Shown here one piece after another: positions 1 through 64,000 of a DNA stretch of 64,000 nt. Positions within the stretch are counted from its first letter, which is position 1, and every line of letters starts with the position of its first letter. The position numbers were made by a program, and so were the translations under genes. The notes below the pieces were generated by a model that was given only the letters and a program-made list of their open reading frames with translations, ran no database searches and was not told the origin of the DNA. Origin of the DNA: Corynebacterium glaucum (lineage in GTDB: Bacteria > Actinomycetota > Actinomycetes > Mycobacteriales > Mycobacteriaceae); the NCBI RefSeq assembly GCF_030408855.1, contig NZ_CP047358.1:1-64000 (forward strand). Reading direction: 5' to 3'.

Positions 1-1593
1 GTGGCAGACCAGCAACTCGAGGCACTTTGGCGCGACCTGGTTGCAGAACTCCTCCAACTCTCCGAACGCCCAAATTCACCCGTTCCCACGCTCACACACC
101 AGCAACGCGCCTACCTCCAGTTGGTCAAGCCAGTAGTGCTTGTCGACGGCTACGCCATCCTTTCCGCACCGCACACCGCAGCCAAAACCGTGGTGGAGGA
201 GTCGCTCGCCCCGCACATCGAGGCTCAGCTCCAAGCGCGTCTCGGCACCCCGTTCACGCTCGCGGTCTCGATCGCGGCTCCCGGCGTGCAGGAGGTCGGC
301 CCGCCGCAGCAGGAGCCGCCGATCGCCCAGCCGCAGACAGAGTGGACCGCGACGCAGAGCTCCCACACGCTACACCCGCCGGCAGAATCGACGTACGGAT
401 TCGCCGCACCCGGGGACCAGATCCCGATGGGGCTTGACGAGTTGGCGCAGATGCATGCGAGGCAAACGGAGGAAAATGAGCGTCGACAAGCAAATGTTCA
501 CCCCACGGTGCCGCAGCGTATCCGCCGTGAGAAACCTGCGCACGACCCAGACCGTGAAGCAAGCCTGAACCCGAAGTACACCTTCGAGAACTTTGTGATC
601 GGCTCCTCGAACCGCTTCGCCAACGGCGCCGCGGTAGCCGTGGCCGAGAATCCAGCGCGCGCATATAACCCACTGTTTATATGGGGCGGTTCTGGGCTTG
701 GCAAGACACACTTGCTGCACGCGGCCGGCAACTACGCGCGCGTGCTCGAGCCGAACTTGAAGATCAAGTACGTGAGCTCGGAGGAGTTCACCAACGATTA
801 CATCAACTCCGTGCGTGATGACCGGCAAGAATCGTTCAAGCGGCGCTATCGCAACCTGGACATCTTGATGGTCGATGACATCCAATTTCTTGAGGGCAAG
901 GAAGGTACGCAGGAGGAGTTCTTCCACACCTTCAACGCTCTGCATCAAGCGAACAAGCAGATCATCCTGAGTTCGGATCGGCCGCCGCGGCAGCTGACGA
1001 CGCTGGAGGACCGTCTGCGCACGCGCTTTGAGGGCGGGCTGATTACTGACATTCAGCCGCCGGATTTGGAAACGCGCATTGCGATTCTGATGAAGAAGGC
1101 CGCGGCCGACGGGACGCAGGTGAGCCACGACGTGCTCGAGCTCATTGCGTCGCAGTTTGAATCATCAATTCGCGAGCTTGAGGGCGCGTTGATTCGCGTG
1201 TCTGCGTATTCGTCGCTTATCGACGAGCCGATCACCATGGACGTCGCCCAGGTGGCGCTTCGGGACATCCTGCCGGATGAGAACGATGTGACCGTCACGG
1301 CGACGACAATCAAGGACGCCGCGGCTGAGTACTTCCAGGTCGGTGTGGAGCAGCTAACCGGTGCTGGTAAGACCCGGCATGTGGCGCACGCGCGCCAAAT
1401 CGCGATGTATCTGTGCCGCGAGCTGACAGATCTGTCGCTGCCGAAGATCGGCGACGAGTTCGGCGGCAAGGACCACACCACCGTGATGTACGCGGACCGG
1501 AAAATCCGGAAAGAAATGACGGAAAACCGCGGCACCTACGACGAGATCCAGGAACTCACGCAGTTAATCAAGAACCGCGCGCGGACGCGGTAG
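1..1593 (+). CDS. dnaA: Chromosomal replication initiator DnaA
   Basis: DnaA is the AAA+ initiator that binds DnaA boxes, melts the origin and helps load the replicative helicase. The 530-residue protein has the usual layout: an N-terminal interaction domain (about 1-90), a long low-complexity linker to about 185, an AAA+ core with Walker A GGSGLGKT at 229-236 and Walker B with the DD pair at 292-293, and a C-terminal DNA-binding domain with the signature GGKDHTTVMYADRK from residue 488. The start is GTG at the first base of the window, so the promoter lies outside. It is unusual that the next gene is not dnaN: a surface-protein gene and an IS element lie between dnaA and oriC/dnaN, about 4.9 kb in all. 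Identity is certain. Confidence 0.99.
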   Translation: MADQQLEALWRDLVAELLQLSERPNSPVPTLTHQQRAYLQLVKPVVLVDGYAILSAPHTAAKTVVEESLAPHIEAQLQARLGTPFTLAVSIAAPGVQEVGPPQQEPPIAQPQTEWTATQSSHTLHPPAESTYGFAAPGDQIPMGLDELAQMHARQTEENERRQANVHPTVPQRIRREKPAHDPDREASLNPKYTFENFVIGSSNRFANGAAVAVAENPARAYNPLFIWGGSGLGKTHLLHAAGNYARVLEPNLKIKYVSSEEFTNDYINSVRDDRQESFKRRYRNLDILMVDDIQFLEGKEGTQEEFFHTFNALHQANKQIILSSDRPPRQLTTLEDRLRTRFEGGLITDIQPPDLETRIAILMKKAAADGTQVSHDVLELIASQFESSIRELEGALIRVSAYSSLIDEPITMDVAQVALRDILPDENDVTVTATTIKDAAAEYFQVGVEQLTGAGKTRHVAHARQIAMYLCRELTDLSLPKIGDEFGGKDHTTVMYADRKIRKEMTENRGTYDEIQELTQLIKNRARTR

Positions 1594-3030
1594 CGGTGAG
1601 AGGGTTTTTAATTAGCTAGGTAAAGCTTGTGTAACCCCTGAAAGATTCCATGTTCAGCCTGTAGACATGCATGGAAGCTCCCTGTACGCTTACCAGGTCC
1701 TATCTTTTCAGGGAGGAATACATGTTAATTCAGAATGGGAGCTCGGGCGGCAAAACGCGCCCCTTCTCCGGCATTCGAAAATCTGTGGTTGCCGCAGTGA
1801 CTGGTGTAGCGCTTGCGCTGGGGTCTGTTACAGCGGCACCTATGGCGGAAGCGCAACCGGCCGTCCAGCCGGATTATCCAGACGACTCTCGAGCTTGGGA
1901 TCCGAAGCTTCCGTTCGGGCCCGGGCAGGACATCGCAAATAATCCCTCGTTAACTCCTGGGATTTGCGGTGGCAAAAATGGCAATCTAAAGATTGCGCTC
2001 GTCTTCGATGTCTCCTCGTCAATCGGAGAAGACGGTCTTCGAGACACTAAGTCTGCAGGGGACGCGGTGGTGACGGCGCTCAACGATGCACCTGTGCAAA
2101 TTGGTATTTACAATTTCGGGACCAAGGCGCCTTCGTCCTACAGCGAAGGCGCACAGACGAAGGAAGGTCCACTAGCAACCGGCTCGGAAGAGGTGCTGAA
2201 GGAAAAAATCGCGCAGCTAGCGATTCCAGCCCGACCGCGCATTCAAGGGACCAACTGGGATCGAGGTATCAGCCAGATTCCCACCGGAACCTATGACGTT
2301 GTCTACTTCATCACAGACGGATTGCCCACCGCATACGGTGACGCAGTTGGCAGCGTCGATACCCAACGTGGAGCGAACAACCGACCTGCTTTCAATCACG
2401 CTAATGGTGGTGCAGCGAACAAGGATTACGCTGCCGCGAAACTCGATGTCCAGGAAGCTGTGAAATCAGCAAACGCTCTTAAAGCATCCGGTACACGCAT
2501 CGTGCCACTCGCGGTGGGCAAGGACGTTAAAGGCGATCTCGCTAGCACTTACCTCGAATACATCTCTGGACCAGGGGATGCAATTCCAGTCGATGATTAC
2601 GGTCAGTTGACAAAACAATTGGTAGCTCAAGCAACTGAAGGCTGCGCGGGCGAAGTTACCATCCAGAAGCAGCTGACTGACGCCAACGGAAATCTCACAA
2701 ACGATTCTCCCGCGGGTTTCTCGTTCGAAGCATCAGGGATTTCAGAGAAGTTCCACCTCACTAACACCACGGCGATCACCGGTGATGATGGGAAAGCGAC
2801 CTTCGGTTACGTTGCACCTGATAACGCAGCAAGCGGTTCTTTCACTATCAAGGAAGTCGGAGCGGAGTTCAAAAACGTCTCTTGCACCTCGGCTGATGGT
2901 GAGCCTTGGGAGCGAAACGGCAACTCTTTTATCGTCCCAGCAAAGGCTGGCGGCGAAGCTGAGTGTACCGTCACTAACCCTGCACCTGTGACAGTTACAG
3001 TCACGGAAACTACGACCGAGACACCGTCGA

Positions 3031-3038
3031 CGGTAACC
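3031..3038. repeat. Left 8-bp target-site duplication of the IS256-family element
   Basis: CGGTAACC at 3031-3038 is repeated exactly at 4479-4486, directly outside the two IS ends. Eight-base duplications are typical of IS256-family insertion. Both copies lie within the VWA gene. Confidence 0.95.
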
Positions 3039-4478
3039 GAGGGTGTCCGATTCTTTGTGTGCGGGGGCTTGGTTTACAAGTAGTCCGCGAATCGGTCGGG
3101 GTAAGCCACGGCTAGTTGGTTGATGGCTTGTTTCCACCCGGTGGCTTTCGCTCCTTCAATATAGCCGTTGCACTCAACGTCGCGCTTGGCTTTCTTCGCC
3201 CGCTGCGCAGCGCGCTTGTCCTCGATGTTGCAGATCATCAACCACAGCGTCTTCAACGCCGCGGTATCGTTCGGGAACTGGCCCCTGTTACGGGTAGCTT
3301 TACGCAGTTCAGCATTCAGCGACTCGATCGAATTGGTGGTGTAGAGCACCCGCCTGGCCGCAGGCGGGAACTGCAGAAACGGCACGAACCGCTCCCAAGC
3401 GTCGCGCCAGACTTTGACCGACTGGGGGTATTTTAGGCCCAGCTCACTGGCCTCGAAAGCATCCAGGCTGGCGCGTGCCGTCTCCTCATTGGGAGCGGTG
3501 TAGACCTCACGCAGCGCGCGAGAGACGCCTTTGCGGTCCTGATACGACACCCACCGGTTCGCCGCCCGAATCAGGTGCACGATGCAGGTCTGCACCATGG
3601 AATTCGGCCAGGTTGCCTCCACGGCTTCTGGCAGGCCTTGGAGCCCGTCGCAGCAGACAATGAACACGTCCTGGACCCCGCGGTTGGCCAGATCTGCGCA
3701 CACCGATGCCCAAAATGCGGCGCCTTCATTGTCAGCGATCCACAATCCCAGGATGTGCTTGATGCCGTCCATGTCGACACCAACCGCCATGTAGCAAGCC
3801 TTGTTGACCACGCGGTGGCCGTCACGGATCTTCACGCGTAGCGCGTCGAGGAAGATCACTGGGTAAAACTCGTCGAGCTGGCGGTTTTGCCAGATCATGA
3901 CCTCTTCTAAGACCGCATCGGTAATGGTGCTGATCGTATCCGGGCTCATATCCACCCCCAGGGTGGTGGCGAGATGGTGCTGGATATCTCGCACGGTCAT
4001 CCCGCCGGCGTACAGCGAGATAATCATGTCGTCGAGCTCTGTGAGCCGACGGGAGCCTTTGGGCACCATCTGCGGGGTGAACGTGCCCGCGCGATCCCGT
4101 GGCATCGTGACCTCAACAGGGCCGTAGCCGGAATCGACGGTCTTGGTGTACGACCCGTTTCGGTGGTTGCCACCACCAGCATCTGTTACCTGGGCTTTCG
4201 CTTTGCGGTCGGAGTGTTCGTAGCCCAAATGGGCATCCATCTCCGCCTGCAGGCCGGCGTTGATCGACGCCTGCAAAAGCCCCTTGACCAGCTCGCTGGC
4301 GTCGTCGGTGGAGGTGGACAGCTCCCCGATGAGCTTTGCGAGCTCGGGGTTATCCATCAGCTTCTCGCTGATCTCGTTGACCCTGGACGGGTCGTGGCTT
4401 TTCTTCGGTGACACAGTAGTCATTATCGGTGAAACTCCTTCAGATCAGAGCCTCACACACAAACTTCCTGGCACCCTC
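3039..4478 (-). mobile_element. IS256-family insertion sequence, 1440 bp
   Basis: The ends are defined by the 8-bp duplication CGGTAACC. The terminal inverted repeats begin GAGGGTG at the left end (3039-3066) and match the reverse complement of the right end (4451-4478) at 20 of 28 positions, including an inner TTTGTGTG block. The element holds one intact minus-strand transposase gene and nothing else. Intact ends, exact duplication and an undamaged transposase all suggest a recent and possibly still mobile insertion. It interrupts the surface-protein gene between dnaA and oriC. Confidence 0.95.
3074..4423 (-). CDS. IS256-family (mutator-type) DDE transposase
   Basis: The 449-residue protein is full length for the family. 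It has the conserved order of a DDE transposase: an Asp in FLDALRVKIRD, an Asp in VCCDGLQGLPEA, and a Glu in TTNSIESLNAELRKATRNRG, which is the typical IS256/mutator signature. It starts at ATG 4423 behind AAGGAG (read on the minus strand) and ends 35 bp inside the left terminal repeat. No frameshift or internal stop is present, so it should be active. It catalyses excision and insertion of its own element. Confidence 0.97.
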   Translation of the reverse strand: MTTVSPKKSHDPSRVNEISEKLMDNPELAKLIGELSTSTDDASELVKGLLQASINAGLQAEMDAHLGYEHSDRKAKAQVTDAGGGNHRNGSYTKTVDSGYGPVEVTMPRDRAGTFTPQMVPKGSRRLTELDDMIISLYAGGMTVRDIQHHLATTLGVDMSPDTISTITDAVLEEVMIWQNRQLDEFYPVIFLDALRVKIRDGHRVVNKACYMAVGVDMDGIKHILGLWIADNEGAAFWASVCADLANRGVQDVFIVCCDGLQGLPEAVEATWPNSMVQTCIVHLIRAANRWVSYQDRKGVSRALREVYTAPNEETARASLDAFEASELGLKYPQSVKVWRDAWERFVPFLQFPPAARRVLYTTNSIESLNAELRKATRNRGQFPNDTAALKTLWLMICNIEDKRAAQRAKKAKRDVECNGYIEGAKATGWKQAINQLAVAYPDRFADYL

Positions 4479-4486
4479 CGGTAACC
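4479..4486. repeat. Right 8-bp target-site duplication
   Basis: CGGTAACC, identical to 3031-3038. Only one copy belongs to the ancestral VWA gene; counting it once restores the reading frame across the insertion. Confidence 0.95.
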
Positions 4487-5906
4487 GAGACCACGACCGT
4501 AGAACCCATCACAACCACTGTGACTGAGATTCCCGAAGCGGTGACAACAGTTGAAATCACAACTGTTACTGAAATTCCGGAACCTTCAACGGTTGAGAAG
4601 ACTGTGACCGAAACGCCGGATCCCGTCACAGTCACTGAAGTGCCGGATCCCCTCACCGAAACGCTGACCGAAACACCAGATCCAGAAACCGAAACAGTAA
4701 CGGTGACGACAACAGAAACTCAAGAGCCGACTCCAACCACCGTCACCCAAACTACGACGCAAACAGAGATGTCAACGGCTACTCAGTCGGAGACAGCAAC
4801 GGAAACTGCGACCGCGACGGCCACTGCGACCCAAACTGAAACCGCGACGGCCACAGAAACGGCCACAGAGACCGAGACTCAAACAGACACGACAACCGCT
4901 ACAGCCACAGAGACTGAAACGACGACGGCGACAACCACCGCTACGGACATGCAGGTTCTTACCTCCACTGAGACGACGACAGTTACTGAGGAACCAGTGA
5001 CCGTGGTGGAGACCGTCACGCCTGCGCCGGTAACGGAGACAGTGACCGCTGAGGTAACGGTGGTCAACGAAATTCCAGGTAAACCAGTTACCGTCACCAA
5101 TACTTCCACCGTTACGGAGACCGTCGACAACACTGTTGAGAAAACCGTGGAGCAGACGGTCAACAATACGGTGACGGAAACGGTCGACAACACCATCGAG
5201 AAGACGGTTGAAAAGACGGTGGACAACGTAGTTACGTCCGTCGTTGAAGGCGAACCAGTTACCGTCACCAACAATGCAACGGTTACAGAGACACAAACTG
5301 AGACCACCACGGTGGTTCCAGGTCGTGAGCCGGCTACCGCGACTGCAACTGTTACCGTCACCGAAACTGAAACGCAGGTCGTCACTACCACCGTCAGTGC
5401 TGACGACGCAGGTGCAGGAAATGCAGGCGCGAAAGAAACCGTCACGGTGACAACCACCGCGGAACTGTTCCCAGGCTCGTCCAATGATGGCGGGATTCTA
5501 GGCGGATCTTCCATTGGCGGCGAGGGTGGTTCGTCAGCGAAAGGCATCGTCGATGACCGCTGCATCCCGGCAGCGATCGGTCTCACCATCCCGTTGCTGG
5601 CTCTGATCCCGCTGCATCTGCTGCAGCAGGTCTCGATCCCGGGCCTGGACGCTTACTCGGCTGAGATCAACTCGCGCATCACGCAGGCGAACAACCAGAT
5701 CCAACAGCAGCTCGGCATCTTCGACGAGAACACTGCACGTGCCGTTCAGGAGTTCAACGCCCAGGTGAACCGCATCGGTGCAGAAAACCAGCAGATCCTG
5801 CAGTGGGCTGGTATTGCCGCCGCAGTCGTCGGCGTCGCAAGCTACCTGTTCTACTTCTGCGTGCCGCGCCCGGACGCTGAGCAGGGTTCCAGCAACTAGG
5901 ACATAG

Positions 5907-5980
5907 TTCGGCTTCAATCCTCCCGAAGCCGAATCCCCCGGTTGTCGCACTTCATCACGGAGTGCAGCAGCCGGGTTTTT
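5907..5980 (+). terminator. Hairpins ending the surface-protein gene, T-tract abutting oriC
   Basis: A perfect 9-bp stem (TTCGGCTTC at 5907-5915 with GAAGCCGAA at 5925-5933) is followed by a longer imperfect stem (CCCGG at 5937-5941 pairing with CCGGG at 5971-5975) and five T residues at 5976-5980. This is a good intrinsic terminator for the plus-strand VWA gene. The first perfect DnaA box starts two bases after the T-run, so the terminator would protect oriC from incoming transcription. Confidence 0.8.
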
Positions 5981-6475
5981 CTTATCCACAGGGTTATTCA
6001 CACCTGTGTAATTACGACGGAGAAATTTGGTGACGTCGGCCACAGAGGCGCTTTTCCACAGATTCGGGGTCCGCGTCGGGAGATGGGGATAAGAAAGCGC
6101 CGCGTGTGGATTGGCGGTGGGGAAACCGGGGCGGTTTGTGGGATTCGTCGATAAGCGAAAATTGCTCCACAAGATTGCCGGGTTGTGCACAAGCGATCCA
6201 CAAGCCGAATCACAAGATTGAATTGTGCTGCGACCGCGGCAAACCCGGCTCAATCCACAGTTTCAACACCGCTTACTGTTGTTACCGTTCTTTTTCCTTG
6301 TAATTCATCAAGAGAAAGAGAGGGTGTGCACAAGACTGCGCGCCTTGGCTCAGTGTGAGGCTCGCATGCTCGGGGATCGGCGAGGAAGCTTTAGAAATTT
6401 CGAGCATGCCCGCCTAGAGTGAAAACGTAATTTCAAGAATCCAGCACAACCGACCTCGAGGGAGCAGCCAGCAGC
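5981..6475. other. oriC: Chromosomal replication origin (oriC) with DnaA boxes
   Basis: This 495-bp non-coding stretch directly precedes dnaN. DnaA-box-like nonamers: TTATCCACA 5982-5990 (perfect), TTATTCACA 5994-6002, TTTTCCACA 6052-6060, TGTGGATTG 6105-6113 (reverse), TGCTCCACA 6163-6171, CGATCCACA 6194-6202 and CAATCCACA 6251-6259. Most are degenerate beyond the first two. The region from about 6205 to 6310 is comparatively AT-rich and could be the unwinding element. Its right end presumably also carries the dnaN promoter. A copy of the interspersed motif (CGTCGATAAGCGAAAA) lies at 6146-6161. The assignment rests on box density and position; the start site of replication itself is not visible from sequence. 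Confidence 0.85.
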
Positions 6476-7675
6476 ATGGTTGACATCGCCGGTGACAACG
6501 CCGTGTCGTTCCGCGTTCACAAGGAAGACCTGTCGGACGCTGTGGCCTGGGTTGCCAGGAGCTTGCCTACCAAAAACACACAGCCGGTGCTGCGAGCTGT
6601 GGTGATCACCGCCGACGACAACGGGTTGGAATTCGCGGGCTTTGATTACGAGGTTTCCAGCCGCGTGCGGATTGGCGCGGAGGTGGATCAGCCTGGCCGT
6701 ATCGCGGTGGCCGGCAAACTGCTCGCCGACATTGTTTCCAACCTGCCGGCGAAGCCGGTTGAGGTGACCACCGAGGGCAACAAGATGAAGCTCAAGGGCG
6801 GGTCCGCGAAGTTCGAGCTGCCGCTGATGAGCCTCGACGACTACCCGCAGTTGCCGGAGCTTCCCGAGGTCACCGGCGAAATCGCCCCGGCTGCGCTAAC
6901 TGCTGCGGTGACCCAGGTCGCGTCTGCTGCTGGCCGCGACGACACGCTGCCGATGCTTACCGGTATCCACATGGAGATCGCAGGCAACCACTTGAAGCTC
7001 ACCGCGACGGACCGTTTCCGCCTGGCGCTGCGCTCCCTGGAGTGGGAGCCGGCCGGAGCGGACACCGAGGCGAAACTGCTGATTCCGGCGAAAACGCTGC
7101 TGGATAACGCGCGCACGCTGGACACGCACATCGATGACCCAGTGCAGATCGCCGTCGGTGGAACCGGCAACGTCGGCGCCGAGGGCCTGTTTGGTCTGCG
7201 TACTGGTAACCGCGAGACCACCACCCGCATGCTCGACGCGGACTTCCCGAACGTGGCGCCGCTGCTGCCGAAGGCGCACACCTCGATTGCCACGGTGGAG
7301 ATCGCGCCGCTGCTGGAGTCCATCCGCCGCGTGTCCTTGGTCGCCGACCGCAACGCGCAGATCCGCCTGCACTTCCGCGAAGGCGAGCTCGCGCTCCACG
7401 CCTCCGGTGCGGATTCCGGTGAAGCGCAGGAAACGCTGCCGGCCGCATTCACCGGCGCGGACGAACTGCTCATCGCGTTCAACGCCGGCTACCTGCGTGA
7501 TGGGCTTTCCGTCATCGGCACCGATCGCGTCATGTTCGGTTTCACCGAGGCCTCACGACCGGCGATCATGGTCCCCGAGCCGGAGGATCTCCCGGAGGCC
7601 AATGCCGACGGCACGTTCCCCACCCCGGACACCTTCTTCACCTACTTGCTCATGCCGGTGCGCCTGCCGGGTTAA
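6476..7675 (+). CDS. dnaN: DNA polymerase III beta subunit (sliding clamp)
   Basis: The 399-residue protein is full length for the beta clamp, the ring that tethers polymerase III to DNA. The three-repeat clamp fold is visible from conserved segments such as SLPTKNTQPVLRAV near the N-terminus, the middle TDRFRLA, and the C-terminal LLMPVRLPG, which forms part of the partner-binding groove. The ATG at 6476 follows a purine-rich GAGGGAG with a rather long spacer. recF starts 12 bp downstream, giving the standard dnaN-recF pair. Confidence 0.98.
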   Translation: MVDIAGDNAVSFRVHKEDLSDAVAWVARSLPTKNTQPVLRAVVITADDNGLEFAGFDYEVSSRVRIGAEVDQPGRIAVAGKLLADIVSNLPAKPVEVTTEGNKMKLKGGSAKFELPLMSLDDYPQLPELPEVTGEIAPAALTAAVTQVASAAGRDDTLPMLTGIHMEIAGNHLKLTATDRFRLALRSLEWEPAGADTEAKLLIPAKTLLDNARTLDTHIDDPVQIAVGGTGNVGAEGLFGLRTGNRETTTRMLDADFPNVAPLLPKAHTSIATVEIAPLLESIRRVSLVADRNAQIRLHFREGELALHASGADSGEAQETLPAAFTGADELLIAFNAGYLRDGLSVIGTDRVMFGFTEASRPAIMVPEPEDLPEANADGTFPTPDTFFTYLLMPVRLPG

Positions 7676-7687
7676 ACCCTCACTCCG

Positions 7688-8872
7688 TTGTACGTCGCCG
7701 AACTTGACCTGCGAGATTTCCGCTCCTGGCCGGAACTGCACCTTGATCTTGAGCCGGGTGTCACCGTCTTCGCCGGTCGCAACGGTCACGGCAAAACCAA
7801 CATCGTCGAGGCGCTCTATTACACCTCCCACCTGCGCAGCCACCGCGTTTCCGGCGACGGCCCGCTGATCGGAGCGCAGGCAAGCAACGCGCGCATCTCC
7901 GCGACCACAATCAACGAGGGCCGCGCGCTGACCACTCACTTGCTGATCCAGCACAGCGGCGGCAACCAAGCGCAGATCAACCGCACTCGCCTGAAGTCGC
8001 CCCGCGAACTCGCGGGAGTGCTGCGCACCGTGATGTTCTCGCCGGAGGATCTCCGCCTGGTCAACGGCGAGCCGTCTGAGCGCCGCCGCTTCCTCGACGA
8101 CCTCGCCGCACTGCGCACGCCGCGCCTCGGCGGAGCGCGCGCCGACTACGAGAAGGTCCTGCGCCAACGCAATGCACTGCTCCGAAACTCCAACATGGCG
8201 CTGCGCCGCGGTTACAGCGACGACACCGGCGCCAGCGCGCTGAGCACACTCGACGTCTGGGACGGTCAGCTCGCAGCGTACGGCAGCCAGGTGCTCGCCG
8301 GTCGCATGTTGCTTATCGACGCCCTGTCCGACCTCATCACCGAGGCCTACGCCGCCGTCGCCCCGGAGTCGCGCCCCGCGGCGGTACAGATCAAGTCCAC
8401 GCTGGACCGAGCTGTCGCCGAGCTCGCGGGCGGGGAAACCAGAGACCCAGCGATCTTCGAGGCAGCGATGCTCTCCGAGTTGGGCCGGCGCCGCTCGGAG
8501 GAGATCGACCGCGGCACGACGCTGGTCGGCCCGCACCGCGATGACCTCGTGCTCATGCTCGGTGATAACCCGGCGAAGGGCTACGCCTCCCACGGCGAGA
8601 CCTGGTCCTACGCGCTCGCGCTGCACCTGGCCGAGTACCAGCTGCTCAGCTCAGATGGCTCCGACCCTGTGCTCATCCTCGACGACGTGTTTGCAGAACT
8701 CGACGCGAAGCGCCGCGAGCGCCTGGTCCACGTCGCTGAGGGTGCAGAGCAGGTGCTGATCACCGCCGCGGTTGGCGACGATCTACCGGGCAACCTCGAC
8801 GACGCAGTCACCGCGCGCTACGCCGTGACCATGGATGAAGGGGTGAGCAGCATTGAGCGATCTGATCAGTGA
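7688..8872 (+). CDS. recF: DNA replication and repair protein RecF
   Basis: RecF is an SMC/ABC-like ATPase that loads RecA at single-strand gaps. The 394-residue protein has Walker [11 protein letters not shown] at about 29-38, an N-terminal [11 protein letters not shown] segment typical of the family, and a C-terminal Walker [12 protein letters not shown]. The start is a TTG 12 bp after dnaN with no obvious Shine-Dalgarno, suggesting translation coupled to dnaN. Its stop overlaps the following gene by 20 bp. Confidence 0.97.
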
Positions 8873-9470
8873 CACCTTTGAAGTCTGGCGCGAGACAGCT
8901 CGGCGGCGGGGTGGGCGCTTGCCGGATCTGTCGCGGCAGGGCACGTCGGTGGTGCCGAGGCGCAGCGTCGGAAAATCTGCGGTGACTAGCTCCGCGGCAG
9001 GGGAATCGCAGGTGAAGGTTCCGGGATTGGCGTTGGACGAGGCGTCGATAAGCAAAAAGCCCCAACCCCTGCGAGGCCGGCCAACTGGGCAGGATGGCCG
9101 TGCGATTCCGCGTGGGTACAAGGTGGATTCGCTGGGTGCGCTGCTGGGGCGCGAGATTCGCAAGCGCGACTGGAGCGAAAACATGGCCTACGGGTGGGTG
9201 ATGGGCAATTGGGAATCGCTGGTGGGTGTCAAGATTGCGCAGCACACCGAGGTGAAGATGATCAAAGAGGGCGAGGTGCACATCGAGTGCGACTCGACCG
9301 CGTGGGCGACGCAGCTGAAGTACATGCAGTCGACGGTGCTGAAAGCGATCGCGGAAAAGGTTGGTGCCGGTGTGATTACCAAGCTGCATATCTACGGGCC
9401 GAAAACGAAGTCGTGGCGCAAGGGTCCGCTGCATGTGCCGGGGCGGGGGCCGCGGGATACGTACGGATAA
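8853..9470 (+). CDS. dciA: DciA-family (DUF721) replicative helicase loader/operator
   Basis: The 205-residue protein belongs to the DUF721/DciA family, which interacts with the DnaB helicase and is the common helicase-loading factor in bacteria lacking DnaC or DnaI. The N-terminal half is basic and low in complexity. The conserved domain lies in about 95-190, including the segments [19 protein letters not shown] and [16 protein letters not shown]. The start is TTG at 8853, inside the recF end, so the two are probably translationally coupled. The neighbourhood recF-dciA-gyrB is typical of actinobacteria. A copy of the interspersed motif lies in the coding sequence at 9043, where it reads as Ser-Ile-Ser-Lys. 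Confidence 0.9.
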
Positions 9471-9479
9471 AAGCGGGCG

Positions 9480-9897
9480 TCAGGGTCGCTGCATGCGGAC
9501 CAACTGGACGCGGGAGTGGTGAGCGATCCACTTCGCAGCAGCTGGCTCGATCCAGTTCGCAACATTGTTGATGGCCTGCACCTGACGGTCAAGATTGGCA
9601 GTCTCATGAGCTTGGTTGGGGAAAACCAAGGACTCATGGTGGGCGCATCGATTGCGAAGTCTGTAACCAGAATGGTCCGTATCCACCTTGCCCGACTGGC
9701 ACTTCCAATACGTCATGAACCCGATTCCGTAAAAGGACCTCTACGTGTTGAATGTCCTCAAGAAAAGCTTTTGTCAGGTGGGTATTCCACAAATACAAAG
9801 ACTCGGGAGACTGGTGAAAGCTGTACCGGGCCATTCTGTCTGTAGAGAACCATCTGTCGAGGTCCACTCGGCGTGGTCTGTTTACTTTATTGCTCAT
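9480..9897 (-). pseudogene. Remnant of an Abi-family (abortive-infection-like) protein
   Basis: Two minus-strand frames overlap at about 9634-9716. The upstream one (from 9897) gives FSTDRMARYSFHQSPESLYL and then LTKAFLEDIQHVEVLLRNRV, which resembles the N-terminal part of Abi_2-like proteins. The other (to 9480) gives LRNRCAHHESLVFPN and NVANWIEPAAAKWI, which resembles their C-terminal RNR-x-AHHE region. The middle of the protein, roughly 90 residues, is missing and the frame changes between the halves. Intact members are usually more than 200 residues. The gene is therefore a decayed defence-type gene, sitting between dciA and gyrB against the direction of the replication genes. Confidence 0.7.
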
Positions 9898-12258
<2,361 letters not shown>

Positions 12259-12314
12259 AGCACTTTCGCTATCCTCGGCAAAAGTATCCGCCCCAGCCCG
12301 AGGAGCCGTAACCC

Positions 12315-13127
12315 ATCGACACCTACCCCGCATCCAGCCAGCACGGCGACCGCCCGCTCGTCGTCATCTTCCCCGGCATGGGCATGGGCGCACGCTACTA
12401 CCGCCCAATTGCCGGGGCGCTCGCAGACGCCGGGTTCCCCACAGCTATCGGAGAGCTCCGCGGCCAGGGCGAGAGCCCCGCCGTCGCCTCCCGCTCCAAC
12501 CAGTGGGGCTACCACCACGTCGCAGCGGAGGACTATCCAGCCACGATCAGGCAGGCTAAGCAGGAGCTTACGCTTGACGACGACACGCCTGTCATCCTCC
12601 TCACCCATTCAATGGGCGGACAAGTGGGCACCCTTTTCATGGCGCGTCCAGAGGCTAAGGAGTGCAATGTGGTCGGCATGCTCGGCGTTGGCGCCGGCAA
12701 TCCGTGGCACAAGGCGTTTCCGTTGCGTGACAAGCTGAAGTACGGCTTGGGCATCCAGTTCATCTGGCTCGTTGCGCAGGTCCTGGGCTATTGGCCGGGA
12801 GACAAGATCTCAGTCGGCGGCAGCTGGGGCCGCCATCCGCGCACTTACATCAATGAGTGGGCGCGCATGAACCGCACTGGCAAGCGCGGGAAACTCGCGG
12901 GCGCGGACATGGATTACATCAAGGCGATGAAGCGTATCGACGTGCCGGTGGTGCTCACCCGTTTCACCAATGACCGTGACTGCACGGTCGCTTCCGCGCA
13001 GTCGTTGGCCGATCAGGTCTCCGGAGCCACCGTCGAAGAGCTCGACGGTGGGCTTGGCCATAATCGGTGGGCGAGGGAACCGCGTGCCGTCGTTAAGCGA
13101 ATGCTCGAGTTTGCTGACGAGCTGTAG
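12315..13127 (+). CDS. Alpha/beta hydrolase with apparent ATC start
   Basis: The protein is a serine hydrolase of the alpha/beta fold: strand RPLVVIFPG with the oxyanion turn, nucleophile elbow LLTHSMGGQ, and a late His in GGLGHNRW. Substrate unknown. The first in-frame ATG (12378) lies after the first conserved strand and has no ribosome binding site. Upstream, an in-frame TAA at 12309-12311 leaves only ATC 12315 as a possible start, and AGGAG at 12301-12305 sits 9 nt before it. From ATC the protein has 270 residues and an intact first strand. No GTG, TTG, CTG or ATG exists between the stop and 12378. It lies 56 bp after gyrB. Confidence 0.75.
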   Translation: MDTYPASSQHGDRPLVVIFPGMGMGARYYRPIAGALADAGFPTAIGELRGQGESPAVASRSNQWGYHHVAAEDYPATIRQAKQELTLDDDTPVILLTHSMGGQVGTLFMARPEAKECNVVGMLGVGAGNPWHKAFPLRDKLKYGLGIQFIWLVAQVLGYWPGDKISVGGSWGRHPRTYINEWARMNRTGKRGKLAGADMDYIKAMKRIDVPVVLTRFTNDRDCTVASAQSLADQVSGATVEELDGGLGHNRWAREPRAVVKRMLEFADEL

Positions 13128-13565
13128 TTACTTGGCGTGGCGCTCGATGATGTCGCCGAGCTCGGGCAGGGCGGGAGAGACGATCTTGCCGGCCTTGCCG
13201 CGCAGGGTGGAGTAGGCCTTTTGCATTGCCGACGGCATGTCGGACGTGGCCTTGTCCGCGGCGCCGAGCATCGCTTCGACGACTTCGTTCTCGCGCGAGA
13301 CCAAGTAGCTGCCAAAGCCCTGGGTGTCGGAGGACTCGTAGCCGCTCCAGAACGGCGCGAGCTCTTCGGTGATCTGGGGGAGGAGGCGGTTGACGCCCTT
13401 GGGGATGGCGTCGGAATCGGCCTTTTTACCTGCAGCGACGGCAGACTTCAGGGCCATGCCGGTGAGGCCGGACTGGTTGGACACGGTCTTGTCAATCAGC
13501 TCTGCCAGCTCAGCGACAACGGTCTGACGGGTATCGCCCTCAAGCAGGGCATTCAAGTTAGTCAT
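13128..13565 (-). CDS. Conserved actinobacterial protein, DUF6918-like
   Basis: The 145-residue protein is soluble, without signal peptide or membrane segment, and mostly helical. The pattern of LLP, PFWSGYE, FGSYL and ALPELGDIIERHAK resembles a family of unknown function found in actinobacteria that I associate with DUF6918; that assignment is from memory. It converges with the hydrolase gene, and the two end side by side. Confidence 0.7.
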   Translation of the reverse strand: MTNLNALLEGDTRQTVVAELAELIDKTVSNQSGLTGMALKSAVAAGKKADSDAIPKGVNRLLPQITEELAPFWSGYESSDTQGFGSYLVSRENEVVEAMLGAADKATSDMPSAMQKAYSTLRGKAGKIVSPALPELGDIIERHAK

Positions 13566-13972
13566 GTGCTCCGAGTTTAGCGGCTGGTGGGCTGTGGGCT
13601 GCGGGCTCGTTGCGAACGCGCAGAGAGCGTGTCACGAGCGGCAAGCGAAAACGGCCCTCGCCGGCTCTCGTGAGCGTTGGCGTTGGGCCGTTCGATCGGG
13701 TGTCGTAGCTCTTCCACCACAGCACCCGGCTCCTGAATCACATCAGTCACACGAGTCACTGTAACCACAACGGGCACAACCGTATCATGCGTCCCATGGG
13801 TCCGCCACTTTCGGGGGAGTGTTGGCGCTTTCACTACTCGGCGACTGCACGGCCCCGCTTTAACCCCAATTCTTCAGCACCAAGTTGGTGTTAAAGATCG
13901 CGATAAGCCCCAACTTGGTGCTTGAAAGTTGGGGTGGAAGGGATCGGAAGGGGAGTGGCGGGAAGTGGCGGG
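13566..13972. repeat. Non-coding gap with phased inverted repeats
   Basis: No convincing gene is seen in these 407 bp. Near the right side are a palindrome CACCAAGTTGGTG (13878-13890) and a 9-bp hairpin CCCCAACTT (13908-13916) / AAGTTGGGG (13926-13934). The element ACCAAGTTGGTG/CAACTTGGTG recurs in both, so the same word is used in a palindrome and in a stem. The hairpin lies about 40 bp beyond the end of the minus-strand secreted-protein gene and could act as its terminator, though no clear T-run follows. An alternative is an operator for the downstream minus-strand gene. Confidence 0.5.
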
Positions 13973-14437
13973 TTAGTGCGGTGCGTTGATCAGGGCGAGG
14001 ACGCGATCGACATCAATGATGCGGTTGCCCTCGGAAGAGCCGGCGACCTGGGAGAGACCGAACTGCGCGGCGGCGTTGTCCACGGCCTGGCGCAGCGGCG
14101 GGGTAGCATCGACGATGACCTGCAGGGCAGCGGCGGCCGCGGCCAGCGCGAGCGCGAGGGAAATCGGTGCGATGCCGGTGTAGGCGCTGCCCAGCGGGGT
14201 TTGCTTCGGCACGTCGACACCCGGGTTGTCCGGGTCGAGGCGGTAGTCCCGGTCGGAGGAGCCGCGGGTGCTGCTCAGTGCGCTCGAGAGCTCGAGGGCT
14301 GCGGTCTGGGCGGAGGCCGCCGGGGCGATGGTGACGGCGGCGACGGCGGCGACGGTACCGGTGGCCAACACGACGGTGACAGCGGTTGCGGCAGCCGCGG
14401 TTTTCATCCGCGTGGCGGGGGTCAGCGATCGTTTCAT
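13973..14437 (-). CDS. Small secreted hypothetical protein
   Basis: The start chosen is ATG 14437 (MKRSLTP), which gives a basic N-terminus, a long hydrophobic Ala/Val segment and an AxA-type cleavage site (APAASA, then QTA). A further ATG lies nine codons upstream. The mature part is about 110 residues. It carries a second Ala-rich hydrophobic stretch (about residues 90-110) and ends with DVDRVLALINAPH. No enzymatic motif is recognised. The protein is probably exported to the envelope or secreted. Confidence 0.6.
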   Translation of the reverse strand: MKRSLTPATRMKTAAAATAVTVVLATGTVAAVAAVTIAPAASAQTAALELSSALSSTRGSSDRDYRLDPDNPGVDVPKQTPLGSAYTGIAPISLALALAAAAAALQVIVDATPPLRQAVDNAAAQFGLSQVAGSSEGNRIIDVDRVLALINAPH

Positions 14438-14473
14438 GGTGGTCACTCTAGGACACGGGGGCACCTACGGCGG

Positions 14474-14746
14474 CTAATCACCTTCCGCCCAGCGCGAATA
14501 CACGTCTCGCGTCACGTCGGCAAAGGCTGAGTTGTGGTTGGTCAGGGGCTGCAGTTGGACGATGGCGTCGTGAAGCGAACTGCTCCCCTCGGTGACTGAC
14601 CCACAAACCGGAACCCCGTGGACGCGCGCGCCGGGGACGGCTGCGGCGGCGGCGAGCGCGGCGAAGGAGCGGATGTGCACCTTATATGCGGCGCAGAACT
14701 CGTCCGCGATGGCGAGGAGCTGCTCGGGGGAGAGGGCGCGCGTCAT
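14474..14746 (-). CDS. Doc/Fic-like toxin of a TA pair, catalytic motif degenerate
   Basis: The 90-residue protein begins at ATG 14746, overlapping the stop of the upstream CopG-like gene in an ATGA, the usual arrangement of an antitoxin-toxin operon. The order LSPEQLLAIADE, an IRSF-ALAAAAAVP-ARVHG block, then TNHNSAFADVTRDVY, parallels Doc toxins (LTxxE.. , RD-LLxSAxxRPxxxxxG, NHxFxDGNKR). The Fic catalytic signature is not preserved: HxFxDGNKR is replaced by HNSAFADVTRD. Either the protein is an inactive relative or my alignment is too generous. Confidence 0.5.
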   Translation of the reverse strand: MTRALSPEQLLAIADEFCAAYKVHIRSFAALAAAAAVPGARVHGVPVCGSVTEGSSSLHDAIVQLQPLTNHNSAFADVTRDVYSRWAEGD

Positions 14747-14955
14747 CCGCGGGCCTGCCTGATGCGGGATTCGGTGGCGCGGTACTCGGGAATGTGCTCG
14801 CGGGCCAGGGCCTGCACGGCGGCGGTGTCTAGCATGCGCGAGGCGGCGGTGAGCACCGCGCGCCGGGCGGCCTCCTGCTTGGAGCAACCCCATGCGGAGG
14901 CGAGGAGGACCAACGCGGTGTCCTCGTCGGCGGTGAGTCGAAGCGTCATAGCCAT
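14743..14955 (-). CDS. CopG/RHH-type antitoxin-like protein
   Basis: The 70-residue protein starts MAMTLRLTADED followed by two helices with SKQEAARRAVLTAA, the usual shape of ribbon-helix-helix repressors that serve as antitoxins for Doc-type toxins. A second possible start is three codons in (MTLRL). It overlaps the toxin-like gene by 4 bp. RHH antitoxins normally repress their own promoter; here that promoter would lie in the roughly 80 bp before gyrA. Confidence 0.65.
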   Translation of the reverse strand: MAMTLRLTADEDTALVLLASAWGCSKQEAARRAVLTAASRMLDTAAVQALAREHIPEYRATESRIRQARG

Positions 14956-15036
14956 ACCATTTTGATACCACGGCGGAGACGGAGAAACGCTCTACGGGCG
15001 TTAGAATGCAGGTGAAGCAACCAAGAAAGGGATTCT

Positions 15037-17748
<2,712 letters not shown>

Positions 17749-17751
17749 CGC

Positions 17752-18096
17752 ATGGCCGCACGAAAAGTAGCGGTAAAGCACGTCGGGGTGGGATCGGTGT
17801 TCAAGGTGGCAACGATCCTCGCCTTGATCGGGTTTGTCGCGTGGATGATCGCCGCGACCGTAATTTACTTCGGTCTCGAGCGCGCCGGCGTGATCGAATC
17901 CATGAATTCGCTCATCGGCGGAGTCGGCGGTGACCAGGTCATCGACATGGGCTTGGTGCTTTCTGCAGCCGGCCTCGTTGGGCTGATCGGTGTGGTGTTC
18001 ACCGCAGTGATGGCGCCGTTGGCCACCGTGATCTACAACGCAATCGCGGATCTCGTGGGCGGGATTACCTACACGATGTCCAACCGCGTCGGCTAG
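17752..18096 (+). CDS. DUF3566 transmembrane protein
   Basis: The 114-residue membrane protein has two hydrophobic helices (about 20-43 and 65-88) around an extracytoplasmic loop, ending with GGITYTM. DUF3566 proteins follow gyrA in corynebacteria and mycobacteria (compare Rv0007 of M. tuberculosis), and a 3-bp gap indicates co-transcription with gyrA. Function unknown. Confidence 0.88.
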   Translation: MAARKVAVKHVGVGSVFKVATILALIGFVAWMIAATVIYFGLERAGVIESMNSLIGGVGGDQVIDMGLVLSAAGLVGLIGVVFTAVMAPLATVIYNAIADLVGGITYTMSNRVG

Positions 18097-18121
18097 ACGA
18101 AATAGGGCGCTACCTGGCGAT

Positions 18122-18150
18122 TTGGTGCCTACGCCGTCGCTGGGTAATGT
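18122..18150 (+). promoter_or_regulatory. Promoter of the tRNA-Ile/tRNA-Ala unit
   Basis: TTGGTG at 18122-18127 and TAATGT at 18145-18150 are separated by exactly 17 bp. Transcription would start about 7 nt later, roughly 9 nt before the mature tRNA-Ile. Confidence 0.6.
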
Positions 18151-18165
18151 TCTATCTCGTTCAAC

Positions 18166-18239
18166 GGGCCTATAGCTCAGTCGGTTAGAGCGCATCGCTG
18201 ATAACGATGAGGTCGCAGGTTCGATTCCTGCTAGGCCCA
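18166..18239 (+). tRNA. tRNA-Ile (GAT)
   Basis: The 74-nt cloverleaf has acceptor stem GGGCCTA/TAGGCCC, D-arm AGCTCAG, anticodon loop CTGATAA with anticodon GAT at 18200-18202, T-arm GGTTCGATTCC and discriminator A at 18239. CCA is not encoded. Confidence 0.97.
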
Positions 18240-18272
18240 CGGTGTAGGCTACAATGTAGTTCCACACTTCAT

Positions 18273-18345
18273 GGGGCATTAGCTCAGTTGGTAGAGCACC
18301 TGCTTTGCAAGCAGGATGTCAGGAGTTCGATTCTCCTATGCTCCA
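18273..18345 (+). tRNA. tRNA-Ala (TGC)
   Basis: The 73-nt cloverleaf has acceptor stem GGGGCAT/ATGCTCC (one G-T pair), anticodon stem CCTGC/GCAGG, anticodon TGC at 18306-18308 and discriminator A at 18345. CCA is not encoded. It follows tRNA-Ile by 33 bp and is very likely co-transcribed. The pair is not in an rRNA operon here. Confidence 0.97.
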
Positions 18346-18351
18346 CAAATC

Positions 18352-18381
18352 GCTCCCTCTGTTTCGGCAGGGGGAGCTTTT
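18352..18381 (+). terminator. Intrinsic terminator after the tRNA pair
   Basis: GCTCCCTCTG (18352-18361) pairs with CAGGGGGAGC (18368-18377) over a 6-nt loop with one G-T pair, then TTTT. It lies 6 bp past tRNA-Ala. Confidence 0.85.
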
Positions 18382-18554
18382 CGCCTTGCGACGGGCGAAA
18401 CTGTCCCCATTTGGGGGACGCGGGTACTCGGCGGCGCAATTCGTCGATAAGCAATCGAAGCTTGTGAGCGCACTGCTGATTTGTGTTCTGGTGAGGCTGG
18501 TGTGTACACCCCGAGGGTGTAACCTCGATGCACTTATCTGCGCCTTTCTTCTAT

Positions 18555-18587
18555 TCACGTTACCCTCACGTTATACTCAGGTTACTT
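18555..18587 (+). promoter_or_regulatory. Three tandem 11-bp iterons before the glycosidase gene
   Basis: TCACGTTACCC (18555-18565), TCACGTTATAC (18566-18576) and TCAGGTTACTT (18577-18587) follow each other with an exact 11-bp period, so the GTTAC core faces the same side of the helix each time. Such direct repeats are typical of OmpR-type response regulators; the actinobacterial envelope regulator MtrA is a candidate. They lie 46 bp upstream of the ATG at 18633. The rest of the gap 18382-18554 holds a copy of the interspersed motif (18442) and nothing else I can name. Confidence 0.6.
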
Positions 18588-18632
18588 TTCTGAGACAAAA
18601 GACGGAAAACGCGTTTAAAGGCGGAAAACTCT

Positions 18633-20426
18633 ATGGGCACTCACGTCTCCCACAGCCAGTTCGAACGGCTGAAGTTTCTGATGCTGGCGGCACCGCGAGC
18701 CGCCAAGGCAACCATTGCGGCCTGCGTGGTGACGGCGCTGGTCGCCTCAGCAATGTGTGCGGCGGAAGCAGGCGCACAGGAGTATCCTTCATCATTCCGC
18801 GATACCAACGGTGTCGGCATTGTGACGAAGGTGTTCGACGACTCGACCAGTGCCGCTGAGGTGGAGGAGTCCTTCCGCACCGCAAAGGAAATGGGCGTGG
18901 AGTGGACCCGTGTGGGCGCGGCTTGGTACCACATTGAGCGCGAACCTGGCCAGTACAACTGGAGGTTCCTCGACCAGACCATCGCAATGGCGGAGAAGTA
19001 CGACATCAACGTGATGATGCAGGTCACCACCGCACCGGAGTGGGCAACCGGCTTGAGCAGTATGTCGCCTGCCCAAAAGCGCTCGCTCGGTCACTATCCC
19101 GATACCTACGCACCGAAACCGGAGTTTTACGACGACTACGCGAACTTCTTCGCCGACGTCGTTGAGCGCTATGCGCCCCGCGGCATTGTGGATTACGAGG
19201 TGTGGAATGAACCGGCGCTCGCGGGCTTCTGGAAGGAAGACACCAACAACCGCATGCCCAGCCCGGAGAGCTACACCCAGCTCCTGAAGGAGACATACCC
19301 GGCAGCCCACCGTGCGTACAGTGGCGTCAACGTGATCGCCGGCGGCCAGGTTGTTCTGCCGACGGAGGCGGACGGGTCCCGCATCAACGCCGTGGAGTAC
19401 CTCAAGCGCATGTACGCTGCGGGCGCAGGGGGCTACTTCGACTCTCTGGCGCACCATCCGTACGGCATTGACTCTCCGGAGTGGATCTGGAACGGCTGGG
19501 CATACATGTACAACGAACCGAAGACGAACAACGCTCCGCGGGACACCCTGCACTCGGTGATGAGCGCGCACGGTGACGGGGATAAGGAAATCTGGCTCAC
19601 CGAGCTCGGTCAGGACACCCGGCACGGATGGGTGGACGAGAAGATGCAGGCGGAGCGCTACCAGCTCTACCTCGATGCGTGGGGAGACACCCCCAACATC
19701 GGCCCGATGATCTTCTACAGCCTCCAGGACAAGAAGTCCTACGGTAACAGCTTCGACAAGGAGGACTACTTCGGCGTGATCCGTGACGACGGCTCCTGGA
19801 AGCCGGCCGCGATGGCGATCAAGAGCTACACCAACGCCGCAGAATCCGGGACGGTTCCTCGCGCAGCAGCACCAGCGCCAGCGCCAGATCAGGCGCCAGT
19901 ACCCGCACCGGCACCGGCGCCGCTGGATGCACCCGTCGGCACCACGCCGGATGTCGAGCAGGGCGCGCCGGTACCGCCTGCAGCCCCCAAGCCGCGGACG
20001 CAGGCACCTACCCAGCCGAACAATCCATTCGTTCCGGAAACTCCCGCCCTGGAAGACGCCCCTGCAGCCGACCCAGAGGCACCGCTTGTCGACGAAGCGT
20101 TCGCGGAGGAAGCACCCGTCATCGGCCCAGTGCCACCTGTGACTTGGCCAACGCTGGAAAACCCGCGCGCTTCGGATCCCACACTCGCACCGGCTCCTGC
20201 GCCGGTTCCCGCACCTGCCCCGGTTCCGGAAGCATTGGTTGAACCGCGGCCGGAAGCTCCGGCCCCGCCGTCTGCACCTGCGGAAGCCCAGCCAGACGCA
20301 CCAGCGCGAGCAGTGCAGCCAGAAGCCACAACTGGACCAGCTATTGGCCTGGCACCGCTGGGTATGGCCCTGCTCCTATTCATCCGCACCCAGATCTGGA
20401 AGTGGCTCACCGGCTACCTGAAATAG
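18633..20426 (+). CDS. Secreted GH-A-clan glycosidase with Pro/Ala-rich tail and C-terminal membrane anchor
   Basis: The 597-residue protein has a signal peptide ending near AEAGAQ, then a TIM-barrel hydrolase domain to about 405. The acid/base is Glu in DYEVWNEP and the nucleophile Glu in IWLTELGQDT, the order expected for clan GH-A (GH5/GH39; PslG-like endoglycosidases are the nearest I recall). The next 165 residues are rich in Pro, Ala and Val, as in wall-spanning linkers. The end has one hydrophobic helix (GLAPLGMALLLFI) and a short basic tail, so the enzyme is likely held on the cell surface. It may act on an envelope polysaccharide; the substrate is not predictable. A shorter paralogue follows. 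Confidence 0.82.
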   Translation: MGTHVSHSQFERLKFLMLAAPRAAKATIAACVVTALVASAMCAAEAGAQEYPSSFRDTNGVGIVTKVFDDSTSAAEVEESFRTAKEMGVEWTRVGAAWYHIEREPGQYNWRFLDQTIAMAEKYDINVMMQVTTAPEWATGLSSMSPAQKRSLGHYPDTYAPKPEFYDDYANFFADVVERYAPRGIVDYEVWNEPALAGFWKEDTNNRMPSPESYTQLLKETYPAAHRAYSGVNVIAGGQVVLPTEADGSRINAVEYLKRMYAAGAGGYFDSLAHHPYGIDSPEWIWNGWAYMYNEPKTNNAPRDTLHSVMSAHGDGDKEIWLTELGQDTRHGWVDEKMQAERYQLYLDAWGDTPNIGPMIFYSLQDKKSYGNSFDKEDYFGVIRDDGSWKPAAMAIKSYTNAAESGTVPRAAAPAPAPDQAPVPAPAPAPLDAPVGTTPDVEQGAPVPPAAPKPRTQAPTQPNNPFVPETPALEDAPAADPEAPLVDEAFAEEAPVIGPVPPVTWPTLENPRASDPTLAPAPAPVPAPAPVPEALVEPRPEAPAPPSAPAEAQPDAPARAVQPEATTGPAIGLAPLGMALLLFIRTQIWKWLTGYLK

Positions 20427-20528
20427 TGCGGGGGTGGGAGATTACCCGCCTACCGTTCATTGATCCGCGCTGTGAGTTGTTACGCTTACTTACTCTCATA
20501 GAGTGATGACGCGGATGGGAGAAGAGAG

Positions 20529-21734
20529 ATGGGTAGCGGTTTTTCTAGCGCAAGCAATCGACCGCGCTTCGGCGGATTGTCGCGGGCGACTCGGGCTCTC
20601 GCGGTATTCGCAGCACTCACGGTCGTCTTTGTCACGTCAACCTGCATCTCAGAGCACTCTGAGACGGAAAATGACAACGGCGTCGGCGTCATTGTCAAGG
20701 CATTCGACCACGGGTACTCGGATGATGAGGTCGAAGAGTCTTACGAAAACGCGGTTGAAATGGGGGCGACGTGGACTCGCGTGGTCGTGCCCTGGTACTA
20801 CGTTGAGCCGAGCCCTGGTGAGTACAACTGGGACTCCACAGATAAGAGCGTCGCCGCGGCGAACAAGCACGGAATGAACGTGCTCATCCAAGTCTCTACA
20901 GCTCCCGAGTGGGCGACCGGGGTTGACAAGCTTGCGCCGGAGGAGCGTGAGTCACTCCAACCCGGAATGGACACGTATGCTCCGACACCGGACCACTACG
21001 ACGACTATGCGCAGTTCTTTGCCAAAGTGATCAAGCGCTACAGCAAGAAGGGCGTGAGCGACTACGAGGTCTGGAACGAGCCCGGATCGGCCGGTTTCTG
21101 GAAGGACAGCCCGGACAACCCCAAAGCCAGCCCAGAAAGCTACGCGCAGCTGCTGAAGCACGCGTACCCGGCGGCGCATAAGGCAAACCGCGATGTAAAT
21201 GTCATCGCCGGCGGGCAGGTGGTCTTGCCGACCGAGGCCGACGATTCCGTCATCGGCGCAACCGAGTACCTCAAGCGGATGTACGCTGCTGGCGCGCAGG
21301 GGAACTTCGACTCGCTGTCGCACCACCCGTACGGCATCAATTCGGAAGAGTGGGTATGGAACGGTTGGGATTACATGTTCGGCGACCAACCGACCCTCAA
21401 TGCCCCAGCGGACAACCTTTACTCACTCATGCGGGCTAATGGTGACGGGGACAAAGACATTTGGCTCACAGAGGTCGGCCAAGACACGGTGCGCGGCACC
21501 GCCGACGAGACGATTCAAGAGGAACGCTACAGCCAATACCTCAACACCTGGGGGCAGTCGCACAATGTCGGCCCGATCCTCTTTTATCACATCGAGGATA
21601 AGAAGCAGTACAACGCTAGCCAGGACAAAGAGGACTACTTCGGCGTGATCCGTGAAGACGGCTCGTGGAAACCAGCCGCTTGGGCGATCAAGTACTACAC
21701 CGAAACGAACCCGCCGAAGGAGATGCGCGACTAG
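20529..21734 (+). CDS. Paralogous GH-A-clan glycosidase, short form
   Basis: The 401-residue protein starts at ATG 20529 after AGAAGAGAG. It has one N-terminal hydrophobic segment ending in FVTSTC, which could be a signal peptide or a lipid-attachment-like site (Cys near 38). The catalytic domain is colinear with that of the preceding gene: PEWATGVD, DYEVWNEPGSAGFWKD, VIAGGQVVLPTEAD, SHHPYGI and IWLTEVGQDT are all shared, including both catalytic Glu residues. It lacks the Pro-rich linker and membrane anchor. The two genes arose by tandem duplication and have diverged in cell location: this one is probably free or lipid-anchored. Confidence 0.82.
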   Translation: MGSGFSSASNRPRFGGLSRATRALAVFAALTVVFVTSTCISEHSETENDNGVGVIVKAFDHGYSDDEVEESYENAVEMGATWTRVVVPWYYVEPSPGEYNWDSTDKSVAAANKHGMNVLIQVSTAPEWATGVDKLAPEERESLQPGMDTYAPTPDHYDDYAQFFAKVIKRYSKKGVSDYEVWNEPGSAGFWKDSPDNPKASPESYAQLLKHAYPAAHKANRDVNVIAGGQVVLPTEADDSVIGATEYLKRMYAAGAQGNFDSLSHHPYGINSEEWVWNGWDYMFGDQPTLNAPADNLYSLMRANGDGDKDIWLTEVGQDTVRGTADETIQEERYSQYLNTWGQSHNVGPILFYHIEDKKQYNASQDKEDYFGVIREDGSWKPAAWAIKYYTETNPPKEMRD

Positions 21735-21786
21735 GGCCGTTCGCATGGCCCCACGGACCCCATGGACCCCAGCGCGGCTCGTGCGA

Positions 21787-22248
21787 CTACTTGCGCGGCA
21801 GCGCCATCAGCGCCGCGCCGATGGCCACCAGCCAGGCATCTTTCGACAGCGACAGACCGTCGTGGGACGGGCGGATGCCGTCATCCTCGGTCATCTGGTC
21901 GTTACCGAAGTACATGGTGAGCAGCCCCGCGCCGAAGGTCGCGAGGCCCAGACCAGCGAGACGGTTGGGCACAAACGGGAGGAGCAGCGCGGCTGCGAGG
22001 GCGGCCTCGCTCGCGGCGAGGGTCTTGGCAAAGGTCTCCGGGTCGAACTCGTCGAGCGCCGGGATGCCGGTGGCTGCCATGTCCTGCAGACCCTCAGCCG
22101 TTTCCTTGTCGGCGCCGAACTTACCCAGACCGGAGTTGAGAATGTACAGGCCGAGGGGCACGCGCAGCGTCGCAGAGGCGAAGCCGAGGTTGGTCTTGTC
22201 TTGCTTTGAGAAGATGCTGACAGGGAGAAGGTTCAGGGGGTTGAACAT
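21787..22248 (-). CDS. DoxX-like small membrane protein
   Basis: The 153-residue protein has about four hydrophobic helices. It opens with a short amphipathic stretch and the pattern LRVPLGLYILNSGLGKFGAD, typical of the DoxX/DoxD-like superfamily. An insertion of about 30 polar residues follows the first helix. Function unknown; DoxX relatives have been linked to redox or sulphur handling. It converges with the glycosidase gene. The 110 bp upstream contain the interspersed motif (22288-22298). Confidence 0.65.
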   Translation of the reverse strand: MFNPLNLLPVSIFSKQDKTNLGFASATLRVPLGLYILNSGLGKFGADKETAEGLQDMAATGIPALDEFDPETFAKTLAASEAALAAALLLPFVPNRLAGLGLATFGAGLLTMYFGNDQMTEDDGIRPSHDGLSLSKDAWLVAIGAALMALPRK

Positions 22249-22358
22249 TGTGAAATCCTTTTCGGTACTTGGTCGTAGGAGTTTTTCGCTTTACGACGGT
22301 ACCGAAAACGCTTCGACAGCACTCTACCGCCACCGGTTGGGGCTGTTTGCAGGCGCGG

Positions 22359-24452
22359 CTAGACCGAGATCTCGGGGTAGATGTCCTTCTCTGTCGGGCG
22401 CCGCAGCGCGCGCAGACCCAGGCACGAGACCAGCCACGAACCGATGGCAAGCGCAACCAGCACGATGACCGCCCGGTGCATGCGCGGATCTGTTGCCGCG
22501 GAGCCAAAGAGCGCGAAGCGCGTGAGGTCGACCACGTACGTCATCGGGTCCAGCTTGTGCACCCACTGGATGAACTCCGGTTGCACTTCTGGTGGGTAGA
22601 GGCCGTTGGAGGCCACCAGCTGCAGCGACATCAGTGCCATCGTGATCAGGCGGCCCACTGAGGCGCCGAAGACCGCGTTGAGGGCGAAGATGGTGGTGAT
22701 GAACGCCCAGGAGGCGAACATCAGTACGGCGAAAAGCCAACCCGGGTGCTTGGGTTGCACGTCGAGCACGAAGACCTGCACGACCCACAAGGCAATGACC
22801 TGAGCGAGACCGATGAGGTAAGCCGGAACCAGGGTGTTCAACGCGACACGTGTCGGCAGGGCGCCGGAATCGATCGCGCGACGCGACAGCGGCGGAAGCA
22901 CCATGAACGTGATCAGGCCGCCGAACCACAGCGACAGCGACAGGAAGAACGGCGACAGGCCACGGCCGAAGAAAGTCAGCTCGTCACCCACCTGGTTCAC
23001 AACGACCGGGTTCGAGGCATTTTCGACGGCCATATCAAGACGCTCGCCTTCCCACCGCGGCGCCTTCTCTGCGCCCTCGGAGAGCTTCAGGGAAAGCTCG
23101 CCGGTGCCGTCGGAAAGCTGCACCAGGCCGTCGCTAAGCTCGCCCATTCCCACAACTAGCTGGTCTGAGCCTTCCGCAAGCTTCGAGGTGGCGTCGGCAG
23201 CCGCGTTCGCCGCAACGACGAACGCCGATGTACCGTCCTTGAGCTTGGTCACGCCGGCCAGGAGCGTGCCGGAACCCTCGTCCAGTGCCGCAAGGCCCTT
23301 GGCCAGCGTCTCTGCTGCGCCGACGGCGGTGTTCATACCGGAGAGGTATTCGGATTCGGGGTCGTGGAGCTGGTATGCCACCTGGTGCGCGCCGTCCTGT
23401 AACAGCGTGAGTTGGCTGACTAGATCAGAACCGGCGGCAGCGCCGAGCGTGCCGGAGTTCAGCTGCGCGCGGGTGGCGCGCGCCTGCTCCGCGATCAGCT
23501 CGGATCCCGGGATGGGGGAGCGGTCGAGGTCTTCAATGACCTGTGCCAGCGAGGAGTCGATGTCCTCGTACGCCTGCTGTGCTGCGCTCAACGTACCAGC
23601 GAGGTCTGCGATCTTGTCCACGCCGCCGGCAACCTGCTCGGCACCGGAACCGAGGGCATCGGTAGCGGTCTTGAGTTTGCCCAGGCCGTCGGACAGCTGC
23701 TGGGCTCCGTCTGCGGCGGTGCCCAAATTCTCGTTCAGCTGCTGTGCGCCGTTCTGCAGCTCGCTGACGCCGTTGTCGAGTTCGCCGGCCGCTTCCGGAA
23801 GCTGCTGGGCCTTCTCGTTGAACTCGTTCAGACCATCGTTTAGACGACCAGCACCGTCGTCGAGCTGGCCAGCTCCGTCCTTTGCCGACTGCGCTCCGTC
23901 GTCAAGCTGGCTCGCGCCATCCTTGGCCTGGTCCATGCCGTCGCCGATGGTGTTGAAGCCAACGAAAAGCTGGTTCACCACTTCAGCGCCGATGCTGTGC
24001 GAGACGGCCTCCGCAACTTGGGTGGTAGCGGTGCTGCCGAGCATGGTGGGGATGAAACCGTTGGTCTCATTCAGCGTGACGTTGATCTTGGCCTGACGCG
24101 GGTTGTCCGACTGCACACTGGTCGCGGCATCGGTGAAGTCCGTTGGCAGCTCCATGGCTAAGTAGTACGTGCCGTTTTCCACGCCTTCTCGCGCTTCATC
24201 GGCGCTGACTACGTGGAAGTCCATCGGACTTTCCGCCACGAGTTCGTCGACGACCTTTTGGCCCGCGTCGCCTTCATCTGAGTTCACCAGCGCTACCGGC
24301 ACTTTGTGGAAGTTGCCGAGGGGGTCGAAGTAGCTCCAGACGAAAAGGCCGCCGAACAGGAGCGGCAACAGCGCGATGGCAATCAGTGCAAGCGGCGGCA
24401 GGGTGCCGTGGAAGAATTTTCGGAAGTTAGTGCCGATGTGAAGTCCGCTCAT
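22359..24452 (-). CDS. YhgE/Pip-family membrane protein (ABC-2-type exporter-like)
   Basis: The 697-residue protein has one N-terminal membrane helix (about 18-38), a large extracytoplasmic region, and five to six C-terminal helices ending near residue 690. The middle (about 170-290 and 370-430) is built of repeated DGAxxLxDG motifs that predict long helices and coiled coils, the hallmark of YhgE/Pip proteins. The C-terminal half resembles ABC-2 permeases. The start ATG overlaps the stop of the upstream ATPase-like gene by 4 bp, so the two are translationally coupled. Role inferred: export or envelope-spanning channel; the substrate is unknown. Confidence 0.85.
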   Translation of the reverse strand: MSGLHIGTNFRKFFHGTLPPLALIAIALLPLLFGGLFVWSYFDPLGNFHKVPVALVNSDEGDAGQKVVDELVAESPMDFHVVSADEAREGVENGTYYLAMELPTDFTDAATSVQSDNPRQAKINVTLNETNGFIPTMLGSTATTQVAEAVSHSIGAEVVNQLFVGFNTIGDGMDQAKDGASQLDDGAQSAKDGAGQLDDGAGRLNDGLNEFNEKAQQLPEAAGELDNGVSELQNGAQQLNENLGTAADGAQQLSDGLGKLKTATDALGSGAEQVAGGVDKIADLAGTLSAAQQAYEDIDSSLAQVIEDLDRSPIPGSELIAEQARATRAQLNSGTLGAAAGSDLVSQLTLLQDGAHQVAYQLHDPESEYLSGMNTAVGAAETLAKGLAALDEGSGTLLAGVTKLKDGTSAFVVAANAAADATSKLAEGSDQLVVGMGELSDGLVQLSDGTGELSLKLSEGAEKAPRWEGERLDMAVENASNPVVVNQVGDELTFFGRGLSPFFLSLSLWFGGLITFMVLPPLSRRAIDSGALPTRVALNTLVPAYLIGLAQVIALWVVQVFVLDVQPKHPGWLFAVLMFASWAFITTIFALNAVFGASVGRLITMALMSLQLVASNGLYPPEVQPEFIQWVHKLDPMTYVVDLTRFALFGSAATDPRMHRAVIVLVALAIGSWLVSCLGLRALRRPTEKDIYPEISV

Positions 24453-25027
24453 TGCTCCTCATTCACGGTGGTCACGATGACGGGCAGGTACGACGCTACT
24501 ACCTTGAGGTCATCCATAATTTGGCGGCGCAGGGCCATTTTCTTCACCTGGTCGACGTCATCGACCACGAGTAGCTCGGCGTTCGGCCGGGATACGAGAG
24601 CAAGCAGGATCCGGAGACGGAACCGATCCATCACGCCCAGTTCGCCGACCGTCTTGTCAACGTTCAGCTCTTCGAGGCGTAGCGGCTCCAGCCACGGCTG
24701 GACGTATTTGTGGCCCAGGATGTCCTTCGGTACACGGGCGAAAAACGGCTGAGCCCACGCGACCTGTTCCCGTATCGATTCCCGAGCGGAAACATGCCGC
24801 TCCAGGGTGTCAATGAAGTCCGCGCCGGCTAATGCGGTGCGTTTAAAACCAGGACCGTCCACGGTGCCGGAATAGGGCTTGAAACGGTCCGCGAGCGCCA
24901 TCGCGAGCCGGGAGCCGCCCGCCTCGCGACGCGTCTGCACGATGGTTAGCCCCTCTTCCGCAACCAGCGTCACCGGGGTGCCACCCTTGCGCACCACAAG
25001 GTCCTGCGTGGTGAGTACTACTGTCAT
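24449..25027 (-). CDS. ABC-type ATPase-like protein lacking a P-loop
   Basis: The 192-residue protein starts at ATG 25027 behind GGAGCAAGG. It aligns in outline with ABC ATPases: an N-terminal strand region LTTQDLVVRKGG, SGTV, the helical part, and a Walker B-like LLVVDDVDQ near 155-163. The place of Walker A reads QTRREAGGSRLAMALA, without GxxGxGK(S/T). No LSGGQ signature is visible (LGVMDRFRLR instead) and the H-loop is absent. It is therefore unlikely to hydrolyse ATP normally. The 4-bp overlap with the YhgE/Pip gene and the divergent TetR gene suggest a partner or scaffold subunit of that exporter-like protein. Confidence 0.7.
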   Translation of the reverse strand: MTVVLTTQDLVVRKGGTPVTLVAEEGLTIVQTRREAGGSRLAMALADRFKPYSGTVDGPGFKRTALAGADFIDTLERHVSARESIREQVAWAQPFFARVPKDILGHKYVQPWLEPLRLEELNVDKTVGELGVMDRFRLRILLALVSRPNAELLVVDDVDQVKKMALRRQIMDDLKVVASYLPVIVTTVNEEQ

Positions 25028-25124
25028 CCTTGCTCCAGACGGAGGGTTAGCTATCACTTAAATCCGGTGTTATCATCCTCGCCATTAGCAGTCGTGTCAA
25101 AAGTAACGGGTAGGAGGTGGAACT

Positions 25125-25721
25125 GTGCGCGCAGATGCACGCGCAAAACGCGCTCAAATCATCACCGCCGCCATGCGGCAGTTCCGCACCCGGCCAGCCT
25201 CGGCGGTGACCATGGAAGGCATAGCCGCAGAGGCCAATGTCGGTATCGCCACCGTGTATCGCCACTTTCCGTCTCGGTCCGAGCTGCGCCAAGCGTGTGC
25301 CCTTGAACTCATCCACGTGCTCGACGAGTTCCTCGACAACTCACTTGCAGCTTTCGATGATGCTCCCCACGAGCAGTGGGAGAGCTTTGTTTGGAAGCTG
25401 GTGGATTACGGCGTGGGCATGCTCGTCGGCGCGTTGGTCAACGAGATGCCCGGAACGATTGACGCTGAGGTAGCGGCAAGACGCGACGAATTCTTCGACA
25501 GGGTCCAGGCGCTGCTCGACAATGCGGCCGCACACGGGTTGGTTGACCCGGGTCTGCGGCCGCTAGAACTCGCCTCCGAGCTGATCGTGGTCACCCGTCC
25601 GATGAACGAACAGCTCAATGCCCTGTTTCCCGATGTCCGGGAGCGGCTCGTGCGCCACCTCTTACTAGCGTGGCGTGCGCCGCGAGTGGACATTCAGCAC
25701 ACTCAGCGCAACAGCGCTTAA
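25125..25721 (+). CDS. TetR-family transcriptional regulator
   Basis: The 198-residue protein starts at GTG 25125 after AGGAGG. The N-terminal helix-turn-helix (about 8-52) includes IITAAMRQF, VTMEGIAAEANVGIATVYRHFPSR. The C-terminal domain is the ligand-binding and dimer part. The gene is divergent from the ATPase-like/YhgE pair, with 97 bp between starts, and so most likely represses that pair and itself. No clear palindrome could be assigned in the gap. Confidence 0.9.
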   Translation: MRADARAKRAQIITAAMRQFRTRPASAVTMEGIAAEANVGIATVYRHFPSRSELRQACALELIHVLDEFLDNSLAAFDDAPHEQWESFVWKLVDYGVGMLVGALVNEMPGTIDAEVAARRDEFFDRVQALLDNAAAHGLVDPGLRPLELASELIVVTRPMNEQLNALFPDVRERLVRHLLLAWRAPRVDIQHTQRNSA

Positions 25722-26578
25722 CGCTTCGCGTCGTTGTCCTTGCGCAGCTCGTGGCGGCCGGACGCGCCGATCGTGGTGTCGGCATCTGAGGTCTTATCGC
25801 TACGGTTGCCCGAACCGGTGTCGCGCAGCACATCGCTCTTTACATCACTCTTCGCGTGGCGCGGTTCGGTTACCTCACGCTGCGAATCCTCGAGGGTGTC
25901 AAGGGTGGTCAGCTGCTCGTCGATGGAGGTGAGCAGCTCCTCGTCGCGCTCAGCCGGTTCCTCACCGAGCGGGCCTGCAGAGCCGTGCATGTCCGCCTTC
26001 GGGCGCATGTCGTTATCTGGGTCGTTGGTCGCGCGCGCACCGGACGCTGTGCCTGCGGTTTCGGTGGTGGTGGAGTACACGAGGGTCGAGTTGCCCTTCT
26101 CGTCGGTTTCAGTGCGGGTCGGAGCCGGACGGGTGGTTGTCGCTGCCTGCTTGTCGGAGAGCCAGAACTCCCACGCGGCCCACGCAGCGGCAGCTGCGCC
26201 TGCGATGCCGAGGCTGATGCCAATGAACTTGCCGACACCGCCGCCGCGGTTGTCTTTCTCCTGCTGCTTCGCCGCGTGCTTCAGCGCCTCGCGGCGCGCC
26301 TTGCGGTCTGGAGCAGCCGCGGCGAATGCAGCGCGGCGGCGATCGAGGCGGTCGTGCGCGTCGCGGGTCAGGTCGCCGGCGTTCGCGCGTGCGGCACCGT
26401 GCAGCTCCTCCAGGTCGTCGATGCCGAGCTCCTCAGCGAGGTCGCCCAGCTTGCCGTCTTTCAGTGCGCCGAGCAGAGCGTCGTAGGTCTTGCGCTGCTG
26501 TTTCGAGTCGCTGTTGCGGTACATGTTGTACGCGCCGGTGGCGGCGCCCATTGCCAAGCGAAGCATGATCCGGTTCAT
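25718..26578 (-). CDS. Hypothetical membrane-anchored protein
   Basis: The start is taken as ATG 26578 (MNRIMLRLAMGAATGAY), with AAAGGAG 10 nt before it; a longer frame upstream has no such site. The 286-residue protein has a basic and helical N-terminal half with a KQQRKTYDALLGALKDGKL segment, one hydrophobic helix at about 117-140, and a long polar tail rich in Thr, Asp and Glu. The tail is likely disordered. I do not recognise the family. Its end overlaps the TetR gene end by 4 bp (convergent). Confidence 0.65.
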   Translation of the reverse strand: MNRIMLRLAMGAATGAYNMYRNSDSKQQRKTYDALLGALKDGKLGDLAEELGIDDLEELHGAARANAGDLTRDAHDRLDRRRAAFAAAAPDRKARREALKHAAKQQEKDNRGGGVGKFIGISLGIAGAAAAAWAAWEFWLSDKQAATTTRPAPTRTETDEKGNSTLVYSTTTETAGTASGARATNDPDNDMRPKADMHGSAGPLGEEPAERDEELLTSIDEQLTTLDTLEDSQREVTEPRHAKSDVKSDVLRDTGSGNRSDKTSDADTTIGASGRHELRKDNDAKR

Positions 26579-26889
26579 GACGAAATAACTCCTTTTTGTG
26601 TGATGCGCGATGCATTCGCACGCGCGCGTGAATCCGCTCCCAGGGTAGCGAAAACGCTGAATGCCCCGCGCTACACAAACTGAACCAAGCGGTTCATTCC
26701 GCCTTTCGCCCGGTGCTATTTTATTCACCCTACTCGGCTGTTCAACCAGCGCAAACACCCACAAGACCGAGAGGTACATTGAGACTGAAACTTGGGCGCA
26801 ATAAGTTTTGCACAGCCGTTGTAAAACGGTTGAACGTCAAGTGCCGAGCCCGGCCAGACACCCAAGAAGATCGAAAGGCATCTGTTTCC
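26579..26889 (+). promoter_or_regulatory. metF upstream region with a 16-bp palindrome
   Basis: A near-perfect dyad, TGAACCAAGCGGTTCA, lies at 26681-26696 between the divergent hypothetical gene and metF. An AT-rich TATTTTATT follows at about 26716 and could be the metF -10 region. Further on, an imperfect repeat (CAAACACCCACAAGACCGAGAGG and CAGACACCCAAGAAGATCG, about 110 bp apart) duplicates the area just before a TTG (26779) and before the ATG (26890), both in the metF frame. I looked for cobalamin and SAM riboswitch boxes and saw none. Confidence 0.5.
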
Positions 26890-27855
26890 ATGCGTGGGAA
26901 TTTTGCTTCGACTCGGCTGTCAGCCTCGGCACCCCTGGACAGCCCGTTCGAGGTTGACCAGTACTCGCCGGTGGTGAAGCACCACGGCACGCGCACAGCG
27001 CTGAGTTTTGAGCTCATCCCGCCGCGCAACAGCACAGATTCCGCCAAGCTCGATGAGCTTATCCAAGGCTTGGCCGCCTACCACCCCGACTACGTCTCGG
27101 TGACCAGCTCTATGCGCAGCGACTGGCTGGCCGGCACCTCGGCACTCATCGAGCGCATCGCAAGCACTACAGATCTTCGCCCGATCGCGCACCTCGCGTG
27201 CACCGCCGGGCCGAAGGTCGAGCTTGAGGGGTGGATTCGCCAGCTTATCGACGTCGGCGTTCGCGGTTTTCTCGCGCTTCGGGGGGACCTGCAGCCGGGG
27301 CAGACTTCGCTACCAGAGGGCTACCTCCCGTACGCCACCGATCTTCTGAACCTGATCAATAAGGTGCAGGAGGAAGAGGCGTTCCGCCTAGCGGCGGGCA
27401 AGCTGGCGCTGTCGGTGGCGTGCTACCCCTCGGGGCACGCGGAGTCGAAGCACTTCGACCACGATCTGGACGTGCTGTTGGCGAAGCAGCGCCTCGGCGC
27501 AGATTTCGCCATCACGCAGCTGTTTTTCGACGCCTCGGATTACCTCGAGTTCGTGGAGGTGGCGCGCCTCGCGGGCGTGCGCATTCCGCTCATCCCCGGC
27601 ATCATGCCCATCACGAGCTTGGCCAGGGCCAAGCGAATGGGCGAGCTGTCGGGATTGCAGGTTCCAGAGGCCGTCGAAAAGCGACTTGCTTCCGCAACTT
27701 CCCCTGAGGAGGAGTATGAGCTGGGCATGGAGCTTTCGGCTGAGCTCACGCGGACGATCTTGGACGCCGGGACCGGCGGCCTGCACGTGTATACCCACAA
27801 CAACCTTGCCGTGACTCGCGACCTGCTTGGACGCGTCGGCATTCAACAACCGTAA
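26890..27855 (+). CDS. metF: 5,10-Methylenetetrahydrofolate reductase
   Basis: MetF reduces methylene-THF to methyl-THF, the methyl donor for methionine synthesis. From ATG 26890 the protein has 321 residues, the family's usual size. Family features are SFELIPPRN near the start (FAD-enzyme barrel), RGDLQPG, QLFFDASDYL and IPGIMPI. An alternative TTG at 26779, with GAGAGG before it, would add 37 residues that look unrelated to the fold. metE follows after 19 bp; the pair forms a two-step methyl-transfer operon. Confidence 0.93.
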   Translation: MRGNFASTRLSASAPLDSPFEVDQYSPVVKHHGTRTALSFELIPPRNSTDSAKLDELIQGLAAYHPDYVSVTSSMRSDWLAGTSALIERIASTTDLRPIAHLACTAGPKVELEGWIRQLIDVGVRGFLALRGDLQPGQTSLPEGYLPYATDLLNLINKVQEEEAFRLAAGKLALSVACYPSGHAESKHFDHDLDVLLAKQRLGADFAITQLFFDASDYLEFVEVARLAGVRIPLIPGIMPITSLARAKRMGELSGLQVPEAVEKRLASATSPEEEYELGMELSAELTRTILDAGTGGLHVYTHNNLAVTRDLLGRVGIQQP

Positions 27856-27874
27856 TTTAGTTTAAGGACAAGCA

Positions 27875-30133
27875 ATGACTGTACCTTTTCCCAAGGCGAC
27901 GATTGAAGGCTACCCGCGCATCGGCGCGAACCGCGAGCTGAAGCAGGCGTTGGAGAGCTACTGGGCTGGCCGCATTGACGCGGAGACCTTCCGCTCCACC
28001 ACCCGCGCGCTGCGCATTGACACCTACAACCACCTGCGCGACCTCGGCCTGACCGAGGACTACGCGATTCCGGCTGATGTGGCGTACTACGACCAGGTGC
28101 TGGAGACCGGCCTGACTGTCGGCCTGATTCCGGGCGGCACCGACCTGGATGAGGAGTTCGCGCTTGCCCGCGGCAACGACACCCGCGTGCCGCTGGAGAT
28201 GACTAAGTGGTTCGACACCAACTACCACTACCTCGTGCCCGAGATCGCCGAAGGCCAGGACATCACCCCGGCCCCGGAGCGCGTGCTTCGGCTGGTGGAG
28301 GAGGCAGGCGAAGCCGGCCACAAGGTGCGCCCGTACCTGGTCGGCCCGGTCACCCTGATCGCGCTGTCGAAGCCGGCCGAGTGGTCGCTGTTGCCGGCGC
28401 TGGTTGAGGCGTACGCCGAGGTCTTCCGCGCGCTGAAGGACGCCGGTGTGGAGTGGGTCCAGGTTGCAGAGCCAGCCGTCGTGGCCGACCTGTCCACCGC
28501 GGACGCGGAGCTTGCCAACTACCTGCGCCAGGCCTGGAGCCAGCTGCTCGCCGAGGAAGCCCGCCCGCAGGTCTACCTGACCACCCCGTACGGCGCGGCG
28601 CGCGAGGCGCTGTCAGTGCTCGGCGAGCTCGCCCCGGAGGCGCTGCACGTCGACCTGTCACCGTGGACCCTGGATTCCGATTCCGGCTATCCGGAGCGCG
28701 TGCGCGCGCAGGTTGCGGATTCCACCACCCTCGTCGCCGGGCTTATCGACGGCCGCAACGTATGGGCCGCCAACCTGCGCGTGAAGGCGGAGGTGCTGGA
28801 GTCCTTGGGTATCGCCGACGACGCACACGTGTCCACCTCCACCTCGCTGCAGCACGTGCCGCACTCCCTGAACGCGGAGAAGAACCTGCCGGTGGACGTG
28901 GCCAACTGGCTGTCCTTCGCCGATGAGAAGATCGGCGAGATCCAGGCGCTGGTCGCTGGCGAGGCAGGCGCTTCCGACGCCTTCGCACGTTCCGATCGCG
29001 CCGTTCGCACCCGCGCCGAGTCCGAGCGCACCCACAACGCAGACGTGGCCGCCAAGGTCGACGCGCTGCCGACCGGCACCGTCCAGCGTGAGCCGTCGTT
29101 TAGCGAGCGCAATGCTGCCCAGCGCGAGGCCCTTGGCCTGCCGCTGCTGCCGACGACCACTATCGGCTCCTTCCCGCAGACCCAGGAAATCCGCAAGGCG
29201 CGCGCCGATCACCGCGACGGCACCTTAAGCGACGATCAGTACACCGAGGCGCTGCGCGAGGAGATCAAGCAGGTCATCGCGCTGCAGGAGGAGATCGGCC
29301 TGGACGTGCTCGTGCACGGCGAGCCGGAGCGCAACGACATGGTGCAGTACTTCGCAGAGCTTCTCGACGGCTTCGTGGTCACCGAGAACGGCTGGGTCCA
29401 GTCCTACGGTTCCCGCTGCACCCGTCCGCCAATCGTGATCGGCGACGTCTCCCGCCCGGCGGCGATGACTGTCGAGTGGTCGCAGTACGCGCAGTCCCTG
29501 TCCGAGAAGCCGGTCAAGGGCATGCTCACCGGCCCGGTGACCATCCTCGCGTGGTCCTTCAAGCGTGACGATGTGCCGCTGGCCGTCTCCGCCGACCAGA
29601 TCGCGCTTGCGCTTGCCGACGAGGTGCGTGACCTCGAGGAAGCCGGCATTAAGGTCATCCAGATCGACGAGCCGGCGCTGCGCGAGCTGCTGCCGCTGCG
29701 CGCCGACGAGCGCCCCGCCTACCTCGACTGGGCGGTGCGCGCCTTCCGCCTGGTTTCCCTGCAGGCGAAGCCGGAGACCCAGATCCACACCCACCTCTGC
29801 TACTCCGAGTTCGGCCAGATCATCGACGCAGTCGCCGGTCTGGATGCCGACGTGACCTCCATCGAGGCCGCACGATCCAAGATGGAGCTGCTCGAGGACA
29901 TTGACGAGACCTTCCACTCCGAGATCGGCCCAGGCGTGTGGGACATCCACTCGCCGCGCGTGCCGTCCACCGAGGAGATGGCGGGCCTGATCCGCGCCGC
30001 ACTGGAGAACGTGCCGGCCGAGCGCCTCTGGGTGAACCCGGACTGTGGTCTGAAGACCCGCGGCTACGCCGAGGTCGATCCGTCGCTGCGCAACATGATC
30101 GCGGCCCGCGACGAGGTGGCCCAGGGCCTGTAG
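27875..30133 (+). CDS. metE: Cobalamin-independent methionine synthase
   Basis: MetE transfers the methyl group of methyl-tetrahydrofolate (polyglutamate) to homocysteine. The 752-residue protein is full length and has both barrel domains: an N-terminal GYPRIGANRELK and the C-terminal catalytic barrel. The zinc ligands are visible as His and Cys in IHTHLCYSEF and Cys in VNPDCGLKTRGY. TIGSFPQT marks the start of the C-terminal domain. It is the second gene of the metF-metE operon. The coding sequence includes one exact copy of the interspersed 11-mer (28741), read as LID. Confidence 0.98.
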   Translation: MTVPFPKATIEGYPRIGANRELKQALESYWAGRIDAETFRSTTRALRIDTYNHLRDLGLTEDYAIPADVAYYDQVLETGLTVGLIPGGTDLDEEFALARGNDTRVPLEMTKWFDTNYHYLVPEIAEGQDITPAPERVLRLVEEAGEAGHKVRPYLVGPVTLIALSKPAEWSLLPALVEAYAEVFRALKDAGVEWVQVAEPAVVADLSTADAELANYLRQAWSQLLAEEARPQVYLTTPYGAAREALSVLGELAPEALHVDLSPWTLDSDSGYPERVRAQVADSTTLVAGLIDGRNVWAANLRVKAEVLESLGIADDAHVSTSTSLQHVPHSLNAEKNLPVDVANWLSFADEKIGEIQALVAGEAGASDAFARSDRAVRTRAESERTHNADVAAKVDALPTGTVQREPSFSERNAAQREALGLPLLPTTTIGSFPQTQEIRKARADHRDGTLSDDQYTEALREEIKQVIALQEEIGLDVLVHGEPERNDMVQYFAELLDGFVVTENGWVQSYGSRCTRPPIVIGDVSRPAAMTVEWSQYAQSLSEKPVKGMLTGPVTILAWSFKRDDVPLAVSADQIALALADEVRDLEEAGIKVIQIDEPALRELLPLRADERPAYLDWAVRAFRLVSLQAKPETQIHTHLCYSEFGQIIDAVAGLDADVTSIEAARSKMELLEDIDETFHSEIGPGVWDIHSPRVPSTEEMAGLIRAALENVPAERLWVNPDCGLKTRGYAEVDPSLRNMIAARDEVAQGL

Positions 30134-30203
30134 TTTCTGCAGGGTCTGTCGGGCCTTGCAGGCCTCACGCGGCTCGGGCGCGGATGTCGGTACTGTGGAA
30201 CGC

Positions 30204-30725
30204 ATGACTCAAAAGACACAGACGATTACGTTCCACACCAACCACGGCGACATCGTTGTTGACCTCTTCGGCAACCACGCCCCGAACACCGTGGAGACCA
30301 TTACCGGCCTGGCTACCGGCGAGCGCGAATACTCCGCGCAGAACGCGTCCGGTTCCACGTCCGGCCCGTTCTACAACGGTGCGATCTTCCACCGCATTAT
30401 CCCGGGCTTCATGATCCAGGGCGGCGACCCGACCGGCACCGGCACCGGTGGCCCGGGCTTCCAGTTCGCCGACGAGTTCCACCCGGAGCTGCAGTTCGAC
30501 CGCCCGTATCTGCTCGCAATGGCCAACGCTGGTCCGGGCACCAACGGCTCGCAGTTCTTCATCACCGTCGACGCAACCCCGTGGCTGAACAACCGCCACA
30601 CCATCTTCGGTGAAGTCACCGATGAAGCGTCGCGCAAGGTTGTCGACGAGATCGCCAACGTCAAGACCGGCCAAATGGATCGTCCGGTTGAGGATGTGGT
30701 GATTGAATCGGTGGACGTTGCTTAA
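30204..30725 (+). CDS. ppiA: Cyclophilin-type peptidyl-prolyl cis-trans isomerase
   Basis: The 173-residue cytosolic cyclophilin catalyses proline isomerisation in protein folding. Active-site motifs are FHRIIPGFMIQGGDP (Arg, Phe, Met, Gln) and NGSQFFIT. There is no signal peptide. The start ATG 30204 follows TACTGT (30191-30196) by 7 nt with no Shine-Dalgarno, so the mRNA is probably leaderless. A strong terminator follows. Confidence 0.96.
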   Translation: MTQKTQTITFHTNHGDIVVDLFGNHAPNTVETITGLATGEREYSAQNASGSTSGPFYNGAIFHRIIPGFMIQGGDPTGTGTGGPGFQFADEFHPELQFDRPYLLAMANAGPGTNGSQFFITVDATPWLNNRHTIFGEVTDEASRKVVDEIANVKTGQMDRPVEDVVIESVDVA

Positions 30726-30749
30726 GGCGTCGATAAGCGAAAAGCTCTA

Positions 30750-30777
30750 GCCCCCGCACTGGCCGCGGGGGCCTTTT
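30750..30777 (+). terminator. Intrinsic terminator after ppiA
   Basis: GCCCCCGC (30750-30757) pairs with GCGGGGGC (30765-30772), followed by CTTTTCCTCTTTT. Between the ppiA stop and the stem lies one copy of the interspersed motif CGTCGATAAGCGAAAA (30728-30743). Confidence 0.88.
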
Positions 30778-30790
30778 CCTCTTTTCTCCC

Positions 30791-31453
30791 ATGTTGAAGA
30801 CCCAGTTCAAAGGTGCGCCCGCGACCGCTGTGATTGCGGTGCTGTGCTGCGTGGTGTTTGTGATCACTGCGGTGCAGGCGCGATCGATCACCGATGTGGT
30901 GTGGGATTCTTGGCTCGGCTCCAACATGATTCTGTGGGGCCCGCTTGTCGACGGCCCCGGGTACCTGCGGGCCCTCACCGCCGGGTTCCTGCATCTGGAC
31001 ATCACGCACCTGTTTCTCAACGTGGTGCTCTTGACGGTCATCGGCCCGCCGATCGAACGGCAGGTGGGCACCGGTCCGTTCGCGGTGGCGTATGCGGCGG
31101 CGGGGCTTGCCGCCTCGGCCGCCGTGCTCGCGTTTAACTTCGCAGTCCCCACCGCGGGAGCGTCCGGTGCACTGTATGCACTCATGGCAATCTTTGTCGC
31201 AGTTGCTTCACGACGGTCCGCCGATCTCCGCGCGCCGCTCGTCCTGATCGCCGTCAACGTGGTGTACACCTTCATCGCCCCGAACGTGAGTTTCTGGGGG
31301 CACGCAGGCGGTTTAGTCGCGGGCGCTGTGTTGGCGTGGCCGTTGACGTCGGCGAATGCGCGGGTGCGGTGGGGGACCGCGTGGATCGGCCTGGTTTTGG
31401 CCGCGGTAGCGGTGTGGCTGCCGACGCTGCCGACGTCGCAGATGTACACGTAG
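30791..31453 (+). CDS. Rhomboid-family intramembrane serine protease
   Basis: The 220-residue protein has about six membrane helices. The catalytic Ser is in GASGALY (helix 4) and the His in GHAGG (helix 6); the loop with HLDITHLFLN before helix 2 is also typical. Rhomboids cleave membrane-anchored substrates within the bilayer. It lies between ppiA and crgA, the usual actinobacterial place. Its ATG is 65 bp past the ppiA stop, just beyond a terminator, so it should have its own promoter. Confidence 0.92.
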   Translation: MLKTQFKGAPATAVIAVLCCVVFVITAVQARSITDVVWDSWLGSNMILWGPLVDGPGYLRALTAGFLHLDITHLFLNVVLLTVIGPPIERQVGTGPFAVAYAAAGLAASAAVLAFNFAVPTAGASGALYALMAIFVAVASRRSADLRAPLVLIAVNVVYTFIAPNVSFWGHAGGLVAGAVLAWPLTSANARVRWGTAWIGLVLAAVAVWLPTLPTSQMYT

Positions 31454-31586
31454 CGGCTAGCGCGCTCTCTGCATATGCGCTCTGCGCGCGGCCCCTGTGT
31501 GCGTCCGGCCTGTGCGTGCGCACAAACGTTCGTTCCACGCCGCGGAATCCGGCGCTTTTCCGCGCGGATTCGGTGCCATCGCGGAG

Positions 31587-31866
31587 TTATCCACAGTTGC
31601 GAAAAGACGTCTCCTGTTCACCTCTTTGCAACCTTTCCACTGGTTGTCCCCAAACTTGGGAGGGGTGTGAGTATCCACAGGTTTTGTGCACACTGTGGAT
31701 ACTCACACCTGTGTTATTCCTCGAACAGCGAGTCATAGGCGCCTTAGAACCCCTCTTAAGGCCGTTACGGACCGCAGATTTTAGTTTCGAAGCGAGTAGT
31801 GCACAGCTTTATCCACAGGTTGTGAGATTCTTGAAAGACTCATCGCACTCCACAGCCTGTGAATAA
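31587..31866. other. Second cluster of DnaA boxes in a non-coding gap
   Basis: The gap between the rhomboid gene and crgA (31454-32281, 828 bp) has no credible gene. Within 280 bp it holds five good DnaA-box nonamers: TTATCCACA at 31587-31595 and 31809-31817 (both perfect), GTATCCACA at 31671-31679, and reverse copies TGTGGATAC at 31694-31702 and TGTGAATAA at 31858-31866. An AT-rich stretch follows (31860-31925). The cluster is more canonical than that beside dnaN, 25 kb away. It could titrate DnaA (as datA does), act as a DnaA-reactivating site, or be part of a composite origin. Confidence 0.75.
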
Positions 31867-32104
31867 AGCTGTACATAGTGTGTGCAAATTGTGACCAAAG
31901 AAATCTGAACAAACGAGGGTAGTGTTTACCTGGCGCCCTGTCACAAAACTCGGATTGCAGGTGTCGGATCCAGCCCAAAATCGCACGCTCGTTCAACCGG
32001 TGATTGCGCCACTTTGATTGGAAGGTGGCTCGGTTGGGTTGGAATTCGAAGCAGCGGCGTGAGGCGGCTGTGGCGAGGGTGGTGGACGGTTGGATTCCCC
32101 GCTA

Positions 32105-32211
32105 TTGGCTCTGATAGAGCCAAACCCGGATAGTTAGTGCCCTCTATGTGTGCAGCAGCACACGTAAGGGATCGCAACTATCCGGGTTTGGCGAAATTGT
32201 CCGGGTTTGGC
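32105..32211. repeat. Nested inverted repeats downstream of crgA
   Basis: GCCAAACCCGGATAGTT (32119-32135) and AACTATCCGGGTTTGGC (32176-32192) are a perfect 17-bp inverted repeat. The 40-bp loop contains CCCT/AGGG and a 6-bp stem GTGTGC (32148-32153)/GCACAC (32158-32163), so almost the whole 74 bp can fold into one long arm. A competing 8-bp stem TTGGCTCT/AGAGCCAA (32105-32123) shares bases with the left arm. A third copy of TCCGGGTTTGGC lies at 32200-32211. It begins 70 bp beyond the crgA stop in the direction of crgA transcription and may end that operon. Purine-rich GGGAGAGCT repeats fill 32225-32280. Confidence 0.75.
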
Positions 32212-32281
32212 CCCGACGAGGCCGGGACGGACGGATGGGAGAGATGGGAGAGCTGGGAGAGCTGGGTGGGCTGGGAGGGAG

Positions 32282-32557
32282 TTAGCGCCAGCCCATCGTC
32301 ATAAGCAAACCAGCGATCATGCCGGAGAAGCCGATGAGGTAGTTCCAGGGGCCGAGCTCGGCGAGGAACTGTACCTGGTCACCGGCGAGATAGAAGACAA
32401 TGATCCAGCCGAGGCCGAGAAGCATCAGGCCGAACATGATGACCTTGTACCAGGTCGGGGTGCCACCTGTGTTGATCTTCACCGGGGTGCGCGAAGCACC
32501 CGCTGAGGTCGTCGAAGCCGGGCGGGTGGTGTCTCTGGTGACTTTTGCCTTAGGCAT
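32282..32557 (-). CDS. crgA: Cell division protein CrgA
   Basis: The 91-residue protein begins at ATG 32557 after AAAGGACC. It has a basic, Thr/Ser-rich N-terminus and two membrane helices (about 41-61 and 67-87), with the PTWYKVIMFGLM-LGLGWI pattern of CrgA. In mycobacteria CrgA interacts with FtsZ, FtsI and other divisome proteins and helps recruit them. It is the last gene of the serine/threonine-kinase operon, 66 bp after pknB. Confidence 0.92.
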   Translation of the reverse strand: MPKAKVTRDTTRPASTTSAGASRTPVKINTGGTPTWYKVIMFGLMLLGLGWIIVFYLAGDQVQFLAELGPWNYLIGFSGMIAGLLMTMGWR

Positions 32558-32622
32558 TGCTCGTTCGGGTCCTTTCGTGCTCACCAAGCGGTCGGCGTAA
32601 TGGTATCACCGGCACTGATCTC

Positions 32623-34692
32623 CTAGTTATTCATCGGATTGAGTTTGGCCGGGTCAAACTCCCAGAGGTTGTAGCCAACAGTTTGGTCCTTGCGGATCAA
32701 CTCGCCCGCCTCGACTTCCTGGTGGCCGATCTGGCCGACGTCGACAAGTGCGCCCGTCGACACGGTCGGCCCGGCAACGAGGCGACCAGTCCAGCCAGCT
32801 TCACGCAGCAGCTTGTCCGCCTCAGTCGGCGTCATGCGGGTGATCTCCGGCATCTTCATCAGCATGTTGTTGGAAACGCGCAGCTCAACGGTGGTTCCGC
32901 TGTCGACTTCACTGCCCGAACCGGCAACAGCGAGCACCTCGCCGTCGGGGCGTTCGGAGTCGACGCGGCTCACTGTAGATTCCAGGTTCAGCGACGCCAG
33001 GGTGGCGGTCGCCTGGTCGACGTCGAGGCCGACCAAGTTCGGGACCTTCACCTTCGCGCGACCGTCGGAAACCGTGACGGTCACCTTCGACCCCTTCGAG
33101 ATCTGGGAGCCAGCAGCCGGGTGCTGGGAGATGATCACGCCGTCCGGCGCGGAATCGGAATGCTCGCGGTGGATGTCCTCGTTGAGCTCCAGACCAGCTT
33201 CCTCCAATGCCTCGGCCGCTTCCTGGGCGGTGAGGCTGGTGATGTCGGGCACGTCAGTCAGCTCACGGCCAGAGGAGACGTTCAAGGTCACCAGCGTGCC
33301 AGCGGCCAGCTGCGAGCCAGCGACCGGGTTGGTAGCAATGACGTTGCCGCGCGGAACTTCCGGGTGCGGCTCATCAGAGATCACAACCCGGAATCCCAAG
33401 CCTTCAAGTTCGCTCTGCGCGTCTTGGCGCGGCTTGCCTGCCACGTCGGGCACGGCGATCATGTTCTCCTGCACCTTGGCGGGGTCTTCGTTGTCACCGG
33501 AGAAGTACGAGTATGCGAACCACCCGGTGGCGCCCAGCAGCACCAGACCTAGCAGGGCAGCAACCCACTTCATCCACCCGGAGTCGTTCTTGCTGTTCGC
33601 GCGGCGGTGGTCCGCGTAGCGAGTGGAACCAGCCGAAGCGCCGGAACTGCCCGCGCGACGGGAACCCGCGACACCAGCCGCACCGGCCGCACCCGCGGCT
33701 GCGCCAGCGCCTGCACCGCCACGCGGCACAGGCTCGCGACGCACCGGCGGACCGCCCCGTACGGCGGTGCCCGACACTGACGTGGCATCCGGTGTCGCAC
33801 CGTAGTCCGACTCCGCTGCCGCAAGGTATGTGCGCGCCGCGTTGGTCACGGAACCGCGCTCCAAAAGCGCGAGGTCACTGCCCATTTCGGTGGCCGTTTG
33901 GTACCGGTCGGCCGGGTGCTTCGCCATAGCGGTGAGAATCACCGCGTCGACGTTGACCGCTTCGTTCGGCGACAAGGAGTACGCAATCCGCTCGCTCGGC
34001 GGCTCCGGATCTTCCTGCACATGCTGGTAGGCGACGGCAAACGGCGACTCGCCCTCAAACGGCGGCGTCCCGGTCGTCGCTTCGTACAATACGCACCCAA
34101 GCGCGTAGAGGTCGCTGCGCGCATCCGCTGGTTTCCCGCGCGCCTGCTCCGGCGAGAGGTACTGTGCGGTGCCAATCACTGCGGATGTCTGCGTCATCGC
34201 GGAGGTGGAATCATCGATCGCACGCGCGATGCCGAAGTCCATCACCTTCACTTCGCCGGTGTTGGTGACCATGATGTTCGCCGGTTTGATGTCGCGGTGG
34301 ATAATGCCCGCGTCGTGGCTGGATTGCAGCGCGCGGGTGACCGGGATCATCATCGCCGCTGCTTCCGGCGGCGGCAGCGGTCCGTCGGCGCGCAGGATGT
34401 CTCGCAGGTTACGGCCCATGAGCCGTTCCATCACAATGAACGGCACATCGATGTCGTCGACAAGCTGAGAGCCCGTGTCGTAGACTGCAACGATATTGGG
34501 GTGGTTGAGCCGAGCCGAGTTTTTGGCCTCCTGGCGGAACCGCTCGCGGAAGTTCTCGTCGCGGGCCATGTCGACCTTGAGCATCTTTACGGCAACGTTG
34601 CGGCCAAGCATGGTGTCCTTGGCTGCGTAGACGTCGGACATGCCGCCGGTGCCGATGATGTCGCCGAGCTCGTAGCGGTCAGCGATTCTCAT
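32623..34692 (-). CDS. pknB: Ser/Thr protein kinase PknB with PASTA domains
   Basis: The 689-residue receptor kinase controls cell-wall growth and division. The kinase domain (about 1-275) has the Gly loop GTGGMSDV, Lys36, HRDIKPAN, DFG and an activation loop TQTSAV with the usual phosphoacceptor Thr residues. A Gly/Ala/Arg-rich juxtamembrane linker precedes one membrane helix (about 365-385). Four extracellular PASTA repeats follow, each starting near a VPD/VPN/MPE motif; PASTA domains bind muropeptides. The gene lies 3 bp after pknA. Confidence 0.97.
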   Translation of the reverse strand: MRIADRYELGDIIGTGGMSDVYAAKDTMLGRNVAVKMLKVDMARDENFRERFRQEAKNSARLNHPNIVAVYDTGSQLVDDIDVPFIVMERLMGRNLRDILRADGPLPPPEAAAMMIPVTRALQSSHDAGIIHRDIKPANIMVTNTGEVKVMDFGIARAIDDSTSAMTQTSAVIGTAQYLSPEQARGKPADARSDLYALGCVLYEATTGTPPFEGESPFAVAYQHVQEDPEPPSERIAYSLSPNEAVNVDAVILTAMAKHPADRYQTATEMGSDLALLERGSVTNAARTYLAAAESDYGATPDATSVSGTAVRGGPPVRREPVPRGGAGAGAAAGAAGAAGVAGSRRAGSSGASAGSTRYADHRRANSKNDSGWMKWVAALLGLVLLGATGWFAYSYFSGDNEDPAKVQENMIAVPDVAGKPRQDAQSELEGLGFRVVISDEPHPEVPRGNVIATNPVAGSQLAAGTLVTLNVSSGRELTDVPDITSLTAQEAAEALEEAGLELNEDIHREHSDSAPDGVIISQHPAAGSQISKGSKVTVTVSDGRAKVKVPNLVGLDVDQATATLASLNLESTVSRVDSERPDGEVLAVAGSGSEVDSGTTVELRVSNNMLMKMPEITRMTPTEADKLLREAGWTGRLVAGPTVSTGALVDVGQIGHQEVEAGELIRKDQTVGYNLWEFDPAKLNPMNN

Positions 34693-34695
34693 GGG

Positions 34696-36318
34696 TTACG
34701 GGAGACCTCCTGTGACGGGTGGAAAGTAGGACAATTCTATCCCACCGTTACCCTGACCAGGCTGTTGCGGCGCGGGACCTTCCGCCGGATTTTGCGGCTG
34801 CGGTTGCTGCGGGGCCGATTGTTGCGGCTGTTGGGGCACTGGAGACGGTGATGGCGAAGGCGTGGGCGTCTGCTGCTCCGTCGGCAATTCCGGAGACGGT
34901 GACGGCGACGCAGTGGGCTCCTCGGCCTCGGACGGCGACGGCTTCGGGGTGTCCGACTCCACCTTCAGCGTGCCGGGTTCGGACTGCTCGTGGGACGGAC
35001 GTCGCCGCGAGGGCTCCGTCACGGTCACCGTCGGCTCCTCCTCAACGGTTGTCTCCGTCTCAGTCACCGTCGTCTGTGTGGACGTCGGCGCAGTTCGCTG
35101 GCCTGAGATTCCGTTGAATGCCCCGCTCGTCCAAGCCCACGCGGCCCCGCCTCCTGCCAAGGCAAGCAGCAGCAAACCAGCAATCCACGGCCCAGCTTTC
35201 GAGGACTTTTGCTTATCGACGGCCCCTTGCGCGCTCCCAGCCGAACCCGGTACCGAGCCTGCGGCGCGCGCCGGCGTCAGATGCGCTTCGGGGCGCATTT
35301 GAGGTGGTGCGGCCTGGTGGCTCGCCTGCACCGCGCGCGCCGCCGATGGAGGGTAGGCGCCGGCGGGACGGGTGGTGCGTTCCTCCGAGACGTCGGCAAG
35401 CATCTGTGTTGAAGCGGTGGGCGATGGCTCCGTGGCAATGACCTGGGTGCGGCCCCCCGGTTGTGCTGGGCGCTCGCCTTCGCGTACCTGGTGGACGGCG
35501 AGCTGCAGCTCGTTGCCGTCGGCGAAGCGCTGCGCGGGATCCTTGCGTAGGCCGATCTCGATGAGCTCGCGGGTCTGCGCCCCGACGGTGATGGGCATCG
35601 GAGGCGGCTCGTTGCTCACGTGCGCGAGCGCGACCGACACCGAGGAGTCGCCGGTAAACGGCCGCTTGCCGGTGAGCATTTCGTAGCCTACGACGGAGAG
35701 CGAGTAGACGTCCGAGGCAGGGCCCACGTCGAGGCCCTGCGCCTGCTCCGGGGAGACGTACTGGGCGGTGCCGACCACCATGCCAGTGCGGGTAAGCGGG
35801 ACTGCGGCGGCGGCTTTGGCAATGCCGAAATCCGTGATTTTGATCTGACCGTTCTGGGTCACCATGAGGTTGCCCGGTTTGATGTCACGGTGCACCAGGC
35901 CCATGCGGTGGATTACCGCCAACCCGTGTGCAGCCTGCTCGAGCACGTCGAGCGCAAGCGGCTCGTCGAGCTGGCCTTCACGGGCGATGAGATCGGCGAG
36001 CGACTCGCCGCGGATGTACTCCATGGCGATGAAGCACATTGAGAACCCGGCGGGGCTTTCCACTTCGCGGTAGTCATAGGTTGCCACCACGTTTGGGGAA
36101 TTGATGCCCTCAGCGGCGAGCGCCTCGTTTCTGAACCTGGCGAGGAACTCCTCGTTGGAGGAGAACTCGGGGCGCAGCACTTTGAGCGCCACTTCGCGCT
36201 GGTTGGCCACGTCGTCGGCGAGCCAAACGGTGGACATGCCCCCGTGGCCGATGATCCACTGCAGCTGGTAGTCGGCGCCGATGAGGGCCTGCAGGTCGTC
36301 GCGGTTTTCAGTGTTCAT
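34696..36318 (-). CDS. pknA: Ser/Thr protein kinase PknA
   Basis: The 540-residue protein has an N-terminal kinase domain (Gly loop GHGGMSTV, HRDIKPGN, DFG, activation loop TRTGMVVGT). It continues with a cytosolic linker, one membrane helix (GPWIAGLLLLALAGGG) and an outer region rich in Thr, Glu, Ser, Pro and Gln, without PASTA domains. PknA and PknB together phosphorylate division and wall-synthesis proteins. The gene lies 6 bp after pbpA. The linker contains an exact copy of the interspersed 11-mer (35211), here read as VDKQ. Confidence 0.97.
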   Translation of the reverse strand: MNTENRDDLQALIGADYQLQWIIGHGGMSTVWLADDVANQREVALKVLRPEFSSNEEFLARFRNEALAAEGINSPNVVATYDYREVESPAGFSMCFIAMEYIRGESLADLIAREGQLDEPLALDVLEQAAHGLAVIHRMGLVHRDIKPGNLMVTQNGQIKITDFGIAKAAAAVPLTRTGMVVGTAQYVSPEQAQGLDVGPASDVYSLSVVGYEMLTGKRPFTGDSSVSVALAHVSNEPPPMPITVGAQTRELIEIGLRKDPAQRFADGNELQLAVHQVREGERPAQPGGRTQVIATEPSPTASTQMLADVSEERTTRPAGAYPPSAARAVQASHQAAPPQMRPEAHLTPARAAGSVPGSAGSAQGAVDKQKSSKAGPWIAGLLLLALAGGGAAWAWTSGAFNGISGQRTAPTSTQTTVTETETTVEEEPTVTVTEPSRRRPSHEQSEPGTLKVESDTPKPSPSEAEEPTASPSPSPELPTEQQTPTPSPSPSPVPQQPQQSAPQQPQPQNPAEGPAPQQPGQGNGGIELSYFPPVTGGLP

Positions 36319-36324
36319 CTTCGA

Positions 36325-37791
36325 TCACCTCGAGGGCTTTTCGGCGTTCGGGGCTGGCGCCGGGGCTGGCGCGGCGCGCAGCACCGCCCGCCCCAACGGG
36401 GCGGAAACTTGGCCGCCGGTCGCGCCGGCTCCAGCGTTGCCGCCGTTTTTCACAACTACTGCCACGGCGACATCTTTGTCCTTGTCAAAGGCGACGTACC
36501 AGACGTGCGGGTTAGCACCCTCGGCGTGCTCAGCGGTACCGGTCTTTGAGGCGAACGCGTTGCCGTCGTAGCCGTATGTGGAACGCTCCGAACCGAGCAT
36601 AAGTCCCCGAATCGTGTCAGCTTCTTCGGGAGACAGGGCCTCGTTGAGCATTTTGGGTTCGGTGGCAGACACCTCGGTGAGGTCGGGGCGCAGCACGCGG
36701 CGGACCACGTATGGCGCCATGCGCTTGCCATCGTTCGCCACCACCGATGCCATGACTGCGGCCTGCAGGGCCGTCATGGTCACATCGCGCTGGCCGATCG
36801 AGGATTGCGCCAACTCCGCCTCGCCCGGCAAGTCACCGAGCGAGCCAGACGCGGCCGGCAGCCCAAGGTCGTAGCGCTCGCCGACACCGAATGCGGTTGC
36901 CGCCTCGCGCAGCCCGTCGGCACCGGTGGCCAGAGACATTTCCACGAACGCAGTGTTGCAGGACAGCGCGAACGCGGTGGCTAGGGTGACTTGCCCGCCA
37001 CCGCCACCGCCGCAGGCCTGGTCGCCGTAGTTGGTCAGCGGGATCTCGGTGCCCGGCAGGACGGTCTGCGCGGCGCCGGTGAGCATGGAATCTGGCGTGT
37101 AGCCTGCGCGCAGGCCTGCGGCTGTGGTGATGATTTTGAAGATCGACCCTGGTGGCAGTTGCTCCTGCATCGCGTGGTTGAGCAGCGGGTTGCCCGGCGC
37201 CTCGGTGACCGCGCCCCAGGCTTCGTCGGCGGTGGCAGGGTCGGCGATTAGGTTCGGATCGTACGAGGGTGACGACGCCATGGCCAACACCTCACCGGTC
37301 GACGGGCGCAGGGCTACGATGGCACCTTCGTAACCGGGGTTGGAAAGCTGGTCGTACGCCAGCGCCTGCAGCGAAGGATCGATGGTCAGCTCAACCGAGT
37401 TACCCATCTGGTCCTGCTCCTGACCGGTGCGCAGGAAGCGCGATGCGCCGCCGCGCTTTTCACCGGTCAGCTCTGCGTTGAACCCGGCTTCCAACTGCGC
37501 GGTGCCGAACTGGTTGGAGACGTAGCCCAACACCGGCGCAAACGAGTACGGCATGTTCGGGTAGGTGCGCTGGTAGTAGTCGGATTCGTTCTTGAACGAC
37601 TCGGCCAGCACCTCGCCGCCGGCGCTGATCTGGCCGCGGTTGATCCGCTTTAGCTCCGAGGTGATGCGCGCGTTGCGTGAGTTCTGGGCGTACTCCTCTT
37701 CACGGAAGCCCTGAACCACCGAGTAACTGATCAGCAGGGTGATGATGAGGAGCAGTGAAAACGATGCTCCGAAACGGATGGACTTGTTCAT
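36325..37791 (-). CDS. pbpA: Class B penicillin-binding protein PbpA
   Basis: PbpA is a peptidoglycan transpeptidase that works with RodA or related SEDS enzymes in wall growth. The 488-residue protein has an N-terminal membrane anchor (about 7-28), a dimerisation region, and the three transpeptidase motifs: SIFK in PPGSIFKII, SCN in ALSCNTAF and KTG in ASKTGTAEH. The C-terminus is a short Pro/Ala tail. The gene overlaps the rodA stop by 4 bp. Confidence 0.96.
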   Translation of the reverse strand: MNKSIRFGASFSLLLIITLLISYSVVQGFREEEYAQNSRNARITSELKRINRGQISAGGEVLAESFKNESDYYQRTYPNMPYSFAPVLGYVSNQFGTAQLEAGFNAELTGEKRGGASRFLRTGQEQDQMGNSVELTIDPSLQALAYDQLSNPGYEGAIVALRPSTGEVLAMASSPSYDPNLIADPATADEAWGAVTEAPGNPLLNHAMQEQLPPGSIFKIITTAAGLRAGYTPDSMLTGAAQTVLPGTEIPLTNYGDQACGGGGGGQVTLATAFALSCNTAFVEMSLATGADGLREAATAFGVGERYDLGLPAASGSLGDLPGEAELAQSSIGQRDVTMTALQAAVMASVVANDGKRMAPYVVRRVLRPDLTEVSATEPKMLNEALSPEEADTIRGLMLGSERSTYGYDGNAFASKTGTAEHAEGANPHVWYVAFDKDKDVAVAVVVKNGGNAGAGATGGQVSAPLGRAVLRAAPAPAPAPNAEKPSR

Positions 37792-39188
37792 TGGGCGGCC
37801 ACCTCCTCAGCAGCGCGAGCCGCGCGGCGTCGACGCCCGCCAGGTGCCGCGGTCGGCGCCGCCGCGTCGGACTCTGCCGGGCGGTTCGCCAAGTTCGAAA
37901 TTCGCAGCAGCAAGCCCAGCAAGATGTAGTTGGCCATGATGGAGGAACCGCCCGCAGACATGAACGGAGTGGTCAAACCGGTCATCGGCAGCATCGACGA
38001 GACGCCGCCGGCAACCACGAAGATCTGGATTGCGATCATGGTGGAAAGACCCGCGGCCAGCAGCTTGCCGTAGGTGTCGCGCAGCTGCAGCGCGGTTTGG
38101 AACCCGCAGGTGAAGAAGATGGCGAACAGGCACAGCACGCTGGCTACGCCGATCAGCCCGAGCTCCTCGCCGATCGCGGCGAGGATGTAGTCCGAGTGCG
38201 CAACAGGCACCAGGTCGGGGTGGCCGTATCCAAGTCCTGTGCCCGTCAGTCCGCCCCAGCTCAAGGCGATCAGCGCGTTGGCGGGCTGGTTGCCAAACGT
38301 GTCGAAGTTGGAAAACGGGTCGATGAAGTTGGCCACACGGTCCTGGATCTTCGAGCTGATCTGGTACACCGCGTAGCCGCCAACCGCCACCAGGCCGACA
38401 CCGATGAGCAGCCACGAAGCACGGCTCGTAGCGAAATAGACCATAGCCAGCACCGTTGCGAAGAGGATCAGCGCAGGACCGAAGTCGTTGGAGATGCCCA
38501 TGATCAGGATTGCAATCGCCCACACCACCAGAATCGGCGCGAGGTCACGAAGGCGCGGGAACGTCATGCCCAAAAACCGTCGGCCTGCCACGGTGAACAG
38601 CGCGCGCTTCTGCGTGAGCAGCTGCGCGATGAAGATCAGCAGCAGGATCTTGGAAAACTCGCCGGGCTGGATGGAAAACGGTCCCAGCCAGAGCCAGATG
38701 CGGGCTTCCTCAAACCCCGGTGGCTGCGGCCACACCAGCGGCAGCGCCAGCAGGATCAGACCCACCAAGCCGAGCAGGTAGGCGTAGCGCGCAAGCGCCT
38801 TGTGGTCGCGCACCACGATCAGGGTGAGCACCATTAGCACCACGCCGACCAGCGACCACATCACCTGGCGCTCTGCGAGCGGTCCCACCAACGGCCGTTC
38901 CGCGAGGTCAAGCCGGTAGATCACCACCAGCCCGATCGCGTTGAGCAGGGAAACCACCGGCAGCATCGTCTGGTTCGCATGCGGCGCCAAAAACCCGATT
39001 GCCACATGTGCGATGGCGTACACCAGGACAAACCCGCCCACCAAATACAGCATCTCGGTGGTCAGTGCCCGGCCTTGGCTCATCTCCAGGCTAAAGAGCA
39101 TCAGCAGCAGCAACCCCGCCGAGCACAGCAACAGCAGCAGCTCGCGGCTGCGTCCAAGCAATCCCGTCACTTCTTCACCTCCCGGCAC
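37788..39188 (-). CDS. rodA: SEDS-family peptidoglycan glycosyltransferase RodA/FtsW-like
   Basis: The 466-residue protein with ten or more membrane helices polymerises lipid II. Typical SEDS motifs are present: QPGEFSKILL, GISNDFGPALILF, the SWGGLTGTGLGYG loop and AAIGEELGLIG, with a C-terminal TGLTTPFMSAGGSS. The acidic and GTGLG loops match active family members. A basic tail ends the protein. It overlaps pbpA by 4 bp and pstP by 22 bp, so synthesis of the polymerase and transpeptidase is coupled. Confidence 0.95.
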   Translation of the reverse strand: MPGGEEVTGLLGRSRELLLLLCSAGLLLLMLFSLEMSQGRALTTEMLYLVGGFVLVYAIAHVAIGFLAPHANQTMLPVVSLLNAIGLVVIYRLDLAERPLVGPLAERQVMWSLVGVVLMVLTLIVVRDHKALARYAYLLGLVGLILLALPLVWPQPPGFEEARIWLWLGPFSIQPGEFSKILLLIFIAQLLTQKRALFTVAGRRFLGMTFPRLRDLAPILVVWAIAILIMGISNDFGPALILFATVLAMVYFATSRASWLLIGVGLVAVGGYAVYQISSKIQDRVANFIDPFSNFDTFGNQPANALIALSWGGLTGTGLGYGHPDLVPVAHSDYILAAIGEELGLIGVASVLCLFAIFFTCGFQTALQLRDTYGKLLAAGLSTMIAIQIFVVAGGVSSMLPMTGLTTPFMSAGGSSIMANYILLGLLLRISNLANRPAESDAAAPTAAPGGRRRRAARAAEEVAAQ

Positions 39189-40531
39189 TTGGCCGCTCCC
39201 TCAGAGGAGCTCTCTTGCTTATCGACGCACACCGGCAACGCCTCTTCAGCCAGCCTGCTCAACACCCCGAGAACGTCATCGTAGGTGCCGCCGCCGAAGC
39301 GCTCGGCGGCATCCTGCTGGTTCTGCGGCAGATCGTCTTGCCCGAAAATGTGACAGTCGGTGTGCTCCATATCCACAATCTGCAGCCGATTGCGCTCGTC
39401 GATGCACGCGCGCTGCATTGGCTCGCGTTTGGACTGGCTGCCGTGCTCGATCACAAAGGCGCCGTCGTCCTCGACGGAGAGAAAATACTGGTCAGCGACA
39501 CGACTTTTCGCCCACATCACGCCGGCGAACACCAGAATCAACGCGAGCAGCAGCGCGCCGACTATCCACGGCCACCGAGTCTTGTTGGACTTTTTAGGCC
39601 GTTGGGGACCCTCCTCGTCGTCGCCGCCGACATCCGCGGGCTGGGTCTTCGCTTTGTTGTGGTCCGGCTCGATCGTCTCGGACTTGCGCAGCAGCGCCGC
39701 CGCCCGGCTCGCAGCAGAACTCGGGTGGGTGGATTCAAAGGCTGGAGCCAACGCGCCGGCTACAGCAGGGGTCGAAGCTTGTTCGCTTGTCGACGGCCCA
39801 CCTGCGACCACATCGGCCACCACAACCGTGATGTTGTCTGGGCCGCCGGAGCGCAGCGCGAGTTCGATGAGGCGCTGGGCCGCGACTTCCGGGGAGCCCT
39901 GGCCGAGTGCCACGCCGATGGTCTCGTTGGTCACCGGGTCGGATAGACCGTCCGAGCACAGCAGGTATCGGTCGCCCTCGCGGGCCTCCACGATTTCCAG
40001 GTGCGGTTCAACCGGGCGGCCGGTGTACGCCTTGAGGATCAGCGACTTCTGCGGGTGGGACGAGACGTCTTCGGGGTTGAGCTTTCCATCCTTGACCAGG
40101 GATTGCACGAAGGTATCGTCCACGGTGAGCTGGCGCAACGTGCCGTCGCGAAGCAAATAGCCCCGAGAATCGCCGACGTGAATCATGCCGAAGACCTCGC
40201 CGTTGAACATGAGGGCTGTGAGCGTCGTGCCCATGCCTTCTTGCTCCGGGTGCTTCGAAACCGACTCTTGGATGGCGGCGTTGCCGTCTTCTGCGGCGGC
40301 GCCGAGCAGAGCGAGCATGTCGGCATCTTCCGGATCTTTGTCCAAGTGCTCCAGGTGGGTGACCATGAGCTGCGAGGCGACCTCGCCGGCGGCGTGGCCG
40401 CCCATGCCGTCTGCGAGGGCGAGCAGGTGTGGGCCGGCGTAAGCGGAATCTTCGTTGTTGCCGCGCACCAGACCGCGGTCCGAGGTGGTGACGTAGTGCA
40501 GACGCAGCGTCGGCTTGGTCTGGTCTGTCAT
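39167..40531 (-). CDS. pstP: PP2C-type Ser/Thr phosphatase PstP
   Basis: The 454-residue phosphatase reverses the action of PknA and PknB. The PP2C domain (about 1-240) has metal-binding motifs GNNEDSAY, ADGMGGHAAGE, SDGLSD and GGPDNITVVV. A Ser/Ala/Thr-rich linker, one membrane helix (RWPWIVGALLLALILVF, near 330) and an extracytoplasmic domain of about 110 residues with several Cys follow. The gene overlaps fhaB by 4 bp and rodA by 22 bp. It contains copies of the interspersed motif at 39217 and 39785 in different reading frames. Confidence 0.96.
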   Translation of the reverse strand: MTDQTKPTLRLHYVTTSDRGLVRGNNEDSAYAGPHLLALADGMGGHAAGEVASQLMVTHLEHLDKDPEDADMLALLGAAAEDGNAAIQESVSKHPEQEGMGTTLTALMFNGEVFGMIHVGDSRGYLLRDGTLRQLTVDDTFVQSLVKDGKLNPEDVSSHPQKSLILKAYTGRPVEPHLEIVEAREGDRYLLCSDGLSDPVTNETIGVALGQGSPEVAAQRLIELALRSGGPDNITVVVADVVAGGPSTSEQASTPAVAGALAPAFESTHPSSAASRAAALLRKSETIEPDHNKAKTQPADVGGDDEEGPQRPKKSNKTRWPWIVGALLLALILVFAGVMWAKSRVADQYFLSVEDDGAFVIEHGSQSKREPMQRACIDERNRLQIVDMEHTDCHIFGQDDLPQNQQDAAERFGGGTYDDVLGVLSRLAEEALPVCVDKQESSSEGAAKCREVKK

Positions 40532-40977
40532 GGCACCAACCTCACAATCGTGCTGCCCATCTTGATGTCGGTGCCTACGGAGACCCGCTCCGGCTGGTCA
40601 ATTCGCACCCCTTGGACAAACGTACCGTTTCTGGAATCCAAATCCTCGACAAACCATTCGCTGCCACGGCGGAAGAGTCGCGCGTGCCTGGAGGACGCGA
40701 AGTCGTCGCCGAGCTGGAAATCATTATCCGGCCCGCGGCCGATCGTCACATCTTCGACGCTGGCGATTTCCATGTGCGAGCCGCGAAGCGGGCCCTCGAC
40801 TACGGCGAGTTCGCGGGCCTTTTCGCGCCTCACCGGAGTTGTGGTGGCCGACTGCCTGCGCACCGCGCCCGCCGCGCGCACCAGATCCTTGCGCTGTACC
40901 CACATTGCAAGCAGGATGAACAGCCACAGCAGGGCGAGGAGCCCGAAGCGGGCGCTCAAGATCACCGTGGAATCCAT
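40528..40977 (-). CDS. fhaB: FHA-domain protein FhaB (FipA)
   Basis: The 149-residue protein has an N-terminal membrane helix (about 8-25) and a C-terminal FHA domain (about 65-149) with phosphothreonine-binding residues in GRGPDNDFQL, SSRHARL and SRNGTFVQG. FhaB links kinase phosphorylation to the division machinery in mycobacteria. It begins 48 bp after fhaA and overlaps pstP by 4 bp. Confidence 0.95.
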   Translation of the reverse strand: MDSTVILSARFGLLALLWLFILLAMWVQRKDLVRAAGAVRRQSATTTPVRREKARELAVVEGPLRGSHMEIASVEDVTIGRGPDNDFQLGDDFASSRHARLFRRGSEWFVEDLDSRNGTFVQGVRIDQPERVSVGTDIKMGSTIVRLVP

Positions 40978-41025
40978 GGGCTGGCCTTTCTCTTCGAAGC
41001 CTGGGCGGGAGGTGCGTGCCGAGTG

Positions 41026-41925
41026 CTACATGCGGAAGAACTCGGTACCAGGGTATTCCCCGCGCTGCGCTGCCTGGGGTTGCTGCGCCTGCTGGGAGTG
41101 AGTCGCGGGGGGCTGAGCGCCGGGCTCGATAATGCGGACCTCGATGTGAGAGTGTCCGACGGTGATCACGTCGCCGTCGGCAAGCATCCAGTTTTCTACC
41201 GGCTCATCATTGACGGTGGTGCCGTTGGTGGACTGCAAATCCACCAGGACCGCGACCTCGCCGTCCCACGTAATCTCCGCGTGCTGGCGGGAGACGCCGG
41301 TGTCCGGCAGACGGAAGTCTGCCTCGTTCGAACGGCCGAGGATGTTCGAGCCCTCGTGCACGAGGTAGGTGCGCGAGGAACCGTCCTGCAGCAGCAGGCT
41401 GACGGTGGGTCGGCTGGATGCGCCGGGGTTCATGGAATTGGGTTCGGACATAGTGCTTTCTTGCTCCTGCGAGTGAGGGCCGCGCGAGCGCGCTGCCTTC
41501 GGAGACGGCTCAGCGTAGATCGCGTCGAAGCCGCTTGCCACATCGGGCACGGTATCAATGTAAGAAGACACCCGAAGTTGCCCGGTGCGCAAACCGGATT
41601 CCTCTGCGATTCGCACCACGGCGGGTCCGTCGAGGAGCCAGCCCTGGTTGCGTACGTACCGCGTGAGCTGCTCGGCGAGGTCTGCGGGCAATTCGCGTTG
41701 CTGGGAGAGATTCTCCAAATCTTTCGACGACACGCCGACGGCGTAGACGTTCGGCGCGATCAGCTCGTCGTTGTCTGTGACAACGACCGAATCCTGCGCT
41801 TCCTGCTTGATCAGCTCTTCGATCTCAGCTGGAACAACTTTCCCGCCAAAAACGGCGGCCATGGAGTTGTCCAGTCCGCGCTGGATGGAGCTATCGAGTT
41901 TGGCGAGCCGGTCCATGAACGACAT
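41026..41925 (-). CDS. fhaA: FHA-domain protein FhaA with DUF3662 N-terminus
   Basis: The start is ATG 41925, behind an excellent AGGAGGTG; an ATG eight codons upstream lacks such a site. The 299-residue protein opens with the DUF3662 domain (about 1-125: MDRLAKLDSSIQRG, AVFGGKVVPAEIEELI). A disordered stretch follows, then a C-terminal FHA domain (GRSNEADFRL, SRQHAEI, STNGTTVN). In mycobacteria FhaA binds phosphorylated MviN and tunes lipid II export. It is the first gene of the operon. Confidence 0.95.
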   Translation of the reverse strand: MSFMDRLAKLDSSIQRGLDNSMAAVFGGKVVPAEIEELIKQEAQDSVVVTDNDELIAPNVYAVGVSSKDLENLSQQRELPADLAEQLTRYVRNQGWLLDGPAVVRIAEESGLRTGQLRVSSYIDTVPDVASGFDAIYAEPSPKAARSRGPHSQEQESTMSEPNSMNPGASSRPTVSLLLQDGSSRTYLVHEGSNILGRSNEADFRLPDTGVSRQHAEITWDGEVAVLVDLQSTNGTTVNDEPVENWMLADGDVITVGHSHIEVRIIEPGAQPPATHSQQAQQPQAAQRGEYPGTEFFRM

Positions 41926-42013
41926 ATCCCCGCACCTCCTTTCCTGCACTCGGTGCGCGCTGGGCGATTGCGCTAGACATCAGCATGCGCTTTGGGTGTT
42001 TTACAGCGCCGTA

Positions 42014-42019
42014 ATTATA
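42014..42019 (-). promoter_or_regulatory. -10 element of the fhaA-crgA operon
   Basis: On the minus strand this reads TATAAT, a perfect -10, about 90 bp upstream of the fhaA start. No good -35 is visible, as is common in corynebacteria. It is the strongest promoter match in front of the eight-gene wall-growth operon. Confidence 0.55.
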
Positions 42020-42069
42020 TGTTGCACGAGCGCATCGAACCTAGTGGAACTAGCGGCGAGGCGGTGCGG

Positions 42070-42107
42070 GAAAAACAAACGCCGCAACCCGGTACCGGGT
42101 CGCGGCG
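42070..42107 (-). terminator. Terminator of the 34-residue peptide gene
   Basis: GCCGCAACCCGG (42081-42092) pairs with TACCGGGTCGCGGC up to 42106. On the minus strand the stem is followed by a T-rich run (GTTTGTTTTTC). It lies about 27 bp past the peptide stop codon and separates that gene from fhaA. Confidence 0.85.
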
Positions 42108-42133
42108 TGCTAGCCCTCTCGGGCAACGCCAAC

Positions 42134-42238
42134 TTAGATGGCGGAGGAGAGCTGGTCGATCACGATGATCGGGAACTTCAGGATGGCGGAGATTGCGCCG
42201 ACGAAAACGTTAACGAGGTTGTTGAGGATCTGGGTCAT
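42134..42238 (-). CDS. 34-residue hydrophobic/amphipathic peptide
   Basis: ATG 42238 to TAA 42134 encodes 34 residues beginning MTQILNNLVNVFVGAI and ending VIDQLSSAI. The peptide is a likely single amphipathic or membrane helix with Asn/Gln on one side and Ile/Val/Phe on the other. It has no signal peptide. A GGGAAG site precedes the start and a strong terminator follows, which argues for a real gene. Size and character resemble the small corynebacterial cell-wall channel peptides (PorA/PorH class) or phenol-soluble-modulin-type peptides; the comparison rests on general properties, not homology. It lies upstream of fhaA on the same strand. Confidence 0.6.
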   Translation of the reverse strand: MTQILNNLVNVFVGAISAILKFPIIVIDQLSSAI

Positions 42239-42637
42239 GATCTTCCCTTTCTGGAGGTTGAATTGAACAAGTCGCAGTTTAAGAAAGCTCTGAGGTGAAC
42301 GGAAGCGATACGGTGGCGCCAGAAGTGTAGACAACGGAATCTTCAAAGTTAGTTTTCAGGTGGAAAGTTGGCCGTACTGGGTCGCCACTCGCGGGCGGAT
42401 CGCCGACACACCCTGTGCGTTCAGCGGTAGGTGACGTGGTCGCGACCCGTACACCTGGCCCAAAGGTAACTTTCAGGTAACAGTCCCCCCAGATAGGGGT
42501 GATTCGGGGTTGCTGGGAGGGAGGAGTCACGGTACTCGGCCCTCGAGTCGCGTCTGCGCTCTTTGGCCGGTCATTCCGCGATGCGCTGGCGATTTGGTGA
42601 TTCGCAGCACTCCGGTGCTATATTTATCGAGTCGCCC
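42239..42637. promoter_or_regulatory. Regulatory gap between the small-peptide gene and tRNA-Leu
   Basis: Non-coding, 399 bp. GGTAAC occurs at 42465-42470 and 42476-42481, an exact 11-bp period. A related 19-bp sequence appears twice, AAAGGTAACTTTCAGGTAA (42462-42480) and AAAGTTAGTTTTCAGGTGG (42345-42363), 117 bp apart. These are candidate operators for the minus-strand peptide gene and use the same core as the iterons at 18555. On the right, an extended -10 (TGCTATATT, TATATT at 42619-42624) lies 13 bp before tRNA-Leu. Confidence 0.55.
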
Positions 42638-42721
42638 GCCCGGGTGGCGGAATTGGCAGACGCGCTGGCTTCAGGTGCCAGTGTTCGCAAGAACGTGGGG
42701 GTTCAAGTCCCCCCCCGGGCA
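42638..42721 (+). tRNA. tRNA-Leu (CAG)
   Basis: The 84-nt class II tRNA has acceptor GCCCGGG/CCCGGGC, D-loop GGCAGACGCGC, anticodon stem CTGGC/GCCAG with anticodon CAG at 42672-42674, a variable arm (TGTTCGCAAGAACG), T-arm GGGTTCAAGTCCC and discriminator A. CCA is not encoded. Confidence 0.97.
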
Positions 42722-42732
42722 CAAACGAAACG

Positions 42733-42770
42733 CCCCGTAGTACCAGCTCAAACGGTACTGCGGGGTTATT
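42733..42770 (+). terminator. Terminator of tRNA-Leu
   Basis: CCCCGTAGTACC (42733-42744) pairs with GGTACTGCGGGG (42754-42765), one T-G pair, then TTATTCTT. Confidence 0.85.
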
Positions 42771-42778
42771 CTTGTGCT

Positions 42779-43348
42779 ATGAGCGACTCCTGTATTGACC
42801 TTGTGCAGCTCGACGCCACCGACGATCCGGACCAGGCACAGCACCTCCAGCGGTGGCTGCGCGAGCGAGCGTGGACGCGCGCGGCCGAAGCTGAGTTCAA
42901 GGCGCCGCACCCGACGACGTCGGAAAGCGGGCTGCTCCGGCTCACCGACGCGCTGGCGCCGAAGGGCATGCAGCTGCTGCGCAACGAACCGCGCGGTGAA
43001 ATCGCGGTGACCATTACCTCCGGGTGGCGGGCATACACCGCAACGGCGAACTACGAGCCGCCCGCTTGCCCGGCGTGCGGCGAACGCGCCGAGCCAATAA
43101 TCGGTGCGGAAAGTGCGGACCCGTTCATTGAAGTGGTGGGCTCGTGGTGGGAAACGCGCGTTGCGCCGGAGCACACCTGCCCGCTGTGCGACCACCGCGC
43201 GGTGATCACCGACTGGAACCTGGACAACGCAGTCGCGTGTTCGTCGCTCGCCATCACCGCGGAGATGTATGGGGCCGAGAACGATCTGCGGCAGGAGCTG
43301 GAGGGTGAATTCGGTGGTCAATGGGCGACAATGCACGAACATATTTAG
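42779..43348 (+). CDS. Hypothetical protein with two CxxC pairs
   Basis: The 189-residue soluble protein starts at ATG 42779. It carries CPACGE (about residue 101) and CPLCDH (about 137), spaced like a split zinc ribbon, and a WW-ET motif between them. I do not recognise the family. The start has no ribosome binding site; TATTCT at 42767-42772 ends 6 nt before the ATG, so the mRNA may be leaderless, with the promoter lying in the terminator tail of tRNA-Leu. Confidence 0.65.
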   Translation: MSDSCIDLVQLDATDDPDQAQHLQRWLRERAWTRAAEAEFKAPHPTTSESGLLRLTDALAPKGMQLLRNEPRGEIAVTITSGWRAYTATANYEPPACPACGERAEPIIGAESADPFIEVVGSWWETRVAPEHTCPLCDHRAVITDWNLDNAVACSSLAITAEMYGAENDLRQELEGEFGGQWATMHEHI

Positions 43349-43451
43349 GTATCGTTCATTTCATACGAGGATCGGTTCTCCTCCCCGGGCGGCGAAATCC
43401 GCGTCTCCGTGGTGTCGCACCGCTAGTGCCCACTGGCTATAGTCGCGTTTC

Positions 43452-44888
43452 GTGACCAGACAGCCCAGACCCGAGCCAACGACACCCGCCCAACGCTGGG
43501 CGTTTTTTGCCGTCATCTCGCTCGGGCTGTTTCTGATCAGTCTGGACAACTCGATCCTCTACACCGCGCTTCCGGAACTCAACGCCCAGCTGGAAACTAC
43601 GCCCACGCAGGCGTTGTGGATTCTCAACGCTTACCCTTTAGTACTGTGCGGTCTGCTCCTGGGCACTGGTGCGCTCGGAGACAAAATCGGCCACAGGCTG
43701 ATGTTCCTCTCCGGCCTCATGATCTTCGGCATCGCGTCCCTCACCGCCGCTTTTGCCCCTACCGCCTGGGTGCTGGTCGTCGCGCGCGGCTTCCTCGGTC
43801 TCGGTGCCGCCACGATGATGCCCGCCACCCTCGCACTGATCCGGCTCACGTTTGCCGACGAGCAGGAGCGCAACACCGCCATCGGCATCTGGAGCTCGGT
43901 CGCTGTCATTGGTGCCGCGGTCGGCCCGCTCATCGGCGGCGCACTCCTCGAGGTGTTCTGGTGGGGCTCGGTCTTCCTCATCAACGTGCCAATCGTCGTC
44001 GCTGCAATCGTGCTCACTGTCTGGCTCGCACCGGAAAACCTCCCCAACCCGCACAAGCACTTCGACGTGCTCTCCTCGGTCTACGCACTCATTGCACTGT
44101 CCGGTCTCACCGTGGCCATCAAAGAGGCCGCCAACCCGGATCGCACACCGGCCCTGCTCAGCGTCGCCATCGTCGCGGCGTTCATCGGAGCTGTCCTCTT
44201 CACCCGCCGACAGAACACACTCGTAGACCCACTGCTCACGTTCGACATTTTCCGCTCGCGCCTGTTTACCGGTGGTGTAATCGCGGCAGCAGGAAGCATG
44301 TTCGTACTCATCGGGGCCGAGTTGCAGACCGTACAAAAACTTCAGCTTGTCGACGCCCTGTCACCCCTCCAAGCAGGCTTCGCCGTAGTCGCCATGGCTG
44401 CCGGGGCGTTTCCCGCCTCGGTTCTTGGAGGCGCGAACCTCCACCGCGTGGGTTTCTTGCCATTGATTGCAGGCGGGTTCGCTGGCTGTGCCGGCGGCGT
44501 TGTCATGCTCGTGTGGGGTTCGCAGCTGCAGTCGTTGCCCGTCGAGGTGTCCGCGCTCGCGCTTGTCGGTTTATCTGCGGGCGCAGTGATGAGCGTGTCC
44601 TCGATCGCGATCCTGGGCGCAGCGCCAATGCACCGCTCTGGAATGGCGGCCGGTGTGGAAGAAGTGTCGTACGAATTCGGTACCTTGCTGACGGTGGCAA
44701 TCACCGGGTCGTTGCTCGCGCGTTGGCAGCTGGTGAGTCAGTCCGTTGAATACGACGGTGCGTACACCTTCGCCTACCATCGCGTGCTCATCGTGCTCGC
44801 TGTGATCTCCGTCTTGTTGGCACTGGGCACCTGGTGGTGCTTCCGCGACAATCCGAAGTCGGGAGATGTAGCGCAGGAGGTTCGATGA
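43452..44888 (+). CDS. MFS drug exporter, DHA2-type (EmrB/QacA)
   Basis: The 478-residue protein has about 14 membrane helices. Family motifs are LDNSILYTALPEL in helix 1, the GALGDKIGHR loop (motif A) and GAAVGPLIGGALLE (motif C of drug/proton antiporters). It starts at GTG 43452, 8 nt after TATAGT (43438-43443), so it is probably leaderless. The stop overlaps the ATG of the next gene (ATGA), coupling the exporter with an FAD monooxygenase. Confidence 0.9.
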   Translation: MTRQPRPEPTTPAQRWAFFAVISLGLFLISLDNSILYTALPELNAQLETTPTQALWILNAYPLVLCGLLLGTGALGDKIGHRLMFLSGLMIFGIASLTAAFAPTAWVLVVARGFLGLGAATMMPATLALIRLTFADEQERNTAIGIWSSVAVIGAAVGPLIGGALLEVFWWGSVFLINVPIVVAAIVLTVWLAPENLPNPHKHFDVLSSVYALIALSGLTVAIKEAANPDRTPALLSVAIVAAFIGAVLFTRRQNTLVDPLLTFDIFRSRLFTGGVIAAAGSMFVLIGAELQTVQKLQLVDALSPLQAGFAVVAMAAGAFPASVLGGANLHRVGFLPLIAGGFAGCAGGVVMLVWGSQLQSLPVEVSALALVGLSAGAVMSVSSIAILGAAPMHRSGMAAGVEEVSYEFGTLLTVAITGSLLARWQLVSQSVEYDGAYTFAYHRVLIVLAVISVLLALGTWWCFRDNPKSGDVAQEVR

Positions 44889-46015
44889 AGATTGGAATCG
44901 TAGGAGCGGGCATCGCCGGCCTTGCTCTGGGGAACGCATTAGTACAGCGGGGCGTCGATGTTGAAATCTTCGAGCGAAGCGCGCGAGTTAGGGCCGGCGG
45001 CTCAGGAATCACCTTGGCCCCCAACGGTCTTGCTGCGCTTGATGCCTTGGGATTAGGGGAGCGGTTCCGCGCGCTGCAGGAGCAGCAGTTGCCCCTTCGA
45101 GGTGGGTTGAAGGATCCGCGCGGTACATGGCTGAGCCGCATCCCAGCCGAAGTCACGACACAATCACTCGCGATCAGCCGTGCGAAACTTCACGAACTTC
45201 TCAAGGACGGGCTTCCGGATGGGAGTCTGCACACTGGTGTGGAGGTTGTCGGCGCGAACCCGGAAACCGGTGAAATTGAGCTGGCATCCGGTGAGACCCG
45301 GAAGTTCGACCTTGTCGTTGGGGCGGATGGGATAAATAGCAGTGTCCGCCGATCATGCTTTGACGACCCCGGCACCAGGTATGCCGGGTATAACGCTTGG
45401 CGTGCGATTGCTCCGAAGATCGTCGGCCTCGAGTTCGGTTCTGAAACTTGGGGCTCGAAGGCGCGGTTCGGGGTCGTGCCGCTTCAAGACGGCTCAACGT
45501 ACTGGTTCGCAGTCAAGACAGGTCCGGAAGCTCCAGCCGGGGCCGAGGAGACCCACCCAGACGCGTTGAAGGACGCGTTCAACCATTGGCACTATCCCAT
45601 CCCGCAGCTCATCGCCGCGACCCCAGAACAGGACATACAGTTCCTACCCATCAGGGAGCTGGCGTCGCCGCTGCCTAGTTACACCAACGGCCGAGTGGTG
45701 CTGGTTGGAGATGCCGCCCACGCCATGACTCCGAACCTAGGTCAGGGCGCCTGCCAGGGACTTGAAGACGTAGCGGTGCTCGCCGACCTGCTGGGCGGTG
45801 CGGGGGACGGCACTGTGGATGACACTCTGGATCTCGCTCTCTACGACCAACAACGCGTGAAACGAAGCCAGCGCATTGCTCGACAGTCGCGATTGGTTGG
45901 AGATGTGGCACACACAGGAGGTCACAGGGTCGCGTGGCTTCGCAACCGCGTCTTGCAGGCAACTCCTGATGCCCTCACGGAGAGACAGACCAAGCGGGTG
46001 ACCGATTGGCGCTGA
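44885..46015 (+). CDS. FAD-dependent monooxygenase, PHBH/TetX-like
   Basis: The 376-residue protein starts at ATG 44885 behind AGGAGG. It has the Rossmann GxGxxG (GIVGAGIAGLALGNAL), the DG motif (VVGADGINSSVR) and the GD motif (LVGDAAHAMTPNLGQGACQGLED) of group A flavoprotein hydroxylases. These enzymes hydroxylate aromatic compounds; some (TetX) inactivate antibiotics. The 4-bp overlap with an MFS drug exporter suggests modification and export of one compound. No specific substrate can be assigned. Confidence 0.88.
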   Translation: MKIGIVGAGIAGLALGNALVQRGVDVEIFERSARVRAGGSGITLAPNGLAALDALGLGERFRALQEQQLPLRGGLKDPRGTWLSRIPAEVTTQSLAISRAKLHELLKDGLPDGSLHTGVEVVGANPETGEIELASGETRKFDLVVGADGINSSVRRSCFDDPGTRYAGYNAWRAIAPKIVGLEFGSETWGSKARFGVVPLQDGSTYWFAVKTGPEAPAGAEETHPDALKDAFNHWHYPIPQLIAATPEQDIQFLPIRELASPLPSYTNGRVVLVGDAAHAMTPNLGQGACQGLEDVAVLADLLGGAGDGTVDDTLDLALYDQQRVKRSQRIARQSRLVGDVAHTGGHRVAWLRNRVLQATPDALTERQTKRVTDWR

Positions 46016-46028
46016 CCAATCACCGGGG

Positions 46029-47324
46029 TCACAGCCCGAAGACATAGTCGTGGCGGGTGAACGCCTCCGGGTCGGGGTCCGGGCCCAGGTGGAACACAGC
46101 CATGTGGACGCGGCTGGGGAGCCCGGAATCTGCAAAGTGCGCTTCGGGCTGCGCGTTGACCACGCCGTAGAACTGTGATGCGCCTTCCTCGACGCGGAGG
46201 TGGTCGACAATCTGGTCGGCGATGTCGCAGATGTCCGAGTGGCTGCGGTCCGTGGGAACTCGCGGGCGGAGGTTCTCAGGAAGCGAAGCGCGCATGGCTC
46301 TCACACACGCCACAAGCGCGAGCGCGTCGTGTTCGTCGCAGGCATGGAGTGCGCGGTTGGCGAGGGTACGCGCGAGCGCGGCGTCGCCGGATCCACTCCA
46401 CTCGCGATCCGCGATGCAGGTCAGAGACGAGACAACCTCCGAAAGCAGTTGGGCCTGCCGAGCCATATCGGAGCGCGCCTGGACCTGAAACAAGAGCTGG
46501 GCGCAGGCGTGGACATAGGCGAGTGTCGCCACCGCCTCCACGGTTGGGGTGGTTGGCGTGGTGGGGGAGAGTTTGCGTTGCAAAGAGCCGTCGATAAGCA
46601 TGCGAAGCTCCCGAGCCAAGCTGAAGGCTTCGCCGCTGCCGTCGTCGACAAGATGCGCGACGACGGTGACGCGACTGCTGCCGATGTAGCGGTCGATGGC
46701 GAGGAACGCGGTGTGGGTGTCGTCGAAGATGTCGATGGGAAAAACCATGCGGCCGGGACGGATGAAATCGATGTCCGGCAGGTTTTTGGTGAAGTGCCCG
46801 TGCAGGAGTGCCTTGTTCGGTGCGAGGCTGCGGGCGAACTGGGCGTTTGTCTGCGCGTCGTCGATCACGACGTAGCTTTGGGCCCAGGGAAGCGGGGCGG
46901 GCAAGGGCTGCGGCATGACAGCCGCAAGCTCCTCCCACGCGCCCATGCCGTCATCGACCTCGCATTCGCCGATGAGCTGCTCGGCGGCGATGGCCGTGCT
47001 GTGGAGGTAGGTGAACCGCGCATCGGCCCGCTCGAGGCGACCGAGGGACTCGCGCAACCGCTGAATGTGCCAGTACAGCTCGGACGGTGAGAGCTCCGCG
47101 GCGTCTCGGGCGAGGTCGAAACACTGGCGCGCGTAGGCCAGTTCGATGTAGGTGTCCATGGGGAGCGGATGCGTGTTCGAGGCGGGTTCCCAGCTGCGAA
47201 GGAACTCGGTCACGTCGGCCTCGAGTGTGTCCATCAGCTGCGGTGACGCGGTGCCCGTGATGCGCCAGGTGAATGCGTTGCCACCAAGGGTGATCGTGCC
47301 GCCGCGTGCCGTTTCCAAGTTCAT
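46029..47324 (-). CDS. Hypothetical protein
   Basis: The 431-residue protein is soluble with no signal peptide or membrane helix. It appears mostly helical in the N-terminal third and again near 290-350, with a mixed alpha/beta centre (HFTKNLPDIDFIRPGRMVFPID). I recognise no family motif. It converges with the monooxygenase gene (13 bp between ends) and is divergent from the glutaminase gene. One exact copy of the interspersed 11-mer (46589) reads LID in this gene. Confidence 0.6.
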   Translation of the reverse strand: MNLETARGGTITLGGNAFTWRITGTASPQLMDTLEADVTEFLRSWEPASNTHPLPMDTYIELAYARQCFDLARDAAELSPSELYWHIQRLRESLGRLERADARFTYLHSTAIAAEQLIGECEVDDGMGAWEELAAVMPQPLPAPLPWAQSYVVIDDAQTNAQFARSLAPNKALLHGHFTKNLPDIDFIRPGRMVFPIDIFDDTHTAFLAIDRYIGSSRVTVVAHLVDDGSGEAFSLARELRMLIDGSLQRKLSPTTPTTPTVEAVATLAYVHACAQLLFQVQARSDMARQAQLLSEVVSSLTCIADREWSGSGDAALARTLANRALHACDEHDALALVACVRAMRASLPENLRPRVPTDRSHSDICDIADQIVDHLRVEEGASQFYGVVNAQPEAHFADSGLPSRVHMAVFHLGPDPDPEAFTRHDYVFGL

Positions 47325-47412
47325 GACCCGCAGTTAAGCAGACGGCACCGACATGGCTTGGGCTGGTCGAACGCTGGAATCGAACATGATTCTGCTCTGT
47401 AGACTCAAGCGC

Positions 47413-49092
47413 ATGCCATTGCCAGTGCCACAGTACCTCGCTGACATCTTGGACACCGTCCGCGACCAGGACGAAGGGGAGAGGGCCGACTACATAGAGA
47501 AGCTGAAAAACGCTGATCCGGACAAGCTTGGTTTGGCACTATGCACGACCGCCGGACACCTGTACGCAGTGGGCGATTGTGAATACGAATTCTCCATTCA
47601 ATCCGTGTCCAAGCCGTTTGTGTACGCGCTGGCACTGGACATCTACGGCCCTGAAGAAGTGCACAAATACGTCGGTGTAGAGCCGAGTGGCGAGGGATTC
47701 AACAAGCTTTCGCTGGATCGCGACGGCCGCCCAGCGAACCCGCTCATCAACGCAGGCGCGATCACAGTCAACCAGCTCATCGGCGGGCCGAACATTCCGG
47801 TGAAAGACCGTGTGGAGAAGATCCGCGACTATCTTTCGCGACTCGCCGGCCGCAAGCTTTCGATAGATGAGGAAATCTTCGAATCCGAAATCGCGGGCGC
47901 CGACCGCAACATGGCGATTGCGCACATGCTGCGCGAGGTGGGCATGGTTGTTGACGAAGCCTACGACGCCGTCTCCAGCTACATCTACCAATGCTCAGTG
48001 TTGGTGAATGTCCAAGACCTCGCGGTGATGGCGGCGACCCTGGCGAACGGTGGAACGCAGCCGATCACCGGTGAGAAGATCCTCAGCGCAGAAGCCTGCC
48101 GCGTGACGCAAGCGGTGATGGTTTCGGCCGGCATGTACGACGCGTCAGGGCGCTGGATGGTGCGTGTGGGCATCCCTGCAAAGTCCGGTGTTTCGGGCGG
48201 GTTGATTGGCACCATGCCCGGGCAGATGGGCATTGCCTCGCTCAGCCCCCGCCTGGACGAGAAGGGCAACTCCGTGCGAGGCGTGAAGATCTTCAACGAG
48301 CTCTCTGACGCGCTGGGGCTCAACCTGATGTCCTCCGACTTCTACATCGCGCCGGGGATTCGTTCCGTGCAGCGCAAAGGGCCGACCACTGTGGTGGAGC
48401 TGCAGGGCTCAATCAACTTCATCGCTGCGGAAAAGATCCTGCACGAGTTGGTGCAACGCGATCTCATTGGGGAGAACTTGGTGCTCGACGTGTCTGGGGT
48501 GACTTCATTCAACAAGGCCGGCCGCAAGATGATTAAGGACGGCTTGATGCAGTTCCGAGACCAGGGCGCGACTGTTGCGATCTACGACCCTGACGGCGCA
48601 CTGCCGGACTACGAGTTTTCCGATGGGTCTATCGCCGAGTCCGTTGAGGACCTCACCGTGTCTTTCTCCGTGCCGGCGGCGCCGCGCCGAGTCTTCGACG
48701 CGATTACCAAACCACGGCACTGGTGGGAGGAACGGATCCAAGGCGAGGCCGATGCAGAAGGTTCCGAGTTCACCGTGGAGAACGACGGCCAGACGGTCGC
48801 ACTGAAGGTCGAGGAAGCCGCCGACGGTAAGCGCGTGGTCTGGCACGTCGAAACGGCTGGCGACGAGAACGCTGACAGGGACTGGGACGACACCTCACTC
48901 ATCTTCGACATCGAGGAGGGCGATGCGGGCAGCACCAAGGTCAGCTTCACCCACCGCGGCATGAGCCCGCATGACGACGCTTACGAGGATGCCGAGGAAA
49001 CGTGGCGCGACCGCCTGCGGGAGCGGCTTGAACCGCTGCTGAGCCGCGTCGCCGAGGAGGAAGGCGAGGTCTTGTCGGCGGAAGAAAAGTAG
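47413..49092 (+). CDS. glsA: Glutaminase A fused to STAS and SRPBCC domains
   Basis: The 559-residue protein begins with a beta-lactamase-fold glutaminase (about 1-300), which hydrolyses glutamine to glutamate and ammonia. Catalytic markers are SVSKPF (Ser-x-x-Lys), NPLINAGAI and the late SGVSGG. A STAS domain follows (about 320-405; VVELQGSINFIAAEKIL, LVLDVSGVTSFN), known from other glutaminases. The last 150 residues form a third domain of the AHSA1/SRPBCC type (VSFSVPAAPRRVFDAITKP, HWWEERIQG), which is not usual in this family. TAGACT at 47400-47405 ends 7 nt before the ATG: probably leaderless. Confidence 0.88.
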   Translation: MPLPVPQYLADILDTVRDQDEGERADYIEKLKNADPDKLGLALCTTAGHLYAVGDCEYEFSIQSVSKPFVYALALDIYGPEEVHKYVGVEPSGEGFNKLSLDRDGRPANPLINAGAITVNQLIGGPNIPVKDRVEKIRDYLSRLAGRKLSIDEEIFESEIAGADRNMAIAHMLREVGMVVDEAYDAVSSYIYQCSVLVNVQDLAVMAATLANGGTQPITGEKILSAEACRVTQAVMVSAGMYDASGRWMVRVGIPAKSGVSGGLIGTMPGQMGIASLSPRLDEKGNSVRGVKIFNELSDALGLNLMSSDFYIAPGIRSVQRKGPTTVVELQGSINFIAAEKILHELVQRDLIGENLVLDVSGVTSFNKAGRKMIKDGLMQFRDQGATVAIYDPDGALPDYEFSDGSIAESVEDLTVSFSVPAAPRRVFDAITKPRHWWEERIQGEADAEGSEFTVENDGQTVALKVEEAADGKRVVWHVETAGDENADRDWDDTSLIFDIEEGDAGSTKVSFTHRGMSPHDDAYEDAEETWRDRLRERLEPLLSRVAEEEGEVLSAEEK

Positions 49093-49102
49093 TCTTCGAG
49101 AC

Positions 49103-49137
49103 GGAAAATTAGTAGCGTTCAGGCTGGAAAATTCGTA
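49103..49137 (+). repeat. Direct repeat before the AAA/DUF4143 gene
   Basis: GGAAAATTAGTA (49103-49114) and GGAAAATTCGTA (49126-49137) differ at one base and are 23 bp apart, about two helical turns. The second copy overlaps the likely -10 TATGGT (49136-49141). This is a plausible repressor site. Confidence 0.5.
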
Positions 49138-49147
49138 TGGTTAAGCT

Positions 49148-50389
49148 ATGTCCTACCGTCACCGGGTCATCGATTCCCAGCTTGACCAGCTCCTTCCTCA
49201 CGTAGCGGCAATCGCGATCGAGGGTCCAAAGGGCGTCGGCAAAACCGAAACGGCAAGCCGTCGCGCATCAACGGTGATGCAGTTGGACTCAGCCCAAGAT
49301 GCGGCCGCGATCGCTGCAGACCCAACGTTCACCAGCTTCCAAACCCCCCTGCTCATCGACGAGTGGCAAAAACAGCCTGAATCCTGGGATCAGGTGCGCC
49401 GTGCTGTAGATGCCGGAGCCAGCCCCGGTAGTTTTCTAATGACAGGCTCAGCGACACCGGTCGCTGGCGTGGATACACACAGCGGGGCAGCTCGGATCGT
49501 TTCGCTTCGAATGCGTCCAATGGCGTTGTTTGAGCGACGCGGCTGGGAACCAGCGATCAGCTTGACGGAACTGTTCGCCAGCTCGGCCGACGTGGCCGCC
49601 AGTACGGATAAGACTCTGAGCGATTATGTTGACGCGATTGCGAGCAGCGGATTTCCCGGGTTCTACGAGGCTCCGCCCGTCGCGCGGAACCAGCAACTCG
49701 ATTCCTACCTCGCACGCATTGTTGACCGCGACCTACCGGAGCAGGGATATTCTGCCCGCAACCCGGCGGCGCTGATGAACTGGCTGGCAGCCTACGCAGC
49801 AGCGAGTTCCACAACAACGAGCTACCAGGAAATCCTTGACGCTGCGACACCGGGCGAAGCCGACAAGCCGGCGAAAACCACCACAATTCAGTACCGGGAA
49901 AAACTCTCCCAAATCTGGATGCTCGATCCAGTTCCGGCGTGGGATCTACGGCGCTCACCGTTTGCCGGGTTGGCAAAATCCCCCAAGCACCAGCTTGCGG
50001 ATCCGGCGTTTGTTTTGCGGCTGCTCGATATCCCTGCCTCGAAATTGACCACTCGCTTCAACTACATGCTGGGACCGCTTTTCGAATCTCTGGCCACACT
50101 CAGCGTCAGAGCGGCGGTGCAAGCCGTCTTCGGAAGGGTGGGGCACTTTCGAACTATTAAGGGGGATCGAGAGATCGACCTCATCGCCCAGGATCAGGAC
50201 GGCAGCATCATCGCCATAGAGGTCAAGCTCACGGCAAACGTCACTGACGAGGACGTTCGGCACTTGACCTGGTTTCGCGACCAAATCCCCGATGATGTCG
50301 CCGACCTCGTAGTCCTGAACACCGGAACCCGCGCATACCGCAGGCCGGATGGAGTTGCCGTCATTCCGCTTGGGCTCCTCGGCGAGTAG
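49148..50389 (+). CDS. AAA ATPase with DUF4143 domain
   Basis: The 413-residue protein has an N-terminal AAA_14-type ATPase domain with Walker A EGPKGVGKT near residue 26 and Walker B LLIDEWQ near 77, and a sensor-like FLMTGSATP. The C-terminal DUF4143 domain ends in a restriction-endonuclease-like core, GDREIDLIAQDQDG-IIAIEVKL, matching a (D/E)xK nuclease fold. Members of this family are widespread, often in accessory or defence contexts; the function is unresolved. TATGGT ends 6 nt before the ATG, so the mRNA is probably leaderless. Confidence 0.85.
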   Translation: MSYRHRVIDSQLDQLLPHVAAIAIEGPKGVGKTETASRRASTVMQLDSAQDAAAIAADPTFTSFQTPLLIDEWQKQPESWDQVRRAVDAGASPGSFLMTGSATPVAGVDTHSGAARIVSLRMRPMALFERRGWEPAISLTELFASSADVAASTDKTLSDYVDAIASSGFPGFYEAPPVARNQQLDSYLARIVDRDLPEQGYSARNPAALMNWLAAYAAASSTTTSYQEILDAATPGEADKPAKTTTIQYREKLSQIWMLDPVPAWDLRRSPFAGLAKSPKHQLADPAFVLRLLDIPASKLTTRFNYMLGPLFESLATLSVRAAVQAVFGRVGHFRTIKGDREIDLIAQDQDGSIIAIEVKLTANVTDEDVRHLTWFRDQIPDDVADLVVLNTGTRAYRRPDGVAVIPLGLLGE

Positions 50390-50425
50390 GGCCCGGCCAA
50401 TACCCCGAGTAGTACCTTGGTGGGC

Positions 50426-51598
50426 ATGATCGAAGACACCATTTGGTGGCACGTGTACCCGCTCGGCGCGACCGGCGCCCCGATCCGCGACCGCGGCGAC
50501 AACCCAAACGACGCAGATCACCGCCTCCGCCAGCTCGAGCCGTGGTTGGACTACCTCATCGAACTTGGCTGCAACGGCCTCCTACTGGGCCCGATTTTTG
50601 AGTCGGTCGGGCACGGCTACGACACGCTCGACCACTACCGCATCGATTCCCGCTTAGGCGATGACGAAGACTTCGACCACTTGATCGCCGCCTGCAAGGA
50701 GCGCGGCATCAACGTGATGCTTGACGGCGTGTTCAACCACGTCGCGCGTACCCACCCGTGGGTTGCCGAAGGGCTTGCCGGCGACACCGACTGGGAAGGC
50801 CACGGCGAGCTTGCCACCCTGCACCACGGAGATGAGCAGGTGAAACAGGCAGTCACGGGCATCATGCTGCACTGGCTGCGTCGCGGGATCGCCGGGTGGC
50901 GCCTCGACGTGGCGTATTCGGTACCCCCGGAGTTCTGGCGCGACGTGCTCGCCCGCGTCCGCGAGGAGTTCCCCGACGCGCTCATCCTCGGCGAGGTCAT
51001 CCACGGCGACTACGCCGAGATCGCGCAGGCTGGCACCTTGGATTCAGTCACCCAGTACGAGCTGTGGAAGGGGATTTGGAGCTCGCTTCACGACGAAAAC
51101 TTCTGGGAACTCGATCACGCGCTGGCGCGCCACCAAGCAATCGCGTCGAAGACACTGCCTAACACCTTCATCGGCAACCACGACGTCGACCGGATCGCCT
51201 CCAAGGTGGGCCAGGACAGGGCAATTCTCGCGCTTGCCATCCTCATGAGCGTGGCCGGCATGCCGAGTATTTACTACGGCGATGAGCAAGGGTTTGAGGG
51301 GTTGCGCACCGAGGGCTTTAGTGCCGACGACAGCGTGCGTCCCGCGTTGCCCGCCTCACCGAAAGAGCTCTCCCCATTGGGCAACTGGATCTACGTCGAG
51401 CACCAAAAGCTGATCGGGGTGCGCCGGCGCAACCGGTGGCTTACCCGCGCCACGACGGAGGTTCTGGACAAGACAAACGAGACGATCTCGTTCCGCTCCT
51501 TCAGCGACGACGGTGAGCTGCAGCTCGACGCGTGGGTGCAGCCAAAACCTGGCGTGCGGATCCACGCCGGGGGCGAGACGCTTTACGAGTGGTCTTAG
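50426..51598 (+). CDS. GH13 alpha-amylase-family protein
   Basis: The 390-residue enzyme shows the four GH13 regions: DGVFNHV (I), GWRLDVAYS (II, nucleophile Asp), ILGEVIHGD (III, acid/base Glu) and FIGNHDVDR (IV, Asp). All three catalytic acids are present. The protein is short, so domain B and the C-terminal domain are reduced. There is no signal peptide, so it acts in the cytosol on alpha-glucans or maltodextrins. The start ATG 50426 lies 7 nt after TACCTT (50413-50418). Its end overlaps the next gene's end by 4 bp (convergent). Confidence 0.92.
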   Translation: MIEDTIWWHVYPLGATGAPIRDRGDNPNDADHRLRQLEPWLDYLIELGCNGLLLGPIFESVGHGYDTLDHYRIDSRLGDDEDFDHLIAACKERGINVMLDGVFNHVARTHPWVAEGLAGDTDWEGHGELATLHHGDEQVKQAVTGIMLHWLRRGIAGWRLDVAYSVPPEFWRDVLARVREEFPDALILGEVIHGDYAEIAQAGTLDSVTQYELWKGIWSSLHDENFWELDHALARHQAIASKTLPNTFIGNHDVDRIASKVGQDRAILALAILMSVAGMPSIYYGDEQGFEGLRTEGFSADDSVRPALPASPKELSPLGNWIYVEHQKLIGVRRRNRWLTRATTEVLDKTNETISFRSFSDDGELQLDAWVQPKPGVRIHAGGETLYEWS

Positions 51599-52161
51599 GC
51601 GTTAATGCCAGGGACCTTGATGTTGAAGGAGTCGAGGATCCCGGCGAGCGCCTGGCGAACGAGTTCTAACACATCCGGCAAAACGACCGAGCCCATGTCC
51701 GCAACCGGCAGTTCAAAGGACGGCGAGTTTGCTGGCGCGAGGTTGAGCAGCACCGGGGCTTGACCCTGTTGCGCATTCCCGGGCTGCGAAGGCACCGGCT
51801 GCGCTGGCGCTGGCTGGTTGGGAGCTGGCTGGCTTGGTGCCGGCGCAGGTGCCTGCTGCTGTGCCGGCGCAGCACCGCCGCCCTTGAGGCCGCAGCGGGT
51901 GGCGGCTTCGTCGACACGCGCAAGCGCTGCGAGGATCTGCGGGCCGCGCGGATCGAAGCGGGCCACCATCTGGGCTTGGGCAACCTTGTTGTAGTAGTCT
52001 GCCTCGTCGGTCCAGTAGCGCTGGGCCTGTTCGCAGGAGATCGGGCCGGACGGCAGCGCGGCAAGCGCGTCGTCGACGATATCGGCAGAGGCGGTGGGGG
52101 AAGCGATGAGCGTACCGGCGACAAGCGCGGACGCAGCGAATGCGCGGATCTTCATGCGCAT
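51595..52161 (-). CDS. Secreted protein with Pro/Gln/Ala-rich linker
   Basis: From ATG 52161 (or 52155, two codons on) the protein has about 188 residues with a signal peptide ending TASA. A helical domain with two Cys (SCEQAQRYW and ATRCGLK, likely disulphide) follows, then a PAPSQPAPNQPAPAQPVP linker of about 40 residues, and a C-terminal hydrophobic tail. Family not recognised. It starts 4 bp after the stop of the M20 peptidase gene and is probably co-transcribed with it. Confidence 0.65.
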   Translation of the reverse strand: MRMKIRAFAASALVAGTLIASPTASADIVDDALAALPSGPISCEQAQRYWTDEADYYNKVAQAQMVARFDPRGPQILAALARVDEAATRCGLKGGGAAPAQQQAPAPAPSQPAPNQPAPAQPVPSQPGNAQQGQAPVLLNLAPANSPSFELPVADMGSVVLPDVLELVRQALAGILDSFNIKVPGINA

Positions 52162-52165
52162 GACC

Positions 52166-53530
52166 CTACGCGCCGACGAAGCGGCGCACCAGTGCGCGAT
52201 AGGCATCCGCGGTGAGCTTGACGTCCTCCACCTCAACGTATTCGTCATGAGTGTGCAGCAGATCGAGCACGCTGCCCAGCGTCTGATTGCGGCCGTGCAG
52301 CGCAAACCCGTAGCCCGCCCCACCTTTGCGGCGGCCAAAGCGCAGGTCCGAACCACCCGCAGCCAGGGTAGGCACAACGGGGACACCTGGGAAGAACTCG
52401 TCGAAGGTGGCCAAAATCGCATCGTACAGCGGGCCGGAGGTGGGGGAGACGGTGGCATCTTCGGTGATCAGGTGGGTGATCTCAACCTCGTCAGCGAGAT
52501 CTCCGAGCGCCTCGCGCAACAGCGCGTCGATGTCCGCTTGAGTCTGGCCGGGCAGCGGACGGCAGTCCATTTCGAGCCAGGCCGTCGACGGCAAGACGTT
52601 GATCGCCTGACCGGCTCGCAGCACGGTGGGCGCGATCGTCAAGTGGCTCATGGCGTGGGAATAGCGCTTCAGGGGCCCGAGGGCGTCGTACGAGGAACCG
52701 TCGAGAAGCGATTGTTCCGTGACTGGATCGAACTTGAAGGCCCGCACGTAGCCGGGCCACGGCTCGTCGCGGCTGACGTTGGGCTCGATGGCGGCGATGC
52801 GTCGCGCGACCTCGGCGATCTTGGCCACCGCGAGGTTACGCCCGTGTGGCGCGGAACCGTGGCCGGCGTCGCCGTGCACCGTTAGGCGGCGCTGGCCTGC
52901 GCCTTTCTCGCCGACGACGACGATGAGCGCATCGGAACCGTCCGTCACCGGCAGATGGGATCCGCCCTCCTCGCTCAGGCAGTTCTTCCACGAGAACGCA
53001 TCGGGGGCGTGCTCAGCGAGCCAACCAGCGCCGAGCCCGCCACGAGCCTCCTCGTCCGCGCAGCCGACAAAGGTCAGCGTGCCGCGCGGGGCCACTCCGG
53101 AGGAGGAGACATCACGTACGGCCGCGGCCATGGCGGCGGTGATGTAGAGCATGTCGGTCGCCCCGCGTCCGTAGATGCGCCCGCCGTCCTCCTCGGCACC
53201 GAAAGGGTCGCGGGTCCACTTCGCCTCATCCACCGGCACGACATCGGTGTGGCCGAGCAGGGTGAGCGGCTCAGCGTCCGGGTCGGTGCCCTCGATGGTG
53301 AAAGCGACGGAGACGCGGCCCGGGTGCGGCTCGAAGCGCTGTACTTTTACCGGAAGCGCGGTATCACCGACCTCAGCGAAGAATGCCTCCAACGTGTCTG
53401 CGCTGCGGGCTTCCTGGCCGGAATCCGGCGTGAGGTCGTTCACGCACGCGTTGCGGATCAGGTCTTTGAGCAGCGTAATCGTCGCAGAGGCAACGGAGCT
53501 TCGGGCATCAGAGGCGGAGCGAGAGTCCAT
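52166..53530 (-). CDS. M20-family metallopeptidase
   Basis: The 454-residue cytosolic protein has the di-zinc site of M20 peptidases: His and Asp in LLGHTDVVPVD, Asp in YGRGATDM, Glu-Glu in CADEEARGG, and a late His in GFALHGRNQ. A dimerisation domain lies in the middle. Such enzymes are dipeptidases or amino-acylases; the substrate is unknown. The gene is divergent from a TetR gene, with 114 bp between starts. Confidence 0.9.
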   Translation of the reverse strand: MDSRSASDARSSVASATITLLKDLIRNACVNDLTPDSGQEARSADTLEAFFAEVGDTALPVKVQRFEPHPGRVSVAFTIEGTDPDAEPLTLLGHTDVVPVDEAKWTRDPFGAEEDGGRIYGRGATDMLYITAAMAAAVRDVSSSGVAPRGTLTFVGCADEEARGGLGAGWLAEHAPDAFSWKNCLSEEGGSHLPVTDGSDALIVVVGEKGAGQRRLTVHGDAGHGSAPHGRNLAVAKIAEVARRIAAIEPNVSRDEPWPGYVRAFKFDPVTEQSLLDGSSYDALGPLKRYSHAMSHLTIAPTVLRAGQAINVLPSTAWLEMDCRPLPGQTQADIDALLREALGDLADEVEITHLITEDATVSPTSGPLYDAILATFDEFFPGVPVVPTLAAGGSDLRFGRRKGGAGYGFALHGRNQTLGSVLDLLHTHDEYVEVEDVKLTADAYRALVRRFVGA

Positions 53531-53580
53531 GCGAATCGATAATAGCTACAACTTGTCGCAGCGCTTCCGGCTCTATGGCA

Positions 53581-53617
53581 TGATTTGCAGTGATTTGCAT
53601 ACTCGGTGGCGTATATA
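53581..53617 (+). promoter_or_regulatory. Operator and promoter region of the TetR gene
   Basis: TGATTTGCA occurs twice, at 53581-53589 and 53591-53599, a 10-bp period (one turn). TATATA at 53612-53617 is the likely -10. The repeats lie between the divergent M20 and TetR genes and could be the site of the TetR protein. Confidence 0.5.
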
Positions 53618-53644
53618 GCCTCTCTTCGCGGAAGGACTGTACCT

Positions 53645-54244
53645 ATCGCACGTCGTGAAACAAGCATTGACCCGCGCGCAATTCGCACCCGCGAAGCGCT
53701 GGTCAGCGCCACAATTGACTTGCTGGCCACGCAGCCGGCCAACGAGCTCTCCGTCACCGCCATCGTGCGCGTCGCCGGGGTCAGCCGCCAGGTGTTCTAC
53801 GAGCACTTCACCGACCGAGACGCGGTGGTGCTGGCTGCCGGTCGGGCGATCTTTGAGCCCGCCTACACCGAGTTCATCACCACGTTCACCCCGGACACCA
53901 CCTACCCGGAGCAGGTGACCAAGCTTTTCGCTCGCATGGGTGAGCACGGAGCAACCGTGCGCACGCTGCTGGATTCCGCCGCGCAAGGCAAGCTCAATCA
54001 CTTCGCGGTGGACATCCTCTACGGCCCAATCCGTACTGAGCTAGAGGTCCACCTCAAAGCCGCGAACGTGGACGTCGATGCCGGGATGATGGATGATACG
54101 GCGCATTTCCTTGCTGCCGGCACGCAGGAGGTCTTCGCCCGCGGACTTTCCGAGGGCACAGAGCCGGACGAGGTTGCGCGCCGCATCGAGGACGTGCGCC
54201 GCACACTCGGCGCGTTCTCGATGGGCGAGTCCGTCACCGACTAG
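53645..54244 (+). CDS. TetR-family regulator, apparent ATC start
   Basis: The helix-turn-helix (about 20-60: LSVTAIVRVAGVSRQVFYEHFTDRD) is clear, with a C-terminal ligand domain. The frame opens upstream at GTG 53606, but that codon lies before the probable -10 (TATATA 53612-53617). A Shine-Dalgarno, GGAAGGA (53630-53636), is 8 nt before ATC 53645, and from there the protein starts (M)ARRETSIDPRAIRTREAL, a usual TetR beginning. No ATG, GTG or TTG lies near that spacing. From ATC it has 199 residues. It probably regulates the divergent M20 peptidase operon. Confidence 0.8.
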   Translation: MARRETSIDPRAIRTREALVSATIDLLATQPANELSVTAIVRVAGVSRQVFYEHFTDRDAVVLAAGRAIFEPAYTEFITTFTPDTTYPEQVTKLFARMGEHGATVRTLLDSAAQGKLNHFAVDILYGPIRTELEVHLKAANVDVDAGMMDDTAHFLAAGTQEVFARGLSEGTEPDEVARRIEDVRRTLGAFSMGESVTD

Positions 54245-54255
54245 TGCCGCAACCG

Positions 54256-54314
54256 CCGCTAACGCCGCTAGAGCAGCTAGCGCCGCTAACGCCGCTAGAG
54301 CAGCTAGCGCCGCT
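54256..54314 (+). repeat. Tandem 27-bp repeat between convergent genes
   Basis: The unit CCGCTAACGCCGCTAGAGCA plus GCTAGCG occurs at 54256-54282 and again at 54283-54309, followed by a partial unit. It lies between the TetR stop and the stop of the lipoprotein gene. It is also internally repetitive (GCCGCTA, GCAGCTAG). Confidence 0.85.
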
Positions 54315-55089
54315 AGAGCTGCGCGAGCATCTCGGTCAGCGCATCAATCGCGTCGATGGTGTCTTGGAACGAGCCGTCCTCGCTCACCGCGCCAACCGAG
54401 ATGCCGTAAAGCTGCCCGTCAATCTCGCCGAAACCCATCTGCCGCGACTGCCAGGAGCCGTCCTCGTCAATGTCGCCCCAGCCGCCCTTGATCGGAATGT
54501 TCAACTCGCCGAGGCCCCACGCCTGCTCGTCGGCAATGTTGCGCATGTGCCGGATGACCTGGCTGGACTTCACGTCCGGGCGCTGCGAAAGCCCGTAGGC
54601 GTAGCGCGCCTGCGCGGCAAAGGGCCACGGCGTGCGGCCCCACGCGATGTCCACGCGCCCGCCTATCTCGTCGTGCACCAGCTCCTGCGCGCCGCCTGCG
54701 GCCTCGAGGCAGTACCACAAAGCGTCGGTCGCGTCGTTGTCGGAGATTTCAATCGAGGATTCAATCAAGTCCGCGATGTAGTCGTCGTCGTATTCGCAGT
54801 GCTCCTCGGCTGCGAACGCGATAGGCACTTTCACCGTCGACCACGCCGGCAGGGACCGGACTGAGCCGAAGTTGAGTTCGGACGTGCCGTCGTAAAGCGA
54901 AAGCCCCAGGCGGGTCGAAGTTTGCCGTTCGATGCGGGCGATCTCGCGGTCAAGTTTTTGCGTATCGATGCCCGCGTCAACTGGTGGTTTGGTCTCCGCT
55001 ACCACTACCGGCTCCGGCTCAGCATGCGTTGAGCATCCGCTGAGTATCCCCGCCAGCACCGCGATCGACACCACCCGTTTCGCATTCAC
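54313..55089 (-). CDS. Beta-lactamase-fold serine hydrolase lipoprotein
   Basis: The 258-residue protein has a lipoprotein signal with lipobox LSGC (Cys19). The fold of class A beta-lactamases is suggested by STVK in AWSTVKVPIAF, SDN in EISDNDAT, and KGG in NIPIKGGWG as the KTG equivalent. It is shorter than true class A enzymes and lacks an obvious ExxLN omega-loop Glu, so beta-lactam hydrolysis is doubtful; a DD-peptidase or esterase role is equally likely. It is anchored outside the membrane. Its start is only 20 bp from that of the divergent AMP nucleosidase gene. Confidence 0.8.
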   Translation of the reverse strand: MNAKRVVSIAVLAGILSGCSTHAEPEPVVVAETKPPVDAGIDTQKLDREIARIERQTSTRLGLSLYDGTSELNFGSVRSLPAWSTVKVPIAFAAEEHCEYDDDYIADLIESSIEISDNDATDALWYCLEAAGGAQELVHDEIGGRVDIAWGRTPWPFAAQARYAYGLSQRPDVKSSQVIRHMRNIADEQAWGLGELNIPIKGGWGDIDEDGSWQSRQMGFGEIDGQLYGISVGAVSEDGSFQDTIDAIDALTEMLAQL

Positions 55090-55109
55090 AGATCAGTATT
55101 CTAGGGTCT

Positions 55110-56504
55110 ATGCACCAGGTGGACACAGCAGCCCAGGCAGTCGAGGAACTTATCTCGCTTTACGACGGCGCGTGTGGTCGCGCGCGCGACGCAATCGCAA
55201 GCGGAAAGTACGAGTCCTACAGCAGCGTGGTCTACCCGAAGCTCTCAGTGCGCGTGACAGCGTGGCATCCGATCAACCGCTCCGAGCCATTCGGCTACGT
55301 GGACGAGGCCGGGGTCTACTCCGCGGTGCTGTCCCGCCCCGACCTCATGCGCCCATACCTCTTAGCTCAACTCGAGGCGCTGACCTCAAACTACGAGTGC
55401 GAGGTGTGGGTCGGGGAATCGGACGTGTGCATCCCGCCGGAGTACATCACCGGCATCGACGACCTGTCGGCTGTGCGCGGCTCCAACACCCCGCACGTGC
55501 CGCGCCCGACGCTGGACGAGGTTGACGATGCGATTGTCGACGGGCACTGGGACGCGTTCCACGGCGAAGAGAAACCGCTGTTCCAATTCGGGCCGCAGCG
55601 TTTTGATCTGGCGCTGGCCCGCCTAGAGCACTACACGGGCATTTCGCCGGAGTCGTTGCAGAAGTACATCCTGTTCACCAACTACGCCATGCACGTCACC
55701 GAATTCGTGCGCTTCGGGGTGCGCGAGCTTTCCAACCCGGATTCGCGCTACACCAGGCTGGTGCTGCCCTCGGGCGAGACGGTGTCGGACACCGTTGCGC
55801 TGGAGGACCTGGAGCTCGGCTCGAAGTTCCAGATGCCGCGCTATGACTTGGTCTGCGAAGGTGGCGACGGCATCACCATGATCAACATTGGTGTTGGGCC
55901 GTCGAACGCGAAGACGATTACGGATTGTCTGGCGGTGCTGCGCCCGGAGGCGTGGATCATGATCGGGCACTGTGCGGGCATGGACGCGCGCATGCGTATC
56001 GGCGACCTGATCTTGGGCAACGCCTACGAGCGTCGGGACCATGTGTTGGACGAGCACATCGGCCGTGACCAGCCGATCCCCGCCGTGCCCGAGATCCAGC
56101 GCACGCTGGAGAAGGCGGTGGAAAAGGTCTACGGCGATGAGACGTCGCTGATGCGCACCGGCACCGTGCTGTCGACGGGGGATAGGAACTGGGAGTGGAA
56201 GTCCCCGCGCGACCTGTGGGATTGGCTGCGCGGCTCCACGGCGGTGGCGGTGGACATGGAGTCCTGCACGCTCGCGGCCAACGGATACCGCTACCGCGTT
56301 CCCTACGGCACGTTGCTCGCCGTGTCCGACCTGCCGCTGCACGCCGTGCCGAAGCTGCCCGCAGGCGCGCAGGCGTTTTACTCCAACTCGAAGGAGGCGC
56401 ACGTGATGTGCGCCGTGCGCGCGATGGAGCGCCTAGCCAGGAATCCGCGTCGGCTGCGCACCCGCAAGCTGCGCCGCACGATCGGCGAGGTTCCGTTCCG
56501 CTAG
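55110..56504 (+). CDS. amn: AMP nucleosidase
   Basis: The 464-residue protein is full length for Amn, which splits AMP into adenine and ribose 5-phosphate. It has the N-terminal AMP-nucleosidase-specific domain (to about 180) and a nucleoside-phosphorylase-fold catalytic domain. Motifs include INIGVGPSNAKTITD, IGHCAGMDARMRIGDLILG and AVDMESCTLAANG. TATTCT (55097-55102) ends 7 nt before the ATG, so the mRNA is probably leaderless. Confidence 0.94.
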   Translation: MHQVDTAAQAVEELISLYDGACGRARDAIASGKYESYSSVVYPKLSVRVTAWHPINRSEPFGYVDEAGVYSAVLSRPDLMRPYLLAQLEALTSNYECEVWVGESDVCIPPEYITGIDDLSAVRGSNTPHVPRPTLDEVDDAIVDGHWDAFHGEEKPLFQFGPQRFDLALARLEHYTGISPESLQKYILFTNYAMHVTEFVRFGVRELSNPDSRYTRLVLPSGETVSDTVALEDLELGSKFQMPRYDLVCEGGDGITMINIGVGPSNAKTITDCLAVLRPEAWIMIGHCAGMDARMRIGDLILGNAYERRDHVLDEHIGRDQPIPAVPEIQRTLEKAVEKVYGDETSLMRTGTVLSTGDRNWEWKSPRDLWDWLRGSTAVAVDMESCTLAANGYRYRVPYGTLLAVSDLPLHAVPKLPAGAQAFYSNSKEAHVMCAVRAMERLARNPRRLRTRKLRRTIGEVPFR

Positions 56505-56553
56505 GAGTGGCAATCCTGCGCAATCCGGCGCAAACGCACTACCCTGCGAAACG

Positions 56554-57525
56554 ATGGCCCAGCACACCTCCCCGGACAGGACGCAGACGCAGCCGCAGTT
56601 CGACGACCCCGCGATCGCGATTGCGCACCGTAGCGCCGTGCGCTCGATCGAGCGGGTGGTCTGTGAAACCGCGGTGCCGACGGACCCGTCGAAGGCGAAG
56701 CGCAACGTCCTTGCGCAGCTGGAACACCCCAAAGTGCTGATTGTCACCGGCGCGGGCATGTCCACCGAATCGGGCATCCCGGATTACCGCTCGAAGAACG
56801 GCCGCCTGACCAAGGGCCGCCCCATGACGTTCCAGGAGTTCGCGCACTCGCCGGAGCAGGTGCGCCGCTACTGGGCCCGCGCCTTTGTCGGCATTCGCTT
56901 CATGCGGGCGGCGCACCCGAACCGCGCACACTTCGCCCTGGTGGAGCTGGAGCGCGCCGGGCTGACCACCGGCATCGTCACCCAAAACGTCGACGGTCTG
57001 CACACCGAGGCCGGTTCCGCGAACGTCATTGCGTTGCACGGGGACATGGACCATGTGGTGTGCCTCGACTGCCACGCGTTGCATGAGCGATCGCTTATCG
57101 ACGCCCTGTTTGACGCCGCCAACCCCGACTTCTTCGAATCGGTGCGGGTCGAAGGATCCATGATCAACCCGGACGGAGACGTGGAGCTGCGCGATGCCGA
57201 TGTGCAGCGCTTCGAAATGGTCGCCTGCCCCGCCTGCGGCGGTGCGCGGTTGAAGCCGAACGTGGTCTACTTCGGCGAGAACGTGCCGAAGTCCCGCCGC
57301 GCGGAGGCGGACCGCTGGCTTGCGCAGTCCACCTCCGTCATCGCGATTGGCACGAGCCTGGCGGTGATGAGCGGGTACAAGTTCGTGCTCGATGCCAAGC
57401 GCCAGGGCAAGCCGGTCGCGGTAATCAACGGGGGACCCGGCCGGGCGGACACCAAGGCGGACACTGTCTGGCGCACCAATGTGGGTGACGCGCTGGATCA
57501 AGTCCTCGACGGGCTGGGCCTATGA
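56554..57525 (+). CDS. Sir2-family NAD-dependent protein deacylase
   Basis: The 323-residue sirtuin has the NAD-binding motif GAGMSTESGIPDYRSKNG, TQNVDGLH, a catalytic His in ALHGDMDHV, and zinc Cys pairs CLDC and CPAC. The C-terminal part has GTSLAVMSGYKF and NGGPGRAD. The extra N-terminal 50 residues are variable. Two residues replace the usual Ala-Gly of class II/III members, so the acyl preference is unclear. TACCCT at 56540-56545 ends 8 nt before the ATG. The next gene overlaps by 4 bp. Confidence 0.93.
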   Translation: MAQHTSPDRTQTQPQFDDPAIAIAHRSAVRSIERVVCETAVPTDPSKAKRNVLAQLEHPKVLIVTGAGMSTESGIPDYRSKNGRLTKGRPMTFQEFAHSPEQVRRYWARAFVGIRFMRAAHPNRAHFALVELERAGLTTGIVTQNVDGLHTEAGSANVIALHGDMDHVVCLDCHALHERSLIDALFDAANPDFFESVRVEGSMINPDGDVELRDADVQRFEMVACPACGGARLKPNVVYFGENVPKSRRAEADRWLAQSTSVIAIGTSLAVMSGYKFVLDAKRQGKPVAVINGGPGRADTKADTVWRTNVGDALDQVLDGLGL

Positions 57526-58631
57526 TCGCAGCCGTCGTCAATGCCCTGGGTCTTGTGGCTATCCTCGCCTTCGCGTGGTGGCGATACCAGGTCAACGCCG
57601 ACGAGCTGGGAAATGTTTTCGCGAACCACCTGGCTGAAGAAGTACCGACAGATCTGCAGGTCTATCTTCTTGGCGGCCAGCGCGTCTCTGAGGGTTTGCC
57701 GCTTTATGGCGGCGACCTCTTGCCCGGGCTGCCGTTCACGTACCCGCCGTTCGCCGGGGTGGTGTTCTCGTGGTTCGGCGAGGCCCGCCCGGCGCTCGGG
57801 ATCGCGTGGACCGTGGCGTCGATAATTGTGCTGGCCTGGGTGGTGTGGGAGTCGGGGAGGAAAGGTTCCGGATTTACGCCGGTAATCCTGCTGACTGCGT
57901 TCTTCGTCGTGTGTACGGAGCCGGTGCACGCCACGCTGTTTTTCGGGCAGGTCAATGTCTTCCTCATGGCGCTGGTCTGCCTGGATTTTCTGCCGAAGAA
58001 CCGCTGGTCTGGCGTGGGTACCGGCTTGGCCGCGGGGTTCAAGCTCACACCGGCGTTTTTCATCTTGCTGTTTGCCCTGCGCCGCCAGTGGGGCGCAGTA
58101 TTCGTTGCGGCGTTCACGTTTCTGTGCACGGTTGCAACGGGCTTTGCCGAGGTCAAGGATGCCGGCCGTTTCTGGACGGAGTCAATGTTCAACTCCGACC
58201 GCGTCGGCTCCGCCGATAACCCGGGTGCGCAGGCGATCCGCCAGGTGTTGGAGCGTCAGTTCGGCATTGACTCCACGGGGGTTTGGCTCGCGCTCGCGGT
58301 AGCAGTCACGGTACTGGCTGCAGTGGCCGCGCACTTTGCTTTACGACGGGACGAGGTTGCCCTAGCGGTCGCCTTCATCGGGATGGCGTCGTGCCTCGTC
58401 AGCCCCTTCTCGTGGCATCACCACTGGGTGTGGATCGTGCCGTTCGGCGTGGTGATCTACCGGTGGTGGGGTGTGCTCGCACTCACGCTGTTCATGCTCC
58501 CGTACGTAGCACTGAATGTGTCGTACGGGTTGTTCATGGTGCCGGAGCTGCTCTTCACCGCGGTGCCCATCGGGTTCATGGTGTGGTTTGTTGCCCGCGA
58601 AGCCTTCGGCGCGTTGGCGCAGCGCTCCTAG
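57522..58631 (+). CDS. GT87-family membrane glycosyltransferase
   Basis: The 369-residue protein has about nine membrane helices. GT87 (DUF2029) enzymes use polyprenyl-phosphate mannose and act outside the membrane in lipomannan and arabinan synthesis of Corynebacteriales. Typical parts are PLYGGDLLPGLPFTYPPFAG after helix 1, FFGQVNVFLMALV, GLAAGFKLTPAFFIL and PFSWHHHWVW. The ATG overlaps the stop of the sirtuin gene (ATGA). A role in envelope lipoglycan assembly is likely, but the linkage is not predictable. Confidence 0.88.
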   Translation: MIAAVVNALGLVAILAFAWWRYQVNADELGNVFANHLAEEVPTDLQVYLLGGQRVSEGLPLYGGDLLPGLPFTYPPFAGVVFSWFGEARPALGIAWTVASIIVLAWVVWESGRKGSGFTPVILLTAFFVVCTEPVHATLFFGQVNVFLMALVCLDFLPKNRWSGVGTGLAAGFKLTPAFFILLFALRRQWGAVFVAAFTFLCTVATGFAEVKDAGRFWTESMFNSDRVGSADNPGAQAIRQVLERQFGIDSTGVWLALAVAVTVLAAVAAHFALRRDEVALAVAFIGMASCLVSPFSWHHHWVWIVPFGVVIYRWWGVLALTLFMLPYVALNVSYGLFMVPELLFTAVPIGFMVWFVAREAFGALAQRS

Positions 58632-59959
58632 CGCGCTCCGACAGTTGCTTTCGCTTTGGGCTCGGCCGGGGACTCGGCGTCCCCGCCGGGCGTAGCGTTG
58701 TCCCAGACCTCCTTGTCCCAGATGCCTTCGCGCTTGGACACGATCGTGGCCACTAGTGCCTGGCCGGTGACGTTGAGGGCGGTGCGGCCCATGTCGATGA
58801 TCGGGTCAACCGCGAGCAGCAGGCCGACACCGGCCAGCGGCAGGCCCAGCGTGGACAACGTAAGGGTGAGCATCACGGTGGCGCCCGTGGTACCTGCAGT
58901 TGCTGCCGACCCGAGCACGGAGACGATCACGATCAACAGGTAGTCCGTGAACTCCAACTGGATGCCGTAGAACTGGGCAACGAAGATCGCAGCAACGGCC
59001 GGGTAAATCGAGGCGCAGCCGTCCATCTTGGTGGTAGCGCCGAGCGGCACCGCAAACGCGGCGTACTCGCGTGGGACACCGAGGGATTCTTCGGAGATGC
59101 GCTGCGTCACTGGCATCACGCCCATCGAGGAGCGGGTGGCAAAGCCCAGGGTGGTGACCGGCCACACGCGCTTGAAGAAGCCCACGACCGGGATGCGGTT
59201 GAGCGCGAGTAGCGCGGGGTAGAAGCCGAAGAGCACTAGGCCGAGGCCGATGTAGATCGCGAGCACGAACTTGCCCAGGGAGCCAAGCGCTTCCCATCCG
59301 TAGGCGGCAACGGCGTTGCCGATCAGCGCCGCGGTGCCAATCGGTGCGAGGCGGATAATCCACCACAGCACCTCTTGGATCACCTTGAGCAGGGAGCCGG
59401 AGAACTCGATAAACGGCTCGGCCGCCTTGCCCGCCTTCACGGCGGCAACGCCAACGAGCAGCGAGATCACCAGGATCTGCAGCACGTTGAAGGAGACGCT
59501 CACTGCGCCGGTGTCGCCGACTTTCGCGCTAAGGCCGAGGAAATTCGACGGGACGACGGAGTTGAGGAAGCCCATCCACGACCCGGTCGAGCTGGGCTCG
59601 GTGGCGTTCGCGGCGTCGACGGTGGAGTTCATGCCCGGCCGCACAACCAGGCCAACCACAATGCCGATGACCACTGAGAAGAACGCGGTGATGGCGAACC
59701 AAACCAGGGTTTGGACCGCGAGACGAGCTGCGTTGGTGACCTTGCGCAGGTTGGCGACCGAGGTCACCACCGCGGTGAATACTAGCGGCGGAATGAGCAG
59801 CTTCAGCAGCTGCACGTAGGTCGAGCCCACCCACGCGAGCGTGGCGGCGAGCGCGTTACCGTCGCCCATTCCGGCGGCGACGAAACCGAGAATCAAGCCG
59901 ATGATCAAACCGGCGATGACTTGGGCACCGAAGTTCGAGGCCCACTTTGGGAGATGCAT
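58628..59959 (-). CDS. Dicarboxylate/amino acid:cation symporter (DAACS)
   Basis: The 443-residue protein has eight membrane helices and the two re-entrant loops of the glutamate-transporter fold: the SSMGVMPVT serine loop, the TKMDGCASIYPA segment, and GTTGATVML in the second hairpin. It takes up dicarboxylates or amino acids with Na+ or H+. A good AGGAAAG site precedes the ATG at 59959. The tail is polar. Its stop overlaps the GT87 stop by 4 bp (convergent). Confidence 0.92.
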   Translation of the reverse strand: MHLPKWASNFGAQVIAGLIIGLILGFVAAGMGDGNALAATLAWVGSTYVQLLKLLIPPLVFTAVVTSVANLRKVTNAARLAVQTLVWFAITAFFSVVIGIVVGLVVRPGMNSTVDAANATEPSSTGSWMGFLNSVVPSNFLGLSAKVGDTGAVSVSFNVLQILVISLLVGVAAVKAGKAAEPFIEFSGSLLKVIQEVLWWIIRLAPIGTAALIGNAVAAYGWEALGSLGKFVLAIYIGLGLVLFGFYPALLALNRIPVVGFFKRVWPVTTLGFATRSSMGVMPVTQRISEESLGVPREYAAFAVPLGATTKMDGCASIYPAVAAIFVAQFYGIQLEFTDYLLIVIVSVLGSAATAGTTGATVMLTLTLSTLGLPLAGVGLLLAVDPIIDMGRTALNVTGQALVATIVSKREGIWDKEVWDNATPGGDAESPAEPKAKATVGAR

Positions 59960-60049
59960 GATCGCTCTTTCCTAGACAGATCAGTTCATATAGGTGAAAT
60001 TACTAGCGCACAACCTACTCTTTTCTCCTAGAACGTCAAGATCTAGAAG

Positions 60050-60065
60050 TAGACCGACCTGTCTT
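60050..60065. promoter_or_regulatory. Dyad operator between the symporter and gamma-CA genes
   Basis: AGAC (60051-60054) and GTCT (60061-60064) form a dyad in TAGACCGACCTGTCTT. The core TAGACCG recurs twice in front of the ROK gene (61669 and 61712). The form TAGAC-N6-GTCT also resembles the published McbR half-site spacing. The adjacent 60074-60089 is a copy of the interspersed motif (CGTCGTTAAGCAAAAA). Confidence 0.5.
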
Positions 60066-60105
60066 AAGCGTGCCGTCGTTAAGCAAAAAGCCTTAAGCTG
60101 GGCCC

Positions 60106-60630
60106 ATGATTTATGCCTTTGAGGGCAAAGCCCCGACCATCCACGAGACGGCGTATGTGGCTCCGAGCGCGACGGTCATCGGCGATGTCACGCTCGGGCC
60201 CGATGTCAACGTTTGGCCGGGAGCGGTGCTGCGCGGCGATGTCGGCCGGATTGTCATCGGCGCGCGCTCGAACATTCAAGACGGCTGCGTGGTGCACGTG
60301 GATACCGGGGGCGAGACGGTGCTTGCAGAGGATGTTTCCGTCGGCCACCTGGCGCTGCTGCATTCGTGCACGGTGGGCCCAGCGTGCTTGATTGGGATGG
60401 GCTCGACGGTGCTGTCGCGCTCTGTAGTGGGCGAGGGCACGATCATCGCTGGGGGAGCGGTGGTGCTCGAGGGGCAGGAGATTCCGGCGTTTTCTCTCGC
60501 CGCGGGGGTGCCGGCGAAAGTGAAGCGGGAGCTGGATCCGGCGACCCGGGCGGATCGCGTTTCCCACGCCGCGCAGTACGTGAAGCTAGCTGGGCGCCAT
60601 CGCGACGGGATCCGCGAGCACAAGATCTAG
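60106..60630 (+). CDS. Gamma-carbonic-anhydrase-like hexapeptide protein
   Basis: The 174-residue protein is built of left-handed beta-helix hexapeptide repeats. His residues in CVVHVD and VGHLALLH match the trimeric zinc site of gamma-class carbonic anhydrases and their PaaY/YrdA relatives. The ending AGVPAKVKREL is typical. It is cytosolic. TAAGCT (60094-60099) ends 6 nt before the ATG: probably leaderless. Its last 45 bp overlap the end of the convergent ROK gene. Confidence 0.88.
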   Translation: MIYAFEGKAPTIHETAYVAPSATVIGDVTLGPDVNVWPGAVLRGDVGRIVIGARSNIQDGCVVHVDTGGETVLAEDVSVGHLALLHSCTVGPACLIGMGSTVLSRSVVGEGTIIAGGAVVLEGQEIPAFSLAAGVPAKVKRELDPATRADRVSHAAQYVKLAGRHRDGIREHKI

Positions 60631-61647
60631 CGCCACGGCGCGCGCGATGTCGCGCACCATCTCGCGGTGGGTGGGCAGCATGCGCAGGTCCACCTTCGCC
60701 CTGAACGTCTCGCGCACAGCCTGCGCGAAGGGGGCGGGGGCGAGCGGATCATCGATGAACGCGCTGCCCGCAATGACCACGGTTGCAGGTTCGTGGGCTT
60801 CGCACAGCTCGCCGACCAGCTCGCCCAAACCGCGCGCACGGCGGTCGAGGGCCTCGCGCGAAACGTGCTGCACGGTCGTGTCGGTCACCGCTTGGCGCAG
60901 GGTGCGTATCGACGGCTCGTTGATCTGCTCTAGGAGCCCCTGGGTGGTCAAATCCTCGCGGACCACTTCGATCGGAGCGACTTCCTCATCGGTGCCCACC
61001 GCCGCGGCGATGGAATCGTCGGCGAAAAGCGCGAGCACCGAGGGCATGGCGAGGTCGGTGCTGGATTGCATCTCGGAACCGACGATGGCCGCGGACACCG
61101 AGGTGACCTGCACGGGGACTGCGAACTGTTCGCGCAGCTGCGCGCCGAGCTCAACGTCGTACCAACCGAGGTTCGGCGCGGTGACGCTGCCGGAGTCGGT
61201 CACAGTGCCCGAGGCAGTGACGCCGACGGTGGCCAGCGGGCGGTTCAGACCCGCTGAAAGGCGGTTCAGGCCAGCCATGATGTGCTGGATGAAGTCGTCT
61301 TGATCCAGCGCGGCGACGGAGAGTTCGAGGTCAACGCTGCGCAGCAGGTGGCCTTTGAGGTCGAACAGCCCGATGTAGGTGGAGTCGGTGCCAATAGACA
61401 CCCCGGCGTGCACCGCCCGGGGCTCCGCCAACTCGAGCGGCACCGTGGGGCGGCCGCGGCCCGTCGAGCGGGCGAGGTCCATGCGCTCGGTAACGTAACC
61501 GGCCTCGACCAGGGCCGTTACCGCACGGGTGATCGTCGGCTGCGACAGCCCGGTGGCTTCGATGAGCTCGCTTCTCGACGTCAGCTCGCCCAGGCGCACA
61601 AGGTGTAACGCCTTCGCGGCGGGCGACCTGGGTCGAGAGAAAGCCAT
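60586..61647 (-). CDS. ROK-family transcriptional regulator
   Basis: The 353-residue protein has an N-terminal winged helix-turn-helix (about 18-65: SRSELIEATGLSQPTITRAVTALVEAGYV) and a ROK/actin-like ATPase-fold domain (GVSIGTDSTYIGLFDL, TVGVTASGTV). The zinc-binding Cys motif of sugar-kinase ROK members is not seen. It probably represses transport or metabolic genes in response to a sugar or similar ligand. A 14-bp perfect palindrome lies 10 bp upstream of the start. Confidence 0.9.
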   Translation of the reverse strand: MAFSRPRSPAAKALHLVRLGELTSRSELIEATGLSQPTITRAVTALVEAGYVTERMDLARSTGRGRPTVPLELAEPRAVHAGVSIGTDSTYIGLFDLKGHLLRSVDLELSVAALDQDDFIQHIMAGLNRLSAGLNRPLATVGVTASGTVTDSGSVTAPNLGWYDVELGAQLREQFAVPVQVTSVSAAIVGSEMQSSTDLAMPSVLALFADDSIAAAVGTDEEVAPIEVVREDLTTQGLLEQINEPSIRTLRQAVTDTTVQHVSREALDRRARGLGELVGELCEAHEPATVVIAGSAFIDDPLAPAPFAQAVRETFRAKVDLRMLPTHREMVRDIARAVALDLVLADPVAMAPS

Positions 61648-61657
61648 GTTGCAAGTA

Positions 61658-61718
61658 CTACCTTAAGGTAGACCGCCTTGTCCATTCGTTGACGTGTCCA
61701 GCAAGGCAGAATAGACCG
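61658..61718. promoter_or_regulatory. Operator region of the ROK gene
   Basis: CTACCTTAAGGTAG (61658-61671) is a perfect 14-bp palindrome just upstream of the ROK start. It overlaps TAGACCG (61669-61675), which recurs at 61712-61718, 43 bp away (about four turns). Autoregulation is likely. Confidence 0.6.
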
Positions 61719-61789
61719 CTTGGTATGCCGTATGGGGCCTGCTCGCAACGGTTCAGCGGTTTTGGGTCCGTGGGTTAGAATCCCTAGCC

Positions 61790-63457
61790 ATGACTTCACT
61801 CTCCGCGGCCATACGCGAAACCTCGCTACTGGACGCAACCTGCGAAGACTTTGTTTATGACCTCGTCGAACTCGTGCCCACCGTGGGCACCCAGATCGGC
61901 CTCGACGGCCACGACGGGGAGCTGCAGGACTATAGCCCAGCGTTCTGGGACGCAGTCGCGGACCGCATCCGCGACTTGGTCCAGGACGTGGAGGCACTCA
62001 ACGACTCCACCGACGCGTGCGATGACGAAGATGATTTTGACGATGTCGACCGCCTGACCGCTGCAATCCTGCGCGACCAGATGACGTTTGAGCTGGACCT
62101 GCACCACCGCGGCGAATACCTGCGCCGACTGAACATTATTGATTCCCCAGTGCAGACCATCCGCGACTCGTTCGCGCTGATGCCGAAGGTCACCCCGGAA
62201 GACTTCGACAACATTGCCTCGCGCATGTCCAAGGTGCGCACGGCGCTGCGCGGCTACGCGGAATCGCTCGCCGAGGCTGCGCAGACCGGCGATGTCGCTT
62301 CGCACCGTCAGATCGACGGCGTGATTAGCCAGTGCGAGGCGCTTGCGGACGACGGCTCCCTGCTCGAGCGCCAGGGCCTGCCGCCTGAATCGGCCGTGGT
62401 GGAGGAAGCGAAGCAAGCGTTCTCAGAGTTCGCCGACTGGCTCTCCACAGAGCTCTCCCCACAGGCCACCCATGAAGATGGCGTGGGGCGCGACCGCTAC
62501 GAGATGTTCTCCGAGTTTTTCCTGGGCCGCAGCATCGACCTCGACGAGGCGTACAACTGGGCCAAGGACGAACTGGCAAAAACCGTCGACGAGCAGGTGC
62601 AGCTCGCCCACAAACTCTACGGCTCGGACACCAACGTGCTGGGCGCGTACCGCCAGCTCAACGAAGATCCGCGCTACCAAGTCCACGGCACCGACGCGCT
62701 GATGGAGTGGATGCGCAGCGTCAATGACGATGTGCGCAGCGAACTCAACGGCAAGGACCTCACCGTCCCTGAGGATCTGCCCCCCGTCGAGTGCGCCATC
62801 GACGGTGCCGGCTCCGGCGGGATCTTCTACACCCCGCCGTCAGACGACCTGTTGCGCCCAGGCACCATGTGGTGGTCCGTGCCGGAGGGCCAGGAGGTCT
62901 TCCACACCTGGCAGGAGCTGACCACGGTCTTCCACGAGGGCATGCCGGGCCATCACCTGCAGATCGCTACGACGCTGCTGCAGCGCCGCGACCTGAATCT
63001 GTGGCGCCGCTCGCTGTACTGGAACTCCGGCCACGGCGAGGGTTGGGCACTCTACGCCGAGCACCTCATGGCCGACCACGGCTATTTCGACGATCCGGGC
63101 TACCGCATGGGCTTGCTGGATTCTCGCAGGTTGCGGCTCGCACGAGTGCTTGTCGACGTCGGCGTGCACCTGAAGAAAGCCACCCCGGATGGCATCGGAA
63201 CGTGGGATGCGCAGTACGCCAAGGCCTTCCTGCGCGATAACTGCGCCATGATGGAGGCGAACCTGTCCTTCGAGTTGGACCGCTACATGGGCTGGCCGGG
63301 ACAGGCGCCGTCGTACGCGATCGGTTACCGCGACTGGCTCACCCTGCGCGACAAAGCGCTCGCCGAGGGTATGGATCTGCGCCGCTTCCACGACAAGGCG
63401 CTCCGCCTCGGCTCGATGCCGATGGACATGCTGGCCAACGAGGTGCTCAACCACTAA
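61790..63457 (+). CDS. DUF885-family protein (putative metallopeptidase)
   Basis: The 555-residue protein is full length for DUF885. The hallmark HEGMPGHHLQ (about residue 382), a gluzincin-like HExxxxH arrangement, is followed by YWNSGHGEGWALYAEHL with a downstream Glu as probable third ligand. The family is thought to be carboxypeptidase-like, but substrates are not established. There is no signal peptide. TAGAAT (61776-61781) ends 8 nt before the ATG, so it is probably leaderless. Confidence 0.9.
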   Translation: MTSLSAAIRETSLLDATCEDFVYDLVELVPTVGTQIGLDGHDGELQDYSPAFWDAVADRIRDLVQDVEALNDSTDACDDEDDFDDVDRLTAAILRDQMTFELDLHHRGEYLRRLNIIDSPVQTIRDSFALMPKVTPEDFDNIASRMSKVRTALRGYAESLAEAAQTGDVASHRQIDGVISQCEALADDGSLLERQGLPPESAVVEEAKQAFSEFADWLSTELSPQATHEDGVGRDRYEMFSEFFLGRSIDLDEAYNWAKDELAKTVDEQVQLAHKLYGSDTNVLGAYRQLNEDPRYQVHGTDALMEWMRSVNDDVRSELNGKDLTVPEDLPPVECAIDGAGSGGIFYTPPSDDLLRPGTMWWSVPEGQEVFHTWQELTTVFHEGMPGHHLQIATTLLQRRDLNLWRRSLYWNSGHGEGWALYAEHLMADHGYFDDPGYRMGLLDSRRLRLARVLVDVGVHLKKATPDGIGTWDAQYAKAFLRDNCAMMEANLSFELDRYMGWPGQAPSYAIGYRDWLTLRDKALAEGMDLRRFHDKALRLGSMPMDMLANEVLNH

Positions 63458-63480
63458 GCGCCCCAGCCTTTGGCTGTCGC

Positions 63481-64000
63481 CTAACGCCCGCGCCGCATCC
63501 GCTTCAGAATCCCCGGCAGGTATGCGGCGAAGATGAGCACGCAGATCAGCCGGACGAGCTGCATCGCGATCACGGCCGGGCCCGCGCCACCCTCTGTGGA
63601 GAGCACCAGCACCGTCTCAAGCGCGCCGGGGCTGGTGGCGAGGTATCCCTCGTAGAACGTGATGCCCATCCACTTCGACATCACCCAGCCCAGACCCGCG
63701 CACGCCGCCATCAGAGCTGCGATGTAGGCAAGGGTGGCCGGCAGGAGCCGACTGAATTGCTTGAGTGCAGGCACCGACAGCGCGCCGCCGCACATCCAGC
63801 CGAGTACCACAAACGCCACCACGCTCAGCGGTCGTGGGGAGACAATCGGAATGTTCAGCACACTGCCTACCGCGACCGTCGTCAGCATCGGGCCGAACAC
63901 TGACGCATTCGGCAGGTGCAGTAGCTTGCCCAGCGGCACGCCAACGACGATGAGCGCGGGAACCAGCAGCCACATCCACCAGTCGGCTTGTACAGCCTGG
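63481..64000 (-). CDS. AbrB-family membrane protein (partial at window end)
   Basis: The visible 170 or so residues contain five to six membrane helices and the segment TSPGALETVLVLSTEGGAGP, the conserved motif of the AbrB duplication family (putative transporters or regulators, formerly called ammonia monooxygenase-like). The protein ends at 63481. The frame is open to the window edge and family members are about 350 residues, so the N-terminal half lies outside. An internal ATG at 63975 is probably not the real start. Confidence 0.8.
   Translation of the reverse strand, partial: QAVQADWWMWLLVPALIVVGVPLGKLLHLPNASVFGPMLTTVAVGSVLNIPIVSPRPLSVVAFVVLGWMCGGALSVPALKQFSRLLPATLAYIAALMAACAGLGWVMSKWMGITFYEGYLATSPGALETVLVLSTEGGAGPAVIAMQLVRLICVLIFAAYLPGILKRMRRGR

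Follow-up and report, generated by a model that had tools for sequence, protein, structure and literature searches.

The window, meaning the whole 64,000-nucleotide stretch of Corynebacterium glaucum DNA analysed here, carries 45 copies of a bipartite unit, GCTT-NN-CGACG, located by scanning both strands (Table 1). All 16 spacer dinucleotides occur among the sites of this word, and the 11-mer GCTTATCGACG that an earlier note had singled out is one form of it, with spacer AT. Its 12 exact copies, the number given in that note, compare with an expectation of 0.12 under a fourth-order Markov model of the window; allowing up to one mismatch raises the count to 33, which none of 100 dinucleotide shuffles attained (mean 1.35). 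Because all spacers occur, 33 further copies differ only at positions 5-6, where about 20 had been reported. The over-representation is real and larger than first described. Of the intergenic positions listed for the 11-mer, those at 6146, 18442 and 30728 are exact, and those at 22288 and 60074 are the TA and AA forms. Two sites, 23108..23118 and 23129..23139, lie 21 bp apart on the same strand.

Table 1 Sites of GCTT-NN-CGACG in the window.
Spacer	Positions	Strand	Remark
GT (GCTT-GT-CGACG)	138..148	+	
GT	481..491	-	
AT	1215..1225	+	exact 11-mer
AT	6146..6156	-	exact 11-mer
AT	8311..8321	+	exact 11-mer, in recF
AT	9043..9053	-	exact 11-mer
CT	10860..10870	+	
GA	12572..12582	+	
AA	13088..13098	-	
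CA	14566..14576	-	
GT	15357..15367	+	
CT	16299..16309	+	
AT	18442..18452	-	exact 11-mer
GT	20084..20094	+	
TA	22288..22298	+	
TC	23108..23118	-	
AG	23129..23139	-	
GA	23897..23907	-	
AT	27243..27253	+	exact 11-mer
TT	27672..27682	-	
AT	28741..28751	+	exact 11-mer
CT	29359..29369	+	
GC	29611..29621	+	
AT	30728..30738	-	exact 11-mer
GT	30943..30953	+	
CA	31205..31215	+	
GT	34455..34465	-	
AT	35211..35221	+	exact 11-mer
GC	35391..35401	-	
AT	39217..39227	+	exact 11-mer
GT	39785..39795	+	
CG	40144..40154	-	
GC	41175..41185	-	
TC	42918..42928	-	
GT	44345..44355	+	
AT	46589..46599	-	exact 11-mer
CA	51085..51095	+	
CT	52699..52709	-	
TA	54888..54898	-	
TA	55157..55167	+	
AT	57093..57103	+	exact 11-mer
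TA	58338..58348	+	
AA	60074..60084	-	
CT	61570..61580	+	
GT	63148..63158	+	

Over the 2.53-Mb chromosome of the source genome (G000), the word occurs 1,554 times against 103 for its reversed control; the exact 11-mer counts 245 + 263 in the whole genome and its reversed form 0 + 1. The density is about one word per 1.6 kb and one exact 11-mer per 5 kb. Spacer lengths other than 2 bp between the half-sites give 11-72 sites, against 538 at 2 bp. Coding copies number 438 versus 35.9 ± 5.1 in 30 synonymous-codon shuffles covering 34% of G000, a 12-fold excess that goes beyond in-frame LxD codons and upholds the previous claim that the word is not a codon artefact. Its density is similar in coding (0.62/kb) and non-coding (0.55/kb) DNA. 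The one-mismatch forms of the nine fixed bases amount to 635 against 574 (fifth-order) or 480 (third-order) expected, that is 1.1-1.3 times expectation in summed counts.

Both strands carry the word, with 290 of 538 sites of the G000 sample leading-oriented and 248 lagging (summed counts). It thus lacks the strong origin-to-terminus skew of KOPS/FtsK-type words, and the Chi-like and FtsK/SMC orientation roles first suggested for it would require a strand skew that the counts do not show. Counts per 20-kb piece are Poisson-like (variance 12.8, mean 12.4), and of 407 pairs of neighbouring words less than 800 bp apart, 284 (70%) are inverted. At intergenic sites of G000 the word is embedded in an extended consensus of ~35 bp with a T-rich tract; the conserved flank described earlier for intergenic copies is borne out and reaches further on both sides. 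To judge from sequence, this flank consensus suggests duplex DNA as the recognised form.

The word is widespread in the genus: of 242 Corynebacterium genomes, 171 have between 195 and 1,964 copies each, with 1,183 in G360, which we take to be C. glutamicum. No comparable excess was seen among 95 genomes of other genera of the family. Between species most positions turn over, yet density holds. In the first 30 kb of 11 word-rich species, 23 of 84 aligned site-by-species cases were kept, slightly more than the 15.2 that local identity predicts (a control not codon-matched), and 61 were not; this is not the positional conservation expected of a fixed regulatory or structural binding site. Six foreign elements are depleted of the word: phages BFK20, phi673 and P1201 have 2 copies in 133 kb versus 47.6 expected at C. 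glutamicum density, and plasmids pTET3, pCE3 and pCE2 have 5 in 98 kb versus 35. As a raw count, 29 viral contigs contain TTTCGCTTATCGACG, one copy apiece.

The preferred spacer varies by genome, being AT, CT, GC/GA, GA/TG or TT in samples that, outside G000, comprise 9-79 sites. The second half-site varies as well. Among 34 word-poor locus sets, where at least one genome is present twice, eight (G298, G446, G301, G503, G402, G392, G323 and G423) use a GCTT-NN-CGATG dialect; G446 seems close to G298, and G323 and G503 seem close to G301. Even sister species differ, C. flavescens having CGACG and C. phoceense CGATG. In G524 the dialect consists of a T-rich tract and CGACGCCAC, found 23 times in 114 kb versus 2.6 expected, and G304 has 12 copies of CGACGCCAC in 80 kb with no clear T-rich tract. 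For G524 and these eight sets, the dialects run counter to a reading of the 71 word-poor genomes among the 242 as word losers; the k-mer lists of G266, G304, G415 and G524 had seemed devoid of a substitute word, and G524 later gave its CGACGCCAC dialect. The GCTC form is raised in G266, G407 and G418, a rise that may be codon-driven, and G328 is marginal (2 versus 0.2). No clear one-base dialect appeared in 16-54 kb each of G339, G426, G305, G308, G325, G408, G422, G324, G525 and G526, nor of the pygosceleis, jeikeium, falsenii, suicordis, dentalis and urealyticum loci. Altogether, lineage dialects with a shared core were found on partial genome samples, with many word-poor genomes showing no clear dialect.

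Genes of an uptake apparatus are present in the genomes tested, a few doubtful cases aside. ComEC is matched in 241 of 242 genomes and ComEA in all 242, some matches being very weak; TadA and DprA are found in 80 of 80. In the word-bearing G386 (1,618 copies), G523 (1,152) and G310 (495), ComEC may be a split gene, as each gives two weaker matches; in G462 (1,752), whose draft assembly has about 380 contigs, the ComEA match reaches only 1.5e-6, and the TadF match of word-rich G366 spans two frames. All 40 genomes of a second set (39 word-rich genomes and G465, with 115 copies) have two T2SSF (TadB/TadC) matches at E 0.01, as do 24 of 40 word-poor genomes, and part of this shortfall is due to divergent Tad proteins and, in G451, to a contig end. 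Among the tad loci, G423 has a mere remnant of TadC, and G407 has TadC spread over two frames; G418 has no TadB/E/F found and most of TadZ missing; TadA of G422 carries a stop; and TadE was not found in the loci of G266, G407 and G524. The TadC stops in G000, G302, G348, G339 and G422 probably arise because the query extends too far upstream. ComEA (8e-12) and DprA (2e-16) are weak in G325, DprA is weaker in G407 (1e-37), and G423 has ComEA at only 2.6e-6, yet carries a dialect. The tad loci read include no more than 8 from word-rich or intermediate genomes, so these defects of word-poor genomes are a trend and not a test.

The presence of ComEC, TadA, DprA, ComEA or an AdnB-like nuclease does not split word-rich from word-poor genomes. 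Inspection by eye of Flp, TadE and TadF from 11 genomes revealed nothing that separates the two. In a column-by-column comparison of 8 + 8 genomes, nothing in Flp, TadE, TadF or TadZ follows the CGACG/CGATG dialect; three columns of TadA, two of TadB and one of TadC do, uninformatively, because the sequences are related. The pilus proteins compared thus offer no candidate for the reader.

We consider that GCTT-NN-CGACG and its sister dialects probably are a DNA-uptake word, and from the genome pattern we infer competence, preferential uptake and a reader. Among the roles raised in the earlier note this one fits best, given the use of both strands with little skew, six word-poor foreign elements, dialects, turnover and the com/Tad genes. 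The apparatus for natural transformation would have a DNA receptor that favours double-stranded DNA bearing the word; the Tad (Flp) pilus would most likely supply this receptor, and ComEA-ComEC would receive the DNA from it. The receptor would touch GCTT in one half-site and CGACG, or one of its variants, in the other, with the spacer bases and the T-rich flank tuning affinity differently by lineage. Words would arise by point mutation and, because word-bearing DNA would be taken up and recombined more often, spread and hold the steady density observed in G000; phages and plasmids would stay poor in words. Against an uptake word weigh the near-expectation one-mismatch forms, the com and tad genes of word-poor genomes, the doubtful com or tad matches of word-bearing G386, G523, G310, G462 and G366, the lack of a reader among the pilus proteins compared, the inverted-neighbour rule, the jeikeium-group loci, where the T-rich flank is shared and CGACGCCAC is not in excess (11 versus 8 reversed), and the literature searched, in which we found no transformation of a Corynebacterium by a Tad/ComEA-ComEC route.

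It is possible, if unlikely, that the word is instead the site of an abundant chromosome-organising protein, involved in nucleoid structure or condensin loading, with inverted neighbours aiding bridging or looping. The bipartite site with its fixed spacer and extended consensus, the Poisson-like spread and the rarity in phages and plasmids would suit such a protein, and a two-site binder might favour inverted neighbours. However, most word positions turn over, other genera of the family show no comparable excess, and the dialects of C. flavescens and C. phoceense would need repeated specificity switches of a conserved protein.

We find it improbable that the word is a Chi-like site steering an AdnAB/RecBCD-type helicase-nuclease and marking self DNA in break repair. 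Chi and KOPS words are over-represented and poor in foreign DNA, as is ours, which also has a suitable density, and the AdnB-like nuclease domain is present as a gene in 80 of 80 genomes. Word-poor genomes, however, have that domain just as often. Compared with this word, known Chi words are short, seldom gapped and, like KOPS, skewed along replichores, whereas the Corynebacterium word is nearly strand-balanced and its flank would argue for duplex recognition. No better are the chances of a self-tag belonging to an undescribed defence or DNA-processing system unrelated to uptake: word-poor phages and plasmids would fit it, as would a reader not found among the pilus proteins, but defence systems are typically patchy whereas the word is genus-wide with lineage dialects, and no candidate system was found in a search that lay outside the defence libraries. 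Finally, an artefact of LxD codons or of composition, to which CTT NNC GAC in frame at 283 of 435 coding sites of the G000 sample might point, is refuted by the synonymous shuffles and is at odds with the non-coding density and the single favoured spacer length.

To our knowledge, Neisseriaceae and Pasteurellaceae are the only families from which uptake words have been described. The Neisseriaceae DUS lies, as does the word studied here, on both strands in coding and intergenic DNA, and the Pasteurellaceae USS has a core with a partly conserved AT-rich flank. The Corynebacterium word resembles the DUS as a short word in 10^3 copies whose dialects share a core, and the Haemophilus word in its core-plus-flank form, as in the G000 consensus. 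Unlike the DUS, it is bipartite with a free 2-bp spacer, belongs to Actinobacteria with Tad genes and has inverted near neighbours, its uptake role being putative; unlike the USS, it has an unrelated sequence and a weaker one-mismatch excess. We know of no inverted-neighbour rule among the properties of uptake words. According to passages of one paper, the DUS forms several dialects that keep an invariant core and follow phylogeny (PMC3630211). Passages of another explain USS build-up by uptake bias and mutation, report a clear excess of one-mismatch forms in published uptake words and describe USS uptake as independent of orientation, unlike the orientation rule of near Corynebacterium words (PMC1939737). 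In Micrococcus luteus, a naturally transformable actinobacterium, tadA1, tadA2 and comEA are treated as competence-related; the main text of that paper has 'uptake sequence' 0 times (PMC6667448). The Corynebacterium passages of a spaced-motif survey of 569 genomes give only CRISPR pairs (PMC5217627). Searches with exact word strings returned only matches that look irrelevant, and neither an uptake word from Actinobacteria nor a naturally transformed Corynebacterium was reported in the literature searched.

Going further, we see an even chance that Corynebacterium, C. glutamicum included, is naturally transformable now or was so recently, through a Tad-pilus/ComEA-ComEC route with a family of bipartite uptake words all its own; dialect differences in the spacer and the second half-site would act as species barriers, and inverted spacing would reflect a directional, polar start of uptake. 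If true, uptake words extend beyond the families of Neisseria and Haemophilus, and a genus central to medicine and industry has a hidden exchange of genes into which species recognition is built. The copies in C. glutamicum make the question directly testable, and the set of dialects offers a natural experiment in which to look for the reader. If the word does not serve uptake, it is still a chromosome-wide DNA code in the genus, of which we found no description.

The 11-mer reported earlier as over-represented is the exact AT-spacer form of a bipartite word, GCTT-NN-CGACG, and the excess extends to the whole genome: against 12 copies in the window, which is the first 64 kb of one 2,529,320-bp contig, the genome holds 508, and only one copy of the reversed word. 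The RecF encoded in the window shares 99% identity with RecF of C. glaucum DSM 30827. In an 864-kb sample of C. glaucum (the window together with 40 pieces of 20 kb taken at even intervals, in all 34% of the genome), near forms of the 11-mer cluster at positions 5-6, where the earlier note had placed the variation. The unit is GCTT-NN-CGACG, with 538 sites in the sample and all 16 spacers present, led by AT (172), GT (82), GA (57) and GC (36). With a spacer of 0, 1 or 3-15 bp the number of sites drops to 11-72, against 538 at 2 bp. Counted over the whole genome, the word occurs 770 + 784 times and its reversed control 46 + 57 times; 45 copies lie in the window.

Just 5% of the sampled sites have G immediately before the word, while C occupies base 13 in 66-76%. 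The conserved intergenic flank described before is borne out, as copies between genes have in common an extended sequence, approximately gagcttTTc-GCTTATCGACG-nCncc(TT)g, that in several cases begins directly at a stop codon. The same sample contains repeats of two further words, unrelated to GCTT-NN-CGACG: TCGGCTCGGTC, with 36 copies, and TTCGGAGTGTC, with 19.

Codon usage does not account for the word, as had been argued from the window. Within the sample's coding DNA, delimited as open reading frames by a simple codon model, 438 words were counted, against a mean of 35.9 and a maximum of 50 when synonymous codons were shuffled within genes 30 times. Coding DNA carries 0.62 words per kb and non-coding DNA 0.55; by codon typicality the density is 0.47/kb in the least typical genes, 0.44/kb in the most typical and 0.53-0.81/kb in the bins between.

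Words are scattered almost as a Poisson process (mean 12.4 per 20 kb, variance 12.8), although gaps below 100 bp are scarcer than expected (15 versus 32). A rival reading takes the word as the site of a chromosome-organising protein. Another makes it a Chi-like site, against which the nearly balanced orientation counts: when GC skew is used to place the terminus, near 1.3 Mb, 290 of the 538 sampled words share the direction of the leading strand and 248 have the opposite one. Among C. glaucum and 13 other genomes, 284 of 407 neighbouring pairs less than 800 bp apart are inverted (p = 9e-16), compared with 320 of 599 at greater distances; the 13 genomes by themselves give 149 of 210. Convergent and divergent pairs are about equally numerous. 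The rule persists within C. glaucum genes (81 inverted, 54 same), where the codon frame would instead favour the same orientation.

GCTT-NN-CGACG reaches 195-1,964 copies in 171 of 242 Corynebacterium genomes, while the other 71 hold 8-134 and the reversed control never exceeds 119. Among the carriers known by name are C. mucifaciens, C. riegelii, C. lipophiloflavum, C. pollutisoli and C. tapiri, and 1,183 copies occur in G360, which we take, partly from its dnaA start, to be C. glutamicum ATCC 13032. Even among the 71 word-poor genomes, G465 (115) and G473 (127) stand about fourfold above their own reversed control. Across 95 genomes of other genera of the family, the word reaches 418 copies at most, where its reversed control has 246, and nowhere exceeds the control by more than about 1.7-fold. 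Word-rich and word-poor labels require three changes on a RecF tree with 33 Corynebacterium rows; C. flavescens (479 copies) and C. phoceense (69) are sisters on it.

The preferred spacer differs between genomes: AT in C. glaucum, G447, G493 and G466, CT in G371, GC/GA in G302, GA/TG in G366 and TT in G384 and G360, these preferences outside C. glaucum resting on 9-79 sites per genome. The AT form is nearly missing (2-4 copies) among the 1,720-1,901 words of G352, G365, G366 and G270. Certain word-poor genomes have a word of their own. For GCTT-NN-CGATG, 34 kb of G298 contain 19 copies (0.6 expected) and 34 kb of G301 contain 13 (0.5 expected); this form is also raised in G446, G503, G402, G392, G323 and G423 (C. 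phoceense). In G524, CGACGCCAC follows a T-rich tract, with 23 copies in 114 kb versus 2.6 expected; in 148 kb of jeikeium-group loci it shows no excess (11 copies with the same T-rich flank, reversed control 8). For most of the remaining word-poor genomes, the short stretches examined reveal no clear dialect. The jeikeium-group loci also contain TTTCACGTGA, which resembles parS sites; its 56 counts amount to about 28 sites because it is part of a palindrome and was counted on both strands.

Positions and loci of accompanying features
Feature	Location	Observation
Stretch of the window with no word	between 1225 and 6146	contains transposase-like DNA
Transposase-like DNA	3039-4069	74.6% identity to C. 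diphtheriae plasmid DNA annotated IS256/IS3 transposase
First part of the transposase-like DNA	3039-3382	91% identity to a C. stationis plasmid
CRISPR-like array	L141-L144 (G415)	words such as TCCCCGCTCAC, ~75 copies in sampled stretches; GGACGCCGC likewise raised, 37 versus 5 expected
Repeated TTCGGGGTGGG and GGTGGGTTA	L149-L152 (G366)	~12 copies each in 80 kb versus 0.1 expected
TTTCACGTGA (jeikeium group)	L051, L062, L052, L063, L066, L046, L049	
TadB/TadC (T2SSF) matches in one open frame, not two genes	L161 (G524), G304, G333, G345, G346, G376, G437, G534	353-393 aa, in 8 word-poor genomes

Three phages and three plasmids are poor in the word. Phages BFK20, phi673 and P1201 carry 2 words in 133 kb, versus 47.6 expected at C. 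glutamicum density; plasmids pTET3, pCE3 and pCE2 carry 5 in 98 kb versus 35 expected, three of them on pTET3, the host of pCE2 and pCE3 being C. efficiens, which was not identified among the genomes scanned. Such a word could also be the self-tag of a system not yet described, a third rival. When the opening 30 kb of the window is aligned with 11 word-rich species, words are kept in 23 of 84 site-by-species alignments, versus 15.2 predicted by local identity alone: density is conserved by genome more than the place of words.

C. glaucum encodes tadZABC, three small pilus genes and comEA-comEC, named by homology and gene order. ComEC was found in 241 of 242 Corynebacterium genomes, a ComEA match in all 242 (very weak in G423, G462, G472 and G480), and TadA and DprA each in 80 of 80 tested. 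The presence of com, tad and dprA does not separate word-rich from word-poor genomes. Genes for tad, comEA or dprA are damaged or weak in some word-poor genomes (G325, G407, G418, G422, G423); as counter-cases, G386, G523 and G310 bear words yet have two weaker ComEC matches, and the word-rich G462, a fragmented draft, has almost no ComEA match.

The literature, covered mostly outside subscription journals and preprints, gave no report of this word or of natural transformation in Corynebacterium. We favour a DNA-uptake word, kept by uptake bias and recombination. The cells would be competent and would prefer word-bearing DNA, through a receptor reading both half-sites; were uptake to start in a polar fashion, neighbouring words of the same direction would be redundant, which may explain the inverted pairs. 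That the apparatus is present irrespective of word count would fit a genus-wide system with dialects but provides no direct link to the word.
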